Assembly: GCA_003024175.1 (NCBI GenBank)
Contig: MDYQ01000599.1
Location: 1 to 64,000 of the forward strand
Reading direction: 5' to 3'
DNA from: Planoprotostelium fungivorum
Lineage: Eukaryota; Evosea; Variosea; Cavosteliida; Cavosteliaceae
Length of the DNA: 64,000 nt
In this document: positions 1 to 64,000 of the stretch, in pieces
How the letters are laid out: every line of letters starts with the position of its first letter
Numbering within the stretch: position 1 is the stretch's first letter
Notes under the pieces: generated by a model
What the model was told of the DNA's origin: nothing
What the model saw: only the letters and a program-made list of their open reading frames with translations
Databases searched by the model: none
Translations under genes and position numbers: made by a program

Positions 1-2419
1 TAGATGTCTAGAGGGTAAAATACAAATTCCATCATGGAGGGTTCCTTGGTCTCGAGGATGTGGTCGGCGAGAATCCAAGGCAATGACATGTCGATGGGGA
101 ACTGCAATTTCTTTCCCAACTCCAAGTAAAACTCTCTGTACCACAGATCTCCCACATCAGTGATCGACACGATGGTGGCTGTCATTTTCAATATTCCTCT
201 GCACATTTGACCTCACCTGAGTAGTTGAGGAGATATTCGTAAAAGTAAGAGCGAACGTAGAAAGCCTCCAGAGTCTTGTTGACACTGTCCTTCCATTCGT
301 GCTTCTTGGATTCGATCAATCCGTAGGTGATGTTGCGAATCAACGCCAACTAGAATGGTTCAGCTCTCCATCGTCCTCATTCATGAATCTCCATTGAGAT
401 CGATGACAGTGATGAATGGAATAAGGGATTCACCTGGGTGGGTGAGGGGGGAGTGACACGGTTAGGCAGTTGCAGACGCTCGTCCTTGGATGGCTTCTTT
501 CCTTGTAGACAGGGATCGTTGCTGTTCTCCACACCTCCATACCAATCGGCACCGATGGCTCTCATTTGCAGGAGATCTGTTCTGAAGTGCTGCTTTTTCT
601 TCTTCGTCGTGGTGCGGATGGGGTCTCGGATGTGGAATTGAACGTGCTCCTGAAGTTCAGTGTGGATGGCCGTTCTGATGATCGGTGACAGGAGACTGTC
701 CTCTCTCATCATGATCGACGCCAAGGTCTTCACCATCGCCAGAAATTCGATCAGGGCGTACTTTTCCTCCGGCTTGTAGTTGTATCGAACCACCTGCTCA
801 TTGTCAGCGAGGAAAAATCAATCTCGATGAGATCTACAGATGGAGATGTACAGATGAAGATCTACAGATGGAGATGTACAGATGAAGATCTACAGATGGA
901 GATGTACAGATAGTGATATACAGATGAAGATGTACCCTCTCATAATCTAATGGAGGAGCGGGGGATTCGATGTTCTCCGAGTTGTTGGGGTGAGCAAATT
1001 TCCAAGCAGCTTGAGAGAGGATCATACCAGTCCACTCGGAGAGATAGGAGAGACCGTCACGAACAATGTTGGTGACATCCCTGGGTGTGGACGTGAACAT
1101 CTTTGGGTCCTTTCTCGTTGCCTTGATCTCGTTGACCATGTTACTGAACTTGGCCACGTACTCGTTGTAGTGCGTTCTGACGGAGTCGAGGTGATGGATG
1201 AGCTCGTAGATGATGGCCGTCTTCTCTTCTCCTGGAGCTGAGCCCCAAGCCCTCTCGTCGTAGTGGGGACTCCTTCGGATCAATGCCTCCAGGGAGATCT
1301 GCATGTCACCGTACAGAGGCACCACTGGGTATTTCTTGAAGATGGAGGCAAAGTGGGACAGCTTCACTTTCTTTGACTTGAAGACGTTGATCTGGGAGTT
1401 CACTTCGGTACCGTCCATCAGGAGGAGTCCGTAGGGCATGACACGGAGGAGAGTGTGCTTGTCTGCGGGGAGGAGGTACATGTCCGTCTCGAACATCTTC
1501 ACCGCACAGTTGACCACCTCGCTCATGGCATCATCGAAGCTGAAGAGGTTCAGTGACAACTTGAAGCCCATCTCTCACTTGGGGATGACATGAAGGGCTG
1601 CTTTGAGGTTAGTGGTGATACTGCTCTGATTGGCCAAGAAGAGATACAGCTCGTGGTTTTCGGCGTTCTGATCGTCACCTCCACTCATACCCTTCCTGAG
1701 GAACTGATGGGCTCTGCAATTTGTCATACACTATCCTCGTCTCCTCCCTCACCTCTTGTAGAATGAAAAGTCGTTGTTCAAACAGGCCTTCATGTTCTTC
1801 AGATCGTCCAGCAGGGCGAATCTGTCGACCAACTGGATCATGTACCACAGATACAGCTGGGAAGGGAAAGTCTCTACTTCTTTTTTCTTATCCGGTCGGA
1901 CCAACTGTCCTAATGTGTGGACGTGCTTGCAGAAGAATTTGACACTGTCTCTTTGGAAATACATAAACTCTTTCAATTTCTTGATCTCGGGCTCTAAAAC
2001 CTCAAACATAGCATCGTATGTCTCATTTCGGTTCGACTCCTCTCCCGCTTTCACCTGTATAGTGTTGGTCATTTCTTTCTTCACTCTCATCGCTGGGTTC
2101 ACCTTCAGCGCTTTTGAGATACTGCGGTACGTGTATAACATGTTAATGAAGTGGTCTCCCTTCTTAATCTCCTCCTTCTATTTAACAGTTATAAATAGTT
2201 CACTCATTTTGCCTTCCTATGACTCACCAAAGCGGAGATGTGAGCTAATTCTTCCGTCCATCTCGACTCGAAAGCACCTCGATCAGCAAAATCTAAACTT
2301 GCAGAAGAATCATAGAGAACAGAAACCAGAGGCCCTTCGATGTTGGGTTGGTCGTCTTCGAAGGGGAATTTCTCGAGAACTTCCACTCGTTTTGTCGCTT
2401 CAGAGAGGTCAACCGACAT
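1..2419 (-). CDS. CYFIP/PIR121/Sra-1, SCAR/WAVE complex subunit (partial)
   Basis: This is the N-terminal part of a CYFIP-family protein; the gene continues beyond the left edge. The family is the subunit of the SCAR/WAVE complex that binds Rac-GTP and holds WAVE inactive, so it governs Arp2/3 actin assembly at the leading edge. Recognition rests on family signatures in the right order: [16 protein letters not shown] and [17 protein letters not shown] (1749-2141), [15 protein letters not shown] (834-1571), then REPxR-KKKK and [14 protein letters not shown] (near 40-110), read on the minus strand. The start ATG at 2419 opens a first exon ending near 2215. At least six exons are visible, with introns of about 45-60 nt except one of 142 nt (794-935) filled with a minisatellite. 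No lesion seen. The family assignment is secure; exact exon borders are estimated. Confidence 0.93.
831..935. repeat. Minisatellite inside a CYFIP intron
   Basis: Tandem units of about 18/36 bp built on GATCTACAGATGGAGATGTA and GATGAAGATCTACAGATG fill most of the intron at 794-935. The donor (complement of 931-935) and acceptor (complement of 794-796) lie just outside the array. The array explains why this intron is about three times the usual length here. Confidence 0.85.
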
Positions 2420-3420
2420 CTTGGATAGATATCAGCTGCCTCGGTGTTGGTCTGAACAGCCGATGCGTGTGGAACTGCCGCTCGGCAAAGCGCAAAACTA
2501 TGATATCTCCCCCCGAGCAGAGACATCATGCACTATTATGTTGCTCCACGGTGTATCATCGTTGAGTTCGCTCACAATTGTTTGTCTTACTCACGCGAGG
2601 AGTTATAGACTAATCGTCATTAAATCGGAAGAGCGTTTTCCTCCATTCTGTCTATTATTCATTCTGTTGGACGTGTTACAACAATCACAGTGAGAACCAT
2701 GTCGATTTTCTGCTCAGTAGTACTTCTAGCCACACAAATTCTTCTCAAAACCGAGAACTGCATATTTCTGTGAGAACGTCCCGATCTGGTGCTGTGTCAA
2801 AAGTTGGACTCTCATCCTTGCTTCGAACCTCGCCAGTCTCCGTCTCGCCACGTTATCTTCTCTCGAGAAAGATCGCGTGGGTGGTTGCTCATCTACACCA
2901 TCATGAACGTCGAACTAACCTCTCCTATTTGTCTTGGTCTGGCTTCTTGTTCATGAGTGCTGATGATGAGCGTGTGGGTGTAACAGACGGAAAGAGAGAA
3001 CTGTACCGGGGTTTCTACACGCAATTGATCTTCTATTTCGATGCATATACGGAGCTGTTATATGTAAAGTGGGAGCAGACGTTGCAGGGCAGTGTTTGGC
3101 ATGCACCGGATTAATTCTGATTGATAAATAGAGGATGTACGCGCGCAAACTGTTCACGAAGAAATTTTAAATTGACGTCGGATCAGCATCACTGCTCAGT
3201 CGCAACAATCCAATCCAACAACCAGGAGCGCTGATATTACCACCATGGATTCCTTGTGATTACACCAACTCAATGAAGGGGAACCTATATTTAAGGAGAT
3301 TCCTTAAGTGAACTGACTTGTCAAGGGATTCTTCACTTGCTCGTCTCGCCTTGATTCATGCATGGAGAATCTCTGTAACTCTCGAGTTGGGCCTGTACGT
3401 CATAGACCTCCTCAAGTTAG
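2420..3420. other. Gene-poor stretch upstream of CYFIP
   Basis: No convincing gene. A short plus-strand ORF from about 2698 starts with a hydrophobic, signal-like peptide but stops after some 22 codons, and I could not attach further exons. The sequence next to 2419 presumably holds the CYFIP promoter, but no motif is distinctive. Confidence 0.4.
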
Positions 3421-3603
3421 GTGATACAGGAGAAGTTGATCAGAACGAGTCAATTCAAAAAGAACGTTCGTCATTCACCATTCACTAATGACAAGACAGT
3501 GAAGATATGGACACTAGATGACACATGCACTGCTACCTTCTCTGGTCACACAGATGCTGTATGGTCAGTGACAGGAACATATAGAAAACTGGAAACAGAT
3601 TGA
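3421..3603 (+). pseudogene. WD40-repeat fragment
   Basis: A 60-codon open stretch contains one and a half WD40 blades: NDKTVKIWTLDDTC followed by FSGHTDAVWSV, the canonical end of one repeat and the GH start of the next. Nothing WD40-like is visible on either side, and a real WD40 protein needs about seven blades. I read it as a duplicated scrap of a WD40 gene rather than a working gene. An exon of a gene whose other exons I missed is the alternative. Confidence 0.5.
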
Positions 3604-3682
3604 AGTGCCTGGGACATGAATCTTACGGGTTGCTGATTGGTCGGATTGCGTGCCGGCTGGAAAAGTGGAAGGTGTAAACCAC

Positions 3683-3890
3683 CGAAGTGATCCGGCGGTT
3701 CAGAAAGGGTTCTCTGGCGAAGGCAGACCGTTGAATCTCCGGTGAGAGTGATGGATAAGATGGATGGATAAAGAGGAGAAGAATGAGTGTCCTTTCTCTA
3801 CTTAGAGTACGAGTGATTTATTAGCCTCTGAATGTTCGTTGTAGTCGGGCAGATGTCCTCCGTCTACATAACGATAAGAAGTGAATGCGT
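3683..3890. repeat. Dispersed repeat, copy A
   Basis: About 208 bp here recur with roughly 95% identity at 47962-48233 in the same orientation, starting CGAAGTGATCCGGCGGTTCA and ending AGAAGTGAATGCGT. There is no ORF. The repeat contains TTCGTTGTAG, close to the decamer found in many introns of this window. The family is unknown to me. Confidence 0.85.
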
Positions 3891-6782
3891 TCCTAACAGA
3901 AGGGTTCAGAATAGTCGTCAGAAATGCTCGCTACGGATTTTGAAAATTCTTTTTTCGATTTATTAATATTACCCTTGATGAGTAAACATATGATTCGGTT
4001 TTTCCGGTTGGTAAGTCAAATGGTGCATTGAGAATGGATCACTTCTCTCCCGACTACTGGAATATGCACGACGAAAAAATTAGTGATCCAAATGCATGGA
4101 CACCAACCAGAAAAACCAAATCATATTTCAAAATCCATGTCAATTCTGTCTTCTTGCAATTCGAAATAGCTGGTAATGCAGCTAACATTTCGAATTGTGC
4201 GTCAACGATAACCCATTGTCAATCACTTTTTGAAATGTATATGCAATTCAAAAGGAGACACGTGCATGCAGATGAATAAAAAGGCAGTCCCCATTATTTA
4301 TTCAGCAGGTATTGGGTGCTGCCGTCCCAACGGTTGCCAGCCAATGGTAGAGCCCATCTACAGCATCATCTCCAACTCCGCTCTCTTCCTTGCTGCGTTT
4401 GTATTCCAGATCGAAGAGAAGAGGAACTGAGACAGAGAGCTGACTAAGTTGCATTTGCGTAATCCAAGGAGAACGCAGGGTGAGGCTCTGTGGACTGGAT
4501 ACCATTTGGCCAAAAGACAGAGCTCCTGATGATATGGTATGACCTTCTTGTGCCCGTTTTGGGCTGCAATCATCAAAGGGGTAAAATTCCTCATACCTGG
4601 ATGACCCTACGTGCTGGAGCGTATTCTTCAACTGGATCGGTGGTCTGATGTCCATCAGGATTAATGATGTCACATTGTCACTACGTCAGCAGCTTCTCTG
4701 GATAAATTTTCCTTGGTTGCAATCTGATTGAATGTTGTACAATATCTTGAGCATTGACATACAGGATGATTGGATCGTCTTGCGCAAAGACGGTTGACTG
4801 CAGTATGTTGACATGATGGTGGATGATCATTAGTTTTGATAACTCTTATGACGATTGTTTTTATTCCAGCGATGACCTCTTTGTCTTTTGTGAGCATTGC
4901 CGTTGATTTTCGAACCTTCTACCAGACTCCAGATGAGTCTTCATTCAGGTTCAGGTTCAGGTTTTATTCAAATATCAGTTTGACCCCGTTAGGGGCTACT
5001 AAGCCATTGCTGGCCTGATAACTTTGGACTCTGCAATCCAGTGGGGAGACCCGAAAAAAAGATAGAAGCAAAAGAGATATACGTGAATCAAGGTATAATG
5101 AGGGGCTATGGCAATCATTCTGGACATCTGTGCACAGGTAGATAGGGGCGCGCTTGGGTGGTGTGTGGTCCCTGAGTCCATTGGGGGTGGGGAGTTGACC
5201 TTGTTGAGAAGATTGAAATGAGAGGAGAGAGCCTATAATATGTTTTGTCCAGCTTTGTAGCTTTTAGCCACGCCATTTCTGAACAATCAATTACAAAAAT
5301 GATGGGGTTGACCAGGCTTTGCATTCAACTGTGCAGTCATGATTTAATTTAAATATGATAGAAAAAAATTGTACCCATTCTCAGTCAGCTCCTCCCAAAG
5401 GCTGCATCAGACCACTTCAAATCCTTTATTGGTCACCTCAAAAATACAAGAAATGATACCGTCCAGATAATGAAGATACTTCAGACTTTCTGGGCTCTTG
5501 CACAAAACAAGAATGCTCGTCTTGTATCTGCAGAACAGTGTCAACAGTTCCGCTGTATCATCAGAGGAAATGCTTGGCAGACAACTGACGCTCTTGTTAA
5601 TTGTCTTTGTGGAAACGGCCTCTTTGAGTTCAACATCCCTCCTGCACTATGGGTGGACTATCAAGGTATGTACAACAACCTTGCTACTCACAAGCTACCC
5701 ACAAGAAACTCGAGCAGAACGGTCGCTGTGTGGAGGGTAGACTTGCAAGGACATCACAACTGAACAACAGAAATTACAAACCACTCCATGAGAGCTATGC
5801 CAGAGGTTCAGAACCACCAAAGAGGAAGAGGGGGTGTGGTGTATGGTCACCACATAAGAACCAAACAGTTCAATGAGTCTCTGTTTATAAAGAATGATTT
5901 CAAACCAAAGAAAGCCAAGGAGTTCCTTTTCAATGAATGTGCATTGAATGTGTTTCTTGGTTGCTGAGTTTTCTCTGAGATTTCTCCGAGTTTTCCAATT
6001 TGTCAGTGATGTCAAATGTTGGGCACAACAGAGGGATTTTCCAACCGCAGAGACATTTCCGGCTAATACACAAGCAAGCACTTCACCATCATCAAACATG
6101 CCTTCCAAAGCTTATGAGACTCCTGCAGATCTTGCACAGGCGGCCAAGGATTATGGCGGAGACACCCAGAGCAAACAGCTGTCTTACATCACCCAAACTG
6201 GGAGTGCTGGTCAGAAAGCTTGGCAATCAAGGGACTGAGCACTTCCAACATCAACAAAGCTTTTCTTGACACAGCAAAGGACATTCTCAAGAATGATTGA
6301 ACGGCCTCAAATAGATTAATCTCAGCCTATTCATATGCAGTTGCCTTTCGCCTCATTGTCTGTTGTATGATTTGAGTGTATAGATTTCCGCCCAGACTGC
6401 ATAAAGCGAGTATAGAGCACACGAATGCTTACAAATGTTTTGCAGAGGATTACCAAACAGAACACAGGAGGCGAGCCTTCAATGCGAGGTGAGTTGTAGA
6501 GAAATGGACTATATTATAATATTCCTTTTACTGTGATGTTCTTCACCCATACCACAGCCGCTGTTTCAGTTGGCCCAGGAACACAGCATCCTAGTTCCTG
6601 GGCTCTTCGACCTTTGGTTAATCTCGCATCATGCGAAATACTCCGGGAATGAGAAATAAACAAACAATCAAACAAACTTTTACTGATGTAGGATTACGCT
6701 ACATTTCTACTCACCCGTCATTGTTCTTTCGGCTGAGCAGCGTGAAGAGTAGAGACACTCAATTTACTTTTTTGATCCTTTG
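3891..6782. other. Gene-poor region without recognised intact gene
   Basis: The composition is more AT-rich than the genic parts and the ORFs are short and unconnected. Open stretches at 4028-4279, 5470-5763 and 5948-6238 (plus) have no motif I recognise. A tandem GGTTCA microsatellite lies near 4949-4967. This looks like decayed intergenic DNA with remnants of duplicated genes; no transposase, reverse transcriptase or terminal repeat was found. Confidence 0.4.
4350..4640 (-). pseudogene. Ankyrin-repeat-like fragment
   Basis: On the minus strand the segment near 4540-4600 encodes FTPLMIAAQNGHKKVI, a good match to the core helix-turn of an ankyrin repeat (TPLMxAAxxGH). The surrounding frame (4358-4594) does not continue as further recognisable repeats. 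It is best explained as a remnant of an ankyrin gene. A small multi-exon ankyrin gene cannot be excluded. Confidence 0.4.
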
Positions 6783-8810
6783 ATGCAAGACACTTCCAAG
6801 TCGAACAAATCATCCAAATTGAATGCTCATTCTTCTCCGTTAAAAAATGCTGCCAACAGGTTCGGATGATAGAAATATAGCAATTCAACTATTCTCGATT
6901 ATAATCTTTGCATTAGGGGCTGTGATTCAGCAGATCCCATCTCGGGAACAGATGATTTGACGACAAAGATGCACGGTGGACCATTGAAGAGAAAAGACGC
7001 GAGGTGATCGATTTTCGGTTCCTGCAGTTGACCTCGGTCAGCAATACCCCAAACAAGAGGAGCAGACTGAACATCTCTCAGTACCAAGAGAGAATACAGT
7101 TAAACAATGAGTTTGGACAGATGCACCAAGTCCTTCAACAGATGGATCAAAATGTGTTCATCCCTGATCCAGCTGCCACAAATACTGAAAACATGCACAA
7201 GAACAGGTGAGGCTTTCCGTTTCGATCGTCTCTCACCAATCAACGTATTGAACGGAGCAGATACAAAAACGTACTGCCAAATAACCACACGAGGGTCGAA
7301 ATCGAAATGAAGAATGGACGCGGGAAATACATCAACGCAAATCACGTGCAGGATAAACAAACGAAGGAGACACAAAAATACATCTGCTGCCAGGCTCCAC
7401 TGAAGGACACTATCAATGACTTCTGGACCATGGTGATTAGATGATCGACGACTTCCACTGAGGGTGCGACAGATGTGGGAGCAAAGAAGTCCCGTAATCG
7501 TCATGTTATCCAACGGAGAAAAAGAGAGTGGAGGCTATTGGCCACCAACAGAGGGAGCCATACGACTCTATGGGTTCGTCATGGTTACGATGAACAAGAT
7601 CAGAGTGAGTTATCTTTCCAGAGCGCCCATGACACAAACAGGTGTGCACAAACGCCAAGCTGAAGGAGAAGATGAGCCAGATTACCAATTTGATGAAGAG
7701 GAGAGAGAGTCACTCTTCCTTCAAGAGCACATCCTCCATCTTCGCTCGGCCGATGACCTTCGATATACGCGGACAAGGTTCCTTTCTGGCGAGCTCGGGC
7801 TCCCTCTCTGATTTCACTCGCTCTTGGTCCAAATCATTGCACTCTCAGAACAGCTCCTCTCTCAAAGATCACAGGTGAGAGAGCATCCATTCTTCTCATC
7901 TGATACATCCATTCTTCTCGTCTGATAGAGGACATCCATTCTTCTCATCTGACACATAACAGTGGTGCCATGATCATCAGGAGGATGACACTCTACGATG
8001 TCAGAGACCCCACCCGAACATCACGTGTGGTGCATCAGATCCATTACACTCAGTGGCCTGATCAAGGTACTTTCATCTTCTAACGCACTTCCATCTCATC
8101 TTCATCATGTGATCCTCTTCGTCATGTGATCATCATCCTGCATCCTATCATCTATTCAATTCAATCTTACGTGAAACAGGTATTCCACAAGATACAGAAC
8201 AGATTATGGCAGTGATGAGAGAGCTAGATATCAGGAAGAAGGGATTATCACAACCGATCGTAGTTCACTGCAGGTGAGATTCAATAGCAATGATGTCTGT
8301 GTTGATGTGATTCGAACACCTTGTGGATTCCTGTGACAATGTGCAGTGCAGGAATAGGCAGGACGGGAGCTTTTGTAGCGATTCACATGAGCGTACAACA
8401 GGTGAATGAAGGAGAGGGTGAAGCTCAAGTAAGAAGGTAGCTCTGGGTTATGAGAAGATGGTCGATCTCTTCGATTTGGTTGTTCGTCTGAGGATGCAAC
8501 GGAACGGAATGGTGCAGACAGAGGACCAATACAAATACATGCACATCACTCTCAGAGATATCCTCATGGACAAGTACACAAACCTCACAGCTACAACACG
8601 GGGGAGGAACATATTGAAGACTTCACTAAGACAAGTGAACACTGTGAGTCAGAGCAGGAGGTTATAGCCTGATGATACAAACAGGTGAAAGGAGTGATCG
8701 AAGATTTCCAACAGAAAAGATTGAGGAGATCTGCCTCAGAACCCACCTTAGAGAATTGGACGAGGATCATGGAAGATTCTGAGATGATGGCGAAAATGAA
8801 GATACTTTAG
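6783..8810 (+). CDS. Classical protein tyrosine phosphatase
   Basis: A single-domain tyrosine-specific phosphatase with about nine exons. In order: a low-complexity N-terminus, the substrate-loop entry NRYKNVLP and YINANHV (7200-7340), DFWTMMWEQ (7420-7490), a WPD loop WPDQG (8050-8060 and 8180), the P-loop HCSAGIGRTG across an intron (8268-8365), and the Q-loop MVQTEDQY (8512-8540). All catalytic elements (Asp of WPD, Cys and Arg of the P-loop, Gln) are present, so it should be active. Between the YWPP strand and SGAMIIRRM there is an insertion of about 75 mostly Ser/Lys-rich residues (7642-7875) that ordinary PTPs lack. The ATG at 6783 gives a short first exon; stop TAG at 8808. An intron at 7876-7962 carries a tandem repeat. 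Confidence 0.9.
7883..7956. repeat. Tandem repeat in a PTP intron
   Basis: Three imperfect units of CATCCATTCTTCTCATCTGA, separated by a few bases, lie inside the intron between the Ser-rich insertion and the WPD-loop exon of the phosphatase gene. Confidence 0.75.
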
Positions 8811-9339
8811 CTGTTTCTATTGAGTTGTTCATACATCGATATCAACTTACCCTTCACGTCAAGCCTTGGTTGTGGGGGGTGCATTTGGAACGAGCAGTAC
8901 AAAGAGTCTGACATCAAACTCACTGGCACAATTGATCTGGATTGCAAATCATCATAGTAAAAGGGAATATTATATCGGATTTCGCTACGACTCACCTCAC
9001 TAGACAGCTTAAGACATACCTCGGTAAATGGGAACTCAAAGCGGGTAAAATAAGGTCCACACAAATCACACGCATATAGCTGTCTTGGCCCTGGAACACT
9101 TTTCAACACCAACCTGTTACAACACTTTGCAACCCCCAACACCACAACATGCGTTATATAATAATTTCTGAGAAGATTCATACAAGTATATTTATGCTCT
9201 CTTCGTTCGTGTTCAATCAATATTTGATTCCTTGTACATGATCAGTCCCTGAACGGTTGACGAGACGTATTTCGTCTGCATTGCCAAGCTCTGCAGATTA
9301 TGGGATCCAAATAAAATCTATTTTATCAGTAATCAGCCC
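8811..9339. other. Intergenic or unresolved exons
   Basis: A minus-strand open frame of 137 codons (8807-9220) contains CDLCGPYFTRFEFPF but matches no family I know and overlaps the 3' end of the phosphatase gene. I see no further support and leave it unassigned. Confidence 0.3.
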
Positions 9340-10138
9340 TTACCACAGTTCCTTATGCTTTCCCAACACAGTGATAGAGCGGCGTATACATCTAACAGGC
9401 TGAATATGCAACTACAAAAATTATGAGAATTATAGTAGAATAGAGTGGATTCATCTAAAAACAGCTCACAGTTTTGATACCGCCTGACCAATTACCAAAT
9501 AACACTGAGTTCAGAAATGCCTGGGGAATTCTCCACCTCTTCCAGTGACATCCAATCTCATGGATGAGCAGACAGAGTCCAAAGTTGGTGAAGGTTCCAG
9601 GTGTAAAATTGTAAGATCACCATATGTGTATCCTTGTAGTATACTACCAACAGCCAAAACAACCCCCAGGGCCGCCTATATGCGAGCTAGAGCCTGAGAG
9701 GCCCGTAGAGTCCCATAGAGACCCTGGCCATCACTTATCGACACTACGGCGAGGATATAGAGGATAAAAAGAGAAGAAAAAGAGTCGAGACTCACCGCCC
9801 GCCCGCCGGGAGGTCCTTGTAAGACTTTGGCTCGCAGAAGATGTGTTAGGAGAAGGTTCTGTTCCATTCCTCGTGTGTCTCACCATACTGAAGAAAAGTG
9901 GTGGCCTGCTCCGCTGTGGAATCTCCTTGTGCACCCGGACAAGATTTAAGACGTTGGTGACCAGAGTATTGTAATGGGATATAGACATGGCTGTCATTGT
10001 AGAGATGAACCAACGCCGACGTCTCAGAGAGGTTGAGAGGCCAAATGTTCGAGCGTAATAATACCGACGATATGGACGAGAGCTGTTATGAAAAATGAGA
10101 TATACGATGGCGTAAAGAGAGGCGATTCGGTCGAGCAT
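9340..10138 (-). CDS. Possible multipass membrane protein (unknown)
   Basis: I do not recognise this gene with certainty. The minus strand offers a chain of exon-like open stretches: a start at 10138 with MLDRIASLYAIVYLIF, then ISHYNTLVTNVLNLV (about 9930-9990), a hydrophobic SLFILYILAVVSI (about 9730-9790), FTNFGLCLLIHEIG (about 9550-9600), and a last exon after a TTTTTGTAG acceptor ending in LGKHKELW at 9340. Several segments look membrane-spanning, and the order is vaguely like TLC-domain proteins. Exon joins are not unique, so product and borders are tentative. Confidence 0.3.
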
Positions 10139-10243
10139 CTACCTGTGCGTGGCCGAGGTTTCTGAAATTGAGGCAAGATCTGATGATGGATTTTATTCTT
10201 TTATTCAGTATTTTGTGCCTGCTGAGGTCAGTATCATCTGATC

Positions 10244-12653
10244 ATGGTGAGTATATCTCCAGAGAAGAAGGCTTTAGATGATTTGAAGAAATACATCACA
10301 CCTCTATCCACTATCGGTAGACAACCCAATCACGAGACTTCATCTTGCAATCCCAACGATGTCAAGGTGCGAGGAGAAGCGAGATGCCTAATTGAGTCTC
10401 TATCGTAGGAGTATCGTAAGAGAGTTTCCACCTTCAAGACGTTTCAGTGGTTCGCAAAGCCACCATCTCTGAGTTTCACCGAATGCGCCAGACATGGTTG
10501 GATCAACACATCTCCAGATTCTCTCCAATGTGTCACCTGCAAGGCCATGTTGGTCTACCACCTCTCTCCCATCTTGAAGAACGATCAGAAATTCGGTGCG
10601 GAACGTGGAGAAGGAGAACGAAGGAGTGCTGATCTTGAATAGTCAAGAAGTATGTTTCAGAATTCCATGATCGATTGCAAGCAGGCCACAGAGAGTTCTG
10701 TCCTTGGAGATCGACGTCTTGCCCGGTTAGCTTCGGACAAGTTCCTCTCAACTATTCTTATACCGAAGGTGACTCTGAAGATGCCTCCACACTCAGCATC
10801 AAGTTGGACTTTCTCGGTCGTTTGGAATCCCTCTTCACCTGCGCCAACCTCCCTGACATACACCCATCCTTTCGAATCCAAGCGGTGAGAGATTCTCTTC
10901 TTCTCCCTCTCTGATGCAGCATGATCTCTGAAACTGAATGATTAGAGAGCCAACATCACGAAAGAAGGAAATATTGCAGAGAACCTTCCTCTACATCATC
11001 TGAGGTCCATCGCCGGAAATTCGAACGAAGGAGTCGATCTACAACCCGACACTTTGAAAGGTGGGGCGTACTTGAGCGCCATCTACCTCGCCCTATGTGG
11101 TTGGAAGTCGAGCACATCGCATCATCTCATCTGTGTGGACTGTCAACGTCTCGTCCCCATCAATTCTTATTCTCTCGCCGAGGTTCGTCTTCCATTTTTC
11201 CAAGTCCATCATCGATTTCATGATCGTGATGGAATGGAGAGTGATGAAAGAACAGGTGGATGAAGATACGGACGAGATAGAGATTCCCTTCGTGGAGGAA
11301 GAGATCGATGTACCGGACTCGAACGAGCAAGGTCAACACCCACCGGAAGAGAGCAGAGATGAAAACGGAGAGCCCACAGTGGAGGGAGAAGAGAGGGGAG
11401 GGGAAGAAGAGATCGAAGTGGAACTGTCAGACGAAGAGATACCCTTTGAAGAGAGCAGACTGGAAGAGGGAGAGAGATCTGAAGACAGGTCCGAAGAGGG
11501 AACGGAAGACAGAGAAGAGATGGAAGGAGAAGAGAGGGGAGAGGAAGGAGAGGGAGAAGAGAGGGGAGAGGAAGGAGAGGGAGAAGAGAGGGGAGAGGAA
11601 GGAGAGGGAGAAGAGAGAGGAAGGGATAGCAGCCAAGAAGAAGAGAGGGGAGAGGATACATCTTCCAGTCAATCTTCCGAAGAAGAGGGAAGAGAGGAGA
11701 GCAGAGATGAAGACAGAAGAGATGAAGAGGGCAAACAAGTCCACTCTGACAGCAATCCGGTGCAGAGTGACAGCCACGAAGAGATGGAAGAGAGCAAGTA
11801 TGCAGAGGAAGAGAAGGAAGAGGAGGAAGAGGAAGAGAGAGAAGAAGAGGAAGAGGAAGAGAGAGAAGAAGAGGAAGAGGAGGAAGATGAGGCGGAAGAA
11901 GAAGAGCTGCGTGAAAAGCTGCTGGGATTTGCAAACCAGCGGAGAGTGGGAGGGACGAGTGATCCGATCGTTCTGGACAGCAGCTCCGATGAGGATGAGG
12001 GAGGAAAGGATATCGGTCAAGTGGATGGAATGGATGATGATCAAGACAACAATCACTCAACACAAGTTAACCAGCCAACAGAAGATGTCAATCAACCAAT
12101 CGACCCAGTCAATGAGCCGACACCACAGGCTGGAGTGGTTACCCCTGAGAGAGAAGGAAATACAGGGGGAGATACTGCACAAGTACAAGATGCGATGGAG
12201 ACGAACGTAGAGACGAGAGAAGAGGAGATGGAGAGACACGAGGAAGAGCCCGCAGAGAGATGGATGGAGAATGAAGAAGAGACGAGTGAGGGGGGAGCGG
12301 CAGAAGACAGAAGAGAGAGGATGGAAGAGAGTCACGAGGCGAGAGAGACGACAGAAGAGATGAGAGAGACGACAGAAGAGTCAGAGGAAGGAAAGGGAAC
12401 AAAGAGAAAGACAGCGGAGGAGAGGAGAGAGGAAGCGAAGAAGAGGGCGGGCAGGCGGTACTTCCAACCGTTAGAAGAGCACCGATATTACTGCCCCTGG
12501 AGGTCCACTCACAACAAAGAACCCACCTGGCTCCTCCTCATGCGAAGTCTCCTCTCCCAAGACAATCGCTCCACAAAGAAACAGACCTTCGACAGAGCTC
12601 AAGACCCCGTCGCCTTCGTTCGCAGCGTTCTCAGGGGAGACGTTCCCTTATAA
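10244..12653 (+). CDS. C3HC/NIPA-type zinc-finger protein (ZC3HC1/Pml39-like)
   Basis: The protein carries both BIR-like halves of the C3HC (NIPA/Rsm1) family. The first half has FAKPPSLSFTECARHGW, CVTCKAML and HREFCPWRSTSCP (10440-10740). The second has LALCGWKSS, LICVDCQRLV (11085-11160) and, far downstream, LEEHRYYCPWRS (12465-12510). Human ZC3HC1 and yeast Pml39 act at the nuclear-pore basket; that role is inferred. The second zinc finger is split by about 430 residues of Glu/Arg/Ser-rich acidic sequence (11250-12440), an extreme insertion for the family. Four introns of 41-80 nt were placed with consistent phases. ATG 10244, stop TAA 12651. The last codon lies 28 bp from the stop of the convergent Pet127-like gene. 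Confidence 0.85.
11527..11612. repeat. In-frame 27 bp repeats, acidic linker
   Basis: Three near-perfect 27 bp units encode GEERGEEGE inside the acidic insertion of the C3HC protein. Purine-only tracts (GA-rich) continue to about 11905 and again from 12180 to 12440. Replication slippage is a plausible origin. Confidence 0.8.
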
Positions 12654-12681
12654 ACATGAAATGCTTTCGAACCGTTTTTAT

Positions 12682-14700
12682 TTAATGATCCAAGTCGGCC
12701 GTGTCCTCAGCGAACATCTGTTGGATGACGATGGGAGGGACGTTCATGAGAGCCAGAGACACCTACACTCGTTCATCTCCTCTTCCTCCATGTATCTCTC
12801 ACCTTGCTGCTGGTCTGTTCGCTGAGTGTCGTGTAGATGGGGTTGATGAACTTGCCCTCTCCATCGGTGGTATCGATGGTGAGGTGCCACAGGTCCATGT
12901 TCTGCAGGGATGCATTCTCTACGTACATTCTCATGATTCGACCTTGCGTCTCTCATCAGTGTCTGTAGACTCTCCTCCTTCATGGTGATGGTGATGATCA
13001 TACGATGATGGTGATGATCATAAGATGATGGTGATGATCATATGATGATGGTCTCACCTTCCGTTACAAAAGTGACTCGCATCTCACTGAGTGAAGAGTA
13101 GTGCTCCGTGAGAGTGTCCATGGTGAATTCGAACAACTTCATGATCAGATTGAAAAAATAATCTCCGTATTCCGTAGATCCGTAGAGACTGTACGAGTTG
13201 ACTGAATGCTTTCAGATCTCAACACTCACCAGTTGTCCATCTCGGCCTGAGAGATGTATTCGAACCCAAAGATCTCCTTCGTATTGTGATAGGCCACAAA
13301 GATTCCGGCCATCTTACCGATTCTCACTTGCATGTTGTATTTGATGAAGGCAGATCGAGTCATGTCTAAGAACTCCTTCTCCACCGATTGATCTGCACCT
13401 CGTCAGGATCGATCCATCTGTTTCGTGTCTCTTCTCTCACCGGTGCTGATGATGTCTTCCATTCGCTTGTGGATGTGGTTGAGTGGCCGTAAGATGTTGT
13501 AACGGATGGCACCTGTTGCTCTCGTCTTCAGATCGAAGGTCTTCTTTGGGCCCGGAATGGAATCTGAATAACAATCCAATTGGGCTCTCAACAGAAATTT
13601 TCCCATCTCATTCGTCTCAGTGAAACATGGTGGGTTGTAGACTCACTTTGAGGTAGTGGTAGGCCTCTGGCTTGTAGTTCTTCTTCGGTTTGCATTTCTT
13701 GAGACAGTTGGCCTCGAACACTTCCGGTTCCATGGTGAGCATGCACTCCATGCTCTTACCCAGATCCATCAGATAGGCGTTGGGCATGTTGTCTCCGTCT
13801 TTTGCGGCATCCACGTTCCACAAGTCACGAGCTCTCGTCAGGACAACGACACCTGCTCTCTTTGTAAAGAAAGAGAAGGTGTCCATCTGTGCCTGCATGT
13901 CCAGAGAGAGTCTGTCACGGGTCAGACGTCTACGCCAGGAGTGATTGGAATGGCGGTGGAAGACAAGAGAAGGTAATGTCTCTGATGGAAGACTCACCGA
14001 TCGATGTGAACTGGTTTTGAATTGGAAGCGAGCATGTAAAAGTGAGTCATGATGGTGGAGACGGAGGAAGTAGAACCTCTGTACTTGACGCCATTCTCTT
14101 GGGCCAGAGTGAGGAGAGTCTTGTCCTGTGACGCTGCGACGTATTCTACCATCGAATGCCATGCGATGTCGGCAGATTCTGGAATGTTTCTGAGAAATTC
14201 AGGGTTGAAGTGTTCCAGATGCAATGTCGAATCTTGAATGGGATGATATCCTGGCGAGTGCAGGACTTGTTCTAGATTGTGAGCGAGACGTGCCACTTGT
14301 CTAGGGACAGGCGGTTCGATGGCTGAAACCGATGAGATGGATCAGGCACGAGTGACATACCCTCCTGCTTGATGACAGAGTTATCGAATGTTGTCGATGC
14401 CTCAAATAATATATCGCCAGGTATTGGCTGTGGATTCTGCATGAATTCTTTCGGTTTCTCCAACTTCTGTAATGGATATTTCGAGCGATACAGGATACCT
14501 GCGGACTGATACGATTCAGTGATGCCAGTACAACACCGTCTCAGATTCACCTGTGTCTTCTTTGCCGTCTGTATTGGGTTCCTTTTTACGATGGATTTGA
14601 TGCCTTCCAACAATCCATTATCGGTTACTGTTCCAGCGGGTCTCACTCCAAATCTCACGTTGGGACGAACTCTCAACCCCGAAGAGAGAATCCTGTTCAT
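12682..14700 (-). CDS. Pet127-like mitochondrial RNA-processing protein
   Basis: The exons match the Pet127 family in order: LAHNLEQVLHSPG (about 14260), ENGVKYRGSTSSVS (about 14070), DAAKDGDN and LGKSMECMLTMEPE (13740-13810), EAYHYLK, GKFLLRAQLDCY and FDLKTRATGAIR (13480-13660), QVRIGKMAGIFVAYHN and IFGFEYIS (13240-13340). In yeast Pet127 is a membrane-associated mitochondrial protein needed for 5' processing of mitochondrial transcripts; its fold has been related to PD-(D/E)XK nucleases. The start at 14700 opens with MNRILSSGLRVRPNVRFG, a basic amphipathic presequence that supports mitochondrial import and this start. The AATAAA signal begins on the last base of the stop codon. Introns are short except one near 13000 with an 18 bp repeat. 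Confidence 0.9.
12975..13053. repeat. 18 bp tandem repeat in a Pet127-like intron
   Basis: About four units of ATGATGGTGATGATCATA lie in tandem immediately upstream (plus-strand sense) of the coding segment ending near 13055. Each unit contains the palindrome TGATCA. Confidence 0.8.
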
Positions 14701-14794
14701 GGTGATGACAATCGGTGATGTGATCTGTGATCTCGGTTTCTCGCTTTTTATTTCTTTGAGACGGGAAACAAATACCGAACAAAGACAAGGACCC

Positions 14795-15261
14795 ATGAAG
14801 GGAAGCAGGGAGGTAAGAAGGACAGCCATCGAAGTTTTATCCAGAGCCTTCACTCCCGAACGGATCGACACATTGAATTTGGTCACAGAGAGCAGAACAA
14901 AACGTCTGACAGTGGTGTTGGAAGATGCCATACGACCGCAACAGATTGGATCGTGTCTGAACGTATTAGAAGGTGTGTCAAATAGAATGAGATGAGGGCT
15001 GAGATGTGTAGCATACGGGATACACAAAGTGCACTTAGTGGACACGTACAACAGACTCCCTGTCGATATGTTCAAAGGTGGCAACGATTTTGAGTGACGA
15101 CTGATGTTAGTGCAGATGTGGACCGTTACATCCAGGTCAAGCGGCATAAAGACATATCGTCTTGTGCGACATATCTGCGATCAAAAGACGTATTCGTTCT
15201 CTTCTCAGCCATCACCACTGAACTTCCAACAGTTTCAAATGTGGGGTGCAGGAACAACTGA
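14795..15261 (+). CDS. SpoU/TrmH-type RNA 2'-O-methyltransferase, apparently short
   Basis: The family is seen from LTVVLEDAIRPQQIGSCLNV (about 14905-14965), the SpoU motif 1 with Arg-containing loop, followed after an intron by AYGIHKVHLVDTYNRLPVD (15010-15065) and, after a 38 nt intron, DRYIQVKRHKD plus CATYLRSKDVFVLFSA (15118-15215). This is the first half of the trefoil-knot fold of TrmH, which methylates G18 of tRNA. The usual second and third motifs (N-E-x-x-G and SLNVS, which bind S-adenosylmethionine) are not found downstream; the frame stops at 15259. Either the C-terminus is spliced in a way I did not resolve or the gene is truncated. The start at 14795 is the first ATG in frame, and it faces the Pet127-like gene head to head. 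Confidence 0.6.
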
Positions 15262-15319
15262 AACCGATCCTCACAGTGAGTCCATCACCGATCATCCATT
15301 CCACTCCTGATCATCGAAG

Positions 15320-16183
15320 AAAGCATCTCCATCTTGTCTCCGTTTTTTCCGAGAGTCAAGCCCCTCTCAGCTGGTGCCGCCGTGGCCTCCGTCGCCGCCG
15401 CCGTATCAGCCAAACCGTTAGGTATTTACATTCCATCTTTCACTCCCCAACTCTTGCAGGCAAATTGATCGACCCAAAGAAGCCACAGGTCAGTTCCATC
15501 ATCGTCCACTCATTAGCCCTCACCGACCCGCCAGATCGCTGCACAGACCTTCTTACGCAAGGCCATGGATCGCCTCCGCTTGCTCCCCGGAGCACATTAC
15601 GAGCCACGCTCAGCTGTTGCAACCACTGCGGTGGCCACCGTATCAGCTGCCGTCTCCGCAGCAGCAGGTGAAGAGATAGACTCCATCTCACTAACGTGGA
15701 CCAGGCCCCGCAGCAGCAGTGGTGGGTCCAATTGCCACGGCTGTGGCCTCGGCGGCCGCTGGACCGCTGGCTTCTCTCGCAACGAGAGCGGCGGCCGATT
15801 CAATCCATCACGTGGATCGCATGGCCCTCCTCTTCGGCGGTCACGATCAACGCGTGAGATGGAGATGATGGAGGCCATCGATCTGATGGGAAGGACAGAT
15901 CACCTCCTACGCTCGTGGAATGTGTGACGGAATGTTTTCTCTTCCTGGAATGGGTGTCGTACCGATATTCGACACGGATGCCGCCGTGGCGGTTACGTTG
16001 ACTTATTTAAACTCTTGGGGAGGAATCCAACCCGATCTGACCGAGGATGAGAAAGAAAAGTGAAGGTGGAACGTGATGGAGGGAGCTGATGTGATCAGGT
16101 TGATCCTTCATTGGTTGCTGCAACATCACCCGAGCCCAAAGGCCATCCTGAGAGATCACGACATGTACGATAATATCAAATAA
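15320..16183 (+). CDS. Ala/Gly-rich hypothetical protein
   Basis: Unknown protein read through five exons: LSAGAAVASVAAAVSAKPL (about 15350-15410), KLIDPKKPQ, AAQTFLRKAMDRLRLLPGAH (about 15545-15600), a second and third Ala-rich stretch (VATVSAAVSAAAG, ATAVASAAAGPLASLATR; 15610-15790), MALLFGGHDQR, GMCDGMFSLPGMGVVPIF (15900-15975) and a final LLQHHPSPKAILRDHDMY ending at 16183. The three Ala/Gly/Val stretches look like repeats of one motif and could be small-residue membrane helices. I found no start codon for the first exon, so the 5' end is open; it might even be joined to the upstream methyltransferase exons. Confidence 0.5.
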
Positions 16184-16271
16184 ATCACATCGGTAGGTTT
16201 TATTTGGTGTCTATCTATCCTTGACACTCCTATTATCATCTCTCGTGGTACATTCATCCTTTGTCATCACA

Positions 16272-17475
16272 TCATGCAACGTTTGATTGTTGTGAGGCCC
16301 TCCATGCATGTTCTGTGACGTTCAGCCAGAATCTCTTCTCTTCATCGCTCACGTAGAACGTTGATGGCTCTCGTAAATTGTCTCTTGAATCCATAGAACG
16401 TGTGCATCTGTTCGTCATCTCAGCATGGGTGTGTGATGCATATGCAGATGAGTCACTCACCACTCCATCTGTCGTGGCCAAATCAATGGAGTCATTCTTG
16501 TGCAATTTGGTACCCGTCTGACCCTACATCATCTCAGTGACGCCATTATAAGATGACTCACCATCTTGATGAGAGAGACGCAGAAGAAGGGGATCACGGC
16601 TCTGTGGACCACTCGAGAGTCACCCACGAAGGTAGAGACGAAACAGAGGTAGTTGTCAGAGACCATGAGGTAGCCTCTGATGCCCTGCTGAGATGTCCCT
16701 GCCATCACCACACATTTGCAGGAGAATTCAGATAGGAGGGGCTCGGTGATGCCACAAACATTCCATCTAGATTGACTCTCTTGTGTGTTTTCTCCCACCA
16801 TCTGCGTCACCATCACCCTCTACGCTCAGATCTCATCATGTTCTCCGGAGAGATGTCGATGATGACGTCATTCTCACCTCTGCGAGTGCTGATCGAACTT
16901 GTGATACGATGCCTTCTTGAGTCAGTGATGCACAATGGATGTTCTCACTCTTTTTCGTCTTTGGCTGATCCATACAAACAGGTCGAAGAGCAGAAGAAGG
17001 AGCTGCAGATTGTTTCACCTGCAACTCAACTGGTTTCACTGGTTTTGGAGGCAATGGTGGAACTGCATCCTGTAAAATCATTAGACTTTCCATTTTGTGA
17101 CTCATGAGTAGGTGACAGACGTACCGATTCGACCATGTCTGGCTTCGCCCATTTTGGGGGAGGCAAAGGTGCCTCCTTCTTTCTTCTCATAAACAGAGGA
17201 GAAGCCATATGCTCTGGGTTCAGTCTGAATGAAGTATACGATGCTTTCATGCTGGATCTGTTGTTCAGAGGAGGGGTAGGGAATACAGCACCGATCGGCG
17301 GGCCTACGGCAATCCATCAGATCAAAACGTCAAATTGTAACTCACAGTTGATGTTTCCATCTGAATCAAACTGAGATAGACTCAGTGGCAGGGCAGCAAA
17401 CGATGGTAGAGAGGGGTCACGCGTGGGTGAGATGGGAAAATCTGAAGCAGACAGTTTATCGCTAACATCGCTCAT
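16272..17475 (-). CDS. GRAM-domain protein
   Basis: The start at 17475 (MSDVSDKLSASDFPIS) opens a Pro/Ser-rich N-terminal half containing APLPPPKWAKP and VPPLPPKPVKPVE, possible SH3 or profilin ligands. The C-terminal part has the GRAM core: FSCKCVVMAGTSQQGIRGYL, MVSDNYLCFVSTF and AVIPFFCVSLIKM (16560-16740), then FYVSDEEKRFWLNV near the end. GRAM domains bind membranes, often phosphoinositides. Four introns were placed. With only about 330 residues and no other domain, its partner function is unknown; it may act as a membrane-recruited adaptor. Confidence 0.75.
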
Positions 17476-18148
17476 GTTCGTGGGTGTCGGTGGTCGTCTT
17501 GTGAGTTTCTATTTCTTTGTAGAATTTCGCTCCCGAACCTTAGCCTTTTGGTGTTCTGATTTGGTCGTAATATTATACAAGCACATTTAAATTTGTTGTC
17601 GCTTGTGGTTTTTATTGAGTGTCCGTGTGGTGTGCCGAGTAACAATGGATGGTTAATTGCAGATCAAGCGTCTCCCTCGCAACATTGAACTGCTTCTCCA
17701 GATCTTTGAACAGGGGATTACTTTTCCAAAATCAACATGGAAGGTGAGTTAGTGCTGAACTGACGTATATGTATGGAATATACATCATCTCCTCCCCAAT
17801 TTGAATCGTTGAGTTGAAGATTGGCTTCGAGACCTTGTGTACGTGCATGCTCGATGAAAGCAGCAGGTTGCACAGTGTCTGGATCCTCTTTCGCGAAACC
17901 TCAAACTGAGTTGATGTATCCTCGAAGCGTGCGGAGTTCGGCTCGGCCACAATGAGTTCGACCTCTGATCCGGAGGCAGCTTTCAATTTGTTGACCAACT
18001 CTGGGAGGCAGCCGTCAAAGAGGGAAAAACTTGCAGAGCAGATTCTGATATTAAGATCCAACCTGAGGATATGACAGAGGAAGACTTTGCAGTGTTTAGA
18101 GTGTATCGCTTGTTGCTGAGGTTGATTGTTTGCACATCCAACGCACTT
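17476..18148. other. Intergenic, no gene recognised
   Basis: A minus-strand frame of 109 codons (17732-18061) has no family match. The sequence separates the GRAM gene from the GBA2 fragment. It could include decayed flank of that fragment. Confidence 0.35.
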
Positions 18149-18490
18149 TTATTTCTTCATCTGATGCCAAGCCCATTGCATGGACCAGATGGCCAGCGGC
18201 CTCTGATAAGCGTAAGCTCTGTATCTTCCCTGGGAGTCCCATCCCTCGGGCGTCTGGAAAGCGTAACCGAACGTATTGTACGTCGTATCGATGATGCCCC
18301 TGGCGGTATCGAATGCCATCTCCTTCTTTCCTTCCAAGATCATGGTGCTAGCTAGGGCGTAAGTTGTCCCAGTCCACACCTGAGAATTTCCCTTGGATGA
18401 TTTCATGAAATCAAGACTCTCCGCTAATTGATGCTCAACAAAGGTCTTTGGAGGAATTTTATGGACATAAAATAAAATTGAGTACCTTCG
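18149..18490 (-). pseudogene. C-terminal fragment of GBA2-type glucosylceramidase
   Basis: Read on the minus strand, SQVWTGTTYALASTMI, FDTARGIIDTTYNTFGYAFQ, TPEGWDSQGRYRAYAYQ and RPLAIWSMQWA match the last 85 or so residues of non-lysosomal glucosylceramidase (GBA2, DUF608/GH116), an enzyme of about 900 residues that cleaves glucosylceramide at ER/plasma membrane. The frame reaches a stop upstream near 18508 and no other GBA2 segment exists between here and 18943. So this is a 5'-severed duplicate, not a working gene. The coding frame inside the fragment is intact, which suggests recent origin or continued expression as part of something else. Confidence 0.75.
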
Positions 18491-18943
18491 TGCACTTTAT
18501 GTGGCTTGGCTCTCAAACCTTGGTGACAATTCTATTGGCAGACAGTGAGAGGTTGCAAAGAATGGCAAAAAAGGAATGGAAGACTTGAGATTAGTTGTGA
18601 GGCCTCGTACATACGACAACAGAATTTCTACAACTAGGAAATGATGCAGCAAGCATACAACAGATATCTTGTGGATACAAAGGCCAAGGATTCAGTGACA
18701 CCAGGGCCCGCAATCAGCACGCTGAATGCAGTGCGGGCGAGTGGTAGATGAATGCACTACAATACCCCCTTTTACTATGGACATTCATCTCTTGCCGTTT
18801 CAGCTGTATATGAGCGCAAGACTTTCTCCTTTCTGTTATCTCTTCATGGTGTTCGACGTCGGTGGCATAAAATCGCGGTGACACCGCGTTGTTTGTGATC
18901 GTGATGTGTTTTTTGATCATCAGAATTGACAACACCGAGCACG
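18491..18943. other. Intergenic; gamma-SNAP upstream region
   Basis: No supported gene. A 37-codon plus-strand ORF starting near 18641 has no recognised motif. Confidence 0.35.
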
Positions 18944-20118
18944 ATGAAGGGATCTGAAAATGCAAGAATGGAAGAGGGAAATGGTTACCTCAAAGAGGCT
19001 GATAAATTGTGAGACTCTTGTGAGACATCCATTAAATCGTTAAGGGTGAAGACAACGATGTTCAGATGGAAGCCAGATTGGGATAATGCATGCCCACTCT
19101 ACGAGAAAGCAGGTGTGCGAATTGTGAGGGATGTCTTCGATTGAAATCAACAGCTGTCTGCTTCAAGAATGCGAAAGCGTACGACAGAGCCAAATATGCA
19201 TACAAGAGGGCAGCTGAGACGTACCATGGAATGAAGCTGTATGGTTTTCAGTTGAAGAGAATGAAACTGATTCCATCCAGATCGGGAGGAGCCGCAAAGA
19301 GTTTGGAAGAGGCAGCTAAAATGGCCACTCTCGAGAAGAGTCTCACTGAAGCAGTCGAATTGTACAAAGAGGCCAGTTCATTACAGAGAGAGAATGGTGC
19401 ACACGATCGCGCCGCAGAGATCTTGATCGTCGCCGCCAAGTGAGATGATCTCACGAATCGGACACCATCATTGACTTTTTGTAGAGCCATCGAAGAGACA
19501 GACGATGGAGGCGACATTGCCATTCAACTGGCGAAGGATGCCATAGACATCTATGAGACAGAAGATCGATTCCTCTACGCAGGCACCGCATTCAAATACG
19601 CCGTCTCGGTTTCACTTATGAACAAACAGTGAGATAATAACGATCTTCATCTCATCTTCTGATTGTTCGATTAATCGATGCAGGATCGATGAAGCGATCT
19701 CCATTCTGGAGAAGCAAGCCGAATCCAATATCAAGTTGAACAGAGATCCCGACCTCTTCAAGACGCATCTCAGTCTCATCGTCATCCACCTCCATCGCGA
19801 TGACACTGTTTCAGCGAACAAAGTCTACCAAGAGGCCATACAGTGAGATCTAACGGCCAAACTCCTCTGACTCCGTCAGGAACGCTGGCTTCGATCGCTC
19901 AGCAGAAGGGCAAGCGGCAGGTGCACTCATCGATGCCTTCGAATCGGGAGACCAGAAGCAAGTGAAGGCCATCACTTCGAAGCAAGTCTTCACCTTCTTG
20001 GACAACCAGGTGATACATACGTTCGTCAGTGATGGTGACGCTGATGCAGGTGGCCAAGTTGGCGATTCACATGAAGGCTTCTGCGGTCAGCAAGGGAGGA
20101 GACGACGATCTGATCTGA
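18944..20118 (+). CDS. Gamma-SNAP (vesicle fusion adaptor)
   Basis: A TPR-like helical adaptor that recruits NSF to SNARE complexes after membrane fusion. Diagnostic segments: FRWKPDWDNACPLYEKA (19055-19110), AVCFKNAKAYDRAKYAY, LEEAAKMATLEKSLTEAVEL (19300-19360), DDGGDIAIQLAKDAIDIYE, LSLIVIHLHRDD (19770-19800), and a C-terminus GGDDDLI. KWKPDWD and VLVHLHRND are gamma-SNAP rather than alpha-SNAP signatures. Six introns of 35-60 nt are phased consistently, including one at about 19229-19281 where the genomic frame stays open and could be misread as coding. Start 18944 gives MKGSENARMEEGNGYL; an ATG at 18968 is the alternative. It converges with the riboflavin gene, with 118 bp between stops. 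Confidence 0.9.
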
Positions 20119-20236
20119 TAAAGCGAGAAACGTAGATCGTCTTTGTGTAAACAAATCTTTACGAGTGATGTCACACGATCCACTATTCTATGACGATCTA
20201 TGTATTCACACGGAAGAGAACGAAGGGGGTCTGTAT

Positions 20237-21957
20237 TTATATGATCTTCGGTTGCTCGTTGGCCTGATGGAAGGCCTTCGGAACGTAAGCCGGTGAGTTC
20301 GTCTCTCTCTCTGCGAAACTCCCGTGCTCCTTCCTCTTTGCCTCCAAGTACTTGCTGTTGTGTGTGGTCGTCTGCCCCACAAGCGGTGTGATCTTGTCGA
20401 TCATTCCGTTGAATGCTTGGTACTTCCACTTGTTGTTCGTCATTAGATTCAACTTTTTCACTCCCAGGCAGTCCAACACGGCCTTCACGCTGTCGTATTC
20501 TCTCAAATCTTTCGCGAAGCCTGTTGTGGTCGTCAGATCGATGTGTGAGAGCGTAATGTACGCACCCAGTCTGTGATTGGCCTCGTACGTGTCCAGTTGT
20601 TCTTCGTCTTGCAGGTTGTACGCTTTGACTTTGTTGATGAGTCCGATGCCTCTTCCCTCGTGACCTCCCACGTAGATGATGATTCCGCACTGATTTTCTG
20701 CTACGGCATACATGGACAAGTCCAGTTGCTCTCCGCAGTCGCAGCGGAGGGAGCCGAGCGTGTTGCCGGTGAAGCATTCAGAGTGCACTCTCGTCAAGAT
20801 GCTCTTTCCCTTACGATTCTCCTCATCGATGTCACCTGTGATGGATGATGAGATCATGAGATGATGATGCGCCGATGATGGTAGGATGATGATCGTGATG
20901 AGGTGTATCACCTTTCGATAGGACTGTATGTACAACACCATCGGAGGATTCAAACAATTGGGACGTCCATTTTCCCAGATATCTTCCGTTCCTTGATATG
21001 GGCAACTGACACGATGCGACCATCTTCACTTTGACCTCTCCCTTCTTTCCTCTCTCCATCTTCTTTCCTTCTTTTTCTCTCTCTCCTGCCTATTCAACTT
21101 CAATTTCCTCCTCTTTTATTCTCTACGCACCTCCTCTCTTTCTCTCCTGTATTTGACGAGTTGTTCTACAGTGATGAGGGGAAGTTGATACTTCTTGGCA
21201 AAGGTGGCACAATCGGATAATCTAGACATTGTGCCATCGTCGTTCATGATCTCGGCCAACAGACCGACTGGCTTGAGATTGGCTAATATACACAAGTCAA
21301 CTGTGGCTTCTGTGTGGCCTCTTCTCTCTAAGATTCCTCCCTTCTTGGCGACCAGTGGAAAGATGTGACCGGGCCTTGTGAAGTCTGTTGGTAGAGCGCT
21401 GGAATCGGCCAGTGCTTTGAATGTCGTCGAACGATCCGCAGATGACACGCCCTATTTCTGTCAATCTTGTACAAGACATATATCATGATGGTTCCACAGA
21501 GAATAGAGACTCACCGTGGTGGTGTTGACGTGATCAACTGTGACGGTGAAGGCAGTGCCATTGGGATCGTTTCCTTTAGCCACCATCGGAGGAAGCTCAA
21601 GACGCTGTGCATATTCGGGTATCATAGGTGCACACAGAATTCCACTCGTGTGTCTCAGTGCAAACGTGATGCGTTCTGGTGTGGCAAACTCTGCTGCCAT
21701 CACGACGTCACCTGATGTTTGCTAAGTTCATTTTACCACATTCTGAACGAGAAAGAAACCTCACCTTCATTCTCTCTGTCTTCATCGTCCATTACCACCA
21801 CATATTCTCCTCTAGCAAATGCAGCGATGGCCTCTTCTATCGTTGAGAATGTAATGTCTAATGCCATGTTTGTTTCTATCTTCTGTATCGTCCACTGTTG
21901 TGCTGATGCAATGGTCCGCGTGTCTTCAATTTCTGTTTTTCGGACTTCAACAGGCAT
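20237..21957 (-). CDS. Bifunctional DHBP synthase / GTP cyclohydrolase II
   Basis: The fused riboflavin-pathway enzyme makes 3,4-dihydroxy-2-butanone 4-phosphate from ribulose 5-phosphate (N-terminal half) and opens GTP to the pyrimidine precursor (C-terminal half). N-terminal signs: GEYVVVMDDEDRENEGD (about 21770), FALRHTSGILCAPM, DFTRPGHIFPLVAKKGG and RRGHTEATVDL (21290-21440). C-terminal signs: TRVHSECFTGNTLGSLRCDC with the zinc cysteines (20700-20810), GGHEGRGIGL (20640-20680) and YNLQDEEQLDTYEANHRLG. All catalytic residues appear kept. Start at 21957; at least four introns. The order DHBPS-GCHII is that of plants and many bacteria, whereas fungi keep the two enzymes separate and animals lack both. 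Confidence 0.93.
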
Positions 21958-22160
21958 GTGACCGTATTCTCCGATGGTCCGAATGTCTTACCGCGAATGT
22001 CACGCTAAATTACCGCAGAGTTGATCCGGGAAATATTTTAATCCCGAAGCCCAGAAGCATCACAATCTTCCGCTTTCCGCACACATAGCAGGGGCGTATG
22101 TCTACCTGTGACACAGATGCATGATGAGCAGACTCTGAAGGAAGACGTTCGACGTGTATT

Positions 22161-23708
22161 CTATTCCTTCTTCCCCTCTTGTCCTTCATCGTGAGAGACC
22201 ACCCGATGGCTCGACTTGTCACTGTTGTTACTCCTCCTCACGATCCTCTCGTGGATGATGCGCTCTTCTTCCAATAACTTATCTCCGTTCTGCTTCTATA
22301 GCACCGTCAGCACCATCGCGATGATCGAGATGGAATCACCTGAACCGATCGCTCCTGATCGATGTGAGCCCTTCTGATGTTCTCCCACTGTACGTGTTTC
22401 TCGCAGGCCTTCTTCGTTCTCTGACAATAACCAACGGCATATTCACCACTGGGGCAGCCACACATCTCCCCCTTGTTTCCACTTCTCCCCTGCATCATCC
22501 ATCAGCGACACTTTCTTCATCCTCTAAAGCTACCTTCGTGGGCTGACAGACCGAGATGTGCGTGTGATACTGCTTGATGTGTATGGGAAGGTGACACGAT
22601 GAGCAGTTGATGGTGTCCAGTGATGACGTCACACTCTTCTCGTCTGCAATCGTGGTTCCACTCGATGCCCTTTGGATGTCCTTCTCCAGCTGCTGCTTCT
22701 CTTGGAAGATGTTCTGCATGGTGCCGGCGATGACCTTCTTCTTCTCTTGAATCTCTCGCAGTTGAACGAAATCATCCTTGTCTGCTCCCGTGAGTGATGT
22801 TTCTCTCGTGGCCAACTCTTCCGTCTTCTTTCCTCTTAGATTCTCTCTGGCATTGAGGATGCCACATTCATCGCAGCAGTACTTTGATCCTTGTTTGGGA
22901 TCGCGAATGCAGAGGAACCACCGACACTTCTTCACCTTCTTCTTGTCTTCTGTGGAGGGTGAGTGCATGTGGAAGATGATGGGCTTACCCATCTTCATCG
23001 GGGGGTCTGAGGTGGGAGAACAATTTCGACAGAGCCAGTTTTTGATTCGGTTAGCGGCTTCTTTCGTGATGCCGACACATTCACCGTGGAACCACTCGTC
23101 ACATCGATCGCAGGCGATCATGAACTTGCCGTGATCTGGTTTCCTGCAGAAGCAATACGGCGTCGTGTCTTCTTCACTCGAAGAGCTGTCTGAATCCTCA
23201 CTGGAAGACTCTTCCTCCATTGTGCTCTGTGATACGATTCAATGTGATGTCGAATCGAAGGACGTACCCTCTTCATCGTCCATCTCGTTCTCTGGCCTCC
23301 TTTTCGGCCACGCCCGCTCGATCGTCCCCGTGCTGCTTTTTTTGGACTTTCATCCTCCACTTCATAGTCTTCTTCTTCATCAGACACTGTCTCAACATCC
23401 ACGGGGACAGAAGAGGACTGCTCGATTCTCCCCGTCTGCTTGACTCTCGCTCGGTTGATGTTGTGATTGTGTCTACCCTCAGGCTCAGGAATAGTATCCT
23501 TCTGTATCGTTGGAAGTGGTGGGGAGTGCTGCTGCTTGTGATTGGAATCATTATGGATTTGAACGACGTCTTCTTTGGGTGGATTGGTTGAAGGTGGCGT
23601 TGTGAGTGTTGTTCCCCAATTATTATTATCAGGCTGGACGTGAAAGCGCTTCCTCAATGGAAGAGGACAGCTGGCCTCTGATTTCCTCTTCAATTCATTA
23701 TTGTGCAT
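22161..23708 (-). CDS. Cfp1/Spp1-like PHD-finger protein
   Basis: A likely reader subunit of the COMPASS/Set1 histone H3K4 methyltransferase complex. After a basic, low-complexity N-terminus (start 23708) comes an acidic SSSEDSDSSSSEED tract and a PHD finger YCFCRKPDHGKFMIACDRCD, EWFHGECVGI, LCRNC (23030-23170). Then follow CRWFLCIRDPKQGSKYCCD (22860-22930), typical of the Cfp1 C-terminal region, a coiled coil (22680-22790), and HVQWENIRRAHIDQE near the end. I did not see the CXXC DNA-binding domain of animal Cfp1, so it is closer to yeast Spp1 in layout. Two to three short introns. The stop is at 22161. Confidence 0.85.
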
Positions 23709-23949
23709 CTCAGCTGTATCAGTCCTGTGATAAAATGAATAACTCTGACGATGGCAACTGATGTATTGTGATTCTCACATCTTTGTTTATGCAGACACCT
23801 GCATGCGATATTGAATTAGAGTGTTGTGTGTATCGTCAGAGATGAAATGTGTATTTGATAATGATGGTTGGTGCCTGCGCTTATGCCCTTTCCTTTCTCT
23901 TGCTGAAAATCTAACCGACCAACGTAGGTTAGACCTGAACTTTCTTGGA

Positions 23950-26900
23950 ATGCCTGACATGACAATCGTTGTAGACGACCTCCGTCTTGAATATTTCGAT
24001 AGAGGGTCGTATCACAAGCTGATGAATGTGGATCTCACCCAGAACTCTCAGTAACTTCCCCGGAAGCGGTGCTTTGTGGAATACTGTGGAAGAAATCTAT
24101 GTCTTCAAAGTTTGTCGCATGTCACCCTTGACCATTCTCACATCTTCTAGTTACTGAAACAGAAGTCAACGGGGAGGGGATTTTTAGATGCAGTGATCTC
24201 TACCGTACAATCCAGACCGCTCACATATCGTATCGTGATGCACAACAAAGTCGACGGACAGTCTTGGATTATCGCAGTCTCTGATCAAGAGGACAACATC
24301 AGGAAACACTGGTCTTTCCTCTTCGAGTCTCTGTTACCCCACGTCCGTGAACCAGTAGAGGGAATCATGTCTGACCGTACGCAGGTGCAATCTCACCGTG
24401 AATCCTCAAAGTCACAAGGTTTGTGACCTTTGATGTCATCATACTCAAGACGTTCAGATGTTCTCGCCCTCGAAGACAGTGCAGAATTCAGCGACTTACC
24501 TCCCGAATCGATGGCCAGCGAGAAGACATCCTTCCCGAAAGAAGATTGGAAAATGGTCGATTGGAATGATCTTCTGTCAAAACAGGGAGTGGACGATGAG
24601 GGCATTGTTTCTTACGTCCTCTCGAAAGTAGAGAGTCTCTCGCAGGTGAAGTCATGGTGGAGGATGTCGAATCACATTGTGCAGTTGGAAGAAGGTGAAG
24701 AATCGAAGAACATGGAAATCGTCATCGAAGAATTTCACAAGACGTTCAAAGACCTTCCCAACGAGAAATTACTCACATGTGAGTCGTTCGTCCGATGATG
24801 TCGATGATGATCATCTCACGTGTGATAGACTTTTTGTGTAGTCGTCTGTCCTCAAGGACTTGGAAGGCCATTCCAAAGCCTGGAACCATCTACGTAACGG
24901 AAAATTTCGTCTGCTTCTACCAATCGAGATCAGATCACGATCAGTCGGTCGCCGGCTCACCCCACATCGCCGACGGAGGTACGTACACACGGTACCCCAG
25001 CTACCGTACGTACGGTACGTTTCGCTCACGATCGTGCAGGAAAAGTCATGCTGCCCGACGGCCGTACCTTGGTCATACCCTTCAAAAATATCTCCGCCAT
25101 ATCAAAAGAGTCCGTTGCCATGGGTTTATTGGACAATTCCATTCAGATCACTTCACAGAAAGTTCCCGTGAGTTATTTTGATGAAGGATAGGAGGAATCG
25201 TGTGACATCCAGCAGTACACGTTTGTCTTTTTGAGAAGGGAGTCAGCTTACACTCTATTGGAGAGATTGTGGAGGAAGGCGATGCAGGACCTTCTCACTT
25301 TCGCCGAGAACGAGTGAGTCGAACGTTCTTCTCTACATTCCTCATTCGAATCATCCTATGAAAATAGAAGAAATAGCGTGAAGGTAGAAGAAGAAAACAG
25401 AAGAGATGAAATAATCACGAGGATGACGATATGTCATTTTGAAGGATGAAAACTGAGAGAGAAGCAGAGCGGGAGTGACATCACCCAACTTGAAGGCAGA
25501 GGCGGTGCAGATGAGCAAGAAAGTGCACGACGACAGACTGAAGAACGAACAATTCCAAAAGTTATTCAAATTGGGATCTGAAGTGCTCGAAGACGGTGAG
25601 AAGCGAATGGATCTCTGAAGCATAATCACCGTACATCAATGTATCTACTGAGTCATCCATGCACCTATCATCTCATCAATGGTTATACATCCTCTACCTA
25701 TATTACATCCGATCGATGGACACTATCGTATATCTGTACCATAGGATGATTGATCGATGCAGATTACATCTGCTCCTTCTGGTGGAAGAACAGTTACCTC
25801 GTAGGTCGAATGTACATCAGCAGGAACTTCTTATCCTACGATACGAACATCTCCGTGGCCAACAAGGTTACATTCCTCAACAACCATCCACTCAACATCT
25901 CTAGATATTGCAAGTCATCGTCTACATCCCAGACATTCAATCGGTCGACAAGTCTTCCGTCTCTTTCGGTTTATTTCAGAACGGAATCACCCTACGCATG
26001 AAGAATCAGAAGAAGGTGACGAACCATCCTCTCATCTTCTCGTCGACACGAACGAGAGACGATCCACTCACTCTCTCCAGTTGTTCTTCGCCTTCTATTC
26101 ACCCAAAGAAGTGTTAGAGAAGATCAACACGTTGATGAAGACTCGAACCATCAGTGACAGTGGTCACTCTGATTATCACGACATGTGAGTTGATTTGTGA
26201 CGAATGACACATTGATCACCCACCACCATCCTCTTTCATACAAACACATACCGTCATCGTGTTCTCCTATTGATGGAGGACAGTGTGAGAGTGAAGGAGA
26301 GGTGGAGCAACACACCGGGCTACACCATCTCTACTGCAGAGGAGATGAAACAGTCTCAAGCTTGGCAGAAGTTCCTGGGAACCCACGGCCCTTTGGGAAT
26401 CTCCATCATCAAAACTCCGAGACTCCGAACAATTATCCGAGATCCCGGTATCCCTGACAACATGAGGGGGCTACTGTGGCAGTATTTATCCGGTACCCCA
26501 TCTACAACACGTCAGTTGACTGAACGAAATCAGGATCAAGGGCAAAGATGATCGCTAACCAAGGATATTACGCCAGGATTACGGAGGAGAATCGAGGAAA
26601 GACATCCGACGCCATAGAAGAGATTGAGAAGGACGTATTGAGGTGACGCTCTCATTCCTAGGAGAGAAAATGACATTCATCCTCTGGGAGAGACTCTTTC
26701 TGACTCGTTGTAGATCGCTCCCCTCTCACCCCTTCTACGTACAAGAAGGAGAAGGAACGAACATGCTGAGGAACGTCCTCAAGGCTTTCAGCTGGAGGAA
26801 TCCTCACATTGGATACTGTCAAGCCATGGTGATCGTACATCCATCGTGGACATCAGATTGACACCTCTCAGAACATTCTCACGGCCGTGTTTCTATTGTA

Positions 26901-28397
26901 CATGGACGAAGAAGAGGCTTTCTGGTTGTTAAGCACGGTAAGTCTAATGTTTCACTTCTCGTGACGAGATTGGTAGATCTGTGAAGACATCATACCAGAG
27001 TATTACAATCGGAGTCTGTTGGGCTCCACAGTGGATCAAGCGATATTCGAGACCCTCTTAGAACAGAGTCTCCCCCACATCTTCAAACACTTTCAGACGG
27101 TAACAATGCATCCTCCCTACCCGAACTGACTCGTTGTAGATCGGTATCCCTCTCTCTCTCATCAGCTTGCCTTGGTTCATGTGTCTCTACTTGTCTTACG
27201 TTCCATGGAAAGCTGCCCTGCGTATATTAGACTGTTTCCTCTACGATGGCCCAGACATCTTACTCAGAGGTACGTGAACGTCTACACGAAACGTTTAGAC
27301 ACAGCTGACGCGTGCAGCCGGTCTGGCCATCTTGAAGTTGAACGAAGACATGATCATGAGCGAGAGAGACAACGAGAGGATTGTCCCTGCACTCAAGGCT
27401 GGAAATTATGACTGCGATGCACTCATTCGGGTGACATTCCATCGATTTCCATTCTTCTCACTTTATTCTTCCAGTTGATCTTTATCGATTTCGGTTACCT
27501 CTCTGAAGAGAAGATGAGAGAGCTGCGTAATCGTCACAAGTTTATGACCATCAAAGGTGAAGTCGTAGAATCATGCACACGAACGACTCACATCTGTCAG
27601 GGATGGAGGAGCATAAGAAGAGGAAGCAACTGCAGAAGATGGGAAGAGACGTAGACAGTGAGCCATCTGATGTGAAGCAGCAACTGATCGATTGCAAGTG
27701 ACCATGCGTGAATTGGAGACTCTCCAGATGGAGTTTGAAACGGTCACGATCAAAGAGGGCGTACCTGATCCATCGCACCCTCCCACGAGCGTCACCATCA
27801 TGGGCTGCCAGCAACTCCTGCAGAGGTTCTGCTCAGCTTATCAGTCAAACTGGTGGGACGCAGTGTTACCGAGGATATTCATCACCACCGATGGAAACCA
27901 AGACGATAGGATCGATTTCCCCGAGTTTCTATCCATCATCGAGGTGAAGATCTGATCGTGATGGCTGGTGATCGTGATGATGATGATGGAACAGGTGGCG
28001 CTGAAGGGATCTCTAGAGACGAAGGCGAAATGTGAGTTGACGTTTTGTGGAGGAGACTGACGCGGATAGACATCTTCAAGTTGATCGATGCGGATGACGA
28101 CAACCGAGTGAACAGCCAAGAGCTGGCGACCGTCCTCAAACTCACCCACAGGTGACCGATCACCGTGACATCTCATCGACTCACACGAGAAGGATGATGA
28201 CAAGAGGAGAATCTGAAGGCGAGAAAGACTTTGTCATGATGATCTTCTCCAAGTTGGGATTAGAACCGGAGGGAGAGATCAGTTTGGAGGACTTTTTGAA
28301 ACAGTCGTTCGACGAGTCTCAGTTTCTCAGACAGTTCTGGATGTTGACGGAGCAGCAGTGCACGCAGAAGTACAGAGTGCCCACCCTCACCTATTGA
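23950..28397 (+). CDS. GRAM-GRAM-TBC-EF-hand RabGAP (TBC1D8/9-like)
   Basis: A long multi-exon gene with the TBC1D9 family order. The N-terminal region (24180-24420) is degenerate; the first GRAM domain includes [15 protein letters not shown] and ENFVCFYQS (24830-24920) and [18 protein letters not shown]. The second includes [20 protein letters not shown] (25760-25820). The TBC domain has [11 protein letters not shown] (26462-26493), [14 protein letters not shown] carrying the IxxDxxR arginine finger, GYCQAM (YxQ glutamine finger), and [19 protein letters not shown]. So both catalytic fingers are present and Rab-GAP activity is expected. Two EF-hands follow: [15 protein letters not shown] and [13 protein letters not shown] (27880-28120). 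About twenty introns. The first exon junctions near 24050-24170 are uncertain. Confidence 0.85.
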
Positions 28398-28491
28398 ATC
28401 TAAATCCTATAAATAATCGAGTGTGATGAATTTGTCTTGTAAAGGAACACGCTCGATTTCTTTTCGTGCATGCAGACGTTTCTCGGAGACG

Positions 28492-29766
28492 ATGAGGGAG
28501 AGCAAGAGGAGGAGATTAGAAGGAGTGGATCGGGACGTAGTCATTTCAGTATTCTTTCACTGTGATGCGGATACACGAAGGAACATGATGTTGGTCAGTC
28601 CTCGTAATCACGAGAGATACTGACACTCGTTGTAGGTCTGTCGCCTCTGGCATGAGATCATCTGTGGCATCATACGACAGAGGGCTGATGATATCTCTTC
28701 TGGAACCGAAGCCATCAAGATCGCCTGTCACAATCCTCCATCCTGCACTGCTGTAACCATTTGGTCCTCTATATTCGACTTTGAGGTGGATCACGCGATG
28801 ATCATAATCATATCACAGACGACCTAATCTACCACCCGCAGTACACGCCACGCATACAAAGTACATCCACCGAAGAGGAGTCCATAGAGGGTTGTACGTG
28901 TGACACCACCTGCACTGTTGGTTGTGAGTGTCTCCTGCAACAACGTGAGAATCGCATGCACAGCCGGAACCCTCAAATATCACAGCACAACCACCTTACA
29001 AAGATGACCGATTGAGATGGCTGCTAGATAATCCTACGAATCTGAGTCCTCCCATCTTCGAGTGTGGTCTAGAGTGTGACTGCACGTCATCGTGCGGCAA
29101 TCGTATCTCCCAAACTCATCCACACTCATACATCAAGGTATCGATCGACGACATCGTTCAGTCTGAAGACGTCACTAGGTGTTTTATCATCCAAAGAAGA
29201 GATGGTCTATGATGACGATGAACCTAATACGGAAGGGCGAATTTGTGTGTGAGTGAGTCACTCCACCTTCGCAACAGCTGATATGATAGATATGTTGGAG
29301 ACATCTTGCCAGAGACAGAGAGAGAGCACAAGTTGAAGGGATATCACGAGAAAAACTTGAATTATGTTCTTTCCATGAGAGAATGGAGGTTAGTTCGCTT
29401 GCACTGCACCTGATCGCATCGTCGTGAAGTTCATACATCTCTCAGTCCTTCCCGTCAGAGTTACATCCAAATCGACATCGATGCAACTTACTCTGGAAAT
29501 GTCGCGAGGTTCATCAATCATTCATGTGATCCAAACCTGCTGCCAATGGTCATTCGGAGGACCAGCATCATTCCATCAGTCGCTCTGTTCGCAATGAGGT
29601 GCGTGACGCGATGTGACTCTAAAATCTCAACATTGACAGGGACATCTGTGGAGGAGAAGAGTTGACCTTCTCGTACGGCGAGGTTACGAAAGACAGCCAC
29701 AGGCCCTGCCATTGTGGCTCGGAAAATTGCAAGGGTGTTCTTCCGTATGAGCCCACGAAAACATAG
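28492..29766 (+). CDS. F-box-like plus SET histone methyltransferase
   Basis: The C-terminal two thirds is a pre-SET/SET/post-SET methyltransferase: GCTCDTTCTVGCECLL and ECGLECDCTSSCGNR (28890-29100) give the zinc-cluster cysteines. RFINHSCDPNLLPM (29505-29550) carries the NHSC motif, ELTFSYGE the catalytic tyrosine, and CHCGSENCKG the post-SET CxCxxxxC. This is the SUV39/SETMAR type expected to methylate H3K9. The N-terminus, GVDRDVVISVFFHCDADTRR then LVCRLWHEIICGII across an intron, resembles an F-box. Seven or so introns; the one before LVCRLW ends in the recurrent CTCGTTGTAG. Start 28492 is preferred, with 28426 in frame upstream. Only about 95 bp separates it from the TBC gene. Confidence 0.85.
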
Positions 29767-30548
29767 AGAATGTGTCCTCTATTCGAGGCAATATTCTATC
29801 GACTTCCAACAACTCACGCGAGTTATAGAGAGAAGGGCTCGTCAGGGTACATGCGCGAGTTTATATATACAAATAAGTGTGCTGTGTCGTTTCGCAGTCT
29901 TGAAAATGGTGTGGCTCTATATCAGCCTGTTCGAATCCCTCTCCGAGTGACTTGTTTCTCTTCTCTCTTCTTCCATTTCGGGTTTAGTGAGTGAAAACGC
30001 AGTGCTGCGGGGGCTATTCATTTCTTGTCTAGGTACACGGGTCATCAGGCTGACCTCGCAGGAATGTGGTAGTACGTTTGGTGTTGTCAAGTGTTGTGAA
30101 CACTATTGCGACCTGATCAGGTCTGGCTCAATTTGAGAATGGCTGTTCGGGCGCCAGAATATTCCTCTATCAAGAGGGCTCCTGATGGTCCCCCTTTGTG
30201 CTTCTTAGTGGGCTTATATCCTAATTATGGCTTAATCGTGGGAATCGCAGACCGAATTCCGAGAATTTCGCGATGGAATCCAAGTCGTTTCGGCAGGTCA
30301 CTGTGGAAACGACATCTTCATCTGGCAGGATGAAAGGCAGGTATAAAAAGCACAGAAGAGTTTTTGTGAACGTGATTGTTTTCCTCAGCATAGATCTGTC
30401 CTCTCCCTGGACCAGACCAAGGTGATGACGATTCAAGAGGCTTCGTGTTGGAATGAATAAATGATTGGTTAATTGGAAGATGAAGATTTATTTTGATTTC
30501 GGGGAGTGGGCGAGTTTCCGATCACACGTGACCACACACAGAAACATC
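29767..30548. other. Intergenic between SET gene and Sac1
   Basis: No gene supported. Short plus-strand ORFs at 29714-29994 and 30106-30333 lack motifs. A GTTCGAATCCC near 29930 recalls a tRNA T-loop, but no cloverleaf forms around it. Confidence 0.4.
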
Positions 30549-32872
30549 ATGGCGCCGACTCATCTGACCCTCTTTATCGACGATAAAAATGTTGTGATCT
30601 CTAATAATTCTGAGTACCTGGAGGAAGACGTCATCATCCAGCGAGAGGCCCCATACAAAGGTGACCATCTCGCGAAATGTCAGTCGTCTAACAAGAAATC
30701 AGTCACAAAAGGAAGATCACCCACTACGACTTTACCCATTCATAAGAAGGGCGAGGTGGTCCTTCATCTTTTCGACCATATCCTCTGATCCAAACACAGA
30801 TCATGGCTGTTTTGGGTCTGTTGAATCTCCTCCGTGGACCCTACCTATTGGTCGTCACAGCCGCCAGCCATGCCGGAGAAATCGAGTATCCTGCTGGCAA
30901 TCGCCACGAGGTGAAGCGATCTGTTCAACTCACGACTGAAGTTTCCGTCAGGTCCATCTCATCACCGACGTGGACGTCATCAGCTTGAACGATTCCTCCG
31001 TGAGACCATCATCTCTTCCATCAGCTCACACCCGTGACAGAGCATGTCCAGAGAGCAGCTGGCCGACGAAGCACAATACCGTCAGATGCTGGTCCACCTC
31101 CTCACCTCCCAATCCTTCTACTTCTCTTACACCTACGACCTCACAAACAGCCTCCAACGCAACGAGTCACCCATAGGAAAGACGAAACCTGACAAAAGGT
31201 TCGTCTGGAACGATGCCGCACTGCAGCCTTTCTCTTCCGTACACAAAGAGTGGATCACTCCAATCATCCAGGGCTACTTCTCTTCCACCCCCAATTGCTC
31301 CGTCACCCCCACCGGAGGCCAGGTGAGGGCAGAGTGGCCGGTTGTAGATTTACCACCTCAGCTGAGGAAGGGAAAGAATTCGGATGCCACCTTCACCTTC
31401 ACCGTTCTGTCCAGGAGATCGAAAGACCGTGTGGGAACCAGATACCACTCCCGTGGAGCTGACGAGCGTGGCAACGTTTCCAATTACGTAGAGACGGAGC
31501 AGATGCTCCACTTCTCTCACCAGGGTAAGCACACCACCACTTCCTTCGTACAAGTTCGGTGAGAGAATTGACGGAGATTTCGCGAGTACTGAGTCGAATG
31601 AAGAGGTAGTATCCCTCTCGTGTGGAATCAGAAGGTCGACTTGCAGTACAACCCACCCATCGTAGTGGATGCAAAAGACAGCCAGAGTGTGGCACTTCAC
31701 TTTGGAGAACAGATCGAGATCTACAAGAGACAGGTGGGTGTCAGATCGACCGATGCACAGCTGAGATCGATTAGGTCCTGGTGGATCTGGTGAAAGGATC
31801 TGGGGATGAAAAGGAACTGGGACATCTTTACGCAGAGAGTGTGAAGACTGCATTACAGCAGCTGCACAAGGGAGGTAAGACGCGACCGCCTCATCATCAT
31901 CGCGATGATTGTATTCAACACAGTGACAGACGAGAAAGATGCACCGTTGAGATACGAAGGCTTCGACGTGTACAAGTACTGCGGAAACAAGAACTACTCC
32001 AACTTACAGATCCTCCTCGATCGATTGGAGACCGACTTCTCATCCATCGGTTACTTCTCTTCTTCCGAAGGAAAGAAGGTGACTCACGATATTCGTACCC
32101 ACATTCACGCGAGATTTCAGGCCGTCACCCAGAATGGTGTATTTCGCACCAACTGTAAGGACTGCCTGGACCGCACGAACATGGTGCAGACTCTCTTGGG
32201 CAAGATCAGCCTCTTGATCCAGTTGAAAGACTTTGGCGTAATCGACTACGACAGACACGATCAGTCTCTACAGAAGGCGGCCGATTTGACGTCCTTCTTC
32301 TCCATCTTCCGCAACGTGAGTCCACGTCGCACCGATAGAAGGTAGACTCAAATATAAATCAGGTGTGGGGAGACAACGGTGACGCCATCTCCGTGCAGTA
32401 CGCAGGGACACCTGCCCTGAAGAGGGACATCACTCGATTGGGTAGGAGGACACTCATCGGTGGCCTCGACGACGGCTTCAACTCGGGTGAGCTCCTCCTC
32501 CTCTTCCTCCTCTGAAGCTTCTCAGTCTCTCGCTACGTCTACAATAACGTCGTAGACTCTTACAAGCAAGATTCCATGCTGCTACTCACGGGACGGTACC
32601 AACCCTCTCGCGATTCACCTTCCCCGTTTTCGGTCCGCAACGACTACGTCTTTCCATCTTCTGCACTGAGGGGACTCTTTGTCTTCTTCTTCAGCTTGGT
32701 CTTGTCCGTCTTCACTCTCTTCGGTCCTCAGAGTCTGAAGAGGAAGAGCTACCTCTTGATCGTCTCCTTCTGGTTGCTCTTCTTGTTGTTCGTCACGAGA
32801 ATACTGCGCATCAGCGGAGAGGCAGTGGTCAGCACCCCCAGATTCGTCGAGAAGAAGAAAAACGCAAAGTGA
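30549..32872 (+). CDS. Sac1-type phosphoinositide phosphatase
   Basis: An ER/Golgi membrane enzyme dephosphorylating PI4P and other monophosphorylated inositides. The start [16 protein letters not shown] is at 30549. The Sac domain includes [13 protein letters not shown] (30820-30860), [16 protein letters not shown] (31115-31160), [10 protein letters not shown], the segment [17 protein letters not shown] (32132-32180) with the CX5R(T/N) catalytic loop, and [16 protein letters not shown] (32435-32485). Two hydrophobic C-terminal segments, [17 protein letters not shown] and [14 protein letters not shown] (32670-32800), give the membrane hairpin, and the tail ends in basic EKKKNAK. Full length by family comparison. 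About seven introns of 40-55 nt. Confidence 0.93.
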
Positions 32873-33051
32873 AGAATAAATTCCATTTCGTCTCGTTTTC
32901 ATTCATCATCCGTCTCTGTATCTCTTCTTGTCCTTCTTACTCTTCTTCTCCCTCTTGTCTTTCTTCTCCTTCTTCTCTCTCTTGTCCTTCTTGTCCTTCT
33001 TCCTCTTCTTACTCCTATTTCTATCAGTCACCTTCTATCACATCCATCCCC

Positions 33052-35768
33052 TCACTTCTTCTCCCTCTCTTCATCTTCTCGGTTGAATTCTCTTCTTAGG
33101 TGGCTCAATATGGATTCTGCCTTGACACCGGATGGAGGTAAGGCAGGACCGATGGCTTGTTTGGGTGCTACTTCCTTGGACACGGGTGGAACGACCCTCT
33201 CGGGAGAGGGTGGGAGCTGCTGCTCCATCATTTGGAGCTGTTTCTCCACGGATATCTCCGATCGGGGTTCGATCGTCGGTTCCGTTTTGATCTCCTCCAT
33301 CTCGACGACGACAGGCTCGGGCTCGGGTTCGGGTTCAGGTTCGGGTTCGGGTTCGGGCTGTCTCTCATCAGAAGACATTCTCACGATATCACGACCGTAC
33401 AATATGATATCACGATTGTACGATATGATATCATGACATGATCACCTCCTTCTCCTTCAAAACCAGTGGATCTTCACTCTCAAAGATGGATTTGAACAGA
33501 TCGATGGAATACTTTTGTGAATTGGGATCCACTCCTTCTTCTTCTTCCTCTTCTGCCTCCTCCGCCACGATCTCCTCGTACGTCTTCTGAGGTGCACCAT
33601 CTTCCTTTCTCTTCTGGTATCCACTCTCCATGAACGCAAACGGTGCAGACTCCAACGCCTCTTGATATTCCGTACCTTCACTGTATCATTCCACGATTCA
33701 TTTAGACATCCTCCACCTCCCAACAGCTCTGTCACCTCCGGCTTCGCCTGGATGGATGGATTTTTTCCCTTGTGTGGATCTTTCACGTTGAATCTCTTGC
33801 ACAAGAGAGAATTCGGTGTGAAATCCGTCGTCGTACGGGTGAGTTTTCCGTGGAATCCCATGGTGGCCGCGGCCGTCTGCGGGCTCTCGTCTATCTCCTC
33901 CTTCTTCTGCTTCTGATCTCTCATCTTGCTCTCCAATTCTCTGAGCCCTTCGTTGGGGTCCTCTACCTTCGGTTCGGTGAATCTGATGGAGTCAGTGGTC
34001 ACGACGTCACGATTCGCCATACCTAGAGTTCATCTGGAAGCGGAGACCTTGGAAGGGAGTCTGCATGGCCATGAACTTCTCTCGATTGATCCTGTCTTCT
34101 TCCACCACTCTCTTCTTGTACTGTCACAGTGGTCAGCGTCTTTAAAGATGTCACGTGAGATATCGTGGGTAGGGTGAGAGGATGGCGTACCTCTTCGGGG
34201 GTGATGGCGGGTTGTAGATCGGTGGGTGGACCGAATCGGTTGGCCAGTTGAGATATCTTATTCAATTCGTCCTGGCTGATGATAGATCCCCTGCTCGATG
34301 GTAGTGGTGTCTCTCCCAATATCTGCAATAGATATCAGCCACTGCGATCCCAAATAAATGACGCGAAATATCATTTTATTGTCATTTGACGAGTACAATA
34401 CGTCTGACGATATTCACATGGAGATCTCACCTGACCACGTTTCTCAGCGTTCAATTGTGGTTGATGTGTGTTCAATCTCTGAACTGGATCGTACGGACAC
34501 ATGGGAATGTAGTCGTCGGGTATCTATAACGAGTCATTCTCTCGACTACAACTGTCGCTCTCACCTCGGGTGGAGGAAATAGAACCACTTGCTCTGGCTT
34601 TCTCAACGGTAAGCAGAAACCTTCTAATGGCTTACTACCGTCAGAGCATCTCGCTCCATTATCCGGTACGGCCCTCCTGACCACCTTCTTCACTTCCTTC
34701 GCCTTCTCTGTCATCGCCTTCCTCTGCTCTGTACCCCTTCAGGATTCTCCCGCCAAAATTCTTCTCACCTGATTCAGACATGAGCGTCTGATCGTAGTTG
34801 CTCATCTGATCGAATCCGTAGGCGGAATCATCGTCTTCTCTATCATCAAAGATTCCAATGCCCAAGTTGGAGCTGACGGGACCAGATCGACTGTCTAAGA
34901 CGGAAGACATGGAGATAACGGTGGAGCCGTTGGGTTTCGCTCTGCCTTGACTCCACTGCTCCAAGTTGTTCGTTGGAATGAAACCCAAGCCGTGGATGTT
35001 GTTCTTTGGGACTAGTTCTTGGGCCAATGCGGTATCTACAACGTTGTAGATGAGTTGGAAAGAGAGAAGCAGACGCACCTGCGGCGGGTACGTCATCATC
35101 GTCATCGTCTTCCGTCTCCTTTCTCAGCCCTTCGGGTAATTGTACTCCGTACACCTTTTCACGTCAGCGTCCATCAGCATGATGATTGCATCACCTTCTT
35201 CTCTTTGGGAGGACCACTCTTCTTTGCCCTCTTTGCCCCGAGAGCTTGACCCTCTCTCCATCCCATGTGTCGTAGTAATTTTACACCGATGACACTGTAA
35301 TCGCGAATGGGTGCGAAGTCTCCGAAATTAATCGCAGCATCGTTCGTCTCTTCCTTCTTTTCACTCTTCTTGTCTTTACTCGCAAACGAATTGAACTCCG
35401 ATTTCGCCTGTCGACGTCAGAAATGATGATGTGATGATTGTAATCCACGCCACCTTCAGGCCATCTTCCAATTCTTGTTTACGATCTTCTTCGTCCATAA
35501 AATCTTCCGGTCTCATCTGAGCCTTCTCCGCTCTAGACGATCGAGATGATTTGTAATGTGTGGGAGCCCATCCTTCTTTCGAACCTACCGAGTTGAAATA
35601 ACCTGCTGACCAACCTCCAGTGAAGGCTCCGTGAAAACGTCTCTTTCCATTCTCATCGGTGACGGTCTGCTGCCATGCAGGTGTGTTCTTCGTCTTCTCG
35701 AGGTCGTTGAGAGATAGAGGCGTTCCAACCAAGTGCTCCGCCTCACGTGGCTTCTTTCTTGACACCAT
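33052..35768 (-). CDS. GPATCH1-like G-patch protein
   Basis: A spliceosome-associated G-patch protein (human GPATCH1, plant TOUGH). The N-terminus at 35768 runs [52 protein letters not shown] (35490-35730), the family's DUF1604 region. The G-patch follows: [17 protein letters not shown] (35230-35290), then VYGVQLPEG. Later parts are [25 protein letters not shown] (34280-34330), [11 protein letters not shown] and [12 protein letters not shown] (33770-33870). The C-terminus has an acidic tract and a (Glu-Pro)7 run encoded by tandem hexamers (33310-33360). About nine introns; one near 35070 ends in a perfect palindrome. The start codon is 15 bp from that of the divergent neighbour. Confidence 0.9.
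33306..33360. repeat. Hexamer repeat coding (Glu-Pro)n
   Basis: About eight units of GGTTCG/GGCTCG in tandem (plus strand) encode alternating Glu-Pro near the C-terminus of the G-patch protein, a stiff, acidic linker. Confidence 0.85.
35035..35050. repeat. Perfect palindrome at a 3' splice site
   Basis: TCTACAACGTTGTAGA is a perfect 16 bp inverted repeat. In the GPATCH1-like gene (minus strand) the acceptor AG falls within its right arm, so the intron would end with CTACAACGTTGTAG. Each arm equals the core of the decamer seen in many other introns of the window. Confidence 0.85.
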
Positions 35769-35783
35769 GTTGTTGGTGATGTG

Positions 35784-36754
35784 ATGTCCCCAGCTGTATC
35801 ACATCACCAGGCTTTAGAACTTTCTTCGAAATTTTCTGAAGGCGTTGTAGATGTCATCAACGATTTCGTGGAAAAGAATCACAGGAAAGATTGGGATGAT
35901 GCATCAGACAGCATGACAACAAACAGAGACGTCAACGAGAGAGAATGGAAGAATTATTGGGATAACGCCACAGGTTCATCTCTATCATCGCATCGGATGC
36001 GATTTGTTGTGGGCTCTCGAGCCCCCGTAGTGAAAGAAGTCCACAAGAGTGATCCCTTCTATTTGAAGGATGACATCACCGATTATGATGCCCCTCGTAA
36101 ACCAGCCATCAAACGGTGACCACGTCGACTGAACCTTCCATCTTATGTCTGCAGAGAGCGACTGTCACAGCCCGCCATCAAAGAAGAGATGGATGATATC
36201 GAAGAAGAGATACGCAGTCGTAGTTCACAGAGAAGAGAGCGCCCGTGGCTGAACATCACCTCTTCACAAGAGAATCGTGCGGACGATCGAGCTGCGGCCC
36301 CACCTCGCAATATCACGATTCCAAAGAAGAGAAAGAGTGAGACATCATTCCCATTCTTGAGTTTATACCAACGCGCGTGACAGAAGAGACACCCACACCC
36401 AATCCCCCACCGAACAATTCTTTTTCCTCCATCGACATTGGCAGCGACGATGATTTCCAAGAGCCACCATCCAAATCGAAAATACAGGTGCGCCCTCCCA
36501 CACCCCATCGCAGCAGCAGCTCAGAGAAGGAGAAGGCCGTACAAGACAGCAGCCCCAAAGAAGGAACAATTCGTAGAGAGACAAATCAAGAGAAGACGAA
36601 TGGCAGCGAGAACAGGGGCCTTTTAACGAGAGAAAACCACTCGAGCAGCCCAACTGCTCCGACCCAAATTCGTCCTTTCAGGCTGCGGCCCATCGATTGT
36701 CTGCAACGCGAGGAACAGGGGCAGACAAATAAAGGAAAGGACAAGACATCATGA
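35784..36754 (+). CDS. Hypothetical protein, Ser/Pro-rich C-terminus
   Basis: Unrecognised protein of about 290 residues. The N-terminal exon contains [20 protein letters not shown] and [12 protein letters not shown] (35840-35970), charged and aromatic and probably folded. After an intron near 36117-36153 come [20 protein letters not shown] and, after another, an acidic/Pro/Ser-rich tail with [17 protein letters not shown] (36420-36465), probably disordered. Frame is open throughout the first exon. It shares a 15 bp head-to-head gap with the G-patch gene, so both probably use one bidirectional promoter. If the GCGTTGTAG at about 35846 is a 3' splice site, the first exon would be elsewhere. 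Confidence 0.55.
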
Positions 36755-37082
36755 GGCGCACGATCACCCGAGTGGACAGGAGTAAGTCAACGGAGGAAAG
36801 GATTGCATAGACGTTTGGAAGTTGATCATCGTGGCAACCTCTTTTCTCATCAGAAAATATCGATAAAAGGATCGTAAAAGGCAGTCGCTGTCAACCGTCC
36901 GTCAGAACCTCATCATCATCATCTCGGCACGCGGAACGACAGGGTCGGTTAGACAATAACGAGAGCGTGTATAGAGGACCGTTCATCTTCTACCGGTGTC
37001 AATCATCGACACGAGCATGTCAAACAAGCATGGAAGAGCTCCATCTTGGGCCAACCAGCTCTTTACAAAGTCTTCTTCGTCT
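36755..37082. other. Intergenic, nothing recognised
   Basis: A short region between two convergent genes. I see no ORF, repeat or RNA gene in it. Confidence 0.4.
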
Positions 37083-37661
37083 CTAAATTCCCCCAAAGAG
37101 GTGAACTATAGAACATGGGAAAAAATGGAGTGTGATGTCGCTGAACATACAACAGATCAACACATCCGCTAATAAGAGTAGTACTTGGAATGCATCTACG
37201 GTGCCTAAACGACAATCGAGTGCGTTTCCATCTTGTATCGGATCCTACCTCTTCATCTTCCACACTATCTGACCTCCATTAGCATTATCTAACAATTCTA
37301 CACCGATTACAAGCCCACAGAGCACGAGCACACCCTCACAACCAAACAAGACAAAGAACCTTCGTGTGGTAGCGTCTACATCTGTAGTCCAGGAGGTCGT
37401 ACAATTTACATCCTCTCTCTCCGCATGCATGTCGTTTACATCTTTTCTCAATTATGCACAGAAGGAGAACATTGTAAAGCCGCGAAGGATCTCCGTCGCA
37501 TCGGTCGATGCCGAAGGAAGGAGGACACTTAACATCATGCCGATGAAGAGTGTGCAGAGGACTGTGAGACCGCCATTCACCGATGCAGCTGATCCGTTTC
37601 GTAGATCCATCAGATGTTTACCGTCTTGAACGATCATATCGTTAGCGTCGTAGATTGCCAA
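37083..37661 (-). CDS. Small multipass membrane protein (unknown)
   Basis: Three exons on the minus strand join in frame. MAIYDANDMIVQDGKHLMD starts at 37661 and is followed by GLTVLCTLFIGMMLSVLL. The second exon after a CTACAG acceptor has FVLFGCEGVLVLCGLVIGVE (37290-37350), and the third has FQVLLLLADVLICCMFSDIT (37120-37190) ending in VHLFGGI. This gives three or four hydrophobic helices in about 145 residues. No family recognised. The start faces the RasGAP gene about 140 bp away. Confidence 0.5.
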
Positions 37662-37803
37662 GCGTACCGTGACCGGTGAGCACCCGATCGTCTCATCCAG
37701 ATGTCATCCCATAAGACCTCATATCACCATCATCTTCCAAAGCATCATCTTACACACAAACAGGAGAGGCGTCGAGCGTTTCCAAGCCACCGGACGTCTT
37801 CTC

Positions 37804-40800
37804 ATGGCTGTGCGTAACACCATGCTCTCCATCAACTACCTGTCCGCCATCTTCAAGAAGAGAAGAAATTCGACGTCATCAAATACTTCCAACAGTAAGT
37901 CCTTTGTTTCATTTTAAAGTGATGAATCATCAGACACGGACGATGAGCATGACCCCTATCGTCCCGTTCTAGAGAAGGTAGAGAATGATCTCTTGAGGAT
38001 ATTAGAAGAGTGTTCGTCTTCCCACATCGAGCTGGGACACTTTCAAGAGATGATCGTTCTCATCCGAAACATGTTGTATCTCATCCACATCATGATGGAC
38101 GTCGATGTTGATGAGGTGAGGAGATTCGACTCTTTGAAATCTCACGAGGAATCTATAGAACAGTTCGGCGTCCATTCCCTCCACACGATCTGCATCCGGT
38201 GAGTCCAAATAAAATAGAATAAATCCGAATCCATCTGATCTTCCCAGGGCTTCCCACGCGACAGACACCCCAATGGTTACACCTCAGACCAGCCTCTCAG
38301 ACTAGGATCGCCAACCAATTTCCGGGCGTAACCAGACGTAAGAGCCGCTCCCTCGTGGCCAGCGAGTCCCAAAATAGTTTCACCCCACAGCTCTCCAGTC
38401 CCAATTCAAATTCTCCGAATCTCCGAAACGATCACCCCAGGAAATCCTCGCAAGTCGAACAGATCAAGAGGTGAGTGAAAAATCGATGAAAACTCGACTT
38501 ACGCAACCAGTAAACTGTTGGAATCTATCACAGAGGGTAGAAAGGGCTCGCCCCCGACATCGCCTACGTCACCCAGGAAGAGCAGCCTCTTATTGAACAA
38601 CATCTTTGTCTACACCGATCAACAGAGAAAGATCGACCGGACCGGCTCGTCTACCAACATAGGTGCGGCTGGTTGTAGAACGAAATCTCACGGAAATTTC
38701 AGACATGACGGGGGAGGGGCAGAGTAGCAAGGCGAAAGACGTTCCTTCTGCTGCTTACATCCGTCACAGAAATGTCGGACAAGCTGTCCGATCTACACCG
38801 ACGTCACCTCCACCTCCACCACCACCCATCCGAGTCATCGAGCCCACGTGATTTTCCCGCCAAATTTCTCACTCGTCTGACCCGTCCAGGCCACTACCGA
38901 GGTCGCCGATGAACGCGACCGTACGTAAGTCACTCAGCAGCAGTAGCAACAGTGGAAGAATGTCACCACAGAATGTAGAACAGTCTCTATCCCGTAACGC
39001 TTCCATGTCTAAGCAGTCCTCTACCGAGGTAAAATGTCTCGTTGTGGATTGGAGATGTCTGAAGAACAACAGTACCCCGGCAGATTGGAAGCCATCAAGA
39101 CGAGAAATCGAGCGAGATCGAGATCTTTCTGCGATATTTCCGAGGCCATACACATGGTACCCACCGTACCTTTCACGGAATTTTCCGCACGACGTGGGGG
39201 CACAATGCCCCCCTTACGATCACCCGTTCCGGTCAACGTGACGGAAGATCGGAAGAAGAGGTCCGTCACCATGGGAGACGAAGAAGATCTAAATATAGCT
39301 CACATCACCGAACACCGCTGGAGGCTGGCTCACTACCGCCACAGCCTGCAGAGGGTAAACCCTAAACCACTCCCCTCGTATGACATCTCACAGATCCTCC
39401 TGGACAAAGACTACGATGTCATCAGCACACTTTGTACCATCATGTATTCAAAAACTCCGACGCCAGAGGTAGCAGAGCCTCTCATTGAATTCTATTCCAA
39501 GAACGGAAGAACGGTGGATTTCATCAACCGTCTCATCACCGTAGAAGTGGCCCAGACGTGTACGTATCTTACGCACGTGCGTACCGTACTCACCCCTCCC
39601 AGCGGGCCTCGCGGTGTTGTTCCGTGGTGAATCCATGGCAACACACATGCTGAGCTACTACCTCAAGCGAATCGGTAAACCCTACTTGACTGCACTGATA
39701 GAGCCCACTCTGCGTGAAATCATGTCGGGGGAGGCCAACACAGAAGGAAAGACGGGAGAGACCAAGGACAACGTCCCCATACGAATGAGATTCGAAAGGA
39801 TTCTCTCTTCCATAGCAGACTCCGTAGAATTGTGTCCCAGGTGGGAAATTTCGACGAGTTTTCCGTGATATTTCGAGGAACGATTGACGGTGATAGGGCG
39901 TTCGTGTTGATCTTACGGCACGCACAGAACGAAGTCGTCTCACGATTCGGAAATCATTATTACGTCATCCAGTGCATCGTGTTTCTCAGGGTGAATGGCT
40001 CGTTGTAGATCGTCACCATCTGACCCTCTCAGTTCATCTGTTCTGCCATCGTCAATCCAGAGAGCTATTTCGGTCTCGCACCACCTTCCATCGAGGCATT
40101 TCAAGAGCTCGTCAAGCTGTCAAAGATGTTACAGACGGCTGTAAATCGACTGGCGACGGTAAGAGGCTAAAAATAGAAATGGCTGATTGTAGAACAGCAA
40201 ACGGATGCAGTGGATAACGATTCGAAGGTCATCAAGAGATTCATCGAGCGCATCATGGTGAACTCCACATTCCATTGATTCATCATCTCATCCATTTCGA
40301 TCATCAGAAAACTGACGGAGATTTCAGAACGTATCTCTACCCCCAGTGGGCCCAGGGACGAACGTATTTGACTTGTACAAGAGGGAACCTGAAGAGCTCA
40401 ACGTTCCCGCCAAACGCTACGAAGACCACATGGACACCATCTTTGACATCATGAAATCTCATCAAGATTCCCTCCTTGCCGCTTTACCTACCACCAACGA
40501 TGAAGTGAAATCCACCCACGAGATCTCACTGAAATTTCACAGAAAATCCGTCAACTGTTCGAGCTCAGAGGTCTACTGACCTCGGGTAACAGCAGCAGCC
40601 ACCGTTCTCTATCTCCACTCAACAGCCCAGCCAACAACAGACTCTCCGTGTGGCTGAGAAAAGACAACCGAAAAGAACAGGCCGCCCTGTCTGATCTAAA
40701 GAGGGCATTGGAAGAAGAGAGAGAAGAGAAGGTCATCTACCAGAGACTCTTAGTCGAAGCTTACAATCAATTGTACAAGAAAGGAAACGACAAGGTTCCC

Positions 40801-42110
40801 ATAGAGAAGAAGGCGAGTGTGGGGGAGAACAAGAGCAAGGGGGGAGAGAATAAGGGAGGGGAGATGAGAAAGATTCCATCGGAGATGAAAGCGGAGATCT
40901 ACAAGAGGAGATCGATCGGATCTGCCTTCAACCTGAGGACTTCGACGGATTCCATGAAAGAGAGGAAGATGAAGGAGAACGATGGAGAAGAGAAGAAGGA
41001 ACAAGTGATAGAGAAGAAGGAACAAGCGACAGAGAAGAATGAGCAAGTGATAGAGAAGAGAGATCAAGTGACAGAGAAGAAGGAACAAGCGACAGAGAAG
41101 AAGGAACAAGTCGTGGAGAAGAGAGATCAAGTGACAGAGAAGAAGGAACAAGTCGTGGAGAAGAAAGAGCTGGACGGAAAAGAACAAGTGGAGCAGGAGA
41201 GGGAAGAAGAGAAGAAGGAGGTCGCAGAGATCAAGGCAGAGATGCAAACGACAGAAAAGGCGGGAACTGCCGAATTGAGACCGACGGAATCGGAACCATC
41301 ACCAAGGTAAGTCGGGGAAGTTTCATTCAATTAAAACGGTGTAAGTTTCCCCGAGGAACATACGGAAACCCCGAGGAGATTATCCCGTGGGATCAAATCC
41401 ACTAGCGATGTACCCATTTCCGTCGAAATTCCTGAGAACAGTGAAATTCCGAGGAAATTCAGTGATGTCAAAGCTGGCTACTGCCCTCCCACCATGTCCA
41501 CCTCTCTCCCCGAGTTGTCATCTACAACGAGCCAATCCATCTACCGTGATCCCATGGTCAGCACGGGCTCTAGCTTGATCTTGACATCACCGGTGTTGAC
41601 TCGGATGCACCCTCCACTCCCAGCCATTGATGATGTCGTAGAGGTAATATCATATCACATCACATCACATCGATCGTCATCATTCATCAATGATCGACGA
41701 CACGCGATGGACGGATGACTCACACACGACAGGCCGGTATGGCTTCTACGATCTACCCCCAACCACCCCCTACAACCCCAGACCTCTCCGTCTCCTTCTC
41801 TCAGGTGACGTGGAGCCACATCTCCACGACCACTCACCCCCAGCAGATGAGCTCCCACCCCTCCCGCAAATCAGAGAACCTCTCTCCAAAGAGGACCATC
41901 TCTTCTCGTTTCATATCGAAGAAACACAAGCACGATTCTACTCCAAAGTTGAATCCACCTGAGATGGCGAGAAGCATGCCAGATCTCCCTCTAGAAGGGT
42001 CTCCAGGGTTGCAGACAGCGGCAGCAGCGGGGACGGCGAGTGGGAAGAGGAGACCGAGAAGGACGAGGTCACACATGATAGACGACAAGGAGAAATGTTT
42101 AATACAGTGA
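37804..42110 (+). CDS. RasGAP-domain protein with long coiled-coil/disordered tail
   Basis: The GAP domain is seen from VAVLFRGESMATHMLSYYLK (39607-39665, arginine-finger region) and KPYLTALIEPTLREIM, through YVIQCIVFLR joined across an intron to FICSAIVNPESYFGLAPPS (39960-40090), the FLR-x3-PA-like signature. It should speed GTP hydrolysis by a Ras-family GTPase. Upstream (37804-39300) lie an acidic N-terminal helical region and Ser/Pro-rich segments with Pro8 (about 38806-38826). Downstream a heptad-like KEQV repeat (40979-41167) and a Ser/Pro-rich tail rich in RxxS sites follow. About fourteen introns, several with the GTTGTAGA decamer away from the acceptor. The 5' end is uncertain; an upstream exon before 37764 is possible. 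Confidence 0.8.
40979..41167. repeat. In-frame 21 bp repeats (EKKEQV-type)
   Basis: About nine 21 bp units encode variants of EKKEQVI / EKKEQAT / EKRDQVT. The seven-residue period equals a heptad, so the tract should form a long charged alpha helix or coiled coil in the RasGAP protein. Units alternate between two subtypes, indicating expansion by multi-unit duplication. Confidence 0.85.
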
Positions 42111-42226
42111 TCGATACGTGAACCTGCATCATCAACATCTGCATCATCACGACCAACGTGAGGTGTTGAAACGAAGAGGAGATCGACAGACTCGACATTT
42201 TTACTCGTAACAACAGGAAGCCCAGC

Positions 42227-43635
42227 TCAACGATGATGGTGATGATCCATCTTCATCCGGATCGTGTCCCTCAGACTGTTGACCTCCGCCGTTCCCGTCT
42301 TCTCCATCAGAAAAGGATGTTCTAACAACTGTGCCGCCGAAGGTCTCTCGTTAGGGTTCTTGTTCAGACAGAAGCCAACAAAGTCGTGGAAGCTCTGGTT
42401 GTAATACTTGGTGTTCTTCGCTTCGGCCTGAGATTGAGAGAGAGTGGGGGCGGGGCCGTGGACGACAGAGCTGATGAGCTTCTCTTGTTTCTTCGCGTCA
42501 AAGTGGGGCAGTCTCGCCGTCGCGAGCTCGATACAGGTGATGCCTACGGACCAGATGTCCACCTGTGTGAAGAAATCAGTGATGTGATGTGGTAGTGTGG
42601 TGGTATGATGGTGATGAAAGATGTGAGGGTGTTGATGTGATGGATGACCTTTTCGTTGTAGGGAGCTGGATGATCGATGCAATTGATGTGTTCTGGGGCC
42701 ATATAGAGAGGTGACCCGCAGGGATCAGTTAGAAGATGGGAGGTGTAGTCATCTGCCATGCCCAAATCGACTGGAAGGTTTCAGTGGTTTGTCTAAGACA
42801 TTCGCCTCACTCAGTTTGACCTGGCCTCCGATGGTGATCATGATCTGAAAGGAATGAGAGAAGGTGAGAGGACATCTCACGGACATTGTCTGGTTTGATG
42901 TCTCTGTGGACGATGTTTATGGAATGTAGAAAGGTTAATCCTTTGACGACCTACGTGAATGAGACAGCAGATGATAGGGATGTCGTACCTCTCGGATGAT
43001 GTATCTGATCTGTTGCTCGATCAAGCAACCGTTCAATTGATCTAGACAGACACCCTCGCAGTATTCTAAAGCGATCAGACCCGTTCTGTGTCTGCTCGAC
43101 GAGGCGTAATACAATCTAGCCACGTTTTCATGATCTCCAGCTTTGGATATCTGAAGAGGGATCAATCTCGAGTGAGTATCATAGTGTATGACAACCTTCA
43201 AATGCAGCGTGACTTCGGAGTTGAAACCAGACCTCTTGACCTTCTGTTCTTTCAAGGCGAATCTGACGCAGAGTTTAGTGACGCTTCCATCATACGGGTG
43301 CGGCACCTGCTTCCATTCGATTCGACCAGATCGACTCTTCCATAATTTCTGCTGTCGTCAGCGAGACAGAATCGCAGGTCTCTCCTTCACCCTTTCCCCA
43401 AGTTGCGGATCTGATGATACGATTTTGGATCGAACCACACACTATCGCCAGAAGTGGAAGAGCAGTGAATCGTCTCCACTTGTTCGCTTTCTGAAGGAGA
43501 TGCAGGTGGCGTGGCGATCTTCAAATCGCCAGACATCCTTCGCGATAACCGGCTCACCAATCGAGAGAGCGGTGAGTGGTGTTGATGCTGGTGTTGGTGC
43601 TTGGTGCTATCTACGGGCGACTCTGTGCTTTGCAT
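42227..43635 (-). CDS. STE20-like Ser/Thr kinase (SPAK/OSR1-like)
   Basis: A single kinase domain after an N-terminal Ser/His-rich tail (start 43635). Subdomains in order: IRNLGKG (glycine loop, 43390), CVRFALKEQ with the ATP lysine (43250), HENVARLYYAS, GLIALEYCEG (43075), NIVHRDIKPDN (42900), IDLGMAD in place of DFG (42765), DPCGSPLYMAPEHI (42700), DIWSVGITCIELATARLPHF (42490-42560), and NPNERPSAAQLLEHPFL (42310-42360). The C-lobe fits the STE20 group, nearest SPAK/OSR1. The DLG variant keeps the metal-binding Asp. There is no PF2-like C-terminal domain: the protein stops some 25 residues after the domain. At least six introns. Confidence 0.85.
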
Positions 43636-43878
43636 GATCGGTGTCTTCTCTTACTGTTTTTCCTTCTGAAATATCCTTGGTGTAGTCCTGACACAGAATT
43701 CTGCCTTCGTGGACATTTGAACAGATACATTCCCAATACCACAAAAGTGGCTCGTGAACGTGCTGCGAGAGTATTAATATTGACCCTCACCCTGGATGAT
43801 CGATCCATCTTCTCACGATCACAATCAAACAGAGAAGACAAAAAAATGAAACAGATTTATGAATAAAAAAACCTTCGT

Positions 43879-45284
43879 TTAGCATCCATCGACAGCGAAA
43901 TTGAGGAGACCGTTGTTGGATCCGTAGTCGAACTGGTACTTTCCTCCAGCTGCCACCTTTCCGGTCAAGTTGAGGATGATGGGGCTGTACTTGTACGTGT
44001 TGGTGTTGCTCTGGTAACCGTTGGCGGTGAGTCCAATCTGCCAGATGAGCTTGTCCTTCTGCGATGCGGGGAGCTCTAATGAGAAACCGGCGGCGGCGCT
44101 GGACTTGTTCGTGATGGTGACCGAGTAGACCGATGTGGTGCCAGAGAAAGAGGCGTAAGAGGCAGTGAAGGCCTGGGTGACGACGAAGGGGCAGTTCAGC
44201 TGGGCCTCGATGGCGGCGGCACGGAGCTTGGACTGATTGAGGATGGTGTAGTCGAAGATGGGGCCACCCTGCTGCTTGGGGAGTCCGGCAGTGGAGAAGT
44301 TGGCGACGAAAGAGTAGCCACCGAACTGCTGGCGGAGGTTCGAAGTGGCCAAGACGGCGATGGGAGGAGCGATGAGATCGGGGACGGCAGCGTCTCCGGT
44401 TCTCTTGTCAAGGATGGCGGAGTACTGGTACTGAGCGACGGCAGTGGTGACGTTGAGGTCCTTGGCCAGATCTTGGACGATGGCTGCCTGGTTGTCTGGG
44501 TTGGCGATGAAATGGGCGGTGAGGACGTAAGCGGTCAAGTACTTGGTGTAGAGCTCGACTTTGACGGGGTCAGCGAGGTTGGTGGTCTGGACGTTGACGG
44601 CCGAGGCGGCGTAAGCGTAGATGTAATCGGAAGAGCGAGCGAGGATCTTGATGTCGGGACGGTTGGCGAAGACCAAGTTGCCAGTGAAGGGGTAAGTCAA
44701 CAGAGAGGCGTAGACGGTTTGGTTGCTGGTGGTCTTTCCGCTGAGGAGGGCGGCGTATCTGAGGGGAGTGCTTCCGACGGGGACGAATGTGTAGTCCACG
44801 TTGAGGGTGAGACCATTGGACAGAAGGATGCTCTGAATGAGATAGGCGAAACCTTGATTAATGTCAAACGATGATGTTCGAATTAAATGATGTTACCTGA
44901 GTTAACGGCGTCTACGATGAGGGATTTGCCCTTGAGATCGGCGATGGAGTTGACTCCATTGGCACCAGCGATAATGTAATCTGGTCCGAGATCGGTCAGA
45001 GCCAGGGCGGTAACGTTCTGCTGGCGGTTGAAGACACGGTTGAGGGTGTTATCGATGGCTCCTTGAAGAATGTCGATGGTTCCATTGGCCAGATACTGGT
45101 AAGCGGCCAGGGAGTTGGGTACGTTGACGACACAAACTCCATTGTTGAGTCCGGCTGTAGCGAAGAAGTTCTGTTGTTTGGCAATGGACAGAGTTCCTAC
45201 TTTGGAGAAGATGCCAACACGGACATCGCAAGTCTGCGACAGAGCCAGGGCGAAGAGGGACAAGAAGAGTACGAAGCGAGCCAT
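43879..45284 (-). CDS. Secreted NMT1/SsuA-type substrate-binding protein with CBM49-like tail
   Basis: The start at 45284 gives a clear signal peptide, MARFVLFLSLFALALSQT. The mature protein begins CDVRVGIFSKVGTLSIAK and continues AAYQYLANGTIDILQGA, ALTDLGPDYIIAGANGV and ADLKGKSLIVDAVNS, then GFAYLIQSILLSNGLTLN (44820-44850), the layout of bacterial periplasmic substrate-binding proteins of the SsuA/NrtA/NMT1 superfamily. After about residue 345 a separate beta domain, AFTASYASFSGTTSVYSVTI to LLNFAVDGC, resembles the CBM49 cellulose-binding domains common in dictyostelids. Several NxS/T sites suggest glycosylation. One intron of about 46 nt. Codon use is strongly GC-ending, unlike the neighbours, suggesting high expression. 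No transporter partner is nearby. Confidence 0.8.
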
Positions 45285-45943
45285 GATGTTGGTGGCAGGC
45301 TGGTGGTAGTACAGTATTGGTACTAGAGAAGTGTGACCTTCTCTTTGTGGGTTGGTAAGAATGATTGCTACCCGCAGAAAGTTGCAGTTCCGCGTTGATT
45401 GCTGTTCTACAAACGAAAGAGCACTTTGGGGCGGTTGAGGTGACTGATTTAAAGACACCTGACGAGCTTCATAAATGTTACCGTGACAGCATGGCAGCGT
45501 GACTGACGAAGTTTTGAGGAGAATCCTGGGCTTCCATCTCATCCCATCTGTGCTAGTGATATGAATGACACGTCTTCACGCAGAAGGTCTCTATATCGAC
45601 GTCGCTGACGTCGACGTCTTCCGAGGCCACCACGTTCACCTTTCTATCGAGAGGTTGGTGAAGAAGAGCTCACTCGCAGTCTGCTATACGAACCACGACC
45701 TGCGTACGCATCCTTCTGTGAATTCCGCACTCGTACTTTGCGGCCTTATCGGGCCCCATAAAGATCCAAAAGACCGAAAACAACTGTCACCGAAAAAATC
45801 TCCTGTACCCCAGGGGGCATACCAACGGTAGAAAAACGCTTAAGTTATCGCTTAGGAGACGCCGCATATCGTCATAAGATACAGCTTCTGTACCAACTTC
45901 TCGCCAACCTCTCATTCGTAATCTATTCGGAGACAGTTAAGAC
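45285..45943. other. Divergent promoter region
   Basis: The 659 bp lies between the starts of the secreted substrate-binding protein (minus) and the EGF-like membrane protein (plus). A plus-strand ORF at 45565-45831 has no known motif and I doubt it is coding. Control elements for both genes must lie here, but none is recognisable. Confidence 0.45.
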
Positions 45944-47410
45944 GATGAGGTACCTGTTGACCTTCCTTCTCCTAGTTCTCTTCGCGTTCGCTCACGCGCA
46001 GAACGTCACTAAACCTCTTCCCTCATGCATAAAATTGAAGACGGGCTGTAATGGACTTGGAGTCTGCCAAGAGAACGGCGCCTGCAGATGTTATCCGGGG
46101 TGATGGTTCGATGCGAAGGTGTCAGGACTTATTCTGTGGCAGATTCACCTTCCCAACGCTTATCATCAACGGCACAGCCACCCGCTCGAGAGTCTACTGT
46201 AATGGGAGTAAGTCACATCTATTTGAGAAAAGAGAACTGAAGAACACAGCCGTTCTGGATGGAGGATCTTACATGAGACCACTGGTAATCGCCCTTCGAA
46301 CTGAGATCAGCATCTTCAATTTCATCTTATTCGGTCTCATCGTATACCGTCTCGTCTTGGACTTCAAGCTGTATGGAAAAAGAAGAGACATCATCACGAA
46401 GGTTTCTCTGGGCTTCATCGCTACGTCTACGCTCTGTGAGTCTATCACTCTCTATCTCCTCTGATTGATTCAGTGTTATTCATCAACAATGTCTTGGATT
46501 ACTGGGGCGTGTATGGTGTAATGGCTCCGATGGCATTCTTCGCCTTCCACGCCATCATCGAATGGCTTCTCGTCGGAGTCTTCTGTGCCATCGTATTGCA
46601 TTGGGTCAACATTTACAACTCTACCGTGAAGAGCATCAGAAGACAGGAAATGATCATGAAGATCAACTCCAATTACGCCGCGTCCGTCTCGGTAGAAGAA
46701 GTCGTTCAATCTGTGACCTTCCTCAAGATCTTCCGTCTCCCATATATCGCCATCACCGGAATCACTCTCTGCATCACCATCGCTCGGGTATGTGATTCCA
46801 TCATCTTCTCAGAACCTCTCATCTTACCCAAAGTGTTAGCTCTTCACAACACCTCTGGCCACGAGCGTAGACGGTTACGGAGGGTTCTATCGTTTCTTCA
46901 ACGCCTGGTTTCTCATCCTCTGGTTCTTATTCGGTGTCGCCTTTGCAATCTACGGCTACAAGCTCCAGCGAGTCATGCCACCCGCATCATCTCACAAGAT
47001 CAAGAGGGTGATTCATCCTCTCTTCACATCATCATCTGATCCGATCAGGTGACGGGCAAATTGTGTCTGATGGCACTCATCTGCACCATCAATGCGCTCT
47101 GCATGATCCTCTTGGACAACTACACGCCCGTCTTTCCTTCCCTGCCGGGCAACATCGGTCTCATCACGAGAAATTATATCACCTTCAACACGAGAACGAT
47201 GGTTGCGGCAGTCGTTTTGGGTGAGATGATCCGATCGGATCGCGTCCATCATCTGATCGAGGGACAGACATCTACATGCCATTCAGTAAGATGAAGTACT
47301 GGTTGAACGGCAGCCTCTTCAGCTCGCATACAACAGATGCATCGAAAGGAGGAACTCAAGTGGAGGCAGCAGTGAATCGTTCAAACCAGGAAGAGGGAGA
47401 AACAGTTTAA
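45944..47410 (+). CDS. Multipass membrane protein with signal peptide and EGF-like signature
   Basis: MRYLLTFLLLVLFAFAHAQ at 45944 is a signal peptide. It is followed by CNGLGVCQENGACRCYPG (46038-46100), a textbook EGF-like half, whose frame then hits TGA at 46101. The next open frame continues CQDLFCGRF and YCNGSK, then seven or so hydrophobic helices: ISIFNFILFGLIVYRLVLDF, VYGVMAPMAFFAFHAIIEWL, LVGVFCAIVLHWV, YIAITGITLCITIA, FNAWFLILWFLFGVAFAIYG and LMALICTINALCMILL. The topology is receptor-like, perhaps related to THH1/TOM1-type proteins. A 40 nt GT-AG intron (46048-46087) restores the frame but removes the EGF signature; a 19 nt one (46100-46118) keeps it. Stop TAA 47408. Confidence 0.65.
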
Positions 47411-47961
47411 CTGAGAATAAACTTGTATTTATTAGCATTGATGTCGTTCATTGTAGAAAGCAGCGGAGGAGCTATGGATTGATTCAAAATTGTATTGGCG
47501 TGAGCGAGATGCGTGGTCTGAGGCCGCTGTGAGATGCGCTGGCTCTTCACGTCAGACTGCAAATCACAGCCAAATTGGTGGTCGCATCACCTCTCAACAA
47601 CACGAAAACAAGTCAACAGAAGAACTCTCCATCATTAGATTTAAGAGTGCGCTACGGATCTAGACTCTGACGATGACTTCGTACTTGTAGCAGGGGCAAT
47701 CGATCTGAGGTATACTGCTCATCATCATCCAGACGAGATGGTTGAGTCGTTCCCGCGTCGATGACGAGATTGGGGTGATCCACGGGTCCACTAGACGAAA
47801 GCGTCGGAAGGATAAGTGTCGTATACGTACAGAACGTAAAATGGACGGAGCAGGTAATGGTCATCCTTGAAGTAGACAACAGAGAAGGCAGAAACGGTGG
47901 TGGACGGTCTCAGCCTGCAGGGGCTGGTGCATTACGTACAGAACGGTCTCGTTTAACGACG
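47411..47961. other. Intergenic; possible small minus-strand exons
   Basis: On the minus strand, TVSAFSVVYFKDDHYLLRP (about 47840-47900) and a segment ending IDCPCYKYEVIVRV (about 47665-47710) could be exons of one small gene split by an intron, but no family is recognised and no start codon was fixed. Confidence 0.3.
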
Positions 47962-48233
47962 CGAAGTGATCCGGCGGTTCAGAAAGGGTTCTCTGGCTGA
48001 GGCAGACCTTTGAATCTCCGGTGAGAGTGATGGATAAGATGGATGGATAAAGAGGAGAAGAATGAGTGTCCTTTCTCTACTTAGAATACGAGTAATTTAT
48101 TAGCCTCTGAATGCTCGTTGTACTCGGGCAGATGTCCTCCGTCTACATAACAATACTCATTTCACGACAAGACACGAATCACACAGCGGGACCGGTTGTC
48201 CTGCGTCTACATAACTATAAGAAGTGAATGCGT
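47962..48233. repeat. Dispersed repeat, copy B, interrupted
   Basis: The same sequence as 3683-3890, in direct orientation, but with 64 extra bases at 48152-48215. The extra segment is flanked by 18 bp direct repeats, GTCCTCCGTCTACATAAC at 48134-48151 and GTCCTGCGTCTACATAAC at 48198-48215. Copy A has this sequence once, so copy B carries the insertion or duplication. Confidence 0.85.
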
Positions 48234-48255
48234 GTCTTGTCGCGAAGTAAGTATT
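48152..48255. mobile_element. MITE-like hairpin with about 31 bp inverted repeats
   Basis: The left end reads AATACTCATTTCACGACAAG (from 48152) and the reverse complement of the right end (48255 backwards) reads AATACTTACTTCGCGACAAG, and both continue ACACG. Over about 31 bp roughly 26 match. The 104 bp unit has no coding capacity, as in a MITE. No clean target-site duplication is visible at the outer ends, and the right arm overlaps sequence shared with copy A, so a palindrome formed by rearrangement is the alternative. Confidence 0.45.
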
Positions 48256-48625
48256 CTTCATCCCCATATTGCTCAATAGTTCTTCTCTTTCGCTATTCGT
48301 TCACTACCGTGACCCAATAGATCTTTCAGCATCACATACAACAAACGAACACGATGCATCATCATACGAAAGAAGAAAGAGACGGCTCTCCGCTTGTCTA
48401 TTGAAGAAATCTCATAAACATAATCTGTAGGTCGAGACTTTGAGCTGTGAGCTCTCCAGACCTTCCCGTGACAACAAATACATTATTCCACAGACATCAT
48501 CATCCTGATGGAGTCCTCTCATCGATAGTTCCGCCGATTCAGCTCTTCTTGAATCGATGTGATTTCTCTCCCGTAGTCATGTCTGACCTGCACTCTGTCA
48601 ACTCTGTGGGAGTTATAGAGGACGT

Positions 48626-49525
48626 CTATCTACACACCTGGGCGATGTCTCTGTGCATGATCTCTTCTAATATCTCCAGAGCTTCCAGGCGTAATCCTCT
48701 CAATCTCTCTGCTATCTACAACGAGTCAGTTTCGGATTTTTCCGCGAGATTTCACCTCCGTCGCACACGCCGTATCGGCTCCCGCCTGCATCTCAGCCAA
48801 GTCACTGTCGGACAGTGCACTCCACTGTCTACAATCAGCCACTCCAGACCCTCCCCTCCACTCACGTCTTTCGTCCCCCCGTTGGTTGACTTTGCGAATT
48901 GGATGGCCTTGATCCACCGATCGACTTCATGTTCGGTGTCTGTCGTCATCATCCACACTCGGGCGGCAGTGACGAGTCGAAACATGAACCTCCTCTTTGC
49001 CTTATCTCCAAAGACTTTCTCTATGGACACGATGGCTGAGATGGGGATCCTTCCTTGTAAGTTCTGATGCGGCGGTGCCTTCGGATTGTCCTTCTATAGT
49101 CAGGCATTCAATGTGGGTCGAGGAGTGGATCACCTCGTTCGGTTTGAAATAAGATAATTCTTCTGAATTCAAACGACACCAACGTTTCTTCCACCTTGAT
49201 ATGACATGAGATCACCTGGATGTCAAAGAGAAAATGAACTCACGTTTTGATGCGGCCACCTTGTTTAGTCACATATCCTTCACACAAGATGGGTAATGGT
49301 GCTCGCGTGACCGTTCTCGCAGATTCACTCTTAATTCATCGAATCAACATCTCAATCAGAAACATCCGTCACACTCACTCTCTGTTTGCTCAGCGTCGGC
49401 GATCGGGACACGCTCAGTATGGAGTGAGAGGTCGATCTCGTCGTTGGACTCCTTGGCGGCGACGGTGTAGGTGTCGGTCCTTTTGAGCCCTTTCGGTCGC
49501 TGCTCGACCGAAGGAAGGAGGCCAT
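48626..49525 (-). CDS. PH-domain protein
   Basis: From the start MASFLRSSSDRKG (49525) a Ser/Pro-rich leader (PTPTPSPPRRSPTTRSTS) leads into a PH domain. GYVTKQGGRIKT (about 49245-49280) is joined to WKKRWCRLNSEELSYFKP (49140-49190), then GRIPISAIVSIEKVFG, RFMFRLVTAARVWMM and the invariant-Trp helix HEVDRWIKAIQFA (48895-48930). Basic residues early in the fold suggest phosphoinositide binding, but the exact ligand cannot be read. A C-terminal helix RLRGLRLEALEILEEIMHRD ends at 48626. Four short introns; the last ends in CTGACTCGTTGTAG. It is divergent from the PCYT2 gene with 111 bp between starts. Confidence 0.85.
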
Positions 49526-49636
49526 GGAGATGATGTCTCTGGAGTAATAACCGTTGCGGAATCAATCCGATTTTCACGGGCATTTCTACAATGGATTGAG
49601 TGTCGTTTCAAACAAACAAAGTTACACGCACGCGAC

Positions 49637-51151
<1,515 letters not shown>

Positions 51152-51162
51152 AATAAAAGGGT

Positions 51163-52142
51163 TTAATTCTTTCCCAATTCTTCTGCTCTGCGGGTGGCCG
51201 CCTTCACTGCATCATCAACGATGTCTTTGAGTCCAGCGCTCTCGAAACTCATGAGAGCGGCGTAGGTGGTGCCATTGGGGCTGGTGACGTTCTTTCTTAA
51301 TTGGGCGGGATCGTCTTCGGACTCCATCATCATCTTGCCCGCACCGAAGCAGGTCTGTTTGGCAAGGCGTGTGGCTTGTTCTTCAGAGAGGCCGAGACTG
51401 GTGGCACTGGAGATCATGTGTTCGACAAAGTCGAAGAAATAGGCTGGGCCAGATCCTGTCGAGGATAGTAAGCACGGAAGACGGACTCATGTCACGATGG
51501 TGAAACCTTCATGCGGCTCACCAGATAGCGCTGTGACCACATCGAGGAGTTCTTCTCTATCGACCCATTCGGTCGCCTTGCTGACGGTCGACATTAGAGC
51601 TGTGGCCAATTCCTTCTCGTCTCCCGTCACGTTTGCATCGGCATAGAGGCCGGAAGCTCCCTCACCCACGAGGGCAGGTGTGTTGGGCATGACTCGAACG
51701 ATGTGAGGCGCTTCGTTTCCGTTCACGCTGAACCATTGAGAAATGCTAGAGAGGGTAATACCAGCTGAGATGCTGATGATCAAAGGAAGAGACTAGATCG
51801 TCATGTCAGCGTTGATGATGTATACGACGGTTGTGGACAGTGTTGATGATCGTCACTCACTTGACGATCAGTCCACGCGGCTCCCAGCTCTTCACAGACA
51901 TCTTTAGTCACTTGTGGTTTTACGGCGATGATGATGATGTCTGCATCGTTAGAAGCCTGCTTGTTGCACGTGGTGGTCTTTACGCCCATAGCAGCCATCT
52001 TCTGTCGATTGACATCCCATGGTTCTGAAACGTAGATGTTATCGGCAGAGATGTTCTTTGAGAGGAGGCCTCCGATGATGGCGGCTGCCATGTTGCCTCC
52101 TCCGATGAATGAGATCTTGATCTTCTCTAATGATGTGCTCAT
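51163..52142 (-). CDS. Pyrroline-5-carboxylate reductase
   Basis: The last step of proline synthesis, NAD(P)H-dependent. The N-terminal Rossmann motif is ISFIGGGNMAAAIIGGLLS (residues about 9-27), then IIIAVKPQ, IISISAGITL, the substrate-site signature IVRVMPNTPALVGEGASG (51650-51700), SGPAYFFDFVEHM and the C-terminal dimer helices with SPNGTTYAALMSFES. Start ATG at 52142, stop at 51163, about 285 residues, normal family length, with two introns. All conserved motifs appear intact. Its 3' end abuts PCYT2, so the two mature transcripts almost certainly overlap. Confidence 0.95.
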
Positions 52143-52664
52143 GGTGGTGTGTATCGGGTGGTGGGGACGAAGAGATCGAGGGGAGAGTGCAGTTGAATGG
52201 TTGTGTCTTTGGGTGGAAGGCTCTGAGGAGTGGTTGGAGTTCTCTCTGTAAATTGTGAATGTTGTGAGGTGTACGAGAAATTATCCGTTGCAATTCAATT
52301 ACCCGCAGCGGCAGCAGAAACCTCCGACGATATCACGAAAACGAGTGACATTTCACTGTGGATGAAGGATAACGAGTACAACAGGAGCCTTTGCATCATC
52401 CACCTTCAGTAGTGGTCATGTAGAGGAGAGATTTACGCAGGAACAACCGTACGTGACATCAGGACCGCACAGTCGCCAACAAAAAGCGCTGCGACGACTT
52501 CTCGAGAGAGGAGCCGACAGAATGGTGCAGGACCAATGATGAAGGATGGCGCGAAGAAAGACATGCACAAAGTCTCGTTTGACTTTGAAGCTGGTCCAAA
52601 CGTCTCCGGAGTTACAGTCATCAGCACATCACATCATCGTCACTTCATCCAAAACTCTATACAT
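52143..52664. other. Intergenic or unresolved small gene
   Basis: Plus-strand open frames at 52230-52412 and 52546-52785 could be exons of a small gene (SLWMKDNEY, then DMHKVSFDFEAGPNVSG), joined by an intron ending TTTACGCAG near 52440. The second overlaps the convergent CudA-like gene. No family recognised. Confidence 0.3.
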
Positions 52665-53743
52665 CTATTGTTCCTCTTTGTTTCGATTTCTCCTCTTAGA
52701 CTTGACGATGAACCTGTCGGTCACGATATCCTCCACACACTCTTGTGTCGTCGATCCCTTATCCTGCAGTTTGAATTCGACGTGAAACAGCAACCGCCAC
52801 GCCTCTCCTTCTGATGTCTCCGTGATCTGATTTGGGATGAGAATGATGATGGAGTAGAGGATGAACCTTGAGACGAAACTTGGTCTTCTCTCGTATTGGA
52901 CGGTCTTGCAGTTCCGTTCCATCGGTGGAGACGAGGCATTGTTGTGCGACCTCAGGCAGATCCAGGCCCGCATCGCTCACTGTAAGAATGAGCATCGACG
53001 TCAACACGTGGACAGTTGATGGAGATGGAGATGTAGAAGAGGCCTCACCCAATCGAACCGAGACGACTGCGTCAGAGATGACACCTTCTTTCGGTTCAGA
53101 GGGGTATAGGACTAATGGATTGGGTAATAGACATCGGTTCTCTGATTTGTAGCTCTTTCGTTGTGTGGGAAGAGGTTGTTGATGGAGGTGGAAGAAACGA
53201 TTCGTGGAGAGTCGACTGCGATCTTGCTTTTCAGATGCCTCTTGTTGTTGTGATTGTATTGGCCTTTTGAATGGAGGATTCACCTGTGTCATTGTGCTTG
53301 GCATCGTGCCATTGGCCTGCACTGGGTAGGCTGTAGGTAATGAGAAGGCGTTTGACTGTGTAAATGGTGGTTGAACAGGTGCGAAGCCGTATGGTACTGA
53401 GTTGGGCTGGTGGATATATGGAGAGTAGAAGGCATTCGGGTCTGGGACGAAGGCATTGGCCCTCCAATTGTGATCTGTGGCGGCTTCGCCCCACATGGTG
53501 AAAGATGTGACATAGTCTGTTGTGGCTAATCCGGTTAGAACCTTGGTGTAATGGTTGCAGCTCACCCACGAACGGCGGATGCGAAACCTGAGGAGTCTCC
53601 AACATGACTAGTGGTGGTGGGAAAGAGGATACTTTTGGAGGATACATCTTCCCATCTAAAGTAGTGGGTCCCATCATGGTACCTCCCGTCAGTGGATTAT
53701 ACGGACGTTGAATGCGTTGATTCGACTCTGAACGCTCTTGCAT
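52665..53743 (-). CDS. Possible CudA-like DNA-binding protein
   Basis: The start at 53743 (MQERSESNQRIQRPYNP) opens a Pro/Gln/Asn-rich first third typical of an activation region. The C-terminal core reads VLTSMLILTVSDAGLDLPEV, CLVSTDGTELQDRPIREKT and KFRLK, joined by a 41 nt intron to ITETSEGEAWRLLFHVEFKL, and ends IVTDRFIVKSKRRNRNKEEQ. From memory this fits the conserved core of Dictyostelium/Entamoeba CudA, a nuclear protein distantly related to STATs; I cannot verify it here. The basic tail KSKRRNRNK could be a nuclear-localisation signal. Three introns. If not CudA, it is an unknown nuclear protein. Confidence 0.5.
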
Positions 53744-54178
53744 ACCCCAGTTGCAGTTTCTTAAATTTGGTTCTTCATCTCAACTTCTTTTCTCGTGAAC
53801 GTGTCTCCCGCAACGACGGAAACAGACACGTGGGAACACCAGGGACAGCGGAGGGGGTGGTGTAATCCGCGAGATCAGCTCCAAATTACCGGTCCTGCTC
53901 CCACCTCTATGAAGCTACAGCAACCACACATCCAGTGGAGGAGCGAGACACAAGAAAGATTGACCGGGACAGTTCAACGGACCGAAATATCCCTCGCATA
54001 TAGATGATGTAGGGAATGGTGTGGAGGAGAAGGTGTTTCATCTCGTTGTCAATTCGTTTGAATGAGACAGATGAATGAACCCGCTTCCACTGGTGGGTTG
54101 TGTTCTGAAAATGGACAAAAATCATGGTTGAATAAACAACGAGACATTTGGAATCATCTGATCTCATCTCGTGGCAGA
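53744..54178. other. Divergent promoter region
   Basis: Lies between the CudA-like gene (minus) and SRP72 (plus). Short ORFs at 53795-54007 show no motif. Confidence 0.4.
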
Positions 54179-56770
54179 ATGAGTACCGTCGAAGCTCAGT
54201 TCAAAGAGCTGAACAGTAGCATACAGGCGTCAGATTATGACAAGACTGTACAAATTGCTGATAAGAGTAATTGATTTGGAATACGATCTCAAAACTCATG
54301 TGATTCAGTTTTGAGTGCCAATCAGAACGATGTCGAAGCATTCCAGTGCAAAGTCGTCGCATTGATCCAGAATGGAGACTACCCAGCTGCTCTGAAAGCA
54401 ATAGAAACGAAGCCAGAGGGCTTTCAATTTGAGAAAGCATATGTTCTCTATCGTCTCAAAGACTTCGAGGGCAGTCTGAAGGTTTTGACTCAGATCTCTG
54501 ATAAATCGGAGAGGGTTTTACATCTGGAAGGGCAAGTGGTGAGTCATCTTCACCTCTTCCATCCTATCCCTTCTACCCCTCCCGTTATACATGTTGATCG
54601 CTCGCAGCATCACCGATTGGAACAACACGATAGAGCTCTGGACATCTTCAAGACGTTAATCGAAAAACACAATGTGAGTCGAACCGTTTGCATGATTTCT
54701 CAGGGTTGATCCATCGAAAAGGTCAAGAGCTCCGAAATGAAGACCAACTTGGCTGCCGCCCACGCGGCCGGCGGCATCACTCGCAAAACACTTCTCGAGT
54801 TCATCTCTGCCAACAGAGTACGTTTCACCATCTCATCCTGATCCATCATTCACTTATCCGATGGAATGACTGACAAACCGTACAGGGAGAGGACTCTCAC
54901 GACTTTAGCTTCAACGTGGCCTGCGCATGCATCTCCGTCGGAAACTTTTCTGATGCCGAGAAGTTTCTCATCCGAGCTGAAGGTTCGCAACATGACATCA
55001 CTCATATCACTCACCTCTTCCTCAGAGACTTGCAAGGCAACACAGAGCGAGGAAGATCTCAACGATGAATTGGCGGGAATCCTGTGCCAGAGAGGCTATC
55101 TACAACAGCTGGGAGGACAGACCGATCTGGCCTCGCAGACCTACCAGACCGTTCTGAAGAACAAGTGCGTGTCATCCGTCGAGATTTCACTGATATCTCC
55201 AGGCCCTCTGACGAGGCCGTGGCCGCCGTCGCAGAGAACAATCTCGTCGCGGCGAAGAAGGAGCAATCTTCCCTCTTTGACTCACACAAGAAATTGAAGC
55301 ACGCGTTCAACCTCGATCACAAGCTCAACACGCAGCAGAAGAGGATCATCGGCTACAATAGGGCCCTCGTGTCTCTATTGATGAATAAGGTGAAGGACTT
55401 TAAAGGATGGAACTGAAGGAAGTAGGCAGAGGAATGCAGGGAACAGATCAAAGCGTGTGAGGCACAGTTTGCCGACGAGCCCAGATTTGCCCTACTCAAC
55501 TCTGCGCTCTTATTCAAGGAGAAGAAGGTGGGGTGATCATCTACAACGAGACATTTTTGACGGGAGCAGTTTGAAGAGAGTCAGAAGGTGCTGGAGGAAT
55601 TCTCCAAGAGACATCCAGACAGTGGTACAGACTTGGAATTGTACTTGGTCCAACTACAACTCAACAGTGGAAAGACGCAAGAGGCCGTGCAGGTACTGGA
55701 AGGTATCAACAAGAAGAACCCCAAGCAGGTGACGATCTACACCCTGCCAATGGCTCGTTGTAGATTGACGTAACGCAGGCTACCGTGGCCGCCCTCGCCT
55801 CGATTCACATGCAGATGAACGACTTGAACGCCGCCGCCGACGTATTGACTCGATACGCAGAGTCCCTCTTATCTCAGAAGGTATTCATCTACAACTCGCC
55901 ACTTCATCGTCTACAACGCACACATTTCCCCATTTTTCTCATTCTACCTTCAGAGCGTGGCAGACGACACGGATCAGCAGAGAGTTCTCAGAGAGATAGG
56001 AAACTTCCTCGTGCAACACCACAGATACAAAGAGGCTGCGAGAGTGTGGGAGGGTCTGTTCAAATCGACCAACGACATCCAAGCTCTCGGTCATCTCGTC
56101 ATTTCTCTCTCTCACTTTGACCAAAAGTCTGCAGAGCAGTGAGCTCTTTTCTTTCACAAATATTTTAATCACATGTTTTTCTTACAATTTCTTTTCACTT
56201 TTGTCAAAATTATTTTGGCTCACGATCGTTGTAGATATGGTAACCGTCTGGGTGCCATCAAGGTGGAGGACGAGGAGGTGATTTTATTTCATTTTATTTG
56301 ATCGAATTTGGGACTCAAATTGTGGCAGGTTGTAGATGCCGAGACGCTGGAGAATCTGGCAGCTCCCAGGCTCTCAGTCAAGCAGGCCGAAACTCCGGCC
56401 GAGTGAGTTTTCTCAGAATCTTCCATCTACAACGACTGATGACTTCAACAGGGGAAGCCAGCAGACGAAGGAGAAGAAAAAGAAGAAGAAGAAAAAGCTC
56501 TTACCAAAGAATCTCAACAAAGCCATCGACAAAGAGAGGTGGCTGCCTCTCCGCGAGAGAAGCTACTACAAGAGAAAGAAGGGACAGAAGGCAAGCATGT
56601 CCCACGGAGGTGAGAATAAAATAGATTAAAATAGGATACTGACGGGGGCAGCGTCGCAGGGTGCCGCAGAGAAGCCGGGAGCTCAGCCGGTGAAGGCAAC
56701 GACACAGCCAGTGAAGGTGGCACAACCTCCTCCACCTCAATTGAAGGGAAAAGGAAAGAGGAAGAAGTGA
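54179..56770 (+). CDS. Signal recognition particle subunit SRP72
   Basis: A TPR protein that with SRP68 binds the SRP RNA. TPR-type helices run throughout: FKELNSSIQASDYDKTVQIA, FEKAYVLYRLKDFEGSLKVL, DVACACISVGNF-like FNVACACISVGNFSDAEKFL, LAGILCQRGYLQQLGGQTDL (55065-55130), AEECREQIKACEAQFADEP (55425-55490) and VQHHRYKEAARVWEGL. The C-terminus has a Lys-rich block and DKERWLPLRERSYYKRKKG (56528-56585), the family's diagnostic RNA-binding motif, then a Pro/Lys-rich tail. About eleven introns. At least four carry the decamer TCTACAACGA or its complement, in both orientations, and mostly away from splice sites. Confidence 0.93.
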
Positions 56771-56891
56771 TCCAACCCATAAAGACATCTATCTCCCCCT
56801 TCCATCGTTTCACATGAGCCATCGCGATGTGTGATGTCCTTTTGTCTTTGGTACTTGAACTTTTATCTACAAACATGATGGAGCTGGATCA

Positions 56892-58081
56892 TCAGAGACT
56901 ATCGTGTACCATCTTGGCTCTCTTCCTGTTTGTTTCTCCTTCAAACAGTCCTTCGTATTCTCGTGTCGTCAGATCTTTCCAGGGCAGATCGAAGACCTCC
57001 CCCGTCCACTTCTGTTCCAAAATCCATCGGATGATTTCCGTCAGATGATCTACGTTATAGAAGGTGATGCAACGCAGGTAGCACTCTCTCATGTTCCACG
57101 GGCACCCCGATGTGACTAATGTCTTCAGGGTCTCGAGATGTCCGTTGACGGCGGCGGCCTCAGCCACACGAGAGGAACAGACCATTCCGATCTGTCTGAG
57201 AAAGTCGATCATGTGCGTGTGGCCGGCCGCTGCTGCAGTTTCAATGAGGATGGGACTGAGATGGCAACCGATCGAGTGAAGCCATTTCAAGGTTGAGAGT
57301 TGGTTGTTGGTGACAGCGGTGAGAGCCATTCCTAAGTTGTCGAAAGAGGTGTTTCTGTATACGTATCAGCACCTGATGGATGATGATGCAGGTGAAGAAT
57401 GTAAGGAAGAAAGACACTCACCCCAGCTTGTGAGCGAACTGCAAAGCTTCGACGTTTCCTCTACTGATGAACTCTTGAACGACTAACCTCCAGACGGAAG
57501 AGTGTATGTGCCATTTCTAATGCACATCAGAGGAAGACCTCACATCCTGATCTCACCTTCTCTCGTGCCACTTCGACCATCCATCTGAACAATCCAAAGC
57601 GGTCCATCTTTGCACAAAAGGTCATCAGCTCTCCATACATCTCCCCGATGTGACCTCCAGACAGCTCGGAATCTTCAAAGAGCTGGATGACGTACTGAAG
57701 TCCCTCGAGGTTATCGTGTCGGATCATCACCTCACAGACGTCACCCGAGTAAATGAACTCTGTGTTCTGCAATGCATCGACGTCTCTCAGTAGCTGAACG
57801 TTGTTCAAGCCGGCGATCTTGGATCTCTCTTGTGCGGTCGGTGGCCGAATGGAGCTCGCCCACCATCGGACCAGATCGGGATGAGTGCAAGGATAGTCCA
57901 CGCCGCTCGGGATGATGTATCGGCTTCGGATCTCTTCCGTCGCAATCGCCTTCCATGTAGAGGATACGAAGCAGATGGGCATCAAATGCGAATCGTCTAC
58001 GAGTCGCATAATCTCTTTCACTACGTCGGTGGGGATATCAGACATGGCCACCTCCTTCGCTGCGTCCGTGTCTTCTGACAT
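56892..58081 (-). CDS. F-box-like/ankyrin-repeat protein
   Basis: The start at 58081 gives MSEDTDAAKEVAMSDIPTDV followed by VKEIMRLVDDSHL and CFVSSTWKAIATEEIRSRYI, an F-box-like helix set. Downstream are degenerate ankyrin repeats: GNVEALQFAHKLG, TNNQLSTLKWLHSIGCHLSP, AAAAGHTHMIDFLRQIGMVC and AVNGHLETLKTLVTSGCPW (57080-57330). Together they suggest a substrate adaptor of an SCF-type ubiquitin ligase, by analogy; no Skp1 gene is nearby. Two or three introns near 57330-57550. The stop lies 121 bp from that of convergent SRP72. Such proteins form large, variable families in several amoebae. Confidence 0.75.
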
Positions 58082-58744
58082 GGTGTTGTGTGATGTTCTC
58101 TCTTCAGCGAAAGAAATTTCCTTCCAGAAGCAAATTCCAGGAATTCCCTCTACTTAACATTTGGTCGTGACCATTTTTCGCTGGGTTGCAGTGTAACGCA
58201 CCTCTTTCCCACACCGTGCAACATGAACATTCCGCGTAATAGGCAGTCTTGAGTCACCTACGTGAAGCGCAGGGAAAGTCCGTCAGAATTGAACGTCGGT
58301 GTACTTCTCCGTGTCCACGATCATCCATAGCAATTGGTCCAGGCTCGCGTCAGAACATCTGTATTCCCACCTTTCTATCGATTCACTTGAGAAGGATGAG
58401 TCAGTATCGAATAGAGTCTATGCTCCCTGTTTGCTTCTTTCTTTGGCATTTGTACGTCAGATCGACCTCGATGTCTGTCGTTCAGAGGTGAGGCGCTTGC
58501 TTTTGGCCTCACATGCATCGCGGATGATTTGAGGTAGCCGTTCAGACTCGAGTGCATCGATGGACAGTCTTCATCGACGATGGGAAACGAGGAGGTCTCA
58601 CTTGCGTCCCCTGATCTGTTGATACCGTTCTGAAAGCATAACACATCCACTTTTGGAATATCGATGACCAATTGGATGACGAGGAGATAAGCGGACGATT
58701 GTAATGTTTTGTAATAAAACGTAATACGTGATCCACAAGGTTCG
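58082..58744. other. Intergenic, weak ORFs only
   Basis: Minus-strand frames at 58375-58671 and 58542-58736 overlap in different frames (MDHVLRFITKHYNR, IDIPKVDVLCFQNGINRSG) and could be exons of a small gene, but neither has a known motif. Confidence 0.3.
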
Positions 58745-59149
58745 ATGACTATCTCATCCCACTACGCACTCCAGACTTGTGACAGTGACCAATTTACTCA
58801 GATCTATGGCCAGGTAAAATACAGAAAAGACCCTTCATCCACCACGAAGAGGTCGGTAACATCTTTGGGGGACAATCACAAATCACCGAAGGGCACCATC
58901 AGATCCTCGAAGGACATCGCCGCACCTCTTGTGTTCATTCTGAAGGAAAGAGGACTCTTGCAAGAGGAGACGAAGATGGACAAGGAGAAGATGGTGAACT
59001 CTCCGGCCATGAACACGATACCCATCCAGCAGCTGCTGAACTCGATCCACTTGGACTGCGGTTACTTCCTCCACGCCAGGCAACCAAGTCGCTGCGGAAC
59101 ACTATCTGTGAGGACGAAAGAGAAAGGTGGAAGACTGACGAACGAGTAG
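58745..59149 (+). CDS. Hypothetical protein (134 residues)
   Basis: An uninterrupted frame from ATG 58745 to 59149. It is basic in the first half (YRKDPSSTTKRSVTSLGDNH) and has amphipathic helical stretches AAPLVFILKERGLLQEETK and IPIQQLLNSIHLDCGYFLH in the second. No family recognised. The C-terminus TKEKGGRLTNE is directly followed by a further ATG frame of 25 codons. No intron is needed, which is unusual for a gene here. Confidence 0.4.
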   Translation: MTISSHYALQTCDSDQFTQIYGQVKYRKDPSSTTKRSVTSLGDNHKSPKGTIRSSKDIAAPLVFILKERGLLQEETKMDKEKMVNSPAMNTIPIQQLLNSIHLDCGYFLHARQPSRCGTLSVRTKEKGGRLTNE

Positions 59150-59450
59150 GATGAAGGCAGGGAGTGCGGGACAGAATGCTCTGGAGGGTTTCGCAGCGGC
59201 GAGCGATGAAGAGATGAAGAGGTGTTGATGGTTTGTGTCAGGAGAAACGTCGTAGCCGTTGAGAATAAAGAAGTCGAACTTTGTTGTTGGGGTGGAAGTA
59301 TAGTTGTCTTAGCATCTGGGTATAGTCGAAAGTCAGAGCAAAGAGGAGAAAGATGAACGTGATCTCCAGCATCTGAGATGAATGGAGGTAAATTTACGAA
59401 AAACATCAATCTGTCTACAATTCAAATCAGGTGAGTTCGTGTGCACAACC

Positions 59451-60799
59451 ATGCAAGGCGGATTCTGGTCAGCTATTGCTCTCACAACGATATCAGGTCT
59501 ATCCACCTCCATCGGTGTGAAATCACATGACATCGCGTGTGAGATTGAAGAACGACAACAGGTGGGGCCGTCGTATTGATGGGAGGCAATCCTAGCACTC
59601 GATCTCTGGGCCACATGCTCAGTTTCGCGAGTGGTGTGATGTTGGAGATCTCGTTCATAGACATGCTACCTGAGGCTGTTAGCTCTATCGGTTTCTTCGA
59701 AGCCAATCTCTACGTGAGTATCACGTCCTCCATCTTACCATTCGATGATTAGATATCAGTTCTTTGTGGGCATGCTCCTGTGTGGGTCCATGGTCTATCT
59801 CATACCAGAGGAAGATCTGAGTAAATTGGCAGGAGGAAAGACGAAGGATCAGGAGAAGGAGGTGAGATGATCGAAAGAGCCTTACGTCTCTGAAGATCAC
59901 TCAGGGAAGTCTGTTGAGAGCAGGAATGATCACCGCCCTTGGCATCAGGTGGATCATCTCCTATTTCTGATTACTATTGTCAATCATATCATTCTGTTCC
60001 ATTTTGAGATGCAAAACGATGAAACTCATTCATCTTACAGTCTACATAATTTTCCAGAGGGGATAGCGGGTGACACAGAGAAGTGTTAAACGTTCGTTAC
60101 ATTGAACTCGACATCCAGTCTACCTCAGTTGTCTCAGAGGCATTGGAATGGGCTTACCTTTAGCTATTGCCATCAGCATACACAACATACCGGTGAAATT
60201 CCACTCATAAGACATCAACGCTGACCCATTATCAGGAAGGCATGGCAGGTTTGTATTTGAAATTGTTTTAATCGAATTAAATTGAGATCGATGACTACAG
60301 TTGCCGTCCCAATCTATGCAGCAACAAAAGACAGGTGGCAGGCCTTCAAATGGTGTACCCTGAGGTGAATATTCGACGAAAATTCGAAGAAATTGACTTG
60401 AAATTTCAGCGGTCTCTGCGAGCCCGTGGGAGCACTCATCGGTGTGTGGCAAGTTGTAGATCGTCCCAATTGATTGTGACACAGCGGGTGTCTTTTTAAC
60501 TTCCATACTGACGGAGCACATGGTTCAATGTTCACTTGCCATGGGTGAGACACTTCATCTCGATGATGATGGAGACGATCTACTCACGATCACGATCAGT
60601 TGCCGGCGTCATGGTCTTCTTGTGTCTGAAAGAATTGCTGCCGACGACTCTAAAGTACATCGACGCTGGAGTGAGATGACAATTGGACGATGTGATGGAT
60701 GACGATGAACAGGAGGCGGTGATCAGTCACATGGTCGGAATGTTTATCATCTTCATCAGCGTACACTTGTTGAGTGATATCAGTGGAGGACAAATTTGA
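59451..60799 (+). CDS. ZIP-family metal transporter (ZupT/SLC39A11-like)
   Basis: An integral membrane transporter moving zinc or related metals into the cytosol. The start at 59451 gives MQGGFWSAIALTTISGLSTS. Then come GAVVLMGGNPSTRSLGHMLS, FASGVMLEISFIDMLPEAV (59600-59680) and, after introns, SLHNFPEGIA, the helix-4 metal site. LPLAIAISIHNIPEGMAVAV (60155-60310, split by an intron) holds the helix-5 HNxPEG metal site, followed by YAATKDRWQAF, TLSGLCEPVGALIGV, VMVFLCLKELLP and HMVGMFIIFISVHLL. Both HNxPEG motifs are intact. About nine introns; one (60420-60485) contains AGTTGTAGA. No long His-rich loop. Confidence 0.88.
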
Positions 60800-61950
60800 A
60801 TGAAAGAAGAGACATAAGTTGATGTGCTTCATTGCGACTTGTACGTCCTGTCCCTCTCGGTCATGTAGATCTCACAATAGTTGATACAATCTTCTGTGTG
60901 GTTGAACGTTACAATATCGAGACCCTATAAGAAGAAAGAGTTGGGTGTAAAGAGACAAGGTCTCATGTTTATCGATGGTTCTTGCGTACGTGACTTCGTC
61001 TACGTGCGTAGTAGAGGATTTCTCTGCTGATCGGGACGTTTGCATCGTGTTCAATCGTGATGTTCCGTCGTTCCGTGGATGTTGAAATGATGTGGATCTC
61101 TAAGTCGGAAGCTTATAGGTGTAGGTGCTCGTCGTGAGTGTGCGTGATGTGATGGACCGGTGAAGCTTGGGCTTGAAATGTTGTGGTGTGATGTCCGTAA
61201 TGTTGTCTATGGAATCGCGTATCGTCGCGTGGTGTTTGTTGTCTATGTACTGATGGACTCTATCTTGAAAGCTTGCTCGTGCGCGTGTATGTATATGCTC
61301 TCGTTATCTTTGCGTTGTTCGTGTCCCGGTCGGTGGCGTTATGATTCCAATGTCTCAGCAGAGTTGATAGCGTCGACGTTCAGGACATAATAGCCTATGT
61401 CCCAGGCTCTATTAGTACCTCCACGGTGGTCGACATACAGAGACTTCCATCGGCAGGAAGAGAAATGCGACTTTTTTTAGCCCTTTGTCCACCTTTCGGT
61501 GCTTGAAGGCCTTCGTGGCACTATGATAAATAAAACGCGATGGGCGTTATCAAGACACACTTTTATTTGAGAAGGGAGAGGTGATGATGAGAGGAGAAGC
61601 TGAGATGCAAGGGAAAGTGCTGTTGTGAATTTTCGTGTGGTTAGAATAAACAGTCTACCGACCATCAGCTCAGTACATCACGATGACAAGTGTGGTACTG
61701 CATATGAAGGATGGACTGTCGGCGTGCACAGAAGCCGTCAGAGCTGGTTCCCGTTCACTCTTGAGTCTCAGCCCTAGCCTGTGTCACATAACCTCTCGTT
61801 ACCGTCGCAGAACTCAGTATAATTATCTGCGATCTGCCCCGGTTGCAGGTTGTCAACCGCACAACGCATCATCTCCACATCTACTTCAGGGGGCAGTTTA
61901 CCCTCTAATTATCCAACGATTTCTGATTGTCACCGTGAACGTGAGGTGCA
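60800..61950. other. Long intergenic stretch, no gene recognised
   Basis: Short ORFs at 60872-61054 and 61477-61665 (minus) and 61160-61390 and 61683-61964 (plus) have no recognised domains. No tRNA, repeat or transposon signature was found. It is unusually long for this compact region. Confidence 0.4.
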
Positions 61951-64000
61951 ATGACGGACTCTGAGGGGAGACCTCTTAAGTCCATTTTGTCGAAACCAAC
62001 GACCCGTGAAAAGAAGAAGAGGTCGATGGTTCGATTTGCCACTGAAGCAGAGATCTACGAGGTAAACTTCTACCCATTTTGGATGACATCATATGCCCCA
62101 ATCCATAGAGATTATCGAGGACACAGACGTTATTATCCCTCGCATACGATAGACGTTACATCGATCTCCCACATGGCAATTAAAATTTTATTTCGCACTC
62201 CACAGATCCTCATCCATTTCAGCCGGAATACCTCACGGCCGAAGACATAAGTGAATATTATGATTCAGACGAGGAATACTATGAGGAAGATATGCCTGAA
62301 GATGACGAAGAGGAACTCGACGAGGAACCACCCCCATCCGTCCCTGTCTCTCAACCACCCCCGAAATCAGAGGAAGATGCATCCGCCCAACCATCGTGAG
62401 TGATATCCATTGTCAAATCGTAATCGCGTTGTTCCATCGAGGGGACACGATTCTCCCATCACGCGATCGAGCCCGAACTCTTTGTTTTCTCTTCTCTCGC
62501 GATTCATCGACTACCGAGATGATATGATACATACGCCCTCTATCATCTTCTCGGATCTAAACGATGGACAGAGGCAGAAGAGGGTTAAAAAAGAACGACA
62601 CCATCACCATGCTCGAGACGAAGAGATCACAAGACGAAGCTGCAGCCCGCCACACTTCCAACGGAGAGGCAGAGAAATCCGGCGCCGAAGCCAACGGTGA
62701 GCCGTCAGAATTTTCTTCGAATGGTTTGACCCCGCTCCAGCTTCCCCCACCGTCCCATCTGCAGTGACATCATCCGATGAGCTGGATGATCTCATCGTAT
62801 CACCTCCCACCGGTAGTCCACAGAAGTTGGCGTCACCCAAGCCGAGGGCCCTCCCCGAGCTAGAAGGTGAGTCCCAAATCGATNAGCTGCAGCCCGCCAC
62901 ACTTCCAACGGAGAGGCAGAGAAATCCGGCGCCGAAGCCAACGGTGAGCCGTCAGAATTTTCTTCGAATGGTTTGACCCCGCACCAGCTTCTTCCACCGT
63001 CCCATCTGCAGTGACATCATCCGATGAGCTGGATGATCTCATCGTATCACCTCCCACTGGTAGTCCACAGAAGTTGGCGTCACCTAAGCCGAGGGCCCTC
63101 CCCGAGCTAGAAGGTGAGTCCCAAATCGATTTTCCCGCCAAAACTGGACAGAGAGGACGGGTGACTTGAGAAGAGCCGTTGCGAGACTCAGAGGAGTGAC
63201 TGGCAGTTCAGAGGCCCAAAAGATCTCATCCATGTTCGGTTCTGAAGATCGAGAGTGGTCCGAGCCATCCGCCAACGAGGTATTTCCCGCCTTTTTTTCC
63301 CGCCAAAATTCTACTTTTTCCCCGCCATTTTTTCCCACCGAAAACGTCTCACCGTCTCCAGGCCGTTCCCCCCCTCATCGAACTCATTCGAAAGCAAACG
63401 TCTAATCCAGACATCGTCTTGTCTGGTCTCTCCATCATCCGCCTCATGAAAGACACGAACGGTATCAAGCACCTCTTTCGAGATCATGAGGGCATGCAGC
63501 TGTTGGGAAACTGCTCCCGTTCAAAGAACGAATTGATTCGCAGGATGTCTCTGCGATTCGCAGGCGAGCTCTTCACGAAGAATTCTGCCATCCACAACGG
63601 TGAGAGACTTCGATGAAATTTGGTGGAAATTTCGAATTGACACTCGTACAGTGAGAAACGTAGAAGCCGCCGCAAAGAGCGAGCTACTTCAGGGCATCAT
63701 CCAGTGTCTAACGGAAGAATGTGAAGAGAATCAGAGTTTGGCTGTTGGATTGATCCGGATCATTGCTTCGTTCGAGGGTAAATCTTCCGTCGTACAATTT
63801 AAGCGGGAAATCACATTGTACGGGGGAATTCCCGCCATTTTGGAACTGGTGAGAAGAAATGGAGAATATTTCGTGACGCGTTGTAGATGGGTAAGGAGAG
63901 ACCCGATCTCGTCAAGAGTGCCGCACAGTGCATCCAGAGGTTCGGAGAGACGAACGATCAGGTGTGGCTCGTTGTAGTCTGACGTCACCCCTGACCCCCG
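61951..64000 (+). CDS. Armadillo-repeat protein (partial)
   Basis: Start MTDSEGRPLKSILSKP at 61951 with RSMVRFATEAEIYE, a short motif reminiscent of KSILK...VRFA phosphatase-binding segments. An acidic exon follows (EEYYEEDMPEDDEEELDEE, 62265-62325), then Ser/Pro-rich exons duplicated at 62638-63130. ARM-like helices begin with AVPPLIELIRKQTSNPDIVL (63361-63420) and continue SGLSIIRLMKDTNGIKHLF, AAAKSELLQGIIQCLTEECE, SLAVGLIRIIASFE and GIPAILELMGKERPDLVKSA (to 63960). The gene runs off the right edge. ARM arrays bind other proteins; function is unknown. Introns of about 41 nt were phased across both duplicate copies. Confidence 0.7.
62638..63130. repeat. 246 bp direct duplication flanking an N
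   Basis: 62638-62883 and 62885-63130 are the same sequence with about five substitutions (around 2%). A single N at 62884 sits exactly between them. Each copy contains the end of one exon, a 41 nt intron and one exon of the ARM-repeat gene. The exact abutment on an ambiguous base points to an assembly join of two alleles or read ends. Confidence 0.9.

Follow-up and report, generated by a model that had tools for sequence, protein, structure and literature searches.

A short word recurs in both orientations within the introns of unrelated genes in the window, a 64,000-nt stretch of Planoprotostelium fungivorum contig MDYQ01000599.1, and the question is what maintains it there. The window contains 16 exact copies of TCGTTGTAG on both strands compared to a mean of 0.26 expected from 100 shuffles, which bears out the recurrence noticed in a sequence-only reading of this DNA. 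Thirteen positions were listed in that reading; 11 hold exact TCGTTGTAG, and the other two are one-off forms, ACGTTGTAGA at 35035 within a perfect palindrome and GCGTTGTAGA at 63878. Further exact copies are located at 1162, 3836, 23966, 41522, and 42653. The conserved core is GTTGTAGA, and the leading TC belongs to a degenerate flank. The flank consensus, TGGC[T/G]C...TGGAC, is similar in both orientations and defines a site of ~19 bp (TGGC[T/G]C-GTTGTAGA-TGGAC). Flanks were displayed for 128 of 131 sites, the three left out being within 60 nt of an end. A literature search turned up no report of the word in introns among the papers listed; PMC2268928 contains both letter strings, in the relevant part only as the flank of an unrelated motif. 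Viral contigs gave 78 single matches to the pattern, which were taken as background.

Placement of the word

Intron statistics were obtained from a 264-kb sample in which the introns (n = 591) were self-predicted without transcripts. Homology across introns was checked in one gene, SRP72, and the other introns come from the gene model. The spliced SRP72 model aligns continuously across its motif introns with SRP72 of solved structures (best E 9.5e-49), and this single gene carries motif introns of both orientations. Scanning a single reading frame from the SRP72 region against Pfam gave nothing informative. The sites in the window are collected in Table 1. The palindrome at 35034-35051 extends into the exon by its last bases because one of its halves supplies the acceptor TAG. 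A 41-nt version of the predicted intron at 50447, GTGAG...ACCTAG, looks likelier from its sequence than the predicted length.

Table 1. Sites of the word in the window
Feature	Position	Strand	Site
Predicted intron 1, RabGAP-TBC gene (TBC domain found)	26493..26533	+	antisense core TCTACAAC at 26501-26508
Predicted intron 2, TBC gene	26643..26713	+	site is the acceptor, CTGACTCGTTGTAG/A (slash, splice junction)
Predicted intron 5, TBC gene	27100..27139	+	site is the acceptor
Predicted 39-nt intron	31323..31361	+	internal sense core GGTTGTAGAT
Predicted intron	35036..35078	-	most of perfect palindrome ATCTACAACGTTGTAGAT (35034-35051)
Predicted intron	38663..38702	+	sense core plus GAAATTTC
Predicted intron, RasGAP gene	39991..40032	+	internal sense site TGGCTCGTTGTAGAT
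Predicted intron	48716..48755	-	site is the acceptor (sense for the minus-strand gene)
Predicted intron, 177 nt	50447..50623	+	internal sense site
SRP72 intron	55528..55569	+	antisense site ATCTACAACGAGAC
SRP72 intron	55729..55778	+	internal sense site TGGCTCGTTGTAGATTGAC; distant inverted half ATCTACA, gap 17
SRP72 intron	55881..55953	+	two antisense copies
SRP72 intron	56139..56234	+	site is the predicted acceptor
SRP72 intron	56403..56451	+	antisense site CCATCTACAACGAC
Predicted 38-nt intron	63849..63886	+	site is the acceptor, GTGACGCGTTGTAG/ATGG
Copy in predicted minus-strand coding exon	1162..1170	+	Tyr-Asn-Glu codons; outside intron set

The 264-kb sample contains 169 cores compared to a whole-sample Markov expectation of 22.4. 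Predicted introns hold 92 of them (2.53/kb), and the core density is 0.36/kb in exons and 0.31/kb in intergenic DNA. This makes predicted introns 7-8 times denser in the core than other DNA, and the count across the three compartments upholds the intron enrichment of the sequence-only reading. A slightly relaxed core is present in 91 of the 591 predicted introns, about one in seven. The description of the word as almost always intronic was somewhat overstated for the exact 9-mer: the window gene model places 10 of the 16 copies in predicted introns (including 42653, in a 258-nt predicted intron), three in predicted exons (1162, 41522, and 63969), and three in predicted intergenic DNA (3836, 23966, and 28627).

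The core outside introns is still ~4 times the whole-sample Markov expectation in the 264-kb sample, and only part of this surplus looks like missed introns. Intergenic cores are found in intron-like stretches in 9 of 15 cases with good flanks and 5 of 14 with poor flanks; the controls gave 76 of 400 for random intergenic places and 122 of 144 for predicted introns. Among 15 well-flanked exonic cores, three were judged plausible missed introns, an uncontrolled judgement. Predicted exons contain 35 copies of CGTTGTAG, 6 sense and 29 antisense, and the antisense copies are read in the Tyr-Asn (14), Thr-Thr (13), or Leu-Gln (2) frame. Promoter-type enrichment was not seen in the intergenic density, which pools upstream regions with other intergenic DNA (0.31/kb versus 2.53/kb in introns). 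A DNA-binding site ought to occur in promoters as well, and no comparable density was seen there. Motif introns have no bias to the 5′ end of genes (mean relative rank 0.53 versus 0.50).

Strictness of the core and spacing of half-sites

The core is strict whichever way it faces. Introns contain 59 sense cores (3.6 expected) and 33 antisense cores (2.2 expected), and one-mismatch copies occur at the level of chance in the sense (31 versus 32.6 expected) and antisense (30 versus 29.3 expected) directions. The sense excess (59 versus 33) arises partly from acceptor copies, which are necessarily sense. Genome-wide, TCGTTGTAGATGG has 1136 exact copies; changing the core A leaves 29 copies, and changing one flank base leaves 1031. 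Such an orientation-independent, strict core is a property of dimeric double-stranded DNA sites.

Inverted half-sites at a fixed spacing are a second such property. The palindrome TCTACA-N4-TGTAGA occurs 1624 times genome-wide, and its reversed control occurs 0 times. Inverted half-sites with gaps of 5-16 together number 83 genome-wide (control, 6), and among the first 50 of these 83 listed, 35 have gap 7, one each has gap 6 and gap 8, and none has gap 5. The 264-kb sample, in which gaps of 0-3 were also covered, has 14 gap-4 pairs compared to 0.13 expected, 11 of them inside predicted introns, and the opposite half-site arrangement is absent from it at gaps of 0-60. With a gap of 4, the two half-sites are offset by 10 bp, close to one turn of the helix. 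The full 8-mer core is absent from 7 of the first 50 palindromes listed. Palindromic 8-mers in general, relative to expectation, stand at 1.40 in introns, 1.12 in intergenic DNA, and 1.00 in exons.

These properties point to the word being, probably, a recognition site within introns for a putative sequence-specific double-stranded DNA-binding protein that is itself probably dimeric. The candidate protein would read the ~19-bp site, also when present as the palindrome, in either orientation. The short introns (median 44 nt) of a subset of genes would house the sites and spare the coding sequence, and selection would keep the site for a DNA-level job in transcribed genes that may concern transcription, chromatin, or polymerase progress. 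We infer from this a gene-body role for the site.

Splicing signals, mobile introns, and RNA structure

A signal in the pre-mRNA, with a splicing factor or snRNA binding the word for acceptor or branch recognition, was also considered. The site can be used as an acceptor because it contains TAG: this TAG is the acceptor in 21 predicted introns, TGAC directly precedes the word in 9 of these 21, and TGTAGATTGAC, in which a branch-like TTGAC immediately follows the core, is found in 11 introns. Sense acceptor, internal, and inverted copies are all present, as the sequence-only reading had it, and the equal strictness of the inverted and internal copies rules out a plain acceptor consensus, also in agreement with that reading. 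The sense-only behavior expected of an RNA splicing regulatory element was not seen in the introns, where antisense copies equal sense copies in strictness, and the palindrome keeps one main spacing. Donors, lengths, and branch distances of motif introns are ordinary, and their median length, 44 nt, equals that of introns lacking the word. Donor, acceptor, and target-site duplication tests used 499 of the 591 introns (≤70 nt), 75 of which carry the word. Donor medians of motif introns are 3.76-4.14 versus 3.30, falling to 2.49 in the three introns with both orientations, and acceptor scores are similar to those of other introns, except for 0.59 versus 1.20 in introns that use the word as acceptor. 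An RNA signal is unlikely. The conserved splicing-factor site suggested by the earlier reading stands broadly as a conserved site, of double-stranded DNA, and its assignment to RNA splicing is not well supported. If the word is a DNA site, some copies may additionally have been recruited as splice acceptors through the contained TAG, with a single left flank change from TGGC to TGAC, present in 9 of the 21 acceptor copies, providing a branch-like A as base 11 counted back from the end of the intron.

The other suggestion was that the word descends from introner-like mobile introns. In one form of this idea, the introns were seeded by a mobile DNA element that ended in short terminal inverted repeats, and the word would be a trace of those ends. 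Introners would fit the two orientations, the intron enrichment, the grouping of motif introns by gene (48 genes with the word versus 60 expected), the resemblance of the palindromes to two abutted ends, and the joint presence of several intron word families within genes. Introns L027:1576 and L017:5647 have GTGAG...CTGAAGGGTGCAG in common with the middle inverted. Decayed introners are argued against because remnants should include mutated copies, yet one-mismatch cores are at chance though the flanks vary widely. Target-site duplication was not detected in a 6-nt in-register comparison, in which exon-end/intron-end identity is near that of shuffled pairs in all classes (largest in the antisense class, 2.76 versus 2.53 ± 0.17), and intron length is the same irrespective of the word. 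Weaker points are that one whole 40-nt intron with its flanks matched only itself in 36.9 Mb, in a search that passes over very common words and in which one candidate was scored, and that the donor-plus-site pattern is rare. Introner remnants are a distinctly unlikely source of the word. Two repeat candidates were rejected genome-wide: a pair of terminal inverted repeats enclosing the intron (TCGTTGTAGAT-N10-40-ATCTACAACGA) had 0 matches, and the donor-linked repeat GTGAGTNCATCTACAACGAGCCA had only 8. The relevant parts of Gozashti et al. 2022 (PNAS, PMC9860276) define introner families by sequence similarity of introns, describe terminal inverted repeats in some, and do not treat a target-site duplication or insertion signature as universal. 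The word resembles those introners in being repeated within introns of unrelated genes, and differs in that its copies have in common only a strict 8-bp core, their flanks being degenerate, and in that target-site duplication is undetectable. The extended similarity across the intron that marks introners was not seen here, the flanks losing information beyond ~19 bp.

An RNA hairpin, TCTACA-loop-TGTAGA, could fold in the introns and be read by a double-stranded RNA-binding protein or shorten the intron. The search pattern itself gives the gap-4 pairs of the 264-kb sample a perfect stem of 6 bp, most of these pairs are in predicted introns, and the main spacings of 4 and 7 could be special loops. 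Special loops leave the near absence of gaps 5, 6, and 8 among the first 50 of 83 pairs listed unexplained, and most sites are partnerless, only 13 of the 92 intron cores having a palindromic left half. No pairing preference is seen in the outer letters of the halves (TT 22, CT 26, and CC 2, versus 24.5, 21, and 4.5 expected) among the first 50 palindromes listed out of 1624; these 50 lie on contigs C1 and C2. The hairpin is quite improbable. A genome-marking sequence that is incidentally in introns (for example an uptake sequence, a word marking recombination hot spots, or a promoter word for small RNAs like that of nematode 21U RNAs) is very unlikely: a strict 8-mer in either orientation with >1000 copies of one 13-mer form alone would suit it, but the low intergenic density is unexpected, as are palindromic pairs for a one-way promoter word.

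Word-rich genes and comparison with known systems

Motif introns co-occur in genes with three other intron words. With the known words masked, same-gene introns share 9-mers twice as often as introns of different genes (0.0151 versus 0.0072; 539 of 591 introns, ≤100 nt); further intron analysis used 548 of 591 (≤120 nt). Ninety genes with at least three introns were compared, of which 29 are rich in the four words and 38 are without them. These two groups are not distinguished by GC content, intron density, or intron length. Word-rich genes encode longer proteins (median 412 versus 280.5 aa, p 0.004) and have slightly higher gene-model scores (p 0.04), differences that may come partly from fragmentary predictions. 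Regional clustering was rejected, with neighboring genes correlating weakly (Spearman 0.21, p 0.13, 52 pairs). Introns might, as a tentative extension, carry a DNA-level vocabulary (GTTGTAGA, E2F-like TTTCCCGCC, GAAATTTC, and TTTATTTCATTTTATT) that is read by DNA-binding proteins in gene bodies and defines a gene class, placing part of the cis-regulatory code in 40-nt introns and not in promoters.

If proteins bind the word as DNA, one intron in seven in this genome would carry a strongly selected protein-binding site, outside the usual promoter setting. Short introns would then have a direct DNA-level job, a possible reason for their persistence in a compact genome. A repeated intron word, even a two-way one, need not be the scar of a mobile intron, and the mismatch spectrum together with half-site spacing helps to tell site from scar by sequence alone.

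Several known systems share features with the word. Plant intron-mediated enhancement motifs are short intron words thought to act on transcription from within the gene, and they cluster in 5′ introns; the word described here is likewise short and intronic, but is different, partly palindromic, and without 5′ bias (0.53). Caenorhabditis introns carry periodic A/T clusters, with 10-bp periodic A/T runs, in which some genes are rich and others lack them. The intron-borne DNA signal and the gene-to-gene unevenness are common to both, and a strict word takes the place of the periodic runs here. The 'Ruby' motif upstream of Caenorhabditis 21U RNAs, CTGTTTCA, is a strict 8-mer with thousands of copies, occurs in introns in either orientation and also in intergenic DNA, and is a one-way promoter word; the present word is also a strict, intronic 8-mer in two orientations, and differs in forming palindromic pairs at fixed spacing. 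Dimeric transcription factor sites have inverted half-sites at one fixed spacing, are orientation independent, relax the core when both halves are present, and are expected in promoters. The word has the fixed-spacing inverted halves, the orientation independence, and the relaxed core with both halves, and its density is in introns.

Abundance and strictness of the word

The sample analysed was 264 kb, the window plus 20 stretches of 10 kb picked by coordinate. A self-trained gene model built without transcript support converged on 130 genes and predicted 591 GT-AG introns (median 44 nt). In a check on one gene, the spliced SRP72 model aligned with SRP72 of solved structures (residues 22-412; best E = 9.5e-49), and the aligned part runs across its motif introns.

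The window contains 16 copies of TCGTTGTAG on both strands, compared to a mean of 0.26 and a maximum of 2 in 100 dinucleotide shuffles. The sequence-only reading had placed a decamer at 13 positions; its recurrence far above shuffles holds, the first base differs at 35035 and 63878, and five further window copies of TCGTTGTAG extend the list. Across the 36.86 Mb genome, the 14-mer CTGACTCGTTGTAG is found 409 times without mismatch (reversed control, 1). Alignment of copies from the 264 kb sample gives the core GTTGTAGA, preceded by TGGC[T/G]C and followed by TGGAC, and this flank consensus is alike for copies sense and antisense to the gene.

Predicted introns hold 59 sense cores versus 3.6 expected and 33 antisense cores versus 2.2 expected, and pooled single-mismatch cores occur at chance in both orientations (sense, 31 versus 32.6; antisense, 30 versus 29.3). 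Genome-wide, TCGTTGTAGATGG has 1136 copies (reversed control, 2), its three versions with one flank G altered total 1031 (control, 2), and its three versions with the core A altered total 29 (control, 0). These counts agree with a strict core for the single core position examined. A one-stranded RNA signal does not easily explain a word that is equally strict in both orientations. Mobile-element decay is not easily the source either, given an intact 8-bp core, no excess of one-step neighbors and freely varying flanks. The strict core and its equal strictness both ways make a DNA-level recognition site, kept in introns by selection, the simplest account; any role of the site inside introns is inferred.

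A palindrome with fixed spacing

The 264 kb contain 14 palindromes of the form TCTACA-N4-TGTAGA, where 0.13 would be expected for each gap length; 11 of the 14 are within predicted introns. Half-site pairs at other gaps up to 60 number at most two each, and none has the opposite arrangement in 264 kb. When the flanking R and Y are required, the whole genome has 1624 gap-4 palindromes (reversed control, 0) and 83 pairs at gaps 5-16 pooled (control, 6); gap 7 accounts for 35 of the first 50 of the 83. Among the first 50 of the 1624, seven lack the full 8-mer. The outer letters of the halves have no pairing preference in these 50, which would argue against an RNA stem. The 10-bp half-site spacing, the orientation independence and the relaxation of the core when both halves are present fit a putative dimeric DNA-binding protein. 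The palindromic left half is found in only 13 of 92 intron cores; in the others, the weaker TGGC-type flank would serve as the partner half.

Placement among and within introns

Copies of the core by predicted sequence class in the 264 kb sample
Class	Copies	Density (per kb)
Introns	92	2.53
Exons	48	0.36
Intergenic DNA	29	0.31

All three classes exceed the whole-sample Markov expectation (total 169 versus 22.4). Median flank scores are 6.3 in introns, 3.4 in intergenic DNA and 1.3 in exons. Nine of 15 good-flank intergenic cores lie inside GT-AG stretches with an intron-like score, compared to 76/400 random intergenic places, 5/14 poor-flank cores and 122/144 predicted introns; thus part, not all, of the intergenic cores look like missed introns. 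Exonic antisense CGTTGTAG copies are mostly read in the Tyr-Asn frame (14/29) or the Thr-Thr frame (13/29).

A slightly relaxed word is present in 91 of the 591 predicted introns, with no 5' bias. These introns are concentrated in 48 of 117 genes (60 expected; 0/2000 permutations), and 59/91 are in phase 0 versus 271/500 others.

The TAG of the word is the acceptor in 21 predicted introns, directly preceded by TGAC in 9; in the remaining motif introns the word is internal, in sense or antisense orientation, and for the most part lies close to the middle. A branch-like (C/T)TGA(C/A/T) word is present in about half of short introns, in most cases with its A between the 10th and the 13th base counted from the end of the intron. 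A TGGC to TGAC change in the left flank puts such an A at the 11th base, which explains the CTGAC-TCGTTGTAG acceptors noted in the sequence-only reading. The acceptor score is nominally lower where the word itself is the acceptor (0.59 versus 1.20). Donor strength did not differ significantly between motif and other introns (sense, p = 0.06; antisense, p = 0.17; the shift in both was to stronger donors), and a 6-nt test found no target-site duplication at motif introns. Two 40-41-nt introns in sampled 10-kb stretches, L027:1576 (-) and L017:5647 (-), have GTGAG and CTGAAGGGTGCAG at their ends in common, and their middle 18 nt, including the site, are inverted relative to each other.

Other intron words, gene classes and known systems

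Other words recur in introns of the 264 kb: TTCCCGCC-type words, which we take to be E2F-like (18 introns), GAAATTTC (28) and TATTTCATTTT (11, 9 sense, e.g. 56278-56328 and L025:1937). TATTTCATTTT is usually embedded in TTTATTTCATTTTATT and is absent from the predicted exons and intergenic DNA of this sample. Same-gene pairs with the GTTGTAGA site exceed expectation for TTCCCGCC-type words (43 versus 17.3), GAAATTTC (58 versus 26.8) and TATTTCATTTT (36 versus 10.7); CATCATC-type (65 versus 96.1) and CACGTG/TGACGTCA/GTACGTAC-type introns (29 versus 29.5) do not co-occur with it by gene. Palindromic 8-mers are in excess in introns (133 versus 94.8 expected), less so in intergenic DNA (378 versus 338.8), and match expectation in exons (456 versus 453.9). 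The 82-nt predicted intron 63280-63361 (+) has several near-tandem TTTCCCGCC-like words, presumably E2F-like, and an intron at L017:9207 has a tandem pair resembling them. With known words masked, 9-mer sharing in the 264 kb is twice as frequent among introns of one gene as between genes. An imperfect inverted repeat at 48149-48258 (31-nt arms, 84%; 48-nt spacer) does not contain the core.

Seven word-rich genes that were scanned look ordinary (M48 peptidase, TBC, ABC transporter, RasGAP, ferritin-like, RhoGEF), one of the seven having no Pfam match. By eye, the scanned site-rich genes are intracellular or signaling types, and several site-free genes (e.g. L010:7776, L024:5537, L009:1) encode secreted-looking or repeat-rich proteins.

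Literature searches found no report of this word in introns, and one candidate paper was unrelated. The systems set beside the site are intron-mediated enhancement motifs, the nematode periodic A/T clusters and the 21U-RNA motif. Introners (PMC9860276) are a further comparison system, with PMC10639083 as the source on Protostelium introns.
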